NCBI GenBank assembly: GCA_963969365.1
Contig: OZ017751.1
Location: forward strand, 2,232,001 to 2,296,000
Origin: Asterochloris sp. CNOR1
Lineage: Eukaryota; Chlorophyta; Trebouxiophyceae; Trebouxiales; Trebouxiaceae
DNA: 64,000 nucleotides
Direction: 5' to 3'
Positions 1 through 64,000 of this stretch are shown piece by piece (within the stretch, counting starts at the first letter, position 1; the number at the start of each line of letters is the position of its first letter). A model generated the notes under the pieces. That model searched no databases. It was given only the letters and a program-made list of their open reading frames with translations, and was not told the origin of the DNA. Position numbers and translations under genes: made by a program.

Positions 1-237
1 GTAGGGTTGCCCTGATGGCTGCAGGCAGTAGCCCCAGGCTATCAGTGTTGGTCAGAGGCATCAGAGGACAGAGCCTCCACCCCCAGATTGATGGGGGACA
101 TGCCGCCACCATGACCCAGCACAGGTCCTGCTGGTCAGGAAAGGCAGGGGTCATTGCCTGAGCTGCCGCCAAAATCGGTGCCGCCCGAGGCTGGTCTGCC
201 TTGCATCTGTTCCTGCGCAGCTGCAGCCCAATGCGTT
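1..237. other. Intergenic, 3' side of the APP1-like gene
   Basis: No exon could be supported here. It lies downstream of the stop codon of the minus-strand gene that ends at 238 and presumably carries its 3' untranslated region. Confidence 0.4.
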
Positions 238-3200
238 TCACTGCTGGCTTGCAAAGGGAGATGCCCGCGCCTCTTCTGCAGCCTGGGCCACTGCCGGCTC
301 AGCAGCCAGGTCTGCAGGGGAGCTCGTTCTGCGATACTGCAGACCAGGGGCCCCTGTGGGCAAGGCGCCGCTGGGCAGAGGCTGGCCCGACGCGTGGCTG
401 AAGCTCGACTCTCGCCGTCGCCTGTTGCGCTCATCGAAGGCGGGGCCTCGCCCAGTCACTGGGGGCAGCTCATCCAGCGTGGAACGCTTTGACTCCAGAC
501 GGGCGGCTGCTATCATGCGGGTCAGCTGCGAGGGGCTTCTGCTCACCAGGGCGCAGGGCTCCCCACTTACAGAGCTGCTGCGCGACCTCAAGTCGGCAGG
601 GCGGCTGGTGGCGCCATTCTCAGGGCTGTCGGGTGCCTGCTCTGGGTCTGAGGGCAGGGCCAGGGGGCTGACCTGCATCGCACACCAGGGCAGGCTTGCT
701 GGAAGGGAGCAACATGCAGCATGCAGCTGGCTTGGAGGGCAGGATCAAGGGGCTGCTCCGCAGTGAGCTGCACAATCAGCAGTCTCTAGTTGTCCAGTTG
801 GCTGTCAGCAGTGGCAGGTGGTCTTAGCAGGCCTTTAGGCTTTGCCTGTTGCACTGCTGGCAGCTGTCACCAGGCAGAGCACTTCTTGCGCAGTGAACAC
901 TGGTACAGGACAGCAAGGTTCATTCAGCCCCGCTCATCTCATTTCACAAAAATGTTTCTGGAACAGAGCAGGACTGACCTGCCGCGCCTCTGGCAGCACT
1001 TCATTGGCGGCCTTCAGGTCTGCGTTGATCTGGCCGACAATGACCTCCCAGTCCACCTGCTGCTTGGCGTGGCGCACACGGGCCCACCGAAGATCATTGC
1101 AGGCCGAGGCTGCCACGCGCTGCAGCCCTAGGTCATCAATCATGCCCAGCGTGTAGGCCTGCACACAAGCTGATACATCTGTGAACCTCGCTACCTGACA
1201 GTGAGGCAACTGAGGACTTGGCCTTCAATGCCTCATGGGGAGAGAGAAATAAGAAGTTGAGGTTTGATGCTTATTGGCACAGCCGTCCAAGGAACGCGTT
1301 TGCAGAGCACATACCTGCTGCGGTCACTGACTAGCAGCTGCTTGCCAGCAAAGGCAGGCCTGCCTGCCCTGCCCAGGCGCTGCTGAGCAGCATCTGCTGC
1401 ACATGTGGCAAGCACTAGATGCAGAGAACACCAGGCATGTGGCTGCAGGAGCGGCCTGCAGCACAAGACAAGCTGACACGCATGCTATGTGGGGCCTCGG
1501 GGCAGCAGATGCCAACGCGCAACCTCGGAATGCTAGATCTGGCAGCGCATGCATATAGTGAAGTGTGCAACACAGGGCTGGCTGACCTGCAGAGCCACTC
1601 CAACGTAGGTCTTGTGCAGGTAGATGCTCTTGCTGCGCCAGGTGCCCAGCCAGGAGGCCTCGTCTGCACGCGTGATGCGCAGGCGGCTGACAGTGTCGCG
1701 CACAGGCACTGCCTGGTTTATGAAAGCCGCCAGCATGCGCGGCTGCCCATGGCAGGGCTTCATGCGCTTGGTGAGCTCCTCCGCAAACAGAAGGTCTCCC
1801 TGCAGCCACAGCAGGGGGCTCAGTTGGAGGCTGAGTACCCAGTCTGGACCGGCAGGGCTCTAGCCACTTAGTCAGCTCCTCGCCAAACCAGGGCGGCCCC
1901 AGCAGCCATAGCACCATTTCGGCTTGGAAATTGGAGTGGGATGTCTTCCAGCACTCAGTCAGCGCCTCTGCAAACAGGATGTCGCCTTGCAGCAGCCGTA
2001 CCAGGTGACCACAAAGCCATCCACTCTGGTGCGATTTAGACAGGGCCTGTGCGTGACACTGATGCTGGGTGGCGTGCCATTGCAAACCTGCGGGGAATCC
2101 CTGTGGCCTAGGTCAACTTTGTCAGACCCACCTGCTGCTGTCACATCGTCCCGAGAAGCAAGAGCCATGTCGCAGCAGCAAGTGGAAAGAGCACCCCTCA
2201 TTGCACCCTGATTGCAACTGTCTGTGCTAGTTACAGCTGCCTGAGCTGTTGGTGGTTTGCCTGCCGCAAACTGTCGCACCTGGCCATTGTCCCCTATAAG
2301 GATGAAGCAGCTCTCTGGGTAGAGAGCTGCATACTGGCAGAAGCGCCGCATCTTACGCTCAGCCAGGGTGATGTATAGCTGGGCCTCAAACCTGCCTGGC
2401 CGGTCAGCAGGTGCCCTGCAGGGCAAGGAGCAGCGTAACGACCTTCTGTGCTGAGAACTGCATGAGTGGCTTTTGTGCATGGCGTGCTGAGGCCAGTCTG
2501 TGTCCTCCCATTCAGGGGAGTGCAGGCTTCAGGCCCAGCCACCGACCAAGTCGGGGGTCGACGCTAGCTGGGGTCAGCTATTGATGACAGGTGGGGCATA
2601 TGCAAAGCATCAAGCACCTGGACTGCAGCATCCAGCCCCTCACAGGTCAGGCAGACACTGATAGCCTCGCAGGCAGCTCGTGCTGCTGCGGCCAGCCCAC
2701 TTGACGTACGGCTCAAGTGGCTCACAGACCAAGAATCTGGTGAGCAAATTACCACATGCAGACCGCAAGGCATGCAGGATGTGTGAGCAGCTCTACCCTG
2801 CCCTCACCTGCCCTTAAGTGGCAGACAGCCCAGGTTGCTGGTGTTCAGGCAGATTTGCAGGCCGAGCGCCTGTAAAAACAATACAGCAATGATCAAGACA
2901 GGCCAAAGTACCTGCCCATGAGGTAGCTCCAGATCGCGCTGCTGGCTGAATCCAGGTCACCCAGCAGCAGCACTGGCGAGCAGTACAGTTCCTTGCGCTT
3001 GAGGAGGGGGTTGAATAAGGTAGAAAAACTCTCATACTCTGTGATACCATGTCGCGCCTGGGGTCGCGCACTCAGGAAGGCCAGGTTCACCCCTTCCTGC
3101 AGATGCAGCAATATAGCAAATCAAGAGATAGGGTTTTCTAGGAAAGGGTGTTTCCTGTGCGCACCCAGAAAGGGTTCCTTGACAGGTGTGCAAGCCCCTG

Positions 3201-6200
3201 CCTGCAGACTGCCCAAGGCACAGCGACCTCGCACTGCCAGCAACATGAGGCAAATATGCTCAAGCACCAGCTCAGCAATTGTACAGGCGGGTCTGTGCTG
3301 CTGCCAAGGGCAGCCCCATTTAGCTACAGGCAGAAGGTGCCGCCCACGTGCAGGCTGGCGGACGTGCAGGCTCCATGCAGGCGGCAGCAAGGTGGCTGAC
3401 ACAAGGCCAGCGGCTGCAGGCGTCCTGTGCTGACCTGGTGAGCTCTCTCGGGGTCACTCTCTCGATTAGCAGCCGGCCCAAGCTGGGTCTCACCGCCCTC
3501 TGCAGGCTGCAGGTTGGCGCGAGGGACGCCCCTCCGCCTGCGGGGGCGCCGGCTCACACGCGGCCAGTCACATATCAGCATCAGCATGCTGATGGGCGCA
3601 TACTTGCGCATCTGGGCCCACTCAATGCTACCCAGCCAGCTGGCGGCTGAGTTGGGCCCTGTGCCCTCCCTGGGCCACTGCAGCTGCTGCCAGACGAGGC
3701 CTGGCTGTCTCCACACTTGGCGGGGCTGCATCCAGACCGTCCACACAGTGATCTGCAGCGCTTTGAGCAAATTGGCCAGCAGGGCCCCCAGCAGCAGCAC
3801 CAGCGCTGCCAGGCCAGCAGCTGCGCGCTGGAGGGTGTGCAGCACCTTGCGGGGCAGCCTGATGGTCACCCAGGCCAGGCAGTCTGTCAGGCCCTGCTGC
3901 GTGCTGCGCCCGCCGGCCTTGACCACAGCTACCACTGGGCTGGAGGCCCAAAATTCCTGGAAGGCTGCGGTCAGCTCCATGAAGGCGCCTGCCTGGCCTG
4001 CACCATGCAGCTAAAAGGGTGTTGCAGGAGGTTGCACCAGCTTGCATACTTCAGGCTTTCACTGTTGTCTCAAAGCATCGAACAGCATGGAGGCATCAAG
4101 TGCGCTGCAAACACTGCACAGGCTCACCCTACAGTTTGGCTCAATTGCCTGGGACTTGCTTATGGGACAGTGCCTCCTGAACCGCCCCTCTGGATTCACA
4201 TGCCAGGGAAGTGCAGCATGGAGCACACAGCACCCCAGGCCCACTTGCATCTTCTGCCTGCAGGACGCTCACCCAATCGGGGAAGCCCGCTTGTTGGGTT
4301 GCAGTGCAGCATGATACAGTGCACACAGCCCACCTGCATCGACTGTCTGCAGGACGCTCTCCCTCTCGGGAGCATCCGAAAAGCCGAGCTCCTCGCCAGC
4401 CACCGTCCCAAACAGGCCAGTGCCCGTGATCACTCCCCCCTCCTCCAGTTCTCGCCGCTCGTGCTCAGAGCTGGGGGCCGGCGGGCTCTCAGGTGCCAGC
4501 TCAGCCTGCTCCGCTTGAAGCCCGTCCTGAAAGTGCAGGGCCGCCAGCGCGCTACGCCGCTGCCCCATGCTGCGCCTGCACAGACGCAAGCGCAGGGATT
4601 CTCATGCTTGCGCATGTTGGCGCAGAGAATCTCAGGTAGCACAGACAAGTGCACAGCCGTCAAGCTGCTGCATCACTGCCCCATGCTGCAGCTGGAGCCT
4701 TGTCACTGCCCTGAGTGTTTATGCTGAACGACAACAGAGGCACAAGCTAGCAGACACTCTACAAGGCGTCAGGAGTGGAACAGACAAGTGCACAGCCGTC
4801 AAGCTGCTGCATCCCTGCCCCATGCTGCAGCTGGAGCCTTGTCACTGCCCTGAGTGTTTATGCTGAACGACAACAGAGGCACAAGCTAGCAGACACTCTA
4901 CAAGGCGTCAGGAGTGGAGCAGGCAGCCCCACCTGCGGGGGTACTGCCTCGCAAAGCCCATGTCCAGTGGATCAGGCGACTTCGCGTGGCGGGCATCCAC
5001 AAACTCCTCTGCCTCAGCCCCTGCCAGCCCGCCGACTGCAGCAGCCAACCAGAGGAAGGTCACTTCTTGGCATTCCCCCTGCCAGTCAGCCAGTACCTGT
5101 CCTGCTGATAGGGAAGCAACCCTCTGCGTCAGCCCCAGCCAGCTTGCTGTATGCATCAGCCAGCCAGAGAACAAGCACAAGTTGGCTTCATCCCTAGTCA
5201 GCCAGCATGTTGCAGCAGGCCAACAAGTGCATCCCACATTGCTGGTGGGGCAGCAACGCCCTTCTGCCTCGGCCCCTGCCAGCCAACCAGCTGTGGCACT
5301 CCACCAGGCACAAGGTCACACAGAGGGACCCAGCACTCTCCAGCCCCTGCCAGCCTAGTGCAGACTGTCACAGGGGGCAGGTCGTGCTGCAAGGATAACA
5401 CATCCAGAGCTTACTGTCATGACTCTGCGTAAGGCTGTCTGGGATGCGCAGAGAGCTAGGTGCAGTTGCAGAGCTCTCTCTCTGCACATCCTTGTTAAGG
5501 AACAGCACTGTCAAGAAGTGCATAGTGCCTGGCTAGAGAGCCATGCGGCTCACCCTGGTGCTTAATAGATGCCAGGTGCCTGAAGCCTGCTGACAGGCCA
5601 GCCCAGAAGCCGTGGGGCAGCCGCTCCCGCGCGGTCGGCGAGGACGCCCCATTGAAGTCTTCTGGGTCCACAGACTGCTGGCGCATCCGCCTCTCATGCT
5701 CCAGCTGCTTGCAGCGCTGCACAGCACGGGCAGGCGGTTTCAGTGCAAGCTTGGGGCTAGCCATGGCCAGGATGCAGCAGAACTGCTTGTAATCTATGCA
5801 ACAGCGCGACTTGCAGCACATCTTGCAGCACAGCTTGCAGTGCAGGGCTTGCAGCCTCCTGGACGCAAGAGACAGGTAGACAGGTTGTGGTACGGCTCTG
5901 ACCTTAGCAGCAGTCAGACATATGTTGACTGAGAGAGTGCCCGCAAGAGGTTTGTGACTTTCTCAGTCAATGCTGCGCTGCAGCTCACCTTGAGCCTGAG
6001 GCCAAAACCAATGTCCAGCTCGCTGTAAAGTGCAAGAGCTCCAGGGTACATGCACCGCTTGGGCAGGCGGCGGTCGCTGCCTGCAGGCCGGGAGGCATGC
6101 ATGCACTCAGCACCCAGCAGCTGCATACTCGCGGTCCAAGCAGGCCAAGCAAAAGTCAAGTCCTGAGAACAGCCTGGCTGCTAATGCCGTCTGGCTGCAG

Positions 6201-8581
6201 GTGTGACGCACCTGCGGGCCAGGAGCCTCCACTGCACATCAGTGTGTCATCAATATCTGACACCACCTGCAGCAGAGGTCTTCAGAACAGGTGCGATAGC
6301 ATTAGATAACTGCGCAAGTGCAGAAGTGGGATGAGCGACCTTTGGCAGCAGCTTGCCTTCAAAATCAGGCCAGGCGGCCCTGTAGGGTTCTGGTCGTGAA
6401 ACTCCTGCAGTGCTCTCTTGCCCTCAAGGCTCACGTGCTGCAGCACCTGCCGCTGGTACTCGCCCTGCACAATTAGCGTGCAACACTCTCAGCAGCAGCA
6501 GCAGAGAAGCTCATGGAGACATACATGCCTCCACCCCTGGACTCTTAGGTGCCTAGTGCCACCTGCTGCATGGCTGAAGCAGCAGCATTGCTGATCACTC
6601 CCTCTCCTCATGCAGAGGAGCGAGGCTTTTGTGCTTGGATGACACCCCAAAGAAGACCAGGAAAACCGCTGAAATGGACGGCAATGTTCTTGCCCTCCCT
6701 GCTGCCGCAGGAGCAGACAGAACAAGAGCCGAGCGCGTAGGCTGAAACCGCAAATTATACCCCATGTACCCATTCTTCTCTGCATCTTGATGCTCTGACA
6801 GCAGGCTGGTGCAGCAGCCCCACGGCTTGCCTGCAGGTCATTGTAGATCAGCTTGAAGACAGTGTGGTGGTCTCCGCCATCGTCCAGCAGGTTTTTGAGG
6901 CGAGTCAGGTCGCTGCTGCGGGTGTAGACCATCAGGTTCCGTGCCCACTGCTGACGCGCAAAGCGATAGCGCATCCCAATCTTCTGCAACGCATCCAGCA
7001 GGGCGGCCCTGCAGCAGAGAAAGTATTACTGCGTGGTTGGTGGGCAACCTGTCCTGTGCTGTGCTGTTGCGTCATACGTGGCTTTGACAGCGGACAGCAA
7101 ACATCCTGAAGCGTATCCAGCACGCTGCCCTGCAGCAGAGCACAAACCCTTCGAGCACAAGGGGGAGTGCTTGGCCAAGCGCTGCATGTCAGCTGCTGCT
7201 GTGCAGCTCGCCTGGCGCCACAGCAGAGCTGGTTGACCAGAGGGAACGTCTCAGGAGTGTGACTGAGCACGTGAGGGGCCCAAGGCATGAGGGTCCAGCC
7301 CTGCATCACTGGGTTTCGGCTGGGGTGAAGCATGAGTATTGCATGGCCAGTCTAACTGTAGATGCCTCCTTTTGCGGTCTGGCCAGCAGGCAGTGTCTGC
7401 ATTGCTGTGCCAAGGAGCGCAGCACACTTCCTGCTGCCTTGGCACACACATCCAGTAGTGATCGGCTGCGCCCTGTTGTGGCAGATGGACCTGGTCAGCA
7501 CTGTGACCCTGGGCTCTGCAGAGCTCTGCGAGTGTGCTTAGCTTGTGGATTGGCACGCCTTGTTGATACTGAGTCAGCACGCATTCGTATCAGCGATGAA
7601 CTCTGACCTGGCCAGGACTGTAAGTTCAGGTAGGCGCTGCTCAGGCTCAGTGAGCATGTCCAGGGTGTTGGGGCCACAGACCTCAACAAAGGCAGCGCAG
7701 TTTATGTTGAGCAGGATGAAGTTGACCTCCTCAGAAGTTGCACTGGACATGATCTGCACAGCAGAGACAGGTGCACTGTGTCAAAGGCGGTTCAAGCTGG
7801 CAGGGCACAGGGCGTGCAGACCTTGGCAAGACAGGCATGGCAACCATCAGTGGCGCTCCGCTCCATGATGAGACAAGAGGAGTGGCGGCTGATGCGCTGC
7901 AGGCTTGACTGGCTCACACATATGCACAGCATGCCAGCCTATGCATGTAATTTGCGCTGGGTCGCTCCTGAACCACACGCACCACATTTTGTACCTTTTG
8001 ACTCCTATGATGCAGTCACTGCTGCCTGCTCACCTCATGCAGAATCTGCTGACTGGGGCTGGGCCGCTCCAAGACTGTGCGCCACAGCGTGAGCATCCCC
8101 ACGGTCATGTTGTGCCACGTGCTGATGTTGTCCACCAGCTCCAGCACATAGTCAGCTTTGCCCTTGGCTTCGGGACTCCCTGCAGCATGGACGCTATGCA
8201 GCTCCAGGCAGTGCCTTTCCTGACCAAGACCACGTTAGGTGGGCCGCCATAGTGCTGATGTGCAGCTTGAGTCACGTGAAGTACTGGCATGGTGTATCTC
8301 AAAAAGACCTGCTGCCCAAGCGTGAGCATGTATGCCCCAAACAAGCACCCAACAGTGCCTCAGCAAGCATGCTCCCGCAGCTTACATTCAGCTGATGCCT
8401 TGCGTGGAGTCAGAAGCATGGTAGAGCCTGCTGCAGCTGGACGCTCTGAAGCAGTTTGGTGCAGTCAGATGAATGCAGGCCGCGGCCTGGTACCTTCAGC
8501 CTTGGTGGCAGCTTCGACTGGGAAAGGCGTAAGGAACAAGCGCTTGTGGGCCAGCACTTCCAGCCAAGACAGGATGGACAC
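238..8581 (-). CDS. Phosphatidate phosphatase APP1-type (DUF2183) protein with a long internal insertion; N-terminal exon not resolved
   Basis: Sixteen exons with consistent phases can be joined: 8581-8494, 8179-8034, 7753-7608, 7008-6831, 6464-6357, 6266-6212, 6080-5989, 5716-5554, 5035-4933, 4575-4334, 3988-3435, 3096-2912, 2391-2280, 1799-1587, 1158-979 and 672-238. They encode about 999 residues. The HAD-type nucleophile motif DIDDT lies near residue 226 (exon at 6266). FLSARP follows near 632 and GDNGQ near 724. These motifs, and YPGALALYSELD after the first, match plant DUF2183 proteins related to yeast APP1, which dephosphorylate phosphatidate to diacylglycerol. About 354 residues (four exons, 5716-3435) separate DIDDT from FLSARP, where plant relatives have only a short loop; the insertion contains a hydrophobic stretch near 3850-3780. 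The Ser/Arg-rich tail looks disordered. Introns starting at 6830 and 6356 use GC donors. The first exon upstream of 8581 was not found. The family call is firm; activity is inferred. Confidence 0.85.
1780..2010 (-). repeat. Ghost copies of an exon start in an APP1-like intron
   Basis: The exon starting at 1799 begins with the codons for GDLLFAEEL just after a TGCAG acceptor. Two diverged copies of the acceptor plus exon start lie upstream in the intron, near 1901 and 1985. The outer copy reads GDILFAEAL. Spacings are about 85 and 100 bp. The copies are clearly similar but not identical. Confidence 0.7.
4215..4375 (-). repeat. Ghost copy of an exon end in an APP1-like intron
   Basis: The exon end and donor at about 4334 recur near 4245, 89 bp further into the intron. 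On the plus strand both copies share a GCCCAC(C/T)TGCATC core followed by CTGCAGGACGCTC. The flanks match too (GCAGCATG at 4215 and 4307). Confidence 0.7.
4641..4919 (-). repeat. 139-bp tandem duplication in an intron
   Basis: Two adjacent copies, 4641-4779 and 4780-4918, differ by about one base in the body (CATCACTGCC versus CATCCCTGCC) plus an edge base. They lie in the APP1-like intron between the exons at 4933 and 4575. High identity suggests a young duplication, or slippage retained in the assembly. Confidence 0.9.
5010..5350 (-). repeat. Ghost copies of an exon start in an APP1-like intron
   Basis: The exon start at 5035 encodes GGLAGAEAEE. On the plus strand its GCCTCAGCCCCTGCCAGCC core recurs with changes near 5126, 5266 and 5338 in the upstream intron. 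Spacings are about 115, 140 and 72 bp. Confidence 0.65.
6990..7135 (-). repeat. Ghost copy of an exon start in an APP1-like intron
   Basis: The exon at 7008 begins with codons for AALLDALQ after a CTGCAG acceptor. A second CTGCAG acceptor 121 bp upstream (ghost exon start near 7129) is followed by codons that read GSVLDTLQ in another frame, with clear nucleotide similarity over about 30 bases. Confidence 0.7.
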
Positions 8582-9374
8582 CTGCAGGTGGCAGGAGCAG
8601 CACTGCGAGCTGTGCAAATCTCAAACAGCTGCGCTCAGGGGATGAGAGGCAGGCAAGCAGACGGCTTGTGGCATAGACACAGCTCCACTGTCTGCCGCGT
8701 GCTGTGGACCCACCGTGAGAACGCAGCCAGCCCCAATGTTGAATGCAGTTGGCTGGATGTGTTGGAGGGTTCGTACACCCACGAAGCATGCTGGGATGCC
8801 GACCAACTGCCACAAGATGCGCCTCGCAGTCCGTCTGCGGGTAGGCATAACAGCCACTGGAAGACCTGCTCCAAGCGCGGGAGGAGCAGTACAAGACCTG
8901 CTCAGGCAGGCTCAGACAGAGGCCTGGACAAGAACATGCAAAGACATGTACTCACGTGGAGTGCAGGCGGAGTCCATCTGGGGGAAAGAGGACAAAGATA
9001 GTGCATATCAGCAGCACTGGGGTCCAGACCAGCATGACGCTGCTCTCCTGGAATGCACCACCTCAGTCTTGAGGGCTGGGGGAGTCCTAATGCAGAGGGC
9101 TCCTCTTCCTCACAAACACTTTCATGCAGCTAGTTCAGAGCTCAGACGTTCAGGGCACCCTGATACTATCTCAGGCAACCGGATGCCGACTCTGCAAGCT
9201 GGGGGTTTTGCCAGACCGTTGCGGTGCAATGTAAGGATAGCAGGGAAGTGGTCACTCTACTGCCATCTGCTACGTGGCTGTGGATGGCAATGACCGTGTC
9301 TGATCATTGATGTCAGTGTGCGCTATGGAGCAATAGTTCTTTCAGCTTCCTCCCTCCTGCATCACCTGTATGTG
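8582..9374. other. Divergent region between the APP1-like and PPR genes
   Basis: This stretch should hold the missing first exon(s) of the minus-strand APP1-like gene and the promoter of the plus-strand PPR gene. Open frames occur on both strands but none shows a recognisable motif, so I assign nothing further. Confidence 0.4.
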
Positions 9375-12300
9375 ATGCTGACAGGCTCTGGCCCCCTTGC
9401 CCTGAGCCACAGAGCCATTCCTTCCTTCACTCTGCCAGCCTGGCAGTCTGCCTGCAGCGTCAGCCGTGATACTACCAACTCCCTTGCGTCCTCCAGCTCA
9501 CAGATTCACTGGCTCAGCAGGCCCATCACCACGCAAAGGGTGTCAGCAGTGCTTGCAACTCGCCCTCAGCAGAAGGCAGCGCCTGGAAACAGGCCACCTC
9601 GCAGTGGCACTCCCAGCAGAGGCAACAGTGGCCGTTCCCAGGAAGACTTGGTGGCGGCTGTGGAGACTTACAGAAGTCGACTGCAGGATGGGGATGCACA
9701 GGCAGCAGCAGGCTTGGACGAGCTGCTTGACAGTAAGTCTGTCCCCTGCACACACCTTTATCCAGCTGCCTGTTCAGCACCGGGCCACTGGTGCCATAAA
9801 AGCTGCTGCAGCATCAGTCTCTAGTCTAGTTGCCTGCACACAGCATGTTGCCTAGATCACTCTCTGCCCTTGTGGCTTTGCACTTGTCAATGAAAGATGG
9901 CCTGCAGCCCCCACTTGCGCTAGCCACCTCTGTTCGCCTGGAGCTGTGTTCACATATGCCCAGCTGCACCCACTTGTGCTGTTGGGTTGGCCTCCGTGGC
10001 TGCAGCCTATCTGCTCTCGTAGCTGTGTTGCCCACACCTGCCTCGGTCACTCATTCCATCAAGCTGCTGTCACACAGCTTGTACACCCTGTCCTGCAGTG
10101 CTGTGCACAGCCGGTATGTTCAGGGCAGCCTGGACGGTGTACGAGCTGGATCCCAAGAAGCGAAGCCGGCTGCGATATAACACTTTCCAGAAGATGTGCC
10201 TGGCCGCTATCCAGGTGGGCATTCCTGCCGCCGTGGCTGCACGCAGAACTTGTGTCAGCGCCGATGGACAGCTGCTCCACAAGCCTGTGGCAGCTTGCAA
10301 GCCCTGTGCAAGAAGAGCTGAATACTATTACAGCAGCAAGCTCAGCATGCCCTTGCTCCTGTGAGGGCGTGCCTCTTTGTCCAAGCGAGCCGGAGCCCAC
10401 CAGGGCTCAACCTTGGCACAGGCATGCAGCCTGGCTGGACCATACCAAGCCACAGAGCAGCCTGATGAGTCCAGCTGGCCAGCGACCAGCTGCAGCCAGT
10501 GACATTCAAAAGTGGCTTACTGCAGCAGAGAAAGGCTGCCAATGCTTGGTGCAGGCGGGTGAGCCCTCCACTGCCCTCAGAATATTTCGCGACCTGGAGG
10601 GCAGCCAGCTGAGTCCCAACCACAAGACGGTCTCCAGCATCATCAGCGCGCTGTCGCGGCTGCGGCGCAAAGGGCAGCCCAGCGCAGAGATCGCGTACCA
10701 GCTGTGGACTGAGATGCACCAAGGGGGCGGGGAACTGGATGATGTGGCCTACCGGGCAGGTGGACACAGCATCAGTCACTTGTTAAAAGCCTGCCCTATG
10801 CATGCGTAGCACGCGCACAGGCAGCGAAATGGACACTTCAGCCTGGCGGGCAGGTCTGCTGTCAGCTAACTGCAGAGTGCACCTGATACCAGGGACATAC
10901 CAGGGCCAACGCGCTGCCCACCAGGCAGGCAGCATCTGGCGCATGCATGTAATGCCCGAGGTGGGCAACTGGCTGACTGGCCTGAGCAGCTGGGCACTGC
11001 GCTGCACTCTGGTGAGGTGCACTGCACTGCCCCTGGGGAGATGGGCACTGCGCTGCACTGCACTGCCCCTGGGGAGGTGCAGGAGTCACATCCTGCTTGG
11101 CTGACGTTAAAGAGCAGCAGGATCGACAGCAGGCTGCCGTCCCAGGGCGGCCAGCTGTTTGCCAGCCTGCTGCTCAGACATTGCAGATGAGGGAGCCTGC
11201 ACATGTGCAGTGGCAGAGCGTCGTTGTGCCAGTCCGGACGGGGCTGTTCCTTACCCTCTCCCCCGTGGTCCAGTGATTGCCGCCTGTGCCAGGCGACACA
11301 CCTGCAGCATGTGGGACACGTCGAGCGCTCATGCTGCCATGAGTTGCAGCACCAGCTGGAGACCTGCTGCTGCTGCGTAACAAAGCAAGCTGGCCTTCTC
11401 CCGCCCACTTGGTTGGCCTCCTGACTGTTGCAGCCCCGACCTGATTCCTGCCGAGGCAGGACTCAACACCTGTGTGAATGTGTCCCCTGCTTCTGCAGGC
11501 CTGAATGCCTGTGTGAACCTGGGGCGCCTGGAGGAGGCGGCTGCTCTGCTGGGCGAGATGCAGCGCGCGGGGTGCCCCCCAGACGTGCGCACCCACAACA
11601 TCCTGCTCAAGGCAGCTTCCCGTGAGGGGGCCTGGGCGCAGGTCAGCCGGGTGCACCTTGTTGCCGCATCGTGGCTCCACAGATGCGTTGATCACCATTC
11701 ACAGGCACCCCAGCCAGTCCCTTTGCTGTCTTCAGCCCAAGCTCTCTGGAGGTAATTTAGCTGTGCGATACGCTCCAAGAAGGAACTGCAGGCTGCGCCA
11801 AGCCTGCTTCATGCTTGCATGGGAGCAGAGGGTGTCCATAGGAGCAGAGGGTACAGGCTTGCATGCCAGGCTGCTTTGACCAGTTGTGGAGGGTGCTGTG
11901 TCAAAGCCTCCTGACTGTTTGTGCAGGTAGATGCGCTGATGGAAGAGATGCGCCAACTGGGGCTGTCTGCCTCAGGGGCCACGCATGGGACTCTTGTGGA
12001 CGGGTTTGTGCGTGCAGGGCAGCTGTCCCGAGCCCAGCAGGCTCTGCAGGATGCAGAGGATGCAGGTGAGGGCTTTGCCTGATAGAGGCATCTCCAAGAC
12101 TGGTAGAGGCCGGCTGCAACGTGGACTGACACTCTTTGGCTCCAGTTCTGACCGTCAGTGACTGACCTGCCCTTGGCAGGAAGTCTGCATGACTGCAACA
12201 GGCGCTGCAGGGCAGGTGAAGGGCTTGTCTGGCGGGAGCACTGTGCGCGCAGGTTGCAATGAGGGTCACATGCTTGCTTCAGCTATGGGCACCAGTGTCT

Positions 12301-15300
12301 TGTGCCTGCCCAAGATTTGCATTGCCTCAAGTGGCGCTGCAGAACGCACAGGTTGCAGGTAGTGCAATCCACGGTGTGGTATAACATTGCACTGGAGACG
12401 AGGCTGCTCTTGCCGTCAAGGGGTGGTAGCTTAGGTAACGAAGTACAGGATGCACTGCCTGCCACTGGACTAGTAGCGCATGCACCTTGAGGAGGGAGGC
12501 CTTATTCCGTTAGCCTTGCCGTGCAGACTGGTTGACCTAATGCTGTTACTGAGCTCCAGGCGTGGCAGGCTTAGCCGCAGTGTGCAGCATATCTCGATGC
12601 ACTGCATGCCACAGCATGCCGCCTGCTGTGCGCACCCTGTCCACAGTGGCTTGAGGCGCACTGTCACCCTGCAGGAGCGCCTCTGGATGTGTGGAGCTAC
12701 AGCGCTCTCATCAAGGGGTATGTCCAGGGGGGGGACGTTGCCCGTGCCCGCAAAGTGCTGCAGCAGATGCAGGCAGCAGGCGTCCCCGGCAACGAGGTGA
12801 GCTGGGACCATCTGGCGGTAGCAGTTGCAAACAGATTGAGCACCCTGGGCTACTTTGGCAAGACCCAGGCTGTCCCTTGGCTGGCCCGTCATCCAAGCAG
12901 CACTTGCCATGCTTGGCAATTGCCCCCTAGCAGGCGGCTGCTGGAAACGGGATCGCCCGCTGCCTTGGGCAGCCAAGCCATGCACTGCTGTGTGCTGTGT
13001 GCTACAGACCTGTGCCAGCTGACCTGCAAGGGAGTCCTCTACGACAATGCACAGCCTGCACCATGTGTGCTCTTGCCTTGCGACAACGGTCTTTGCAGTG
13101 CAGGTCACTTACTCGACCTTGCTGGACGGCTGTGTCAAGAGCGGGCAGACGCGGGCAGCCCGTGCGGTGCTGTCGCAGATGCAGAGGCTGGGCCTGCAGC
13201 CCAATTCGGTGACATACAACTCCTTGCTGCGAGGGCTGGCACAGGATGAGCAAATAGACCTGCAGGTGTGTACTGGGGCTGTACAGATGCCTGTGCCGTG
13301 CCAGCATGTGGGCGCATGATAGAGGGGACTTTAGCAGCTTGAAGCAGTGCACCCATGGCTTTGTGCGCCTGCGCATTGCCGGGAGCACTTGCAGTGCTCT
13401 GAGGCAGCCACTACAGTCTGCCTGGAGTTGAGGGGCCCGGCAGCAGTTTTCGCAAACTGCCATTTGATGGCAGCTGCATACAGTGCACACGCCTAGGCGG
13501 GACTGGGCCCTGCCCGTCTGCTGTGCGAGCTCAGGGTGGCCACTGCTGCGTGTTTCGCCCGCTGGGGTGCGATCACCTGCTCGGCAGGTTTCGAAGGTGC
13601 CAGCATGTGCCTGCTGCAGGAGTCCTTTGATCTGCTGGGGGTGATGGAGGGGGCTGGGGTATCCCCCTCTGTGGACACGTACAACACGCTCATGGTGGCC
13701 TGCAAGCAGCGGCACCAGCTGCAGTCTGTTCCCCGCATCTTCAGGCGCCTCATAATGTCAGGTGGGTTGTCTGTCAGTGTTAAATGCACTTGCCGACCGA
13801 GGCGACTTGGTGCAGCTGCGTGCTCAGCCCGGCCTCAGTGCTGGCTACATGCAGCAGCACAGCAGTGGCCACTGGTACTTGGTGCCCTGTACCACCTTGA
13901 CATGCTGTGATTGAGTAGTTGTGTTTGTTGATGCCTGCTGTGGGTGTGCACTGACGCCACCTGCTTTGAGATGACACCCTGTCATCCCCGATCCTGGCTT
14001 ATGCAGGCATCACCCCCGACAGTGTGTCCTACACAGTGCTGATCAGCAGCCTGTGCCTCCTGGGGCGCATTGATGACGCCCTCCAAGCCTTCAGCAGTTT
14101 GCAGGTGTGCTGCAATTGCATCATGCGTCAGAATGTCCCTACCAAGGCTGACAACCTGAAAGCACTGCCCCCTATCTCCCTGACGCTGCTCGTACCAGAG
14201 GCCTTGGCAGCAACTGCAGCAGTTATCCTGGTAGCTCCCTGCCACAATGTTGTTCACCTTCCATTTGGCCTTGAGCTCTGCTGTCTGCTGTACCAGAGGT
14301 GGCATTGTGCCTTTGCAGGATGCCCCTGGCGCCAAGTCAGACCTCTATGCCCACAATGTGTTGGTCAACGGCCTCAGCAAGGCCGGCAGGATGGCTGAAG
14401 CTGAGTCCTACCTGGAACTGGCCACTCAGATTGCCCAACAGGAAGGGGTGGCCCTCCCCATCGAGGGCTTTGGCGCAGTCGTCAAGGCAAGGGCAGTCGT
14501 CCAGGCTTTCTCCCAGTGTTCAGGAGGCCAGCCAGACCTGTGCATGGCATGCCTGCCCCACCTACTGTGAAGCAGCCTGTCACTGCATTAAGCTGCTGCC
14601 TGCCATTGGCTTGCCCTGGCAAGCTAGCTGCGTAGCGCCAAAATGCCGCTGGTGGTCTGGCCGCCTTGCACCACTTCCACTGGTTGGCTGTGCTGCAGGG
14701 CTATGCGCAGAGGCAGGAGGTGCAACCAGCTCTCAGAGTGGTGAAGAAGTTCTGGGAGCTTGGTGGCATGCCAGATCAGGCCATGTTTGACTGCATTGCT
14801 GAGCTGTGCGTGCGCACGGGGGAGTTCAAGCCAGCACTGCAGGTGAGCGTGGCCAACTGCTTGGCTTCTGGTTGCCTGCTGTTAGCCTGACCCTCTTGGG
14901 CCTGGTTTTGGGCAAATTCACGTGTTACAGTCTGTGACACTGCTGGGCACCAGCAGGCTGCCTTACCAGTCATTGGATGGTGATAGGCATGCTGCTGCAA
15001 CAACAAGTTTTGGAGGTGCACCTCTGGCTGACCGTCAGCAAGGTGACAAGCCCTGGTCTTGACAGTGTGTGTCATGCTGCTGCAGGTTGTAAGAGCAATG
15101 GAAAAGATGGGCAAGCCTGCATCTAAGCGGCGATTGAAAGAATTGCTGTCAGAGTTTACTAGGTGGGGTTTGGGTTTTTCAAGGCATCTACTCCAGCTGC
15201 TCGGCACATGTTCTGATTGCATGTGTCTAGGGTGCTCGAATGTGCTTAGAAATGCTAAGCTGCTCAGCAGGCTGCTCCTGGGTGCAGGCAGGAGTATGAC

Positions 15301-15399
15301 ATGAAGCGCAAGTCCAAACAGGGCAGCAAAGTGCGCAATGAAAGCCTTGAGCGATTCAAATTTTGGCTTGGCCTTCCCAACACTTACTACAATAGTTAA
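9375..15399 (+). CDS. Pentatricopeptide repeat (P-type PPR) protein, probably organellar
   Basis: The start at 9375 opens a Ser/Arg-rich, acid-poor leader typical of an organelle transit peptide. Early exons are 9375-9732, 10111-10214 and 10555-10759, then 11499-11641, about 11927-12065 and about 12676-12797. Further exons lie near 13104-13264, 13620-13760, 14006-14103, 14320-14487, 14699-14842, 15086-15161 and 15293-15399. From exon 3 on, roughly one 35-residue PPR motif falls in each exon, for example VTYSTLLDGCVKSGQ, DTYNTLMVACKQRHQ and VSYTVLISSLCLLGR. No DYW or E domain is visible. The basic C-terminus ends KFWLGLPNTYYNS. PPR proteins bind organelle transcripts and guide processing, stability or translation; the target cannot be read from sequence. 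Exons 4 to the end lie inside the 9.7-kb tandem unit, so this first copy is the only complete one. It converges with DVR, 235 bp between stops. Confidence 0.85.
10991..11080 (+). repeat. Short imperfect tandem repeat in PPR intron 3
   Basis: TGGGCACTGCGCTGCACT occurs at 10991 and 11042, each followed after a variable gap by CACTGCCCCTGGGGA. It lies just upstream of the left edge of the 9.7-kb duplication. Confidence 0.8.
11440..11530 (+). repeat. Duplicated acceptor and exon start of PPR exon 4
   Basis: Codons for AGLNACVNL at the real exon start (11499) are preceded 39 bp upstream by codons for AGLNTCVNV, also placed right after an AG in the same phase (ghost start 11460). Both acceptors fit exon 3 in frame. 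The same arrangement recurs at about 21113-21203 in the second tandem unit. Confidence 0.75.
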
Positions 15400-15634
15400 T
15401 TTGGGCTGACAAAGCTTACTCCCTTCAAGCTTTTGCTCTTGTTGTATTACAGCTGACTATGCAAACAATTACTTCACTTGCATCGACATGCTGCATGTTA
15501 CTTTGCTCTGTCCAGCAGGCTCAAGAGGGTGAGCTGTCCCTAATGGGACAATTGAAATGAAATGCATTGAAAATTTGGCAGCCTTGAGGCCACAAGCTCA
15601 CAAACGTCAGCAGAGAGACATATGAGGGCAGGGT

Positions 15635-18100
15635 TCAAAAGACAGCAGCATCGCCGAGCTCCTGACCTTTCAGTCCCTCCTTGACAGCCCGCTGGAAAAA
15701 GGCTTCCAAGGTGTCTTTACCATAACTAGGGGTTGCATCTGCAACATATTCTTTCTTCTTTGGATCCCAAACCAACATGCTCTCGGTGGCATAATACCTG
15801 CCAATGCGACCAAACTCTGCAGAGTCCTGCAGGCCAGCAGCAAGCAGCCTCCTCACTTTGCCTTTTAATTGTGTAGCCAGGAGCAGTTGGCAAGGCTGGG
15901 GTTTCCTGCTGTCAGCACCATGATACAAGCCAATGGCCAATAAGGAACGTCAGCAATCTTGAGCCACGCAGCAGCCCTAAGCTCACTTCCAGTGCAGGGA
16001 AGACCCGTGCCAGCCCATCAAAGACGCTGATGATGCCGTCCATGAGCCCAATGGGGGCTCGAATGAACTTGGGCTTCTTCCCGCTCAGCTCGAACAGATA
16101 CTCGCCCTGCTCCTTAGCAGACCAGGCTTTGCCTGGTCCTGCGGGAGGAGGCAAAACACTGAGTACTGGTCCAGGTAGGCCTGCAGTCTCAGCATGTGGC
16201 TCCTCACGGCTGACAGACATTGCTGGACCACCCTGCTGCAGCCACCATGCAGCAGCAGCACAGGCAAAGCAACTGAGGATTTAGGGCACGGGGCTAATAG
16301 CATCATGCTGCGGTACTCATGCAGCCTGCTCAAGAAGCAAGCACTGCAAAGTGCTTCAATGTTGATATACTGCTGGCAGCTGAAGCTTGGCAATGAGCGC
16401 TGCGGAATGAAAGCGTTCCAGCAGGGCCGCCTGGCCGGGACTGCCTGGGATCTGCAGCCTCACCTCCAATGGGCAGGACCTGGTTCACTTTGTCTTCCTT
16501 GGCCACACAGTCAGCCATGAAGGCGGCCAGGTCAGCCTCACTGATCGGCTTGCAGCTGGCCAGCTGGCCGTCGCCAAACATGATGTATGGTTTCCCTGTC
16601 TTCACGTTTTCCACCTGCAGCAAAGCGCCACTTTCTGTGCCAGTGCGCAAAGCCTGTAGCCTGCCTGTGCCCTGCCAGCAGCTGCTGTTGTCATGCATAA
16701 CGAAGGCAAGAACTTCACAATGCAGCAGATCAGACGATTTACCTTCCTGGTCCACCAGGGCACCAGTGGCAGGCGTTGATGTGTTTATTGAAGCACACCA
16801 TGGCCAGATGCACTCCTGAGCTCTGCAGCAACCTCACCTGGCCTGCCAGGGATTTGAAGAAGGCTGTGGGCCTGACGATGCTGTATGTGATGTCGCCAGC
16901 AGACTGCAGTGTCTCCTCAAATTTCAGCTTGGCATGCTGGAACTCCAGAAGGGGCTTCTGGACACAGATGGCGCTGAGGAGGACAAAGTGAGATGCTCCA
17001 TGCTTCCGTGCTGCGTTCAGTGTGTTCAGGGTTGCCTGATAGTCGATGGCCCACGAGTCTTTCTGCAGACACAGATGGACGAGTTGAGAGCATGCCGGCC
17101 TGTGGCTGATGTGCTCTGCCGTGGGCACGAAGTAAGCCCCAGCTACATTTAGACCTTCAGGCCTCCCTGAAAGAGCCTGAGACCCAAGCCAGCTTCAGGT
17201 AACGGGCAGGAGACGCTTGCAGGCGCTCTGCATACTAGATGCCGCGGCCCTGGAGCAAAAAGGGCAATGGCCTGGGAAGCATTGCTGACCAGCAGCCTTG
17301 CATCCAGCAGGGTGACCACCAGAACTCTGTGGCCGCCAGATTGGCTCAGGTCAGTCAGCGGACAGCAGGTCACCTTGCCCCCAGTCCGGCTGGCCAGGCA
17401 GGACACCACCACATCCACCGGGTCTGAGAAGGCTGCCCGCGCCAGCGACTCCTCATCGCTCACGCTGCCAAAGCGCACCTCAGCACCCTGGAGCTCCTGC
17501 GGGGGGGACAGCCAGCAGAGTCCGTCTGGTGTTGCGCCATCACCCAGTGCTGTGCGCTGCGACTGGAAGGCAGCCAATAAAGTCATACACCTGGGGCCAG
17601 CTGCAGAAGTCGATGCATCTCAAACTTGCTTGTCCAGGCCACCCGAGCCTGTTATGCTTCCAGAATTGGCATACTCCAGCCACAACAACCATATCCGATC
17701 TGTGGCACCATGCAAGCATACACTCCACCAGGGAGTCTGCTGCAGGCCTCCGAGGAAAGGGTTGGCGCACCTTCTGCACATCCTGTGTGCTCTGCTTGCC
17801 TCCAATGCCACTCTTCTCCCTGGCAAAGGCCACCACATTGTAGCCCCGCTTCACCAGCTCCTTGACAACAAACTTGCCAATGTAGCCAGTCGCTCCAAAT
17901 ACCACGACGCGAACATCCCTTGCATCGCGCTGGCGGTACTCTGACTTTGCCTGCTGCGCAGCAGCCCCTGAGGCCTTGCAGCGGCTCCACTGCCGCGTTT
18001 TGTGGGAAGCTCTGCTGCCTCGCAGCTCATGCCGCTGTAGTAAGCAAAGTGGCAAGCGTTCAAAATAGTTCACAGGAGTCGTGGCCAACATAAGCTCCAT
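15635..18100 (-). CDS. DVR: Divinyl chlorophyllide a 8-vinyl reductase (first copy)
   Basis: The encoded protein reduces the 8-vinyl group of divinyl (proto)chlorophyllide to ethyl with NADPH in the plastid, a late step of chlorophyll synthesis. The start at 18100 gives a Ser/Arg-rich transit peptide, then [20 protein letters not shown], a Rossmann glycine motif of an atypical short-chain dehydrogenase. Exons: about 18100-17771, 17495-17374, 17064-16840, 16617-16466, 16139-15985 and 15835-15635. Family stretches include [44 protein letters not shown] and [20 protein letters not shown]. The end, [19 protein letters not shown], is also typical. It is divergent with the DUF1995 gene (236 bp between starts) and convergent with the PPR gene. 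An apparently identical copy lies 9,673 bp downstream, so gene dosage may be doubled. Confidence 0.95.
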
Positions 18101-18336
18101 ATTGTAGCGAGCACACCTGAGCTACATGTTGTAGCCGAGATGACAGCCTGATGTAGGCTGTGGCTACACGGACCTGGGCATGCCGCTGCACACCACAGTG
18201 CACAGCACAGCGATCCAGATGAGCAGCTGAGCAGCCTGCCATCCGCATCTCAGGATGAGGTGTCCCCCTTTTTTGCTGACCTGATTTGGGCAGCATTACC
18301 CCTTCAGTAGACCTTGTTTCTGAAAATCGCCTCTCC
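18101..18336. promoter_or_regulatory. Shared upstream region of DVR and DUF1995 genes
   Basis: Only 236 bp separate the divergent start codons of two plastid-protein genes. A bidirectional promoter is inferred from spacing; I recognise no specific element. The identical copy lies at 27774-28009. Confidence 0.4.
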
Positions 18337-20178
18337 ATGCATTTCAGCACCATGTTGGGGAGCAGCAAGCACTCTAGCTGTCAGCCCTCCTCTCAGTGGC
18401 AGCATGCAGGTCATGCCTATCAGGCGCAACCATACATGCATCTAAAAAAGACAGCACGTGGCAGGCACATGACCAGTGCTGCAGCAGATCCAGCAGTGGA
18501 TTCAAGGTGAGTGCAGGCATTTCTCGAGATGGCCTGTCACCCAGTGGTTGCACTGACAGCTGTGCAGGCAGTCTGCAGGCAGAAGGTGTATGCCGTGCCG
18601 CAGAATGCCGAGCAGGTCAGCCAGCAGGCGCTGGCAGCCAGTCTCAGGGCGCATGCAGATGGCAAATTACGGCAGCGTCTCGAGTTGCTGCTGCCCCTGA
18701 TTGGTGCCACGGATCTTGACGACTGGTGAGACTGCCCCAGCGCCGCCTGGCAGCCTTTGCACCTGTGCCCCAGGCAGCCTGTCGTTGCACAGCACAGCCA
18801 GCTCAGCAAGGCTAGCTATGCATGCAAGCAATGCTTCCAGTCTGTATGACACTTGCGGTCGCAGCTCACAGTCTCCTCACTCTGGCTCCTCAGAGCAGAC
18901 CGCATGCTTGGGTGGCCCTGCAGGCCTGGAGGTGTGAGGCAACAGTTCAAGGCTGTGTTGCCCATGGTGGAGTACATACTCAAAGGCCTTAGAGCAGATG
19001 CTGGCCTACGAGGCCCCTTGGCTGCCAGCATCTGGGATCAGGTGTGAACACACACACACACACACAGCTGCAAGATGAAGATTCGGCTGGAGGGCAACCT
19101 TGGTGGCACCAAAAGTCAGTTGCAGAACAAATGCCTCACTCTGCAGGGTGACGCTGTGGGAGCATGGATCAGTGAGAAGATCTGTGCTGTGGTGTTCCCC
19201 ACTCCAGAAACCATTCGCAAGGTGGGCGCCTCGACACCCTGCTGGCCTGCCTGAGATATGCAGCTCCGCGGAATTCGCTGGGAAGACAGGCTTGTCTGGC
19301 TGCTGCAGCTCAGCAGGTGTTCCATTCCTTCAGGGTCTCAGCACCGCACTTGTGGACACAAATGACATTGAAGTTGTGCCTTTGCAGGCCAGAGAAGCCG
19401 CTGGCACAGATAAGCTGACGCTGCTGGTGAACCCCCAGTGGCAGCTTGGCCAGGTGAGCCCATCACAGTGTGCAGGACAATGCAGCCTGGAGGATCACAG
19501 CCTGTTGATCAACTGTATAACGCCGCCCAAGGCTGCACCGTCTGGCCATTCACCGATCACCTGAGAGCTTTGTCTTGCAGGTCATCTCAGACTTTGGCTG
19601 GGGGCAGAAAAAGCAGGGCACGGAGGAGTGGCTTGCCACCTTTGAGGATACCTACTTTCTCAAGCAGTACCGCATAGGCGGCGATGCCATCAGGTGAGTC
19701 TTATCAGCTTGCCAGCAATTCAGAGAGCCCCAGGCTAGCAGGCTGTTGTGGCATCACCAATGTCAGCAGCTCTGTTGATGCTGAAACCCGCCATGATGAT
19801 CACAAGCGTGCTGGCTTGCCTACCTGTTGCTCAGGCTGCACATCAGCCCAGTGAATTTGGCATCCATGCACAATGGCGATGCCTGCAGGGCCTTCCTGTC
19901 CCATGCAGTCTCCTTTGCCAGCTTGGATCCCCTTCTGAAGGCCTGAGTTGGCTGTCTGCACGTGCAGGCTGCTGAGATGCTACCCAGGGCAGTGGCAGGT
20001 GCACCTGGTGGACGAGGGAGGCCTTTCTGAATGTGTGCACTCCCAGGACATACGTCCAACTTACAAGGAGCTGGAAACAATTCTCAAGGGCATTGCTGGA
20101 TCTGCCTCCTCCAAGGGCTGGCGGGAACGCCTGAGGACTGAGTTTGCCTTCAATAGAGACTCCCTGAAAAGGAAGTAA
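18337..20178 (+). CDS. DUF1995-domain protein, probably plastid (first copy)
   Basis: The start at 18337 gives a leader rich in Ser, His and Lys, ending at a donor near 18506. Later exons: about 18580-18724, 18931-19041, 19147-19219, 19335-19452, 19581-19693 and 19970-20178. The domain begins VPQNAEQVSQQALAASLRAH, then KLRQRLELLLPLIG. The following exons carry GGVRQQFKAVLPMVEYILK, DAVGAWISEKICAVVFPTPE and ISDFGWGQKKQGTEEW. This order matches DUF1995 proteins of plants and cyanobacteria; the family includes the photosystem II assembly factor LPA3 and domains attached to plastid adenylate kinases. The biochemical role is unknown, so no symbol is assigned. It shares an upstream region with DVR. 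The 3' end converges on cyclin-derived sequence. Confidence 0.8.
19048..19066 (+). repeat. (AC)n microsatellite
   Basis: A 19-base AC run lies in an intron of the DUF1995 gene. The second unit has the same length at 28721-28739, which argues that the 9.7-kb duplication is very young or artefactual. Confidence 0.95.
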
Positions 20179-20464
20179 ATCTATTCTTGAGGGCATATTG
20201 CCCTTTCCCTTTTGAGAGCTCGTCCTGTTGCTTGTCCAGGAGTCAGAGCTGCCTGGCATAATTCAATATGGCAGTGCGCACATGCTCATTCACATCTTAA
20301 CGACTACTCTACAGTTGTCTTGGTGCTGCAAAATCATGCTGGGGATCAATCTTTGGCAGATGAGGGACTGTACAAAAGAGGTGTCATTCTGTGTACACTT
20401 CAGCAGAAAACATGTGTTAGGAAAGATGTAGCGTCATTCATTGCTGATATCTGCTGCGCCTGGC

Positions 20465-20910
20465 TCAGCTGCAACGCTGCTTCTTCAGGGGCGAGGTCTG
20501 GGTCGAATACCCGATTGGCTGTTTGAGGGAGATTGTGTGAGACGTGAGGACCTTCATGGGCTGCCGCCCAGGCGCCAGCACAATGCGGTGCCCGGCCTGC
20601 TTGGTGTGCGCCATCGAGGTGTGCCTTGCTGACGTGGCGCCGCTCCTGCCCAGGTTTTCGTTCCCCATAGGGGTAAAGCCCGCCGCTGGAGGCGCCTGCA
20701 GAGCGCCCTCCTCCCACCACTGGGCTTGCAGGGGCTCTGCAGCAGGGCTGGCAGCGTGCTGCTGTAGCCCCTCCCTGTGTACCCACACCTCTGCTTGCGG
20801 CCTGCTGCTGGCAGCCAACCCCGCTACATCTGTGCCTTTGGCGGGCAGACGGGGGGTTTGCATTGTGGCTCTTCCTGGTGGGGTGCACCCCAGCCCGCTG
20901 ACCGCAGCAG
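20465..20910 (-). pseudogene. 3' fragment of the cyclin gene at the duplication junction
   Basis: This is the last 446 bp of the cyclin terminal exon (identical to 30138-30583), ending in the same codons and stop. On its 5' side the reading frame runs into antisense PPR intron sequence at 20911. It lacks the cyclin box and should not make a cyclin. It is a by-product of the tandem duplication. Confidence 0.85.
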
Positions 20911-21171
20911 ACGGGGCTGTTCCTTACCCTCTCCCCCGTGGTCCAGTGATTGCCGCCTGTGCCAGGCGACACACCTGCAGCATGTGGGACACGTCGAGCG
21001 CTCATGCTGCCATGAGTTGCAGCACCAGCTGGAGACCTGCTGCTGCTGCGTAACAAAGCAAGCTGGCCTTCTCCCGCCCACTTGGTTGGCCTCCTGACTG
21101 TTGCAGCCCCGACCTGATTCCTGCCGAGGCAGGACTCAACACCTGTGTGAATGTGTCCCCTGCTTCTGCAG

Positions 21172-24100
21172 GCCTGAATGCCTGTGTGAACCTGGGGCGC
21201 CTGGAGGAGGCGGCTGCTCTGCTGGGCGAGATGCAGCGCGCGGGGTGCCCCCCAGACGTGCGCACCCACAACATCCTGCTCAAGGCAGCTTCCCGTGAGG
21301 GGGCCTGGGCGCAGGTCAGCCGGGTGCACCTTGTTGCCGCATCGTGGCTCCACAGATGCGTTGATCACCATTCACAGGCACCCCAGCCAGTCCCTTTGCT
21401 GTCTTCAGCCCAAGCTCTCTGGAGGTAATTTAGCTGTGCGATACGCTCCAAGAAGGAACTGCAGGCTGCGCCAAGCCTGCTTCATGCTTGCATGGGAGCA
21501 GAGGGTGTCCATAGGAGCAGAGGGTACAGGCTTGCATGCCAGGCTGCTTTGACCAGTTGTGGAGGGTGCTGTGTCAAAGCCTCCTGACTGTTTGTGCAGG
21601 TAGATGCGCTGATGGAAGAGATGCGCCAACTGGGGCTGTCTGCCTCAGGGGCCACGCATGGGACTCTTGTGGACGGGTTTGTGCGTGCAGGGCAGCTGTC
21701 CCGAGCCCAGCAGGCTCTGCAGGATGCAGAGGATGCAGGTGAGGGCTTTGCCTGATAGAGGCATCTCCAAGACTGGTAGAGGCCGGCTGCAACGTGGACT
21801 GACACTCTTTGGCTCCAGTTCTGACCGTCAGTGACTGACCTGCCCTTGGCAGGAAGTCTGCATGACTGCAACAGGCGCTGCAGGGCAGGTGAAGGGCTTG
21901 TCTGGCGGGAGCACTGTGCGCGCAGGTTGCAATGAGGGTCACATGCTTGCTTCAGCTATGGGCACCAGTGTCTTGTGCCTGCCCAAGATTTGCATTGCCT
22001 CAAGTGGCGCTGCAGAACGCACAGGTTGCAGGTAGTGCAATCCACGGTGTGGTATAACATTGCACTGGAGACGAGGCTGCTCTTGCCGTCAAGGGGTGGT
22101 AGCTTAGGTAACGAAGTACAGGATGCACTGCCTGCCACTGGACTAGTAGCGCATGCACCTTGAGGAGGGAGGCCTTATTCCGTTAGCCTTGCCGTGCAGA
22201 CTGGTTGACCTAATGCTGTTACTGAGCTCCAGGCGTGGCAGGCTTAGCCGCAGTGTGCAGCATATCTCGATGCACTGCATGCCACAGCATGCCGCCTGCT
22301 GTGCGCACCCTGTCCACAGTGGCTTGAGGCGCACTGTCACCCTGCAGGAGCGCCTCTGGATGTGTGGAGCTACAGCGCTCTCATCAAGGGGTATGTCCAG
22401 GGGGGGGACGTTGCCCGTGCCCGCAAAGTGCTGCAGCAGATGCAGGCAGCAGGCGTCCCCGGCAACGAGGTGAGCTGGGACCATCTGGCGGTAGCAGTTG
22501 CAAACAGATTGAGCACCCTGGGCTACTTTGGCAAGACCCAGGCTGTCCCTTGGCTGGCCCGTCATCCAAGCAGCACTTGCCATGCTTGGCAATTGCCCCC
22601 TAGCAGGCGGCTGCTGGAAACGGGATCGCCCGCTGCCTTGGGCAGCCAAGCCATGCACTGCTGTGTGCTGTGTGCTACAGACCTGTGCCAGCTGACCTGC
22701 AAGGGAGTCCTCTACGACAATGCACAGCCTGCACCATGTGTGCTCTTGCCTTGCGACAACGGTCTTTGCAGTGCAGGTCACTTACTCGACCTTGCTGGAC
22801 GGCTGTGTCAAGAGCGGGCAGACGCGGGCAGCCCGTGCGGTGCTGTCGCAGATGCAGAGGCTGGGCCTGCAGCCCAATTCGGTGACATACAACTCCTTGC
22901 TGCGAGGGCTGGCACAGGATGAGCAAATAGACCTGCAGGTGTGTACTGGGGCTGTACAGATGCCTGTGCCGTGCCAGCATGTGGGCGCATGATAGAGGGG
23001 ACTTTAGCAGCTTGAAGCAGTGCACCCATGGCTTTGTGCGCCTGCGCATTGCCGGGAGCACTTGCAGTGCTCTGAGGCAGCCACTACAGTCTGCCTGGAG
23101 TTGAGGGGCCCGGCAGCAGTTTTCGCAAACTGCCATTTGATGGCAGCTGCATACAGTGCACACGCCTAGGCGGGACTGGGCCCTGCCCGTCTGCTGTGCG
23201 AGCTCAGGGTGGCCACTGCTGCGTGTTTCGCCCGCTGGGGTGCGATCACCTGCTCGGCAGGTTTCGAAGGTGCCAGCATGTGCCTGCTGCAGGAGTCCTT
23301 TGATCTGCTGGGGGTGATGGAGGGGGCTGGGGTATCCCCCTCTGTGGACACGTACAACACGCTCATGGTGGCCTGCAAGCAGCGGCACCAGCTGCAGTCT
23401 GTTCCCCGCATCTTCAGGCGCCTCATAATGTCAGGTGGGTTGTCTGTCAGTGTTAAATGCACTTGCCGACCGAGGCGACTTGGTGCAGCTGCGTGCTCAG
23501 CCCGGCCTCAGTGCTGGCTACATGCAGCAGCACAGCAGTGGCCACTGGTACTTGGTGCCCTGTACCACCTTGACATGCTGTGATTGAGTAGTTGTGTTTG
23601 TTGATGCCTGCTGTGGGTGTGCACTGACGCCACCTGCTTTGAGATGACACCCTGTCATCCCCGATCCTGGCTTATGCAGGCATCACCCCCGACAGTGTGT
23701 CCTACACAGTGCTGATCAGCAGCCTGTGCCTCCTGGGGCGCATTGATGACGCCCTCCAAGCCTTCAGCAGTTTGCAGGTGTGCTGCAATTGCATCATGCG
23801 TCAGAATGTCCCTACCAAGGCTGACAACCTGAAAGCACTGCCCCCTATCTCCCTGACGCTGCTCGTACCAGAGGCCTTGGCAGCAACTGCAGCAGTTATC
23901 CTGGTAGCTCCCTGCCACAATGTTGTTCACCTTCCATTTGGCCTTGAGCTCTGCTGTCTGCTGTACCAGAGGTGGCATTGTGCCTTTGCAGGATGCCCCT
24001 GGCGCCAAGTCAGACCTCTATGCCCACAATGTGTTGGTCAACGGCCTCAGCAAGGCCGGCAGGATGGCTGAAGCTGAGTCCTACCTGGAACTGGCCACTC

Positions 24101-25072
24101 AGATTGCCCAACAGGAAGGGGTGGCCCTCCCCATCGAGGGCTTTGGCGCAGTCGTCAAGGCAAGGGCAGTCGTCCAGGCTTTCTCCCAGTGTTCAGGAGG
24201 CCAGCCAGACCTGTGCATGGCATGCCTGCCCCACCTACTGTGAAGCAGCCTGTCACTGCATTAAGCTGCTGCCTGCCATTGGCTTGCCCTGGCAAGCTAG
24301 CTGCGTAGCGCCAAAATGCCGCTGGTGGTCTGGCCGCCTTGCACCACTTCCACTGGTTGGCTGTGCTGCAGGGCTATGCGCAGAGGCAGGAGGTGCAACC
24401 AGCTCTCAGAGTGGTGAAGAAGTTCTGGGAGCTTGGTGGCATGCCAGATCAGGCCATGTTTGACTGCATTGCTGAGCTGTGCGTGCGCACGGGGGAGTTC
24501 AAGCCAGCACTGCAGGTGAGCGTGGCCAACTGCTTGGCTTCTGGTTGCCTGCTGTTAGCCTGACCCTCTTGGGCCTGGTTTTGGGCAAATTCACGTGTTA
24601 CAGTCTGTGACACTGCTGGGCACCAGCAGGCTGCCTTACCAGTCATTGGATGGTGATAGGCATGCTGCTGCAACAACAAGTTTTGGAGGTGCACCTCTGG
24701 CTGACCGTCAGCAAGGTGACAAGCCCTGGTCTTGACAGTGTGTGTCATGCTGCTGCAGGTTGTAAGAGCAATGGAAAAGATGGGCAAGCCTGCATCTAAG
24801 CGGCGATTGAAAGAATTGCTGTCAGAGTTTACTAGGTGGGGTTTGGGTTTTTCAAGGCATCTACTCCAGCTGCTCGGCACATGTTCTGATTGCATGTGTC
24901 TAGGGTGCTCGAATGTGCTTAGAAATGCTAAGCTGCTCAGCAGGCTGCTCCTGGGTGCAGGCAGGAGTATGACATGAAGCGCAAGTCCAAACAGGGCAGC
25001 AAAGTGCGCAATGAAAGCCTTGAGCGATTCAAATTTTGGCTTGGCCTTCCCAACACTTACTACAATAGTTAA
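21172..25072 (+). pseudogene. 5'-truncated PPR gene copy (exons 4 to the end)
   Basis: The second unit repeats PPR exons 4 to the last (stop at 25070-25072) but lacks exons 1-3, including the start codon and transit peptide. Upstream of the first remaining exon is antisense cyclin sequence. All exon frames and splice sites are intact, so only the missing 5' end marks it as broken. Transcription would need a new promoter near the junction. Confidence 0.85.
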
Positions 25073-25307
25073 TTTGGGCTGACAAAGCTTACTCCCTTCA
25101 AGCTTTTGCTCTTGTTGTATTACAGCTGACTATGCAAACAATTACTTCACTTGCATCGACATGCTGCATGTTACTTTGCTCTGTCCAGCAGGCTCAAGAG
25201 GGTGAGCTGTCCCTAATGGGACAATTGAAATGAAATGCATTGAAAATTTGGCAGCCTTGAGGCCACAAGCTCACAAACGTCAGCAGAGAGACATATGAGG
25301 GCAGGGT

Positions 25308-27773
25308 TCAAAAGACAGCAGCATCGCCGAGCTCCTGACCTTTCAGTCCCTCCTTGACAGCCCGCTGGAAAAAGGCTTCCAAGGTGTCTTTACCATAACT
25401 AGGGGTTGCATCTGCAACATATTCTTTCTTCTTTGGATCCCAAACCAACATGCTCTCGGTGGCATAATACCTGCCAATGCGACCAAACTCTGCAGAGTCC
25501 TGCAGGCCAGCAGCAAGCAGCCTCCTCACTTTGCCTTTTAATTGTGTAGCCAGGAGCAGTTGGCAAGGCTGGGGTTTCCTGCTGTCAGCACCATGATACA
25601 AGCCAATGGCCAATAAGGAACGTCAGCAATCTTGAGCCACGCAGCAGCCCTAAGCTCACTTCCAGTGCAGGGAAGACCCGTGCCAGCCCATCAAAGACGC
25701 TGATGATGCCGTCCATGAGCCCAATGGGGGCTCGAATGAACTTGGGCTTCTTCCCGCTCAGCTCGAACAGATACTCGCCCTGCTCCTTAGCAGACCAGGC
25801 TTTGCCTGGTCCTGCGGGAGGAGGCAAAACACTGAGTACTGGTCCAGGTAGGCCTGCAGTCTCAGCATGTGGCTCCTCACGGCTGACAGACATTGCTGGA
25901 CCACCCTGCTGCAGCCACCATGCAGCAGCAGCACAGGCAAAGCAACTGAGGATTTAGGGCACGGGGCTAATAGCATCATGCTGCGGTACTCATGCAGCCT
26001 GCTCAAGAAGCAAGCACTGCAAAGTGCTTCAATGTTGATATACTGCTGGCAGCTGAAGCTTGGCAATGAGCGCTGCGGAATGAAAGCGTTCCAGCAGGGC
26101 CGCCTGGCCGGGACTGCCTGGGATCTGCAGCCTCACCTCCAATGGGCAGGACCTGGTTCACTTTGTCTTCCTTGGCCACACAGTCAGCCATGAAGGCGGC
26201 CAGGTCAGCCTCACTGATCGGCTTGCAGCTGGCCAGCTGGCCGTCGCCAAACATGATGTATGGTTTCCCTGTCTTCACGTTTTCCACCTGCAGCAAAGCG
26301 CCACTTTCTGTGCCAGTGCGCAAAGCCTGTAGCCTGCCTGTGCCCTGCCAGCAGCTGCTGTTGTCATGCATAACGAAGGCAAGAACTTCACAATGCAGCA
26401 GATCAGACGATTTACCTTCCTGGTCCACCAGGGCACCAGTGGCAGGCGTTGATGTGTTTATTGAAGCACACCATGGCCAGATGCACTCCTGAGCTCTGCA
26501 GCAACCTCACCTGGCCTGCCAGGGATTTGAAGAAGGCTGTGGGCCTGACGATGCTGTATGTGATGTCGCCAGCAGACTGCAGTGTCTCCTCAAATTTCAG
26601 CTTGGCATGCTGGAACTCCAGAAGGGGCTTCTGGACACAGATGGCGCTGAGGAGGACAAAGTGAGATGCTCCATGCTTCCGTGCTGCGTTCAGTGTGTTC
26701 AGGGTTGCCTGATAGTCGATGGCCCACGAGTCTTTCTGCAGACACAGATGGACGAGTTGAGAGCATGCCGGCCTGTGGCTGATGTGCTCTGCCGTGGGCA
26801 CGAAGTAAGCCCCAGCTACATTTAGACCTTCAGGCCTCCCTGAAAGAGCCTGAGACCCAAGCCAGCTTCAGGTAACGGGCAGGAGACGCTTGCAGGCGCT
26901 CTGCATACTAGATGCCGCGGCCCTGGAGCAAAAAGGGCAATGGCCTGGGAAGCATTGCTGACCAGCAGCCTTGCATCCAGCAGGGTGACCACCAGAACTC
27001 TGTGGCCGCCAGATTGGCTCAGGTCAGTCAGCGGACAGCAGGTCACCTTGCCCCCAGTCCGGCTGGCCAGGCAGGACACCACCACATCCACCGGGTCTGA
27101 GAAGGCTGCCCGCGCCAGCGACTCCTCATCGCTCACGCTGCCAAAGCGCACCTCAGCACCCTGGAGCTCCTGCGGGGGGGACAGCCAGCAGAGTCCGTCT
27201 GGTGTTGCGCCATCACCCAGTGCTGTGCGCTGCGACTGGAAGGCAGCCAATAAAGTCATACACCTGGGGCCAGCTGCAGAAGTCGATGCATCTCAAACTT
27301 GCTTGTCCAGGCCACCCGAGCCTGTTATGCTTCCAGAATTGGCATACTCCAGCCACAACAACCATATCCGATCTGTGGCACCATGCAAGCATACACTCCA
27401 CCAGGGAGTCTGCTGCAGGCCTCCGAGGAAAGGGTTGGCGCACCTTCTGCACATCCTGTGTGCTCTGCTTGCCTCCAATGCCACTCTTCTCCCTGGCAAA
27501 GGCCACCACATTGTAGCCCCGCTTCACCAGCTCCTTGACAACAAACTTGCCAATGTAGCCAGTCGCTCCAAATACCACGACGCGAACATCCCTTGCATCG
27601 CGCTGGCGGTACTCTGACTTTGCCTGCTGCGCAGCAGCCCCTGAGGCCTTGCAGCGGCTCCACTGCCGCGTTTTGTGGGAAGCTCTGCTGCCTCGCAGCT
27701 CATGCCGCTGTAGTAAGCAAAGTGGCAAGCGTTCAAAATAGTTCACAGGAGTCGTGGCCAACATAAGCTCCAT
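25308..27773 (-). CDS. DVR: Divinyl chlorophyllide a 8-vinyl reductase (second copy)
   Basis: This is an apparently identical copy of the gene at 15635-18100: same start, transit peptide, GATGYIG motif, six exons and stop. It keeps its full upstream region, shared with the second DUF1995 copy, so it should be as functional as the first. With no visible substitutions, the two copies are expected to be indistinguishable by short reads. Confidence 0.93.
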
Positions 27774-28009
27774 ATTGTAGCGAGCACACCTGAGCTACAT
27801 GTTGTAGCCGAGATGACAGCCTGATGTAGGCTGTGGCTACACGGACCTGGGCATGCCGCTGCACACCACAGTGCACAGCACAGCGATCCAGATGAGCAGC
27901 TGAGCAGCCTGCCATCCGCATCTCAGGATGAGGTGTCCCCCTTTTTTGCTGACCTGATTTGGGCAGCATTACCCCTTCAGTAGACCTTGTTTCTGAAAAT
28001 CGCCTCTCC

Positions 28010-29851
28010 ATGCATTTCAGCACCATGTTGGGGAGCAGCAAGCACTCTAGCTGTCAGCCCTCCTCTCAGTGGCAGCATGCAGGTCATGCCTATCAGGCGC
28101 AACCATACATGCATCTAAAAAAGACAGCACGTGGCAGGCACATGACCAGTGCTGCAGCAGATCCAGCAGTGGATTCAAGGTGAGTGCAGGCATTTCTCGA
28201 GATGGCCTGTCACCCAGTGGTTGCACTGACAGCTGTGCAGGCAGTCTGCAGGCAGAAGGTGTATGCCGTGCCGCAGAATGCCGAGCAGGTCAGCCAGCAG
28301 GCGCTGGCAGCCAGTCTCAGGGCGCATGCAGATGGCAAATTACGGCAGCGTCTCGAGTTGCTGCTGCCCCTGATTGGTGCCACGGATCTTGACGACTGGT
28401 GAGACTGCCCCAGCGCCGCCTGGCAGCCTTTGCACCTGTGCCCCAGGCAGCCTGTCGTTGCACAGCACAGCCAGCTCAGCAAGGCTAGCTATGCATGCAA
28501 GCAATGCTTCCAGTCTGTATGACACTTGCGGTCGCAGCTCACAGTCTCCTCACTCTGGCTCCTCAGAGCAGACCGCATGCTTGGGTGGCCCTGCAGGCCT
28601 GGAGGTGTGAGGCAACAGTTCAAGGCTGTGTTGCCCATGGTGGAGTACATACTCAAAGGCCTTAGAGCAGATGCTGGCCTACGAGGCCCCTTGGCTGCCA
28701 GCATCTGGGATCAGGTGTGAACACACACACACACACACAGCTGCAAGATGAAGATTCGGCTGGAGGGCAACCTTGGTGGCACCAAAAGTCAGTTGCAGAA
28801 CAAATGCCTCACTCTGCAGGGTGACGCTGTGGGAGCATGGATCAGTGAGAAGATCTGTGCTGTGGTGTTCCCCACTCCAGAAACCATTCGCAAGGTGGGC
28901 GCCTCGACACCCTGCTGGCCTGCCTGAGATATGCAGCTCCGCGGAATTCGCTGGGAAGACAGGCTTGTCTGGCTGCTGCAGCTCAGCAGGTGTTCCATTC
29001 CTTCAGGGTCTCAGCACCGCACTTGTGGACACAAATGACATTGAAGTTGTGCCTTTGCAGGCCAGAGAAGCCGCTGGCACAGATAAGCTGACGCTGCTGG
29101 TGAACCCCCAGTGGCAGCTTGGCCAGGTGAGCCCATCACAGTGTGCAGGACAATGCAGCCTGGAGGATCACAGCCTGTTGATCAACTGTATAACGCCGCC
29201 CAAGGCTGCACCGTCTGGCCATTCACCGATCACCTGAGAGCTTTGTCTTGCAGGTCATCTCAGACTTTGGCTGGGGGCAGAAAAAGCAGGGCACGGAGGA
29301 GTGGCTTGCCACCTTTGAGGATACCTACTTTCTCAAGCAGTACCGCATAGGCGGCGATGCCATCAGGTGAGTCTTATCAGCTTGCCAGCAATTCAGAGAG
29401 CCCCAGGCTAGCAGGCTGTTGTGGCATCACCAATGTCAGCAGCTCTGTTGATGCTGAAACCCGCCATGATGATCACAAGCGTGCTGGCTTGCCTACCTGT
29501 TGCTCAGGCTGCACATCAGCCCAGTGAATTTGGCATCCATGCACAATGGCGATGCCTGCAGGGCCTTCCTGTCCCATGCAGTCTCCTTTGCCAGCTTGGA
29601 TCCCCTTCTGAAGGCCTGAGTTGGCTGTCTGCACGTGCAGGCTGCTGAGATGCTACCCAGGGCAGTGGCAGGTGCACCTGGTGGACGAGGGAGGCCTTTC
29701 TGAATGTGTGCACTCCCAGGACATACGTCCAACTTACAAGGAGCTGGAAACAATTCTCAAGGGCATTGCTGGATCTGCCTCCTCCAAGGGCTGGCGGGAA
29801 CGCCTGAGGACTGAGTTTGCCTTCAATAGAGACTCCCTGAAAAGGAAGTAA
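28010..29851 (+). CDS. DUF1995-domain protein, probably plastid (second copy)
   Basis: Identical copy of the gene at 18337-20178, with the same leader, exon order and stop. Unlike the first copy, its 3' end converges on the complete cyclin gene, 286 bp between stops. The function remains unassigned beyond the DUF1995 family. Confidence 0.78.
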
Positions 29852-30137
29852 ATCTATTCTTGAGGGCATATTGCCCTTTCCCTTTTGAGAGCTCGTCCTG
29901 TTGCTTGTCCAGGAGTCAGAGCTGCCTGGCATAATTCAATATGGCAGTGCGCACATGCTCATTCACATCTTAACGACTACTCTACAGTTGTCTTGGTGCT
30001 GCAAAATCATGCTGGGGATCAATCTTTGGCAGATGAGGGACTGTACAAAAGAGGTGTCATTCTGTGTACACTTCAGCAGAAAACATGTGTTAGGAAAGAT
30101 GTAGCGTCATTCATTGCTGATATCTGCTGCGCCTGGC

Positions 30138-33100
30138 TCAGCTGCAACGCTGCTTCTTCAGGGGCGAGGTCTGGGTCGAATACCCGATTGGCTGTTTGAG
30201 GGAGATTGTGTGAGACGTGAGGACCTTCATGGGCTGCCGCCCAGGCGCCAGCACAATGCGGTGCCCGGCCTGCTTGGTGTGCGCCATCGAGGTGTGCCTT
30301 GCTGACGTGGCGCCGCTCCTGCCCAGGTTTTCGTTCCCCATAGGGGTAAAGCCCGCCGCTGGAGGCGCCTGCAGAGCGCCCTCCTCCCACCACTGGGCTT
30401 GCAGGGGCTCTGCAGCAGGGCTGGCAGCGTGCTGCTGTAGCCCCTCCCTGTGTACCCACACCTCTGCTTGCGGCCTGCTGCTGGCAGCCAACCCCGCTAC
30501 ATCTGTGCCTTTGGCGGGCAGACGGGGGGTTTGCATTGTGGCTCTTCCTGGTGGGGTGCACCCCAGCCCGCTGACCGCAGCAGGCTCGCTGCCAGCGCCG
30601 CGCACCTGCTCCTCCGCAGCCAGGGCCGCCCTGGCACTGCCGGGTGCCTGATGCCCGACTGTGCTGGCCAGCAGGCCGCTGGCCTGCGCCACAACATCCA
30701 CAGGCAGCACGTGGCGGCTGCTGGCAGCAGACTCCAGCCCCGCCCTGTTGACAAGCGGCTGCGGTGGCGGGGATGCCTCCAGCGCAGGCCCCGGGCCAGC
30801 TGCAGCCCCCACTCTGCTGCCAGTTGCGCCCATGCGTGATGGCTGCGCCCCTGCCTGGAAGATGGCTTCTGGCAGGTAGGAGTGGGGCCCAGTGCTGCTT
30901 GCGCAGTGCCACTGGGCTTGGCTATACTTCTCCTTGGGCGCCATCATGGGGCTGTGGGCATCGTCTGCCTCGTCCATGCGGCGGTGCAGCTCCAGCAGTT
31001 CCTCCATGCAACAGCCTGCAGAAGTGCGTCAGGTCTGAATCAGCAGCAGCGTTGCACGGCGGTGCAGGGTAGAGACATGTAGCTGCAATGCCTTCCTGAA
31101 ACATGAGAATGCAGCTTTAGAAGATCGCCTGTGCAGCAGCCTGCAACGAGGAAGCAGGAGGGCATTGGAGGGGAGCGTGCAGCAACGAGTTCCGAGGTCC
31201 TCTGCAGCAGCCTGCAGCAAGGAGACAGGAAGCTTTGGCAAGAGCCTGCAGCCGCATGTGGTGGGTGTCTAGCACACTTTCCCAAGGCAAGAGGGAGGAG
31301 TGCAGCACCTGCATGCTGCAGCCTACACGGGCATGCGGTGAATGCATGTGCTCCAGTAGGTCATGAGCAGTTTGCACACAGGCAGCTGTATGGACGAGTT
31401 CGGCAGGCTGCCCCAGAGCATGGCAGCACTTACTATCCATCAAGCAGCCCTGCAAAGCGTTGCAGCAGTGCATTCAAGCAGTGCAGCTGCAGTACATGGC
31501 AAGCGATTCTCCAACCTGAGGAAGGAGCACATGGCAGGCTCGACAGCAGGCTTCTTCTGGTGCAGGGCGCAAGAGGCTGCAGGCTGGCGCGGCGTCTGCC
31601 ACTTGCACCAGATAGTGTAGCTTGACATCAGACCATGAATATTCATGGTCTGATGTGGTTGTTGCAATGCGAAACAGCCAGGTCCTGCTGTATCCAGGCT
31701 GATTAGCAGCAGGGTAGCTGAAGCACCTTACAGACAACAGACTGCAGCATGACCGATCAGGTCTGCACAGAGAAGACCGTGAGGCATGACACTGTGCAGC
31801 TCAGTGCACCAGATGACCCACCTAGCTGCTGATGCATGTAGTCAGACAGGTGCTGCAGCTGCCCACCCTGCAGCGGAGAAATATACCAGACATGTCCCAG
31901 CAACAGCTTACCTAGCAGCTGGGGTGTGTATCCAGACAGATCTCTCAGCTGCGCAGCGATGCGGGCAGGGCCGCAGTAGGACTCTCCCAGCAGGACAGCC
32001 GCGGCAGCTATCACTGAGGGCGGGAAGTAAAGCATGCGATACTCGATCAGGGCCAGCTCCTGTAGCCAGGGCAGCAGCGGCATGGTGAGGATCACTGAAG
32101 AGGACACCAGAGCAATGCTGTGCAGCTGCAGCAAAGCCCCGGTTCTGCTTGGGCACTGCAGGAAGCAGAAGCTGGAAGGCAGGGGCAGCCCTGGGAGAGG
32201 GGATGCCACATGTTGGTGACGCCATGTGCAGCCTGCCTCAAGCTGCAGCCAGCACCAGTCCGCCTGCTGCTCCCATCTTCCTGCTGATGCAATGCCCAGC
32301 CTACACCACAAGCTGCAGCCAGTGCTCTTCTGCAGACGGGTAGTGCAGTGGGTCTCGTCTACACCATGCGTCAGGGCTACCTTCGGTGCTAAACACACCT
32401 TGCCCCGCACTGCAGCACAGCCGCTTTGCTGCAGGGCCCTCATACTGGGCACCATGCCACATTTATCTAGTCATTGCACACCTATGCGCCCCAGTCCACG
32501 CCCATCTGCATAGCTGCCTGTACCTGCAGGCCTGTCATTTTCTTGCGCAATTCCTGCGGCAACGCAGGTGCCGATTCACGGCACACACAAGGTGAGCGCA
32601 GCACCCCAATCCCTGCCGTCCTACCCCCGTGTTTTGGTGTTTTGTTCCACCCGGTGCTCCTGAGAGGCAGCGCAGCAAACTGTCCCCATGGCTGCTGGTG
32701 CGGACGGCCGCCCCCAATGGTTTACAGCCCTCACTGCATACATCCAGGCAGGAAGAGCCGCTTTTGTGCTGCATTGCAGGTGCCTACTCACTGTGTACAT
32801 GGAGGCCAGCGCTGCTGCACGCCCATGTAGCCCCACTCCCTCGCTGAAGATGGAGAGGAAGGTGTGGGCAGTGGGGGAGTTCAGCCGGAAGTCGAGTGTC
32901 TGCAGGACAAGGCCCTCCATGGCGTGCAGGTCAGACACCTGCAGGGCAGGCGATGGGTTTCTGGCGACGACATGCCTGCTGCCCCAATGTGGCGCCCGCC
33001 TGTTGTAGTACGTGCTTGTCGTGAAGGCATCAGATGCCTGCATGAGAGGTGACCGGGAGGTGGGCTGCCCGCTGTGATGCCTGCCAGGCCACTGCGCAAG

Positions 33101-35975
33101 TGCCAATGCTGCAGTGGGGCAGTGACAGCCACTGGTGCCGGCCAGGCCACTGCTTTGGTCCTAAGTCCGCATAGTGGGGCTGGTGCAGCCTGTTGGTAGC
33201 CCTCGACTTTGTGATCGACACACGGCGGTGCTGTGTGGCCAGATGGCAGTGAAAGCGGCAGTTAGGCTGACTGTGCCAATGAGCCACAACCAGGCGGCCA
33301 AGCGGGCCAGCGGCACTGAGCAACTTGAAGCCTTGGCTTCCATTTGCTGGGCCTGGTGCCTCACTGGCAGATACATGGTGCTGGACAGTCAGCAGCCTCA
33401 TGCAGACCTGTCAGCAAAAGCTACTCACCAGAAAACAGTGATCTGCAATTGCAGTGCATTCTCTCAGCGAGGGGTGCAGCTCCTGCACAGCAAATTGATG
33501 CAATGTCAGCGCCTGTCAAGAACAATATGATTTCAGTTTACAGGGCAGTCACATCAGTGAAATTCTGACTTGGCAGCTTTGAGAGGGCTAGGTGCTGCTC
33601 ACCTCCTCATGCTTGGAAGCCAGCAGGAGACAGCACACAGCCAGCAGCTGCAAAGTATTCCGCTTTGTTCCCTGCAGACAGGGACAGGGTGAGATGCGTG
33701 TAATGTCAGATCTGCCAGCAACAGCAAGAAGGCTAACGCCAATCCAACAGTGCCGGGGCATTCAAGCCCCTATTATGTGGGACAGGGCTTGTTTGTGGTG
33801 GTCAACATGTGGGCAGCTGTGCAAGTCCTTGGATTGCATGCTCAGCTGCACAATGCTGCTCCTGCAGAGCACACCGCTGCTAGGCTTGCGCCTTGTGGCC
33901 ACACCACAAGGACTTTTTCAGTCAGACAGCCTGTTCGCCCCTTTCTCAAGCCGCGCCGGGTCCTTTCCAGCCTCGGCACACATGCTCTTCTCCTACACAT
34001 GCCATCTGTTCTACCCCAGCCCCTGCATAGGCCGCACCCCGGCAGCAGCCCTCCGCGACTGGCCCGCCCGCAGACTGTTCCTGGTGCCTCACCCGCGTCT
34101 GGCTCAGGTACCGGTCAAACAGGTGGGTTGCCAGGAACAGCGTCTCCTGGTGCATCTCAAACTCAAGCGCCACCTCCACCAGCCAGCTGATGGCAATGGC
34201 CCGCATGCTGGGCTGCAGGTATAGGTCAGGCTCCACCTCCCGTGAGTGTCTCTGCAGGTAGTCGGGGTCAGGCAGCAGCGCCACCTCTGTTGTGTATAGG
34301 TTCCTGCGTGGCCACAGCCAGGGAACCTGTGCGCTCAATGGTGCAGCATCTGTGGTACAACAGGGGTTGGGCAGCAAGACCATCTCGTTGTGGTGCAGTA
34401 TCTGTGGCACAGTCGGGGTTGGGCAGCAAGACCATCTCGTGTAGTAAAGGTTCCTGCAGTGGCATTATGTAGGGCTCGATGAATTGACCATGTGCAATCT
34501 CCAGAAGTGATGCTGCCGCTGGGGCAGCTCAGGTGCAAAGTGATGCATTCACTGTGGCAGCCAGGGTCAAGTCCATAAGATGAATTGTGCCTGATACAGG
34601 TCTCTGCAGGGGCAGCACAGTAGGCTGAGGGTACTGGACGTTCTGCAGGGTTGAACAGGGCTGCCTGTGGCTTGTACACGGTTCTGCAGGACTCGATCCT
34701 GTCAAGCTCAGTCCTGTGTGACTCAGCACAATGAAGCCCAAGCATGTGTTCACCGACACGCACAGTGCCTTGCTGCATGGCATCCCCATCACTCGGCGTC
34801 TAGCACCACGAAGATGGGTGCGCAATTGCTGGCTCCATTCCTTGGGCTTTCTGTGGGCAAGTGTTACTGGCGCTCCATTGAGCTGCCTCAGTGTTCCAGT
34901 CAAGTGCAGAAGGCGCGTCCTTGCTGAGCATACTGCCACCATAGATGAGCTCATTTGCCTCCCTTGGCACAGGCCCTGCATGTGACTCTCAGCGCCAGCA
35001 CTGCAGCTCATGCATGCCACCTTTTCCCTGATGCCATTGCAGCCACCCTGCTTGACAGCCACCGGCGTCTTTGCACCTGACCATCTCATGCAGGTCCAGC
35101 TCTGAGGCGAGGGCCTGGCGCTGCTGGGCAGGGTCGTCCACTGCAGGCCTTGGGCTGTCATGCCGCAGGTGAGCCAGGGGCGCCTGCTGCAGCAGCGGTG
35201 CGGGGCTAGCCCTGTCGTGGAACAGATCTGACTCCCCGCAGCAAAGATCTGCAGGCAGGGCACACAATGTGGGCTGCTCAGCTTGTTCAGCAGGCACAGG
35301 GTCAGAAGCTGCGCCTCATCCATGATTCATAGGTGAGATCCTGAACTTGGCGCCAGGGAGGAGTTGAGCATGCCTGAAATGCGCATGCTGCACCTGCATA
35401 GGTGCTGGCTGCAGACTGCTGGGAATCGCTGATGGGCAGGCTGATAGGCAGGGCAGGGATGTCTGCTCCAGCTCCGAAACGGGACCGAACTCGTGCCACT
35501 GGCGATCTGCCCCAGCTCAGGGCACTCCTCTCCTCCGAGATCAGTCCGCTGTCTGCCTCCTGCACCGAATGTTGGGGGCGGTCAAAATTGTGGCGCTCAA
35601 TCAAGCCAAGTAAATCTGCACCCACCCTTGCTCTCTTGGTGGGAGTGTCATCCTCCAAAGCAGTGTCCAGGCCTCGCTGCAGTCAGGGGAGCATTTCGTT
35701 TCCCAAACAGTCCATGCACTCTCAGGGAAGCAGCTGACTGTGGCGCATGGGCCATGAAAGGGCATGCAGCACATCACCTTGGAGCCTGATGAGTTGGCTT
35801 TCAGCATGCCTGCATGGTGCGTCACTGGCAGCATGGGCACGTCCACTGCAGTCTGGGTGCTGCTGGCAGAGTCTGTCCTGTGTAGCAGGCGCAGAGGGCT
35901 GGAGATGGGGGCTTGGTGCTGCTGTGCTGCCCACCTCTGATCACTCTGCTTGACTGCAGGCAGGCAATGGGCCAT
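30138..35975 (-). CDS. Mitotic-type (A-like) cyclin
   Basis: Cyclins activate cyclin-dependent kinases. The cyclin box is clear: MRAIAISWLVEVALEFEMHQ then FLATHLFDRYLS (exon about 34303-34100), LQLLAVCCLLLASKHEE (about 33675-33604), and LVLQTLDFRLNSPTAHTFL (about 32943-32794). The second cyclin fold has LIEYRMLYFPPSVIAAAAVLL (about 32081-31912). The terminal exon (about 31012-30138) has LLELHRRMDEAD and EKYSQAQW, like the AxREKY tail of A-type cyclins, then a long low-complexity extension to LKKQRCS. N-terminal exons near 35975-35782, 35672-35390 and 35270-35077 are variable and contain TPTKRARVG; no destruction box was confirmed, and the start at 35975 is a guess. One exon between 32790 and 32090 may be missing. 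Intron 5' to the exon at 34303 carries exon-start repeats. Confidence 0.8.
31625..31656. repeat. Perfect 32-bp palindrome
   Basis: The 16-base arm ACATCAGACCATGAAT is followed immediately by its exact reverse complement, with no loop. It lies in a cyclin intron. The flanking bases do not extend the symmetry. Confidence 0.95.
31815..31925 (-). repeat. Ghost copy of an exon end in a cyclin intron
   Basis: The exon end at 31912 encodes AQLRDLSGYTPQLLG before a GTAAGC donor. A diverged copy about 90 bp further into the intron encodes GQLQHLSDYMHQQLG and ends at a GTGGGT donor-like site near 31822. Confidence 0.7.
34262..34465 (-). repeat. Ghost copies of an exon start in a cyclin intron
   Basis: The start of the cyclin-box exon (34303, codons for EVALLPDPDY) is echoed twice upstream as EMVLLPNP-like sequence. 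On the plus strand the two ghosts share GGGTTGGGCAGCAAGACC, beginning near 34363 and 34416, about 52 bp apart. Confidence 0.75.
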
Positions 35976-36133
35976 CTATCTTCTGACTGGATCTGGGCTG
36001 CAGCTGTGAGGCACCAAGCCCAGAAGCTCGGCGTTTGCTTTGGCGGAGTCCCTGATTCTAAAGTGGTCAGCATGCAGGTCAACACTGTTTGCAATTTCTG
36101 GTGCTAAACAGTGCAGGTGCTGATCAGGTAGCC

Positions 36134-39100
36134 ATGCCGACCACTATGCCTTCAACAGACGCTTCTCGTTGCATGCCCCAGACCATACTGCCACGCAGGC
36201 AGCATCACCGCTGCTCTGGCTGGCAATGTGCTGGGCAGCGGCAGCCCAATGCGGTCAACTCCTGGAGTAATCATTTTCGTCAGAGCACATGTCAGATCGC
36301 GTGCCATGCCAGCAGTGTCAGCACACGGAGCAAGGTTGCCGGAAGCCAACAGGGCGATGCTGCGGAAGCTGAGGCCACACTGTTGGCCATAGTGCCTTCT
36401 GCGGACACTAGTCCCCTGGGACCACCCTGGCAGGTGATCACAAAACTCCTTTTCGTGTTTTTATCTGCTGCCCTTCAGGCCACCTGAACTGGTCCAAGTC
36501 CCCTGCAGGAGGTCCTAGACCACGTGGCTACCCGACTGACTTGGGAGAGCCCTGGGTTTCAGCTGCACATCTTTACTGATGCCCAGCTGCAGCAGCCACA
36601 GGCCCTGACCCGGCTTCAGGAGTTGGCCAGCAAGGCTGTCATACTCCTCAGCATCCAGGTTCAGCAGGACAGCGCAGTACAGGTCAGCAGCTGCGTCCAG
36701 TGATATCATTTGTTTGCTGCTGCAGGCAGCCTGCAGCCAGCAGGGCCAGCATGCTGAGGGCATGCTGCATCTGCGTCATCTTGTTCCAGCAGGCAATGGC
36801 TCTGCTCTGTGCTGAGGTAGCAGGCTGTGCCAACGGCATGCAGCCTGTGCTGCTGGCGCTGCCTGCAGCCAGCTCGCGTTCTGAGTGCCGAGGGTAGCAG
36901 CCCTGTGCTCGCAGGTCGTGCTGCCGCTGATGCAGCAAGTGCCCACTGCCATCGCGCTGGACTCTGCAAACCCCCTGGAGCGCATGACACGCCTGAACAA
37001 CAAGTCCATCGCAAGCAGCGCGTGGGCAGAGGCCTCTGCAGCAGTACTTCCCTGGTAGGTCACACCTTGAGAGGATCTGATGCCTGCACTGCCACAGAGA
37101 AGCATCTGAGGCAACACATTGGCCAGGTGCTTGCATTGCTGGCAACAGGCTGAACCCTGTGCAATGCTGCTGCTTGCATCTGAGCCTGGCCGTGGCAGTA
37201 CAGGGGCCACTCTGCTAAAGGCAGGAAGCTTTTGGACAGCGTGAAGGACTTCTACAGGCAGCAGAATAGCGACAGCCTCCTTTTCATGCTCCTGGTCCTC
37301 ATCGATGCTTACACGACCCCGGTGAGTTTTGCTTAGCATATCACAAAGAACACTGCCAAAATGATGGTGAAGTGCATGCAGGCTGCATGAATCTGCCTGA
37401 AGCACACTGCGCCATCCAGGAAGCTGACTTGCACTCTACTGATAGCGTGTGGGTTTTCTCTCAGCTCAAGCAGAGCGATCTCGTAGCTCTGAGATCCCCG
37501 GTGCTGGCCTGCAGGTCGCCCTTGTGAAAAGCATGCGGGCCCAGGACTTGTCAGCGGTCTGGAAGATGTGCACCAAGTGTGGGCCTAAGATTGTGGCCTG
37601 CCTGCGGGACCCTCAGTGCAAGGCAGCCCTGGACTGCCTGCAGGGCTGCGCCTCCAATGACCAGGTGTGCTAGCAGTTCGGCAGCAGCGACCATCTGGGC
37701 CCTGTACAAGTGTATGTTGGATGCCCGCAGAGCCGCCTTATGCCAAAGGCCAGTGACCAGGTAGACCAGCTGTAAGGCGGTGCAGTCTGTCCTGGCATGC
37801 AGGGATTGCGAGCAAGCACTGCTGAAGGCCAGGCAGGCAGCACTTTGCTAGGCAGACAGTGCTGCCTGCAAGCTCCACCACCTGGGGCATCCTGTTGGTG
37901 GACTCAGTCAGCACAGGGCCCATAACCTGGCGGTGCACATACGCAGCACATGCTATGTTGCTGCTTCAGGGCAACAGCTACTGAACAGTCCCCCTGCTGT
38001 GCATGCAGATCTGCAGCTATCGCTGCATTGTCTCGCACGAGACGCCCCTGCTGGAGGACTTCAGCCTGTGCATCCTTCAGAAGAACAACTGCCTGGGTCT
38101 GAGTGCAGAGGTGCCCTCTGTGCCTGATGTGCAGCCAATGCAGACCTTCAGGGGCCAGCCCCTCACGCATGAGCAGGCAGGTGTGCCCTTGGTACTGGAC
38201 GCTGTTGCGAGCCAAGCATGAGTCGGCTTGGCCTTGAATGTATGTGGAAGCTGCGGCTGGTGGTGGTGAATGCAGTGGCTGCTCTGAGCAAGGCACTCTG
38301 CTGGTCAGAGAAGACAGCCTGGCGCACATTGCACTTCATGGACTGCACCTCATCGACTGCTGACCGAGCACGATTGCTTTTGCAGAGGACATTTTCATTG
38401 GGCACTTGTCGCAGCCTGGTGCTACGCACAGCTGGAGGGTAGTGGCAGGAGCCAATGTGGCCTATGATCAGGTTAGCTAACTGGCTTCCTGTCTGGTTCC
38501 CCTGGGAGATGACTTGCTCTCTTGTCAGCAGTGCTGCCTCTCACGCATTCAGTTGATCCTGCTGCTGCCCTGCAGTTTTCCTGTCAGTGGCAGCTGTTCT
38601 ATAGAGGCAAATCAGGCCTGTGGTATGACCCGGTATTCAAAGTAAGCACTGCTTCTACCAGGGGCAGTGGTCGTTGGCCTGCACAGCTGACAAAACTGAC
38701 ACTGCCTGACTGTTACTTTCCACAGACAATGCTGTGATGGTCAGCAGACCTGCCAGGTTTCTGCTGGTGGCGAATTGCCCTTAGCACCTTCATGAGATGC
38801 TTGCTGTGCAGACTGGCTGACCTGGCCCAGCTTGCTTTAGGTGCAAACTTTTGATGGGCAGGAGGTGTGGAGGAGAAGGCACTACAGGTGATGTATCTCC
38901 TGCCCGATGACTTTGAGGCAACTATTCAACTTCTGAGGGCAGGCAGCTCACCTCTCCCTTCTTGCCCTGGTACAGAGTCAGGCGCAGGAAGGTGCCTGGT
39001 ACATTCTCCTTCTCGACGCTGGACAATGGAGTCACATCAAATGAGTTTTGGCGCATTGTGGACGCTGCAGACAACCTGAGCTGGGGCCTCTTCTACTATG

Positions 39101-39469
39101 CTGGCGCAGCCTCAGTGGTTGGACAGACATACAGAGGTGGGCAGATGCAGCGGCTCACCTCTGCCTGCCCTTGCACCAGCTGACATGCTGCATTTGCTTC
39201 TGGGTGATGCAGGTGCTGTGTTGGTGACGCCAGATGCCAGCTGGCCTGCTGATGACCAGCAGGACCGCCTGTGTGCCGCCCTAGAACGTTGCGGGATCAA
39301 GGAGTGGGAACTTTTCAAGGTGACCTTGCTAGCTTTCAGCTGCCAAGTGCTTATTGTGTTAAATGCAATCTGGGTTGCCTCCTGCCTTCAGGTGGACAAC
39401 TCCTGCTGCGAGGGCGCTCCTTTAGGAATTGCTGATCACGCCAAAGACGCTGTACCTGTTGCAGCCTGA
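36134..39469 (+). CDS. VDR: Violaxanthin de-epoxidase-related protein
   Basis: The Cys-rich domain (exon about 37515-37666) reads MCTKCGPKIVACLRDPQCK and DCLQGCASNDQ, continuing ICSYRCIVSHETPLLEDFSL and CILQKNNCLGL at 38009. The lipocalin-like part has AYDQ/FSCQWQLFYRGKSGLWYDP, VWRRRHYRVRRRKVPGTFSF, NEFWRIVDAADNLSWGLFYY and CGIKEWELFKVDNSCCEGAP. These match land-plant VDR rather than VDE itself. VDE converts violaxanthin to zeaxanthin in the thylakoid lumen; VDR's reaction is not established, so xanthophyll activity is only inferred. Upstream exons near 36505-36682, 36918-37053 and 37203-37320 (LLFMLLVLIDAYTTP) fit the VDR N-terminal region. The start at 36134 gives a plausible plastid transit peptide. 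A short exon between 38180 and 38430 may be missing. It is divergent with the cyclin and convergent with epsilon-COP. Confidence 0.88.
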
Positions 39470-39626
39470 CGTCCCATCTGACCGTTGTACCTGCATTCCA
39501 TATCCTTCACTGATTGCAAGGCCCTGACCTCCTCATATTTGCTTATATACCACTGCAGCATCATCCTTCATGACTTTACATATTGGGACACTTGTCTGGA
39601 AGAGAAAGGGGCAAGAGGGGCAGGGA
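39470..39626. other. Convergent 3' spacer between VDR and epsilon-COP
   Basis: Only 157 bp separate the two stop codons, so both 3' untranslated regions and polyadenylation sites must lie here or overlap. I recognise no specific terminator. Confidence 0.6.
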
Positions 39627-42068
39627 CTAGCCAGCAAAACCAGAAGCTGCATTGGTAAATGCCTCCTCAGCCTCTGCAATCTTCTTGACAATCAAATGAT
39701 TGGGAGCAATTGTCTTCAGCTGACTGCAGGCAAACAGGCAGGCTGCTCAGCAAGGTGGCCTAGACATGTAACAAGCAGCCAGTCCAGACAGGGCCGTCCG
39801 AGATGCAAATTAGCCAAATTGATGCTGGACATGGCAACTTGCTCAAACAACGGCAGGTCCCCAGCTCGCAGGTGTAGGTGTTGTGCTGCGAGACAGACAG
39901 CTCAGATGCAGGCTAACATGGCCAGATAGGAGATCACCCAGGACAGGCATCGCACACATAATGCATCACCTGCAGGTGCAGTCTGACAGTATTGCAGCTA
40001 GTACACAGTGAAGCACTCAGTGCAGCAGACAAGCAGGAACCTGAGTCTCTAGGAAGCCGTCACCCACTTGCTATGCCGCGACACAGGCTTTCCCAGGTGC
40101 AGACTGACAGTGATGAGGTTGGCCAGCGTGTCTGCACTCTTGGGGTCCTTCTCAAGGGCCTCCTGCAGCGCCTGCTCTGCCTCATCAAAGCGCCCCATGC
40201 GCATGTTGGCCAGGGCGCTGCCATTAAACAGGCGCACCTGCAGCAATGTGTGGGGATCATGCAGCTGTGTTGTAGCTGAGTGTGCCTTGCAGGACAACCT
40301 TGAGGCAGGCTCATCTGCAGTTTGCACACCAATGTCATGCAGATCTCTGACTCTGGACATGGGGTCGATGCCGCTGTTGCACGGCACACCTACCGCAGGA
40401 ATGGACAACAGAGACCCAATGTGGTCCAGGGCACACAGTGGAGTCTGCCCTTGAAACAGGTCTAGCAGGCAAGCCGGTGGAGTGTTGCATTTATCAACCA
40501 TGCTCACACATGCAGCAGTGCATGGCCAAACAGGGCGACAGCCCTCTACCCCGGATGGGCGAGTAGCGGGTGCTCACCGTCCAGCTATACTTGTCGCCAA
40601 GCTCCTGGAAGATGAAGAAGGCCTCCTCCACCTTCTTGCCGCCCTGCAGGCAAGACATATGTGAGAGCAGCACCCAAGCTGTCCAATCATGTGTTGAGGT
40701 GCAACAAGGGGATCGCTCTTGTGTGCAGGCTGCTTCCGCTTGGGCAGGAGATAATAGATAAACCCTCACGACACTGTCACTGTGTTTGACAGCGGCCACG
40801 CTGCAGCATGCATCCAGGACTGGCCATTGCTGATTCAGTGCAAGCTCATCATCAAACTGGGGCCTCACCAGATACAGATTCACCCAGGCAGTGGTCAGCT
40901 GGGTAAGCGTCGTATCCTCATCTACCGCAGACATGGCCTGCAGAAACGTGCAAAAGGTTCAGGCATGAGCTGGCATCAGCAGTCAGACTGAGGTGCAGCA
41001 AGCTTCAGAATATTCTGTCTGGGCTGGCAGCATCTTCAGGAACAAGCGCGACCACTGCTGGAGCCTTGCTTGTATTGTACACCAAGGTGACAGGAAATGC
41101 CGCCTTTGGTTGCTCATGATTTTATGCCAGCCCTGCTTGACAATTGCCTCTGGGCAATGCAGCAGAATGACTCTGGCCTGGCTGTACAGGAGCATGGCGA
41201 CCCACCCTGACTTGTTCCTCTGCCTGCTGGGCTCTGTCAATCTTGAGGTACAGCTGAGCAGCCAGCGACCGCCTGTGCGAGCAGCAGCACAATGTTGAGG
41301 CCGGCAACGGTGAAGCAAGCAGGCTGGACAGGTGAAGCAGCAGAGCTGCAAGATTTCCAGGAAGCCAACAGGCACTACATGTGGCAAGGGCAATGGTGGT
41401 GAAGAGTGAGACTTACAATTCCAAGCTCAGGCCTGGGTGGCAGGCTCTAAGGGCTTCCACATAGTTGTCCTGTGCTGCATGGATGATGCCTGTCACCAGG
41501 TGCATCATGGCATTGGATCGGTAGGCAGGCTCCTCTGTCCAGGCATCAAGCGTGTGCAGCACAGTGTCCTGCAGGACAGCAACAGCGTGGTTGTGTTCTC
41601 ACGCTGGCCACAGGCAATCAGCCTGAGTGTCTTGCAGCGCAGCGCAATAGTCACCATGCTGCCATGTGTCAGCATGGCGGATGCTTCTCAGCTTGATGCC
41701 AAACTGCCTGCGAGAAACTCACTGTGCTGAGTTTACGTCCCTGGAATTCTGCTAACAGCTTCACGGCTTGCAGGGCCATGGGGGAGTTGCCTGAGACCTC
41801 ATTGATCACAAGCTGCATGGCAGGAGTTGATGTTGAGCCACTCAGGCAATAATCTATGACACCTGCCCCTGAGCAGCATGTGCGAGCAGAGATCCAGGCT
41901 GACCTCGTAGCTTCCCAGCTCGATGTAGGCCCTGTAGACATAGCAGTCCCTCTCAATCTTTTCTGCATCTGACAGACCCTCCAAATCGGATGCCTCCGCG
42001 ATTGCTGCCTGAAAGGCTCCTAGATAGAAGTTGTTCCGCACATTGAATAGCAGATCAGGCTCGGACAT
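39627..42068 (-). CDS. COPE: Coatomer subunit epsilon
   Basis: Epsilon-COP is the TPR-like solenoid subunit of the COPI coat that acts in Golgi-to-ER and intra-Golgi transport, binding alpha-COP. The start at 42068 gives MSEPDLLFNVRNNFYLGAFQ, followed by EASDLEGLSDAEKIERD and CYVYRAYIELGSYE, which is diagnostic. Later exons carry VINEVSGNSPMALQAVKLLA, TLDAWTEEPAYRSNAMMHL, LYLKIDRAQQAEEQVR, EDTTLTQLTTAWVNLYL, KVEEAFFIFQELGDKYSWTV and NGSALANMRMGRFDEAEQAL. The last exon ends SQLKTIAPNHLIVKKIAEA and a short tail before the stop at 39627. The gene looks complete. It starts 77 bp from the VMS1 start on the other strand. Confidence 0.95.
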
Positions 42069-42145
42069 GGCTCAAGTATGCGAGACAGGAGGTGGCCACT
42101 TCTAGGAGAACCTTGGGGTGTTCAGCATTTCACCCACTCTGCCCC
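42069..42145. promoter_or_regulatory. Very short bidirectional upstream region of epsilon-COP and VMS1
   Basis: If the VMS1 start is 42146, only 77 bp lie between two divergent start codons. Transcription start sites must be very close to the codons or the transcripts must overlap. The inference depends on the VMS1 start choice; no motif was identified. Confidence 0.4.
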
Positions 42146-45100
42146 ATGACTGCAGCAATTGGGCACCTGCTGCAGCTGCCGGCTTCATTCATAGACCAGG
42201 CCACTCCTCTGACTCGAATCAGTTCTCAGGACCAAGGTGATGCTGGTGTAGGACCCCAGCATATCACAGACAGATCACCTGAGGGAAATGGCATCAGGCA
42301 AGTCCCAAAGACGGGTCCCAGTTGTAGCTCATGCAGTTGTTCAAACCTGTCTCATGCATGCAGGAGCTCAGCGGCAGCTACAGCAGCGCCCTCCGCAGCT
42401 GAAGTGTTGCCCACCTGTATAACATGCGGTGAGCTGCAAGCAGGCCTGATGTTATCACAAAGTGTCGTATTACCTGCCCCAAGACGCGTTCTCTCACTCA
42501 GGGGTCGGCAGCGATCAGGCCTTCGGGAGTCCAGCAGAGCAGCGGGAGCACTTCCGCTCGGACTGGCACCGCTTCAATGTCAGGCGGCGAGCAGCAGGGA
42601 GGGCAGCACTCTCAGATGAGGAGTTTGAGCGCCATGTGCAGGAGGATGCAGAGGTGTGTGCTGGGGCTGCCCATCATATCCAGGCTACAGACACCAGCAG
42701 GTCTGTGCATGGTGCAACATCTGCTGATGTCAAGTCTGTGCAGACTGTCTCGAGACTAGCCGCTTCTTGACACTGAGCTCCTGTCATGGCAGGCCTAAGC
42801 ATGGGGGTGCAGGGTTGTGCTGGCATTTAAGTCGCTGCAGAGTGCTGCTGTGAAGCTACCTGAATGCATGTGGCAATGCTGTAGCTCCTGGCGTTGTATG
42901 ATTGCCTCAGCTGCCTGTTGCACCGTTCTGAAATATACGGACTTCATCTCAATACCTTATGATCATGCTGCTGACTGGGGCATGCATAATGCTTGGGGCT
43001 GCCAAACTACCAGCTGAAGCCGCATCAGCTGCAGGTGTCCAGCATTTCAGGGTCTGACAGTGACTCAGAGGATGAGCAGCCCAGCATCTCGGGCAGGCAG
43101 GCACGCTCTCGCAGTGGGCAGGTACTCTTCAGATCATCAGGTGCAAATGCTGCCTGCATGCACATGGCAAGACTGGTGTGCTCTGGTCCATGTCCTGCAC
43201 CTTCATTGAATGGTTGCCCTGAGAGCCTGTGCCAGGCACTGCAATGGTCTTGCATGGGCGCTTCCTTGCAAAGGGATAAGGCTGAGCCCCTTCTTTGCAT
43301 GCTGACAGCTCCCTCTGTGTATGCTGCAGAGGGCAAAGCCTTTGCCGTATGGCGCTGCTTACTTGTGTCTGAGGTGGACAGCAGGGCCCCCCTGACAGAC
43401 GGGCAGCTCCTGCACAGCCTGCAGCAGGTGGCACGCAGCACACAGACGTGGGTTGTCATCATGAGCAAGGCAGGGCACTTTGCTGCTGCTGTTTTTGACC
43501 TGAGGCCACGGCCAGGCAAGCAGCAAGGCAAGGGTGAGCAGCCCCTCTTTGAGACGCTGGCGCACAAGACCTTCCACCGCTATGTTGTCAGGTAGGCCCA
43601 TGCAGCTTACCGAGCTGCCGCATGTGCCTGCCACCGATGGGTCAACACCCTGCTGCCTCCTCGCACGCCAACCCTGAAAGCAGCCAGGCAGGCACTTGCT
43701 GAGCATGCAAATTCCTGCAATCTGTGCTTCAGCTTCAGGCTCTGCCTCATGTGTCTGACTGCAGGGCCAAAGCAGGCGGCAGGCAGTCTGCCCAGGATGC
43801 AACTGGCAAATTCGCCAAGTCAGCTGGCTCTCGCATCAGGAGGTACAATGAGGTGGGTGTGCCAACCCCTGCCATTGCTGCTACAAGGCATGCTTGCTTA
43901 CTTGCGGGCACCCAGTACTCTGCCAAATGCTCTGAAGGAGGATGACAGTCATGCCCCTTGAGGAGACTGCCGCCGCAAGCCATGGCCCAACTTGTTTGCC
44001 TCTTTTGTTGTGTCCTGAACCTCCCTGCTTTTGCATGCTGTGGCCTGAATCTTCCTGGTGTGCCTGAAGGCTGCCCTCGAGAAGGAGATCACCGAAACCC
44101 TGACAGCCTGGAAGAGCCATCTCCATGCAGCAGACCTGGTGTTCATTCAGGCATCTGGTGCCCATGCGCGGCCCATCTGCCATGGAGACTCGCCACTGGT
44201 CAATCGTGCCGACCCCCGCGTGCGCAGCATCCCTTTCAATACGAGGTGAGGTTTATGAAGAGCTGTCACGGTACCAGTGAGGCAGTGCTGCTGGGAGACA
44301 TTCTGCTCGCAACAAAGCAGCAGTTATTGACCTCTCTTGGAGCCGAAACCATTCCTGTGAGAACTTGCAGCCCACCAGGACTCTTTGGGGTGCCGGCAAC
44401 CATGAAGGCAGCTCCATGCACAGACACTCCCCTTGCCACTTGTTTGCAGGCGGCCAACCTTGTCTGAGACGCAGCGTGTCGTCAAGACCTTGCTGTGTGT
44501 CTTTGAGCCCAGCAATGCTTCCGTGGAGGCTGCCAGCGGTCCCACTCAGGCAGTCAAATCTCTGCGGCCACAGCAGCCAAAGCCTGCGGCGGCTGCAATG
44601 GGCGCCGCTGCAGCCACAGAGAAGGCTGCAGCACAGGCTGAGGGGGAGGCTCAAGCCCTCGCAAAGCGGCAAGCTGAGGTGAGGTTCATATGCACCTTCT
44701 GCAGTGCCTGTGACTGGCAAAGCACTGCGTCTGTACCTGTGCTGCTGGCCGGAGTGCTGCAGTCAATGGCTGCAAACCTCCTCCCTGCTGCCTGTCGTGC
44801 AGGAGAGGGACACGCCCCTGCACAAGGCAGCCAGAGCTGGCAACGCAGACAGGATTTGGGCGCTGCTGGAGTCTGGGCAAGACCCCACAGCCCAGGACGT
44901 GAGAGGGCGCACGCCCTATGCAATGGCCAGCGAGAAGACTGCAAGGGACACCTTTCGCAGGTCAGCAGGGTGCTGCATGCCTTTGTTTGCATGCGCCAGC
45001 TGGCTGGCTCATGCCCCGCACAGGGCTCAGACTGTCGGCAAGAGCCATGCAGGACTTCAGGGACACTCAATTCCAGGTGCTGCAGCACTGCCTGGGCTAA

Positions 45101-46055
45101 AGGGGACTTCAGACAAAGTACAACGCATGGTCAGGGTCACGCCACACTGCCTCTACACATTGTTGCAGGACTGGGGAAGTGCCCCTCTCGATGGAGTCCA
45201 GCTTCCCTGGTTGCAGGTTCATGGCACATGAGCCAGATAAGTGGGACTATGCTGCAGCGGGGGTCCCGAGTGCCCTCACAGAGGAGATGGAGTTGCAGCA
45301 GCAGGCCAAGCAGGTGGGCCTCCATGTCGTGCAGCTCTGCTGCTTGTGACAAGAGCACTCTGCTGCCTGACAACCAGACCACTTCTCCTGGGCGACTATG
45401 CCCACACTGCTCTTTGTGCTTGCTGCTGTATCTGCTCTGTAAGCCTGCCATGGTTCCTGGTGAGGTTGAGGCTGCTGGCAGCATGTCTGCTCTGGCACTC
45501 TGGGCCTGCCAGAATTGCTGCCTCGAAGCCTTGATTGTTTGGAAGGTCTCCTGCCACATGTCCAGGCAGAAAAGAAGGCTCGGCAACGAGAGAAGGAGAA
45601 AGACCGGAAAAAAGCAGCAGCTGAGCGCAAGGCCAAGACTGAGGCAGAGGCGCGTGTAGCCGCGCAGGCAGAGGTCGTCCAGGCAGCTGCCGCAGCTGCC
45701 ACTCTGTCCAACATGTAAGGCATTTTGTGGCAGCCAGCTCATGGCTGCTGAGGCAGCTGTCTGTCGTCAGCTGGCTTTGCTGTGCACCATGTGTCCGTTC
45801 AGCTTCGCCAGATCAGGACTTGGAGGTGTTGCATGGCTCCTTGCTGATCAGCGAGTGATGCAGGTCAGCACCCAAAGCAAGTGCCAATGGCACTGCAGGT
45901 CTAAGAGCAGCAAGGCTCAGCAGAAAGGCCCGCCACTCAGCAGGAGCGAGCTTGAGCAGAAGAAGCGAAGGGAGCAGATGGCTGCTGCTGCAGAGGCAAG
46001 AATGGTCAAACTCAAAGCCAGCGCGCAACAGAATCAGCTGTGGCAGCAGCAATGA
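42146..46055 (+). CDS. VMS1: VMS1/ANKZF1-type peptidyl-tRNA hydrolase of ribosome quality control
   Basis: This family releases nascent chains from stalled 60S ribosomes and recruits Cdc48/p97. Domains in order: a C2H2-like finger starting TCITC (donor near 42428), joined in phase to an exon with FGSPAEQREHFRSDWHRFN; an acidic linker SGSDSDSEDEQ; and the VLRF1 domain with TWVVIMSKAGHFAAAVFD and RAKAGGRQSAQD. The Gln in GGRQS is the expected catalytic position. Then come VFIQASGAHARPI, an ankyrin segment ERDTPLHKAARAGNADRIW with GRTPYAMASEKTA, a Lys/Glu-rich coiled coil, and a C-terminal p97-binding motif (REQMAAAAEAR at 45969-46001, fitting RX5AAX2R). The start at 42146 precedes HLLQLPASF; an in-frame ATG at 42092 is possible but leaves 23 bp to the neighbour. 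Confidence 0.92.
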
Positions 46056-46456
46056 CGTGAGCTGCACTCTCAGACGTGCTGTGGCACAGTGTAGTGCACC
46101 AGTGTGAGCTGTGATGAATGACAGCTGGTCATGCTGCTGCAGAAGTCAGGTGAGTACCGCCAGCCCAGAGACAGACGCATGCTGCCACTGCTCCTGATGA
46201 TGAGCGCTGCTGGCCTGCTGGCTTGGAGAGGACGGCAGAGGTGATCCTGGGCTGCCGCCACCTGTCGTTGCCATTTGGAACGGATGTGCATGCTCAGGAC
46301 TTCCGCTCTGCATTGACATCACCTTTTTTAAAGGTTGCATGACACTGGCAGCTTGCTCCCAAATTCTTAAGACCCTCAGCCCTCAGATCTCAGGTGTCGC
46401 ATTTCAGGTCTGCAGACCTAGATGACTGGCAAAACATCCGCTGCAAAACAATCTCA

Positions 46457-49400
46457 ATGGGCCAATGCAGCAGTAAGCCCCCTGCGACCAGCGGTGACGC
46501 TGAAGTCCCTAGGGCGACTGTAACAGCCGTCGTAACTCAGCGAGAGCCTGGTGTTTCTGAGAAGGTCCAGGAGGCCAGCCTCGAGGAGTCAGAGGGAGGA
46601 GACGCTGCAGACCTGCCTGTGTCCAACAGCTCATACGACGAGGCTGACATCCACGCCACTCAGGCCAGCCAGAAAAAGGCAGCAGTGCTGAGCAGCAGCT
46701 CAGATGGAGATGCCAATGGGAAGGCATCGGTGGACCCCAGCCTACCATCCAACGCCAGTGGCAGCAATGCAGAAGTGCAGGATGTGCTAAAGGAGTACAC
46801 GCTGCTGGCAGAGATGCTGCAGTACAGCCCTTATGCTGTCACTCTCATTGATGTGGAGCAGTCCCACCAGCCATTTGTTTTTGCCAATCAGGTCAGAGCT
46901 CAGCATGTGATCTGCAAATCAACGGCTGGTTGCTTGCAGAGGTGGCAGGAGATTGCTTTGGTTGCCACACCTGAGACCAGACGCTTTGAGGCCCGTATGT
47001 CCTACATTGTGACTTGCAGGTCTTCCTACAGCAGATGGGCTTCAAAGAGAGTGATGTGGTGGGGCAAAGCTGGTGAGTCCAACAGGAGCCAGGCAAAGGA
47101 CCTTCAGCTCAGCTTGCTGAAGACACTGCTGTTGCACGCAGTGTTGCTGGGTGCGCCTTGCTGATCCTCAGCTCACCACTCCTGTCTGTGGTAGCTGCTT
47201 CTGCTGTGTCTGGCATCTAGTGAGCTGAGACCTGCCTGTTTTCCAACCCTTGCAGGCAGATGTATTTGCAGACTCCCTTCCAGCATACTGCCCACAGCGA
47301 TGTGCCTGAGCGCATTCGCGAGGCTTTTGAGACAGGGTGCGAGTTTCGCGAGGTGAGGCAGCTGATGTGCTCAAAGCTCCTAGCACAGGCTGTGAGCTGC
47401 TGAGCTCTGCCCTCCAGCACATGACACACACTTTATGTGCAGGTGGCTGCATGCTACACCAAGGGAGGGGACATCGTCACTTTCCAGCTGCTGTTCCTGC
47501 CAGTGAGTCATCACTGGCCTGGATGCTTGATGCAACAGCCTGTCCTAGTTCGCTGCTTGCACCTGTCACAGCCAGTGACCCCTTGCATAGGCTGAAAATC
47601 AGATCTGATGGCTGCCAGTCTGCCCCTAAGCTGCAAAGCCTGCAAACCTCAAGCAGATGCCTTTTGGCTGAGAAAGCAGGCCCCGCAAGGGTCACTTGTT
47701 ACTGTGGTGAGCAGGTGTCCAAGGATGTGGGCAGTGGAGTGACCCACTATGTGTGTGTGCATATTGCCAGCGAGACCACCACCAAGGAGATGCGGGCCAA
47801 GGACCCCTCCTCCCCTGTAGCACTGCCCAAGCTGCCTGATGGGATGGCAGAAGTGGCCACCGCACGGTAGGCATGGTCTCCTGTCACTGCGCTGTGCTCC
47901 CCTGCATGCTGTCTGTGTGCGCTGCGCAAGCGGCCCCAGGATCTGCGTTGCTGTCACTGGGATTGGTCTTGTGCGGGGCTGTGTGTGTGAGGTGCCCAAG
48001 CTACTGGACAGGACGGCAGAGCTGGCCAGTAGTGGCTGAGGTGGGCATGCTTGCCCCGTTTGGGCATGGGGACATGGCAGGGGCTGCCAGTGTCGCAGGT
48101 GCTGTGACAAGAGCTGCAGCAGCTGCCGCCCTGCCGCTGCACAAGTTGCCAGATAGGACAGGTGAGGTGGCCATTGCTAAGTGCGCCCGCAGGGCGGTTA
48201 TTGTCACAAGAACATTTTAAGATCAATCTCCTCAGGGACAAGAGCTGCGACGGCTGCACTGCATGCATTGCACCCACAGAGCTGCCCTTGGAGACTCTCA
48301 AGCAGCTCAAAATCGCTTTCTATCTTGTGTGTGTGGCGGCTGAGCCTTCATCACCAGATTGCAAGCTGCCGTGCAGGTATGTGAGCATTACCATGAAGAA
48401 TGCGACCCCAGAGCAGCTGCTGGGCGGCAGCATTGAGTCGCTGGGTATCAGAGTGGGCTCCTTCCATGGCAGCCCGATAGCACCCAAAGTAAGCAGCTTG
48501 CTGAGTGCCTGGCCCCATGCGTTTGCTGCCGCTGCATGAGAGCTCCTCCAGGGTCACGTGCTCATGCTGCCTTGTCTTGGACAAGTGCTGCAAATTGCGC
48601 TTGGCTGTGTGCTTCAATGTTTCGTCCATGCAATTGCTCAGCTTGTGCATGTGGTGCATATTGTAGGTCAAGCAGGCAGCTGGCAGGTCAGGGCTGGGGA
48701 AGGCGAGCGCTGCGGCCGAGGAGCCTACGAAGCCCGCACCCAAGGCGCAGCCAGCACAGAAGGTGACCAGCACCACCCACTGTCTCAGGGCTTGGGCCTT
48801 CATAGTATGCGCTTCCAGGAGGTCTGCTGAGAGAGTGGCAGCACGTGTTGCCTTAGGGAAAGGGCTGTACAAGTCTGCTGTCTGTCGGCCTTCCCAGTGG
48901 CCCCTATGGAGCTGCTCTCTGTATCCAGCATGAAGCTTTGTTGTGGCCTGAACTCTAAGTGCAGGCACAATTTTGGCTGTGGGAGCCTGGCATAGGCCGT
49001 GCGCCTATCTGCAATGCGGTGTGCTAAGCTGCAAGCTGCCTGCACACTGCTGGCTGGCCAAGTCTGGCAGCTGCAATGGCAAGTCTATGTACACAGCTCA
49101 AGCCTGAGTCTGACCTGGCATGCTGGCCTGCGCAGGTCAAGTCTGGCAAGGGCAAGGCCAAGTCGCGATTTGCGCCGGCTGGGGAAGATGCAGACGAGGA
49201 CTATGACAGTGACCTGCCCATCTCACGTGAGTGCCTCGCTGCCTACGCCTTCTTGTTGAGCCTCAGCTCCTTTTGAGATGCTGGGCACGGTAGTTAATTT
49301 GCTGCTGCATGCTTCAAGCAGTGTTCTGGCTGCTTCAGGCAGAAGCTGTGCTGGGTGGGCCTGTTTGCCCTGAATATGCTGCCTTGCGGGGTTGTATTTG

Positions 49401-49973
49401 GCTGCGCAGTGCCCTTGTGTGAGCGAGCGGCAGCAGTGTTGCACCCTCTTCTTCCTGTCTGCACTGCCAACACCTGTTCCAAGATGCTACTGTCTGCCAG
49501 ATGCTGTGACAAGCAAGTTGGCATGATGGGTGAAAGCCTGCTGGGGTGCCGAGGAGCAGCTGCTGAGTAATGCTGCACCAGCACCAGCGTCATTGCGGTT
49601 GCTCCTGCTGCAGCTGTGGCAGCCATGGGAGCGCTGGGCAACCTGAGACACGACAGTGCCCTCATGGGTGCAATCAGCAGCACAAAGGGCAAGGTGGCCA
49701 TGCCTGCTGTGGTGCCGGTGAGCCACCTCAGTGCACACCTGATGTACTGTACGCTTGCTGCATATGAGAGTGCTTCTGTTCGGACCAGTGAGCTACAGTA
49801 CGGTGCATCAGGCTAGACAATTGCAGCTCTTCCTTTGCTCCTAAAGCACAGCACCAGATATTGACCCTCACACATGCCTCTCCCTGCTGCAGCGGACAAA
49901 GGAGGACCTCTGGCTACAGCGCCTGCGCAACCAGCTCACAGCTCCCCTGGAAGAAGCCCTCAAGAACAGTTGA
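46457..49973 (+). CDS. N-myristoylated LOV-like PAS domain protein lacking the photoactive cysteine
   Basis: The chosen start gives MGQCSSKPP, a good N-myristoylation signal with an adjacent Cys that could be palmitoylated, so membrane attachment is likely. A Ser/Glu-rich spacer of about 100 residues precedes a PAS fold: MLQYSPYAVTLIDVEQSHQP, FVFANQ, then VFLQQMGFKESDVVGQSW, QMYLQTPFQHTAHSDVPERI, FREVAACYTKGGDIVTFQLL and VTHYVCVHIASETT. The order mirrors LOV domains, but at the GxNCRFLQ position it reads GQSWQMYLQ, replacing the flavin-adduct Cys by Trp. Light sensing through a cysteinyl adduct is therefore not expected. Downstream exons encode YVSITMKNATPEQLLGGSIE, a basic-acidic stretch (SGKGKAKSRF, DADEDYDSD) and a tail ending EEALKNS. 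No output domain was recognised. An in-frame ATG at 46394 is an alternative start. Confidence 0.72.
47825..48185 (+). repeat. Ghost copies of an exon end in the LOV-like gene
   Basis: The exon end near 47867 contains GCCCAAGCTGCCTGATGG (47825) and a GGCAGAAGTGGCC core before the GTAGGC donor. Diverged copies start at 47994 and 48139, so spacings are about 169 and 145 bp. Confidence 0.75.
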
Positions 49974-50265
49974 CCATCATAACCATGACCACTGACCGGC
50001 ACTCCAGACCAGACAGCTGTGCACATACCTGCACAGCGGTGAATGTGTTGGTGTTCATGGCAGACAGACGACCCAAGCTTGTAGACAGTCCATTCATGAC
50101 TGTATCGACTTGGTGAATAGGGCATGAGACAGGATTGCCATCGTCCATGGCGGCATGAAGCTCTGAAACCACAGCAACTTCTTTCATGCCTTGTGTGTTG
50201 GCAGCACCTGATCGAGGCATGAGCCCGGCTTGACTGCTAGCAGGATCTTTACGACCCAGAGCGGC

Positions 50266-52217
50266 ATGACTGCCTTCGGCCACTATACCACGGCCAGGGA
50301 GGTAGTGCAGGGCTTGGATTTGACTGGCAAGGTGGCCCTGGTGACAGGAGGCAATGCAGGTGAGGCAATCAAGCATCAGGCATCAAGGGCCTCCAACATT
50401 GCTGTCAGAGCACAAGCACTTATCTCAAAATCTGTGTTGGGCACCCACCTCCCAAGTGATGCTGTTGCAGGCATTGGCACAAAGACAGTGGATGCTCTGG
50501 CATGTGCTGGATGTCATGTGCTGCTCACGTCGAGGTCTGTCCATGGTGATGTGAGGCTCTGCTCAAGGGCAGGTCAGCAACTCAAGAACCTGTTGCTGAT
50601 GAATGTAGATCTGTTGAGGCTGGCAAACGGGTTGCAGAGGATGTTGGGAAAGCAGGCGCAAAGGTTTGCCTGAATGAAATCACAGAGGTGAGGCTGCCTG
50701 GCGCCACTCAAAGCTTCTCACTTTTTGCAGGGGAAGGTCTCAGTCATGCAGCTGGACCTGGCTGATCTGGCATCTGTGCATGCGCTCACAAAAGAGCTGC
50801 TACATCAGCGTCAACGGCTAGACTACATCATACTGAATGCTGGTGGGCGTCATCTGGGTGCATTGAAGACCCACTTTCTGGACGAAAGCCCACTGCTTGG
50901 ATGTGTGTGCAGGGGTAATGGCATGCCCGCAAGGAAAAACCAAGCAAGGCTTTGACCTGCAGGCAAGCTGCTCAGTGCCTGACCGCCCAGCGTTGCATGC
51001 TGCTTCGCCTTGCGGTGACCTCACACCGCGCCTTTGCTTGGTTGATCTGCAGCTAGGGACCAATGTGCACGGCCATGCTGCCCTCCTTGAGGATCTGCTG
51101 CCTCACTTGACCGCCCAGGTGAGCAGCCAACCTTCCCCAACAGGGTCTTGTAATGATTCATTCTACAAATGGTTGCCAGACTCAGTGTGCATGTGCAGAG
51201 GCACCCTGTACGCATTGTGTGGCTTTCCAGCGAAGGCCACCGGATCCCTCAGTGGAGTGGCGCTGGAGTGGACCTTGATGACTTACACTATACCAAGGGC
51301 AAGAGGACATACCGTCCCTTTCCTGCGTGAGTCACATCTCAGGTCTCTCTTGGCCAGCATGGCAATGTGCTGCCTGGTCACAGTCTAGGCTGTGAGGACC
51401 ACATTATATGCTTGTTTGGTATTAGCAGAGCAACCTGTGCCAGGCCTGCTGACAGTATGCTGAGTCCAGTCTCTGCGGCTGCAGGTATGGTGAGGTCGAC
51501 TCTGCAGAGATTTCCATCACTTTTGCAATGCGCCCTGCCTGTAGCTCCCTGCAGCGCACTTGCCCCTCCTAGCAACTTCTTGACAACACTGTGGATCTCT
51601 GCAGGACAGTCAAAACTTGGGAACATCCTGATGTGCAAGGAGGCAGCCAGGAGGTGAGTGCTTGACGTCTGCCCCCTCAAATGCAGAGTATAGCATAGGG
51701 CGTTTTCATGCTGAGCTGCTTGTACTTTCTGCAGGCTTGAGGACACCAACGTGAAGTTCTATGCCGTAAGTCTTGTTGCAGCTTGCATCCTGCAGCCTTT
51801 CCCTAGCTGTCTTCACAGACAATTTGCTGCAGGTGCATCCTGGGACCATCAGCACCAATCTGCTGCGCCACCAGTCCTGGCTCCAGTGGGGCGCAACCAT
51901 TGCGCAATGGGTTGTGGGCGTAAATTGGATTCTGGGACTGAAAACTCCGGAGCAAGGTGCATCCAGCTTGTGTGTCAGCAAGATTGTTGAATGCATGCCC
52001 TGCACATGACAGCCAAACTTGAGTTGCCTGTTGTGCAGGAGCTTCAACGAGTGTGTATGCCGCCACAGCGGCAGCCCTGGAGGACCACAATGGTGCCTAC
52101 CTCAGTGACTGTGCCATTGTGAAACCCTCCGCACTGGCTGTGAACGCCACGCTTACGAGCAAATTCTATGACAGAGTGCTGGCTGAGATCAACGCTGGAA
52201 GGCCGCTGGATCAGTAA
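50266..52217 (+). CDS. Short-chain dehydrogenase/reductase, retinol-dehydrogenase-like (copy A)
   Basis: Classical SDRs use NAD(P)H to interconvert alcohols and ketones or aldehydes. The start at 50266 gives MTAFGHYTTAREVVQGLDL, then GKVALVTGGNAG/IGTKTVDAL, the TGxxxGIG cofactor motif. Later exons carry VMQLDLADLASVHALTKEL, LDYIILNAG, GTNVHGHAALLEDLLPHL (NxxG-type helix) and HPVRIVWLSS. The catalytic tyrosine is supplied only by a 5-nt microexon at 51485-51489, which restores A-Y-G-Q-S-K (YxxxK) before LGNILMCKEAARR. Then follow VHPGTISTNLLRHQSW and a C-terminus ending INAGRPLDQ. No signal peptide is evident. It forms a head-to-tail pair with copy B, 224 bp apart. The substrate is not deducible. 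Confidence 0.85.
51485..51489 (+). other. Predicted 5-nt microexon with the catalytic Tyr codon
   Basis: GTATG is preceded by CGGCTGCAG and followed by GTGAGG. Joining it to the exon ending CCTGC (donor GTGAGT near 51330) and the exon beginning GACAGTC (51605) gives GCG TAT GGA CAG TCA AAA, that is A-Y-G-Q-S-K in frame. Direct joining of the two large exons breaks the frame. Confidence 0.7.
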
Positions 52218-52441
52218 CTCAGTCAGTGGCTGGCCTTGCCCTGACTCAAGATCGCAAACACGTACAATAGAGAGTGCAGCATGAAATTCATGTAGAATTC
52301 TGCACACACGATGTCAGTGAGACATAGGTGCTTGACACCATACTCCGAGCAGCAAACCCCCAGCAATCCCCCAGCCACATCACTCCCGAAGAAGCAGAAT
52401 AATCGATGCACCGGGTCGAGGGGCTGCGACACTAATCAATT

Positions 52442-54303
52442 ATGGCGCCCTTCGGGGCGAAGACCACTGCACAGCAAGTAGTACAGGGCTTGGACTTGTC
52501 TGGGAAGGGAGCCTTGGTCACTGGAGGGAACTCAGGTAGCCTTGGAAGCTCCCAACTGCCTCCTGCTGGCTAGAGCGATGCAGCAACCATGTGCCCTGAA
52601 TGCAGGCATTGGGGCCAAGACTGTGGAGGCCCTTGCCTCTGCCGGTGCCGATGTCATTCTGACTTCACGGCAAGCATGGCTCCATTAAGGAGTTGTTGAG
52701 CTGGGCAGATTGCATCGGCGCTGTACTGGCATTGGACTGAACACAAATTGCAGCTCCTGACTGTTTCTGATCTTTTCTGTTACAGGTCCTTGGAGGCAGG
52801 GCAGAAGGTGGCAGATGAGATCAATGCAGGAGGAGTCAAGGTGCAGGGCTTTCTTCCTGCAGACGCTGCGGCAAACGCCAACATGCAGCTGACTCCTGGC
52901 ATGCAGGGATCGGTGTCTGTCGTGCCGTTGGACCTGGCAGACCTGTCCTCTGTGCACACTCTGTCACACAACCTGGTACAGCAGAAACAGCGGCTCGACA
53001 TGGTCGTCTGCAACGCAGGTGTGGTACGCGTTTGCGCCCTGTACTTGCACAAAGGTTGAAGCTGTTTCTTCCCATAGCTGTGTGGACTTTGGCGTGACTG
53101 ACCGGCAACACACATGCAAAGCAGCGCCCTTCTGATTGATAGCGCAGCATGCCCTCCATGACGCAATGCTGCTGCAGGGGTCATGGCATGCCCTGAGCAG
53201 CGGACCAAGGAAGGCTTTGAGCTGCAGGTGGGCTGCTCTGCACCTCTTTGCACTCATGGTGTCAGTCCACATAGCTTTTCTCAAGGTTTGCTCTCTTTGC
53301 CTGCAGATTGGCACGAACGTACATGGACATGTCGCTCTCATTGAGGACTTGCTGCCCCACCTGAAGTCCCAGGTACCGCGCCTGAAGCAACAGCTGCCAC
53401 ATCAAGTGTTTTGGAATGTTGCACATCAGCGATCCCCGCTGCACTGCACATCCCTGCAGGACTGCTGTCTGGGTGCAAGGCACCCTAAATGTGAAAGTAC
53501 ATGTGCCACTATGACGCAGGGGCATCCAGTGCGCGTGGTGGTGCTGTCTAGCATAGCGCACAACATGCCCTCTTGGCAAGCTCCCCGGCCTCTGGTGAAG
53601 ATGGATGACATGCACTTCCTGCATGGCCGCAAGTACGCGGCGTGGACAGCCTATACGCAGAGCAAGCTGGGGAATATCTACATGGCCAAGCACTTGGCAA
53701 ACAGGTGTGTCTCACTTTTTGCCCCGTGCCAGTACCTTTGTTCACAACCATGCTGACCTGCTGCCTGCAGAGAACAGGGCTCCAATGTGAAATTCTATGC
53801 AGTGAGTCATTCCTGCACAGCTGCCAGTGTTAGCCTTTTCATGCTGCCAGCAGCGCTCTTCCTGCACTGCTGCCTGATGTCTGTCACAGCATGTGGCAGC
53901 GGCAGCAAGCCATCATGCATGCAGGTGCACCCAGGGGTGATCAGAACCAAGCTGGGGCGCCACAGCAAGGGCTTCAAATTCATGACCACGTTCATGCCTT
54001 GGGCCATGTCTGTAAAATCTGTGGAGGCCGGTGAGTGCAGTCAACTCAATTAGGGAGATATGGTTCCCCACTCCTCTTGTTGCTAAAAATCCTGAGGCAT
54101 CAGCTGTTCAGTTAACCCTGTCTTTTGCAGGGGCTGCCACCAGTTGCTATGCTGCAACATCTCCAGCTGTAGAGAATCACAGCGGTGCCTACCTCGCTGA
54201 CTGCAACATTGCAGAGCCCTCAAACCTGGCCTGCAATGCTGATTTGGCTGCTCAATTTTATCATCATGTGCTGTCTGAGGTCAAGGCGGGCAAGCCCCTC
54301 TAG
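52442..54303 (+). CDS. Short-chain dehydrogenase/reductase, retinol-dehydrogenase-like (copy B)
   Basis: The start at 52442 gives MAPFGAKTTAQQVVQGLDL, like copy A. The cofactor motif is VTGGNS/GIGAKTVEALASAG, split by the first intron. Further exons encode SLEAGQKVADEINAGGVK, VVPLDLADLSSVHTLSHNL, LDMVVCNAG, GTNVHGHVALIEDLLPHL and PVRVVVLSSIAHNMPSW. Here the catalytic motif AYTQSKLGNIYMAKHL is in one exon, unlike copy A. VHPGVIRTKLGRHSKGF and a tail ending VKAGKPL close the gene. Introns and several substitutions differ from copy A, so this is an older duplication than the 9.7-kb one. Substrate unknown. Confidence 0.85.
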
Positions 54304-54822
54304 GGCAGGCAAGCCTCACCTAAGCTTATCTCATGGCCTAAAGGCCATGCCAAGTCAAGCCCTGCCTTGGCAAGCCCTGAGCAGCAACTTTGAGTAGCCA
54401 CAGATCTTTTCACCCAGATACGGCCTGATCAATGAGCCTCAAGCTCAGCAGTCCATGCTTTGATCGCCCCCTTGTCTCCTTGTTTGTGGAGTTTTGATCA
54501 TGCTCGCCACATGATTGGTCAACACAACATTGCCATGCTATTGCGCTTGAGCCCTGAATCAGCTTCTTTCTGCCACGCTGCAGACATTTTGGCAGCAATC
54601 AGCCACTGATTTCCCATTTCTTGCACTCATTGACTACCCCGGTTACGCTGTCCCCTCATGCGGCTGCAACAATGACTGCAGATCTGACGGGTTGTCTGAT
54701 GCAATCACGTCAAGCCACAAGTCTGAAGCAAAGCCTCTTTTCGAAGCAATGAGAACGCCTGCACATAGGCCAAGCCTCACAGTATGGGTGAAGCATATTC
54801 TCCTGGGAATGGAGCCTCCCTC
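54304..54822. other. Intergenic between SDR B and the glycosyltransferase
   Basis: AT-richer than neighbours. I see no coding exon, repeat or RNA gene. It should contain the SDR B 3' end and the glycosyltransferase promoter. Confidence 0.5.
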
Positions 54823-57800
54823 ATGGGACTCAGCAAGAGGCAGGCCATCACTGCTGCAGCATGGCTGGTGGCATTGCTGCTGTGCTCCATTAGCCTGGTC
54901 CCAGCTGCCAGGGGTGCCTTTCACTCAAGGTAAGGACTTTCACTGTGCAGGGGACCTCACAGTTCCCGCCCCTTTGTGATCCAACCTGTACCAAACTGGC
55001 ATCGCTGTTCAAGTCCAATCGCTGCAGAGGGGCCCTCGCCTTGCATCCGGTGGCGTTCATAGCTACTTGACCCCTGACAGCGGCCAGCTGTCAGGAGGCG
55101 ATGCCATCTGTGGGGGCCGATGCCATCTGTGCAAGATGACTCAACAAGCATGATTCCCTCCTGCTGCCTGCAGGCCTGCCTCGCAGTCTCGGGCGCGGCG
55201 CTTGGAGGTGCCCAAGCACACCACGCACGCCCTCAATCAGTTGCCCAGCCGCTATGGCAGTCCCCAGGGGTTTCAGCGCAGGCTGACAAGGGCCGACCTC
55301 CTCATCGCCATTCCAGCAGAAGTCAGCAGGTGTGCTGACTGGCTGGCCCACCGTATCTTTGGTCTGGGAGGGGCAGCATGTCGACCGCCATGACAGCTGG
55401 TATGGGGCATGCGTGCGCCACAGGGGTGCTCAGTATGCTGCATCACTCCTGGTGCTGCCGCAATAGCCAGCGGCCTTGGATCAGGGCAGGTGCAGCAGGC
55501 TGGTCACGAGAAGCTGGCATGCCCTTGCGATGCCACACAGGCACTGGGCAACCTGCGTACCTCTTATGGTGCAGCATGGGGACGGCGGCTGCAGACAGCG
55601 CAGACTCTCGCAGTCCCTGGGCACAGGCCCTCACCTGGCTGCTGCTGTGCAGGTTGCCACTGGTTGCATCATCGCGTGGCTGGCGCAGAGGCGTCCCCAC
55701 ATTCATTACCATCGACCAGCCTGTCACGCCAGAGCTGATAGCCTCGCAGCCCGTCATGAAGGTTTGTAGAAGCTGCAGCATCCAGCCTGCTGGGTCAACT
55801 TGGCAGCATCCTGTTCTGCTGCGGTGCCGAGTCCATTGTGTTGGCTCTGCCCTGTCCTGTCATGCTTCAGCACCCAGGCTTCTGTGTCAACCCTGCACTG
55901 TCCTCTCGTGCTGCTGCAAGCACCTTGTGTGCTGCAGCTGCCCTGCCTGCCAACATCTGCCCTTCACCCTGGCCTGCAGGAAGGCATGGACATGTACAAT
56001 GAGACTTATGGCTACAGCGAGAACTCTGGAGTAGGCCTGCACCATAAGGCTGGGGATCGCAGGTGGGCTGTTGAGGGCTATGAGGCATGTGAATGACCCA
56101 GCCACCTGAGCTGCAAGGCAACGCCCTCAGTAGTGCTGCCCTCGCTGGCAACCCAGGCCTGCCTCTCCTGCTGTTCTGCAGGGCCACCCTGACACCCTTC
56201 ATAGCCAACCACAGCATGGGCCTGGACACCTTCAAGTGGCTGCTGTTTGGAGATGATGGTGAGCAGGCAGCACACAGCAGAAAACACTCTGCACGACTGT
56301 GAGCGGGTTGCAGAGCATGCCACACATAGCACAGACACTGCGGGGGATCCTACCCTTTCATGCAGCCTTAGCTAGCATTGTTTGTTGCTGTGTTGTGGCG
56401 GGGAAAGCAGAGGCACCCGCCTCACTTGCTGCAGACACCATATTTTTCATTGAGAACACGCTCAACATGCTGGACACAATGGACCACACAGTTCCCTACA
56501 TCCTGAGCGACCACATCTGGTAGGTTGCTCCCTGTCTGTCTGTACCCCATGCAGCAGGCTTGCTGTTCCACTTAGACAACTGCTCTGAGGCATGCCGCGT
56601 GCCTCACAGGTACCCTCACTGGCCAGGTGGGCGTCCCTGTCTGCATCTTTGCCATGTCCTAAGCTGTAGCCCTTTATGTTGGCTGCCAGGCCATGCCAGA
56701 CAAATTTCAGTGGTGCACTGCAGCCACCAGCACTGAGCACCACCTGCATGCCAACCGGTTGGCGCCGCGTTGCCTGCCCTGTGGGTACAATGACCCTTTA
56801 GCCCCCAGCTACCAACACGTGCCCTACCAGTTTGATTCCCACCCAGAGTGTTTCTGCGATCATTACGCCCTGTGCAGAGGGGACCAGCATGGCTTCTTTG
56901 ACCATGGGGACTGCCACTGGACCAGCAATGGGCCCGGTGAGGGGCTGTGCTGACTGCTGCTCCTGCTCAGGCTGAGGCCCCAGCGAGTGACAAGCCTTCA
57001 TCGTGCAGGCTTCTGGTACTTCCCACATGGCGGCGCTGGCATGATTTTCAGGTTAGGCTCCTTGTGCCGCTGACAGCACCCCTGAGCCCTGTGAGGGACT
57101 TGCTGGCTCCACTGCATGGCTTTGAGTTGATGTGCTCTGCTGCAGCTGGGATCTGTTTCGAGGTAACACCCTGGCAGGGGTGACTGGCTGGGTGAATGGG
57201 CGCTGGGATATCTCTTCTGGGGACTCCATGATCTGTGCACTCATCAGGGACAACTTTTGGCTCTTGCCGACTGATCCAGGTACCTGACATTGCGCTCCTC
57301 TGCGTTCAGTCTGCTTACACCTTTGCTTGACAACTGTATGTGCCGCAGGCTCATAATGTTGCCTACTGCAGGCTGTGCCTGCAACTGCCCAGCCAGAAGT
57401 AGTTTTGCGCAGACTGGCTCTGACCTTCAGGCGACCCAAGAACGGCTCAACGCTGTGCAGGTTATGGCTACTACCGACCCAACATCCGGCTCTTTGACCC
57501 TGGTTGGAAAGGCCCCCAGATGAAGGGCCCCGAGGACGAAACAGTCCTGGCAGAGGACAATGGCAACGACCCACTTGGTCTAGTTTACAGGTGGTCTTGC
57601 CGGCCAGCTGAGCACATAGCTGGGGCTGCCTCATTGCTGCATCTCTCCAGCAGCTGATGGTGCTTAGCTGCCATCCTTATAGCGCAGGAGCATGCTCACG
57701 GCTGCAGCCCGCAGGCCACAGACAGCATTTGTTGTGGTCATATGTATTTGAGACGGCGCACCCTGCGGTTTCATCATGGCACTGTCAAGTGTGAGCCTGG

Positions 57801-58255
57801 GCTGCAGCATGAGCTGACTCCCCAACCTACTGAGGGTGCAGGCAGCCATTGTTGATGGCAGCTGCACAGTGATGTGAGGTTCAGCTGCAGCTGAATGCCC
57901 ACTGGCAACAGCAACGTCTAGGCCAGCTGCCCATACAGCATGTATATACTGCTGAGACACCTGCTGTACTTGCAGGCTGCAGACAGCCATCGTAGACGGC
58001 AGCTGCCACGATGAGTGCGAGGACCAGCTGCAACACGTGCTGACCACCCACCTGCGCACGCGCTACATGACCCATGAAGTGGACATGGGAGAGGTTGAGA
58101 TTGCTGTTGGTAAGCACAATAGCACAGGGGAGGACCATAGGATAGCCATGTACCTGCACCACAAGATGACTCGCCTCATGAACCAGTATGACTCCATGAG
58201 GCAGGGCAGAACGTGGTTTAATGAACTGAGCAGGAACCAGACAGGCACCTTTTGA
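54823..58255 (+). CDS. Fringe-like (DUF604/GT31-type) glycosyltransferase, secretory pathway
   Basis: The first exon (54823-54929) encodes a signal peptide or membrane anchor, MGLSKRQAITAAAWLVALLL followed by a polar AARGAF. Later exons: GVPTFITIDQPVTPELIAS, GMDMYNETYGYSENSGVGL, LTPFIANHSMGLDTFKWLL, then FGDDDTIFFIENTLNMLD, whose DDD is the metal- and nucleotide-sugar-binding motif (codons split by the intron at about 56260-56433). A Cys- and His-rich region near 56700-56935 is followed by GFWYFPHGGAGMIFS, and a C-terminal exon from 57976 begins LQTAIVDGSCHDECEDQL. The motif order matches fringe/DUF604 enzymes, which transfer a hexose in the Golgi. Donor and acceptor sugars cannot be told. 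The stop is at 58253-58255. Some middle exons between 55330 and 55680 are uncertain. Confidence 0.78.
57710..58010 (+). repeat. Ghost copies of the last exon start in the glycosyltransferase gene
   Basis: The last exon starts at 57976 with GCTGCAGACAGCCATCGTAG. Diverged acceptor-plus-exon-start copies begin near 57842 (GGCAGCCATTGTTGATGGC) and 57715 (GCCACAGACAGCATTTGTTG), spaced about 127 and 134 bp. Confidence 0.75.
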
Positions 58256-59362
58256 AGTTCACATGCTTCCCCTCCCTCGAGTCCTGCTGCTGCTTCATCC
58301 CATGCTGCCTGTGCCAGTAGCTGTCTGCAGCCTTATGACCACCAGAGAGAAGCGCCGCAAGCATTCACCTGGGGACTCATGCCAATTTAAACTTGCTGGA
58401 TCCAAGACTATAAGCATCAAGCCAGCTGACTCCCCATTTACACATTTAATCTGACCACTCCTGCTCATGAAGCTCCCTTTTTGTATCATAAACTTGACAC
58501 CTGCCACTTAAGTGAAGTGTACCATGTAGGTGTCAGCAGACTTACATGGGCCTGGCTGTCACCGGCATTACGCATGGAGCAGATCTCTAAAAGGGGTTAG
58601 ATCAGCTTCTGGCTCTATTGCTGGCAATGGCATCGGTAGAAGAACTGGAAGCACACAGCAAGGAGTGCTGGTCAGTATGAGGGGGCATCATTTGAAATGC
58701 AGAGATCACAGAATATGGGCAGGAGACTGAGAACTGAACTTGATGATGCTGAAGCAGTGCACACAGCATGCTGCACGCACATGCTTGGCACTCAATAGTA
58801 ATGGGGGGTCCAGCAGAGCAGTATGCCACAGTCTGTCCTGCAGGCTGGTTAGCTGGAACAGAGTCTGGGTGTTGTGCAGGCGTGTGCGACTTGCTGCTGC
58901 AGCAAGCTGCTGCCAAGCGCCTAGACATTGGCTGGTTTGAAAGTTGATGTGGTGAGGAAGGGTGACTATGAAGAGGAACATCCTGCAGCAGCATATGCAT
59001 CATCTGCTGATGCAGCAGGGCTGCTTTTGGCAGCAGAGTGAACAAGGCAGTTACCGATGCTGAGGTGCACTCGGAGCTGCCTCAAATGGAGCTGCAGCAA
59101 ATCATCAAGCACAATGGATCCTTCGCAGCCTCATGCACTGCAGCCGTGGTGCTTGTAGCCAGGCTCAGCGCTTACTCAGGGTAAGATGGGGTAACTTGAG
59201 AGACAACAGAGTGCAGATGCAAGTTATGGGGCAGCTCAAGTTGCTGTAGTACGTCAACTATACACAGGAGTCATCAAGAGCCAGTGTCAAAGTTACTGGG
59301 TGAAGCTGCCTGATGTCCCAACATTAAGAAGCTCTGACATTGAGGCCAATGCTGGTATCTAG
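58256..59362. other. Intergenic between convergent genes
   Basis: About 1.1 kb between the stop of the glycosyltransferase and the stop of the SANBR-like gene. Open frames are short and show no recognisable motif. I see no tRNA, mobile element or notable repeat. Confidence 0.5.
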
Positions 59363-62300
59363 TCACTTTGTCATGCGCCTGCGTGGGACACTGCTGGAGC
59401 GCGGCCTGCCAGGCCGGGCAGCCCAGCTGCTCTTAACACTAGATGAAGCTGAGGGGGGCCGTGCAGCTCCAGGAGGCACCGCAGCTCGTGGTTGCTGCTG
59501 GGCTGGGCCGGCAGGATTTCGCATGGCATCCAGCCTGGCAATCAGAACGTCCATGGCTCTGCAGTCATCCTCGCGCATGAGGTCCTGCCGCAGGGCCTGC
59601 TGCAGCTTTGGGTTGTCCTTGCAGAGGCCTGACACACAGGCCATGCTGCTCGTGCCCGAGCCGGCTGCCTGCTGGCCCAGCAGAGGCTGCTGGTTGCCTG
59701 TGGAAGGGGGCACGTGTCTGAGGCCCTTGAGCAAGTCAATGTGTCCAGGCAATACCTGCTGCCGAGGCATGCTTTCCTGGACGAGAGGAGCAGCGGGCGA
59801 AGGGCCTTGATGAGGCTGCAGCCACACACATTGGAGCAGCAGGCAGAGCGAGGATGCCCTTTTGCTCCATGTTTGACGAACACACTGCACCCCTACATGC
59901 TCATGGCCCCGTCAGACTTGCCTGCAGGCTGGTCATTCAGCTCCATGCCCTCCTCATCATCATCTTCAGCACCAGTCTGAAACATCCCTGATACAACCTG
60001 CACGTCAGTTCAAGCAGTCACGGAGCCTCAGCTCAGGCCTGCTCAGCCTCAAATGAAGCTGTCAGGGCGGTGGTGCAGACGCTAGGCGAAGACAGACTGG
60101 CTGCTGCATGAGCTTTACTGTCTGTAAGGTCTGAAGGTAGACTGGCTGCCGCACGCGCATTGGTCCAGGTCTCACATTTCCAGCCTGTAGCACTGTGCTT
60201 CTGCCTCTGGCACTGCCACTGGCGCGCCTGGGCTGGTCGTCAACAGTGCCTGAGGTTTGCTGGGCTATGAATCCCTCATCCTGTTCTGAGACTGTCTGAG
60301 AGTGCTGCCGCAGGACGGGCGCCTTCACCAGCCCCAGCAGGTGTCGGTGCTGCTGCACACGACGGGCCAGTGTTGCTACACGCTGCTGCTCAGAGGCTAG
60401 GGTGGCTGAAACGCGGGCAGATGCTACAGGACTGTCATCCAGCAGGGGCTCATGCTGCTGGTGGCAGCAGCCCTGCTGCTGCTGCAGGCTGCTGCGCTGC
60501 ACCCGCTGCCCGCAGCAGGGGTACATGCCTGCACCAGCAGTGGGGATAAAGTTATGCAAAAGCAGAAGCTGCATGTACCCTGGGCATCAACATGAGGCCG
60601 AGGGGTACAGTTCTTTTGCTGAGACCAGGCAGCATCAAGCCAGGCTGCCAGATGCAGGCAGGCAGGCATTGCTGGGTCCTTGCCTGATCGCTGCCCGCTG
60701 GTGTACACTGGCAGTTGTGAGTGGCAGCAGCAGCAGTCCAGCTCTCGAGCGGGGAAGTGCTGCAGGCAGGTTTGGCAGAACAGAACGATGACGACTGCCC
60801 AGAGGCGCCAGTATACTTCCCGCCAGTCCAAACCTCGCTGCTGCAGGTCCTCAATGTACCTGCACCGGTGCAGAGCATGAGCAGGGTCTCATGCAGGACC
60901 AAACACACGCCGTCCCAGCACCAGTTACTGCTTTTGTCAAGCAACAGGCCAGCACTGCTTTGCTGAGTGGGGCATGATGTCATGCTCTGTCGGCCGAGTT
61001 CTAGAGTTGCGTTGCAACAATGCTCTTGAGGGATGTGGCAGCCTCCTGGCTGTCAAAGTTAAGCAAGACAGTTGCTGTGAGGGGGGTTTCCAGCTGCAAG
61101 CTGCGTGAGGGCGTCTAGCTACTAGCAACCTCACCTGGGCAGCTTCCAGTGCCTGTCTGGCATGTGTCGCCGCACAATGAACCCGCTGCCTGAGCCTGTG
61201 CTCTGGTCGCTCCCCTCCCGCGTCTGCCGGCACACCAGCTTGTGCCTGTGCGCTGCTGAAAAGAGGGTGCCACACTGTGAGCACCTGCACTGCCCACCAG
61301 ACGGGTCTGTAAGATGGTGGTCATGGTAGGACAGAAGGCACTTGTATAAACTGAATAGATCCCCAGTACACGCCATGCTTGCCCACACGCCACAGGACAG
61401 GAGAGCAGATTACAATCAGAGACGTCATCAGGACTGCCACGATTGTCAGTCGCCATGACATCCCTAAATGTCAGGACTTCAGCTTTGAAGGAACGCCTTG
61501 CCCTTGGCCTCACTGCTCACCTGCACAACGTGGTGCTGCTGTCTCCAAGCAGGTGACCCAGCTTGTGCCTGTACAGCCGCAGCACAAGCAGCGATGTGGA
61601 GGGCCTGCCAGGGGCTTTGCCATTCTGGTCGGGCTGGTCCTTCAGCACAGCTGCAGCAGCCTGTCCATCGTTTGGGGCGCTGCTGCTGCCATTGGGGTGT
61701 GCAGCAGCTGCATGGCTGCTCCGCCAGCAAGCCTCCAGTGCCTCCTCTGGCACCTCCTGCAGGCAGAGGAGCACATGACTCCCACTGGATGTGTGTGGGT
61801 TCAGGCGTCATGGGGGACATGAAAGCCCCAGCAAGGAGGTCCTGCCTGATCCGGAGGCACGCTGCAGGCCTTAGAAGTGCAGCAGGGTGTGCTGCGTGAC
61901 GCGCCACAGCATGCTGGGCAGCGGTCTTTATCTCGGCCAATCACACCAGCAGGGCTAGTCACATCTCATGTGGCAAGAGGCTGGTGTGGTGTGAGGTGAG
62001 CGGCCTGGAGGCAACGGGACGCTCGCCTGGGCCAGGCGTGACAGCAGCTCCTCTGCCAGGCCAGACAGATCGCTGGAGACCTGGGCCACCAGCTGGAACT
62101 GCTGTGCCACAAACTGGACAGCTGCCACAACCAGCTCCTCCATCTGCAGGCATGCGTGGTACTCTCACTGAGCGACCTGGGCAGCAGGTGACGGACACTC
62201 AGGCTGGGAGAGCAGCAGCAGCAACCTGGACAACTGCAATGCCTGAGGCAGGGTGCAGGCTTTGGCAGAGGGAGCATGCAGGCCCAGCATTGGGACCTGG

Positions 62301-62684
62301 TGACTAACCTGGAGGAAGTGCGAGGCTATCAGCACTGGCATGCAATTGCTGATGGTCAGCACTGGTGGCTGCCGCCTGGCAGCAGCCGCCTTTGTATACT
62401 GCAGCAGCCATGAAAAGACGGCCACGTCGCACTGCACTGAGATTTCCAGGTCCTGTGTCGGTGCCACCTTCTTGAGGTAGAGCCTGAAATACCTGCAGGA
62501 CACGAGCATGTAGTCTTGGCACAGCCCCACAACACTGAGCAGCAGTTGTCAATTGTTGCAAAGCCACCACCCTTGGAGCCAAGGTCACCTACCTCATGCT
62601 GCCCAGCAGCAGGTGGTACTCGCATGTGAAATTTTGCCTGGCACCTCGAGCCTCATCAAAGACGTGTATCTTGACAAGGCCCAT
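59363..62684 (-). CDS. SANBR: SANBR (KIAA1841)-like BTB domain protein
   Basis: The start at 62684 gives MGLVKIHVFDEARGARQNFT then CEYHLLLGSMRYFRLYLKKV and LEISVQCDVAVFSWLLQYTK, the divergent BTB fold (DUF3342) of human SANBR. ISNCMPVLIASHFLQ and MEELVVAAVQFVAQQF continue it. A Cys-rich segment follows (CRCSQCGTLFSA, FIVRRHMPDRHW). DWREVYWRLWAVVIVLFCQT and, near 60540-60480, GMYPCCGQRV correspond to the conserved VYWRLWG and IYPCCNQ stretches of the family. The C-terminus is Ser/Pro/Arg-rich and ends VPRRRMTK. No SANT domain precedes the BTB part in this model. In vertebrates SANBR interacts with chromatin co-repressors and dampens class-switch recombination; that role cannot apply here, so the algal function is unknown. 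Confidence 0.8.
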
Positions 62685-62844
62685 GTCTGTTGAGCATGAG
62701 GCAGCACAGCTACAGGTCAAAGACCATGGCAGGGGCAGTGGCGCAGCAGCGGGAACCTAAATCCCGCAAATGATGGCAAAGCACTGCCTGGCAATGCAGC
62801 CAGACATGCCACAGTGCTCAGCTTGAGCATCAGCTTGGGCTTTC
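62685..62844. promoter_or_regulatory. Divergent upstream region of SANBR-like and coiled-coil genes
   Basis: 160 bp separate the two divergent start codons. A bidirectional promoter is inferred from spacing only. Confidence 0.35.
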
Positions 62845-64000
62845 ATGGTTGCAGAAGGCAGCAGTGTGCAGGCTGCATTGGCATCTGTTTTCGGGGCTTC
62901 CAATGCAGGAGCACAGTTGGAGGAGCCTGCTCATGAGGCAGACATCAGCACAAACCCCACACCAGTGCAAGCTATACCGCTGCGTCGGCAAGAGGTGTAT
63001 TACCAGGTACAGCAAGCCAACCACGAACTTGAAATGTTACTGCTGTCAATGCAGCCACCTTGATTGAGAAGACTTGTGCTTGCTGCAGCATGAGGACGCC
63101 GTTCGCTCCGTGGCTCAGCATGAGCATATGCTGGAGGCAGCTGCCCAGGCTGCCAGGGAGGCAGAGCTGCGCCGCCTGGAGCAGGCAGATGCAGGTCTAG
63201 AGGACTGTCGTGCTCGCAACCGGCCCTGTCACACGGCAGAGAACTGCGCCGCTGCAGCGAGATGCAGCCAACACCATACGGCTCCCAGAACGACCCACGT
63301 CCTGTGCTCCAATGCAGTCTTCTGCTACAGCACTCCGGCCTGAACACTCCGCACCAAGACCTTTAATCTGCGCTGCAGAGTTCACACCAGGGTGGCGGAG
63401 GAGTGGGCTGCCAGCGAAACAGTCTCTGCTGCAGTTGGACCAAGGCATGCTGAGCAGGCAAGGTGGGCCATCGCGCGCATGGCAACATGACACGCATCCA
63501 TGGCAGGCTGCTGAGCAAGGCTACTGGCTTGATGTCCACCACTGTCTGCAGCAGTGTCGCTCACAGTCGAAACACCTCATGTTGTGAGTCACATGCTCAC
63601 TTCCACAGGAATGGTAGATCCAAAGGCGTCAGTGACGACCTTCCAGGCGCACAGGACAAAGGAGGTTCTCAGCCCCACACGTACGTTTGACTTCAATGAC
63701 AGCAGGCTGGATGCTCACTATGTCACCATGACCAGTAACCTCAAGGTCAGCAGAGCCTGAGATGGGGAGCAGACCGGGGTCTGCACTGGCAAGCCTGGCA
63801 ATAGGTTATTGCTGCTGATTGCCAGCTGGATACAGAGCAGCACTGTAACAAACCGCTCCAAACGCGCTGCAGTTGGAGACAGAGCAGTACTGTACCACAC
63901 CATTTTGGACACGTCGCAGCAGCATGCTTTATGCCGGTTGTGTTAGCTGGATGTCAGCTTGAAGTCATGGCACACAGGTGTTCAACGCTGCCTTGCACAG
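62845..64000 (+). CDS. Unrecognised coiled-coil protein, 5' part (runs out of the window)
   Basis: The start at 62845 gives MVAEGSSVQAALASVFGASN, an acidic stretch, then PLRRQEVYYQ at a GTACAG donor. The next exon (from about 63090) encodes an Ala/Glu-rich helix, VAQHEHMLEAAAQAAREAEL, that looks like a coiled coil. An exon near 63610-63745 reads MVDPKASVTTFQAHRTKEVL and FDFNDSRLDAHYVTMTSNLK, and one more begins near 63979 (VFNAAL). The exon near 63379-63460 has an uncertain frame. I do not recognise the family; a ciliary or cytoskeletal role would be a guess. Confidence 0.5.

What the first reader, a model, noticed from the sequence alone, without database searches (positions are those of the whole stretch)
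1587..58010. Recurrent ghost copies of splice boundaries inside introns across many genes
At least nine introns in this window (near 1900, 4250, 5126-5338, 7129, 11460, 31822, 34363-34440, 47994-48139 and 57715-57842) contain one to three diverged copies of the adjoining exon edge together with its acceptor or donor. Copies lie 40-170 bp apart and always next to the real boundary. Both acceptor and donor sides are affected, in the APP1-like, PPR, cyclin, LOV-like and glycosyltransferase genes. This looks like a continuing process of local tandem duplication over splice sites, which would lengthen introns and offer alternative splice sites. It resembles the tandem-duplication model of intron gain, but seems too frequent and too regular in spacing to be incidental. 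Several spacings are near nucleosome length, as seen for introner elements in other algae, though no common sequence links these units.
Basis: partly seen in the sequence, partly recalled or inferred. Interest (0 to 1): 0.82.

Follow-up and report, generated by a model that had tools for sequence, protein, structure and literature searches.

The report
Fossil copies of exon edges in introns
In the sampled part of this alga-like genome about one intron in fifteen carries a decayed copy of its own exon edge and splice signal, most likely left by short tandem duplications that lengthened existing introns long ago rather than by a process still running.

Summary
Eight of the nine sites hold copies of their own exon edge at p=0.0002 against 5,000 draws of other-gene introns; the ninth (11460) is weak. 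In a 304-kb sample with 620 introns from a self-trained gene finder, 73 of 1,051 boundary probes beat all 200 controls (about 5 expected). 41 introns in 19 of 61 genes carry exon-edge ghosts. Copies are direct (122 pairs against 5 inverted), local, found at acceptors and donors, without frame bias, and decay as neutral DNA.

Duplications inside introns are common too, and random tandem duplication plus loss of exon-internal ones roughly predicts the boundary share. No exon-edge ghost of period 60-200 bp reaches 85% identity (0 of 42; 31% expected at constant rate), so this looks mostly fossil. Spacing is not nucleosome-like. Register test for intron gain and family test for introners fail.

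Left open: acceptor ghosts share only the exon head plus 6-7 nt of splice signal, with no homology further upstream. They may be older than modelled, or copied by a boundary-anchored event.

The parts
1851..1993 (-). Two acceptor-side ghosts (1937-1993, 74% identity; 1851-1913, 70%) of exon edge 1750-1813 in intron 1800-2279
   Evidence: p=0.0002
4210..4281 (-). Donor-side ghost (79%) of boundary 4303-4370, period 93, homology runs 31 nt into the intron
4636..4925 (-). 139-bp tandem duplication (97%) inside intron 4576-4932; it re-duplicates an older acceptor ghost (4647-4694 and 4786-4833, 73%) of exon edge 4531-4578
5121..5319 (-). Acceptor-side ghosts 5121-5205 (75%, 58 nt of intron homology) and 5263-5319 (77%) of boundary 5006-5093
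7086..7140 (-). Acceptor-side ghost (78%) of boundary 6965-7019; exon-only p=0.059
31820..31865 (-). Donor-side ghost (72%) of cyclin-gene boundary 31910-31955
   Evidence: Cyclin_C in exon 31913-32125
31110..31145 (-). Acceptor-side ghost (75%) of boundary 30985-31020 in the same predicted 896-bp intron; gene model uncertain here
   Evidence: models differ
34411..34463 (-). Acceptor-side ghost (81%) of boundary 34260-34312, overlapping a 52-bp tandem duplication 34339-34440 (90%); ghost keeps CACTGCAG
   Evidence: Cyclin_N in exon 33982-34302
47993..48173 (+). Two donor-side ghosts (47993-48028, 78%; 48137-48173, 76%) of exon end 47823-47859; GT not kept in the first
49053..49085 (+). Acceptor-side ghost (79%) of boundary 49132-49164
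57833..57889 (+).
   Evidence: the intron finds only itself in the genome search
727..762 (-). Acceptor-side ghost (75%) of boundary 642-677
12333..12360 (+). Donor-side ghost (82%, 28 bp) of boundary 12040-12067, period 293
11456..11482 (+). Cited short ghost at the PPR-gene acceptor (placed by eye in the sequence); weak (p=0.0054, exon-only 0.29)
   Evidence: PPR_2 in exon 11501-11641

Best explanation
Short segments (about 60-200 bp) of gene bodies were duplicated in tandem at roughly random positions. Units wholly inside exons were mostly removed by selection. Units inside an intron, or spanning one splice boundary, survived because using the outer splice site leaves the protein unchanged and only lengthens the intron. 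The inner copy then decays as neutral DNA. Because the outer exon copy is conserved while intron copies change on both sides, old duplications stay recognisable mainly where they overlap an exon edge, which makes splice boundaries look special. Most events are old (about 0.15-0.4 neutral substitutions per site in the one simulated model that fits); few are recent. Shown: homology, direct orientation, locality, neutral decay, lack of young boundary copies in this sample. Inferred: tandem duplication as the origin of every ghost, use of outer sites, and a past pulse or long decline.
For: Homology without splice signals: 41 of 1,068 exon edges against 3.1 expected, starting at the boundary (median offset 2 bp; 28 in control). 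Direct only: 122 direct pairs against 5 inverted with separated arms. Local: 111 pairs at 25-500 bp against 20 at 500-2,000 bp in the same 254 kb. Young pairs mostly abut as tandem units: 7 of 9 pairs with identity >=0.90 cover about 0.85 or more of their period, though only one of the nine has a period of 60-200 bp. Exon-internal pairs depleted (4 against 15.0, C6). Neutral decay: 52 exon-ghost pairs, codon-position divergence 0.256/0.192/0.293, pos3/pos12 ratio 1.31 (1.11-1.51); period mod 3 = 14/15/12. Simulated tandem duplications with free ages fit acceptably at 0.15 indels per substitution (goodness-of-fit p=0.065), births at 0.15-0.5, nearly all by 0.4, and about 2 younger than 0.15. 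Ghost-bearing introns are longer (median 407 against 204 bp), though longer introns also give more room for a ghost. Three diverged paralogues of exon 57977-58255 have a TGCAG|G at the homologous start; two show no ghost in 400 bp upstream, which suggests that the intron is older than its ghost.
Against: The single-clock model fails at 0.08 indels per substitution (deviance 50 against 18) and at 0.3, while paralogous introns give 0.055 gap events per substitution. Acceptor ghosts show no intron-side homology beyond 6-7 nt (1 of 17 tails at p<=0.05; donors 5 of 11), where acceptor simulations at age 0.3 predict 41-76%. Ghosts cluster in fewer genes than length-weighted chance (19 against 26.1, 95% range 22-30), which uniform placement does not predict. 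Intergenic duplications are not shown to be as common (5 against 9.0, sd 4.0). One paralogue (L030) has a 28-nt match of its own above all 300 controls.
Confidence: 0.6

Rival explanations
1. Boundary-anchored templated copying: during repair or replication a polymerase switches template at the common TGCAG/CTGCAG motif, copies the exon head (30-70 nt) next to a like motif in the neighbouring intron, and switches back. The ghost is then an insertion of exon edge plus splice signal, not a tandem unit.
For: Acceptor ghosts (17) match the real site at positions 1-3 (0.75) and 4-6 (0.49) and hardly beyond (7-10 0.31, 11-20 0.32, 21-40 0.24; control about 0.25-0.28). Exon-edge ghosts with identity 0.80-0.85 rarely extend 10 nt into the intron (1 of 11 observed, 88% expected). 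CTGCAG is frequent (815 in 254 kb against 612 expected).
Against: Donor ghosts do show intron-side homology (5 of 11, Fisher 1.7e-5), eight acceptor pairs run 27-100 nt into the intron, and the youngest pairs are mostly abutting tandem units. Older age plus more indels can mimic the pattern.
Confidence: 0.15
2. Ghosts are retained alternative splice sites or alternative exon ends under selection.
For: Terminal dinucleotide kept in 8 of 14 acceptor and 7 of 10 donor ghosts chosen without using the signal.
Against: That is about what neutral decay at 80% identity gives; no codon-position constraint, no frame bias, single-base gaps common. The higher retention (23 of 31, 12 of 12) is biased, since alignments had to cross the boundary.
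Confidence: 0.08
3. Intron gain by tandem duplication of a proto-splice site: ghosts mark how the introns were born.
For: 6 of 612 introns have a donor-acceptor local match >=70 (0.7 expected) and 2 have >=80 (0.15 expected); one of the six is exactly in register.
Against: No register similarity overall (14.57 against 14.62); three paralogues of exon 57977-58255 have TGCAG|G at the homologous start, two without a ghost.
Confidence: 0.04
4. Artefact of composition, splice-signal similarity or wrong gene models.
For: Gene models are unsupported by RNA; CTG/CAG-rich genome.
Against: Controls use other introns or pieces of the same genome; exon-only and annotation-free tests stay far above chance. 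Inverted control near chance.
Confidence: 0.03

Closest known systems
Intron gain by tandem genomic duplication (PMC3443670, passages; PMC4974935, search listing and start of abstract only)
   Same: Short tandem duplication of gene sequence; duplicated AG|G and G|GT signals; one copy ends up spliced out.
   Different: Here the duplicated segment overlaps an existing boundary and would lengthen an existing intron; no donor-acceptor register was found overall.
Novel intron positions by sliding or tandem duplication in Drosophila (PMC2891723, passages)
   Same: Regional duplication with intronisation of one copy.
   Different: That work concerns changed intron positions; here copies lie inside introns and no change of position was shown.
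Introners (PMC9860276, passages)
   Same: Reported in algae; linked to nucleosome linker DNA by those authors; enlarge intron content.
   Different: No dispersed family in the sample: similar introns belong almost only to duplicated genes; no 147-170 bp mode in periods.
Intronic minisatellites and tandem repeats (recalled)
   Same: Head-to-tail direct copies; some introns hold several copies.
   Different: Mostly two diverged copies, detectable through a conserved exon copy.

Membership tests
Tandem duplication (general) | Copies in direct orientation and close together | tested here: met
   122 direct against 5 inverted; 111 pairs at 25-500 bp against 20 at 500-2,000 bp
Tandem duplication (general) | Copies abut and homology fills the whole period | tested here: inconclusive
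   Met in 7 of 9 pairs with identity >=0.90, mostly of short period; intron side visible in 5 of 11 donor but 1 of 17 acceptor ghosts
Intron gain by tandem duplication | Donor and acceptor surroundings similar in register, period equal to intron length | tested here: not met
   Mean identity 14.57 own against 14.62 other of 50; 6 of 612 introns have a local match, one at register offset 0
Intron gain by tandem duplication | Intron absent in relatives lacking the duplication | tested here: inconclusive
   One gene only: three paralogues have TGCAG|G at the homologous exon start, two without a ghost, one with a 28-nt match above 300 controls; their introns were not modelled and no outgroup genome is held
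Introner elements | Family of similar introns in many unrelated genes | tested here: not met
   18 intron-intron hits at E<=1e-5 among 620 introns; 16 between what look like duplicated genes, 2 others; one intron and one exon-plus-intron stretch found only themselves in 56.4 Mb (that search skips very common words)
Introner elements | Target site duplications or terminal inverted repeats | not tested
   No family to test
Alternative splice sites | Ghost sites used in transcripts | not testable with these tools
   No RNA data

The most novel reading that the evidence does not exclude
Acceptor ghosts are products of a boundary-anchored copying process that duplicates exon head plus the 6-7 nt splice signal, without flanking intron, into the neighbouring intron, switching templates at the CTGCAG splice motif; it ran in a past pulse and made introns longer.
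Probability: 0.13. Interest if true: 0.75.

Novelty: new variant of a known kind. Interest (0 to 1): 0.5.

Why it matters
How introns lengthen without mobile elements is rarely visible, because intron duplications decay fast. Here the conserved exon copy acts as a reference, so old events at splice boundaries can be counted and ranked by age. If general, exon-edge ghosts would give a clock for intron growth and a natural set of duplicated splice sites for asking which copy the spliceosome keeps. The lack of young boundary copies points to a past pulse or changed selection, testable with one related genome.

Tried and rejected
Rejected: splice-signal or composition similarity (exon-only and other-gene controls); inverted or hairpin origin (an apparent inverted excess, 79 against 2 introns at score 90, went away when the two arms were kept apart; I put it down to palindromes counted twice); copying from spliced mRNA (ghost flank against the neighbouring exon: 1 of 17 acceptor and 1 of 11 donor tails at p<=0.05, Fisher 0.41 and 0.029); coding constraint on ghosts; nucleosome spacing; introners; intron gain as the general origin.

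Led nowhere or was replaced: first gene-finder run gave thousands of tiny exons, replaced; first alignment scoring too lenient for the wide scan, replaced (the probe test kept it, with its own controls); script failures; tRNA and Rfam scans of the window empty; Pfam on 8 flanking exons hit 3. Counts of intron-side tails at p<=0.05 differ by call: 4 of 32, 9 of 31, 1 of 17 acceptor plus 5 of 11 donor. In one search the control introns were reversed for donors as well as acceptors, which is wrong for donors, so its 9 of 31 is not relied on; its simulations model acceptors only and are not affected. The age analysis uses 67 of 122 pairs (42 exon-edge, 25 intron-only, period 60-200 bp); pairs of other periods, with exon in both copies, or touching intergenic sequence were left out. 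Pairs with exon in both copies reach 0.86-0.87 identity at most. The tally (43 of 52 pairs) is biased and not used as evidence.

Literature: the listings (titles and abstract starts; 10, 2, 20 of 97, 20 of 97, 12 of 14, 0 and 12 of 25 papers shown) held no report that I could recognise of boundary ghosts in an algal genome; subscription journals are mostly not held. Zhuo et al. 2007 (tandem-array introns) and Gao and Lynch 2009 are recalled, not read.

Full report
Setting. The window is C6:2232001-2296000 of a 56.38-Mb, 21-contig genome. I fetched the adjoining 200 kb of C6 and 50 kb of C1 and trained a gene finder on the sample. It converged on 621 introns (620 used later; median 216 bp), donor CAG|GTGAGY and acceptor CTGCAG|G. 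Of 8 exons next to cited introns, 3 hit Pfam at E<=1 (PPR, Cyclin_C, Cyclin_N) and 5 had no hit.

Is it there? Yes. Each boundary probe (up to 40 exon + 15 intron bases) was aligned to its own intron and to 200 length-matched introns of other genes: 73 of 1,051 beat all controls, about 5 expected. Leaving out the splice signal, 41 of 1,068 exon edges score >=75 against 3.1 expected. For the nine cited sites, eight reach p=0.0002 and 11460 only 0.0054.

Is the boundary special? An annotation-free scan for direct repeats 25-500 bp apart (score >=90 in 0.8% of unrelated 1.5-kb piece pairs against 34% of pieces with themselves) gave 111 pairs in 254 kb of C6 and 11 in 50 kb of C1. On C6: boundary-intron 33 (16.6 by circular shift), intron-intron 40 (29.4), exon-intron 20 (17.4), exon-exon 4 (15.0), intergenic 5 (9.0). 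On C1: boundary-intron 3 (1.7), intron-intron 6 (2.8). So exon-internal copies are missing and the rest is spread. Simulated tandem duplications placed evenly over introns and flanks give an exon-edge: intron-only ratio of 1.35 among detected events under even ages; seen 42:25 for periods 60-200 bp. No boundary-seeking process is needed for the numbers.

What are the copies? 52 exon-ghost pairs in 41 of 620 introns and 19 of 61 genes. Homology starts at the boundary. The exon-only test finds 20 acceptor and 21 donor ghosts; among pairs whose alignment crosses the boundary, acceptors prevail (31 against 12). Divergence by codon position is 179/699, 132/688 and 199/679, pos3/pos12 1.31: the ghost decays neutrally while the exon copy is held. 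Periods are 14/15/12 modulo 3. Inverted copies are few (5), repeats at 500-2,000 bp too (20). Terminal AG or GT survives in 15 of 24 signal-blind ghosts, about what neutral decay would give.

Age. Even birth in time predicts 31% of detected exon-edge ghosts at identity >=0.85; none of 42 is. Intron-only pairs: 3 of 25, 33% expected. Constant birth is rejected in each model (2dLL 55-99), less strongly for intron-only pairs alone (11). Loss of young repeats cannot produce a hump, since density must fall with age; an older pulse, a declining rate, or changed selection can. The sample has no N and resolves a 97% 139-bp repeat, so collapse in assembly is unlikely, though the sequencing method is not known. 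That 139-bp unit (4636-4925) copies an older ghost, so duplication inside introns has happened recently at least once.

What does not fit. Given exon identity near 0.80 (median of 34 anchored ghosts), tandem duplication predicts detectable homology on the intron side. Donor ghosts show it (5 of 11 tails at p<=0.05, Fisher 1.7e-5), acceptor ghosts do not (1 of 17, Fisher 0.25), their match ending 6-7 nt inside the intron. A model with free ages fits at 0.15 indels per substitution (p=0.065) but not at 0.08 or 0.3, and paralogous introns suggest 0.055 (7 short introns of one gene pair, perhaps length-constrained). Either acceptor ghosts are older than their exon identity suggests, or some were copied by an event anchored at the splice motif. 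Ghosts also cluster in fewer genes than expected (19 against 26.1), and those genes have higher GC3 (0.713 against 0.671, p=0.001; 19 and 32 genes with four or more introns), which may reflect stronger exon constraint and hence longer visibility.

Known kinds. Tandem duplication is a proposed route of intron gain (PMC3443670, PMC2891723; passages), with a duplicated AGGT serving both ends. Here register similarity is absent overall. Paralogues of exon 57977-58255 at 49, 38 and 54% protein identity have TGCAG|G at the homologous start; two show no ghost in 400 bp upstream and one has a 28-nt match (score 80, maximum of 300 controls 65). So growth of existing introns fits better than birth of new ones, on one gene's evidence. 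Introners (PMC9860276, passages) need a dispersed family, which was not found.

Limits. 304 kb of 56.4 Mb (0.5%), one genome, no relatives, no RNA, home-made gene models; the intron at 31016-31911 changed between model runs.

Noticed in passing
window 11237-30583: Exact (100%) 9,674-bp tandem duplication that begins inside a PPR gene; a very recent segmental duplication or an assembly artefact.
   Followed up: partly
window 31625-31656: 32-bp perfect palindrome.
   Followed up: no
C6 sample 116740-124842 and 164088-165789 (add 2232000 for contig coordinates): Near-identical (98-100%) gene segments, including what looks like an inverted pair at 121-125 kb with a 54-bp 96% tandem repeat between them.
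   Followed up: no
C6 sample 77921-80190 and 131063-133084: Paralogous gene pair whose short introns are still 77-91% identical, usable to calibrate intron change.
   Followed up: partly
C6 and C1 sample: Genes with ghosts have higher GC3 and coding score than genes without.
   Followed up: no
C6 sample 129275-130157: Large diverged repeat cluster outside predicted genes.
   Followed up: no
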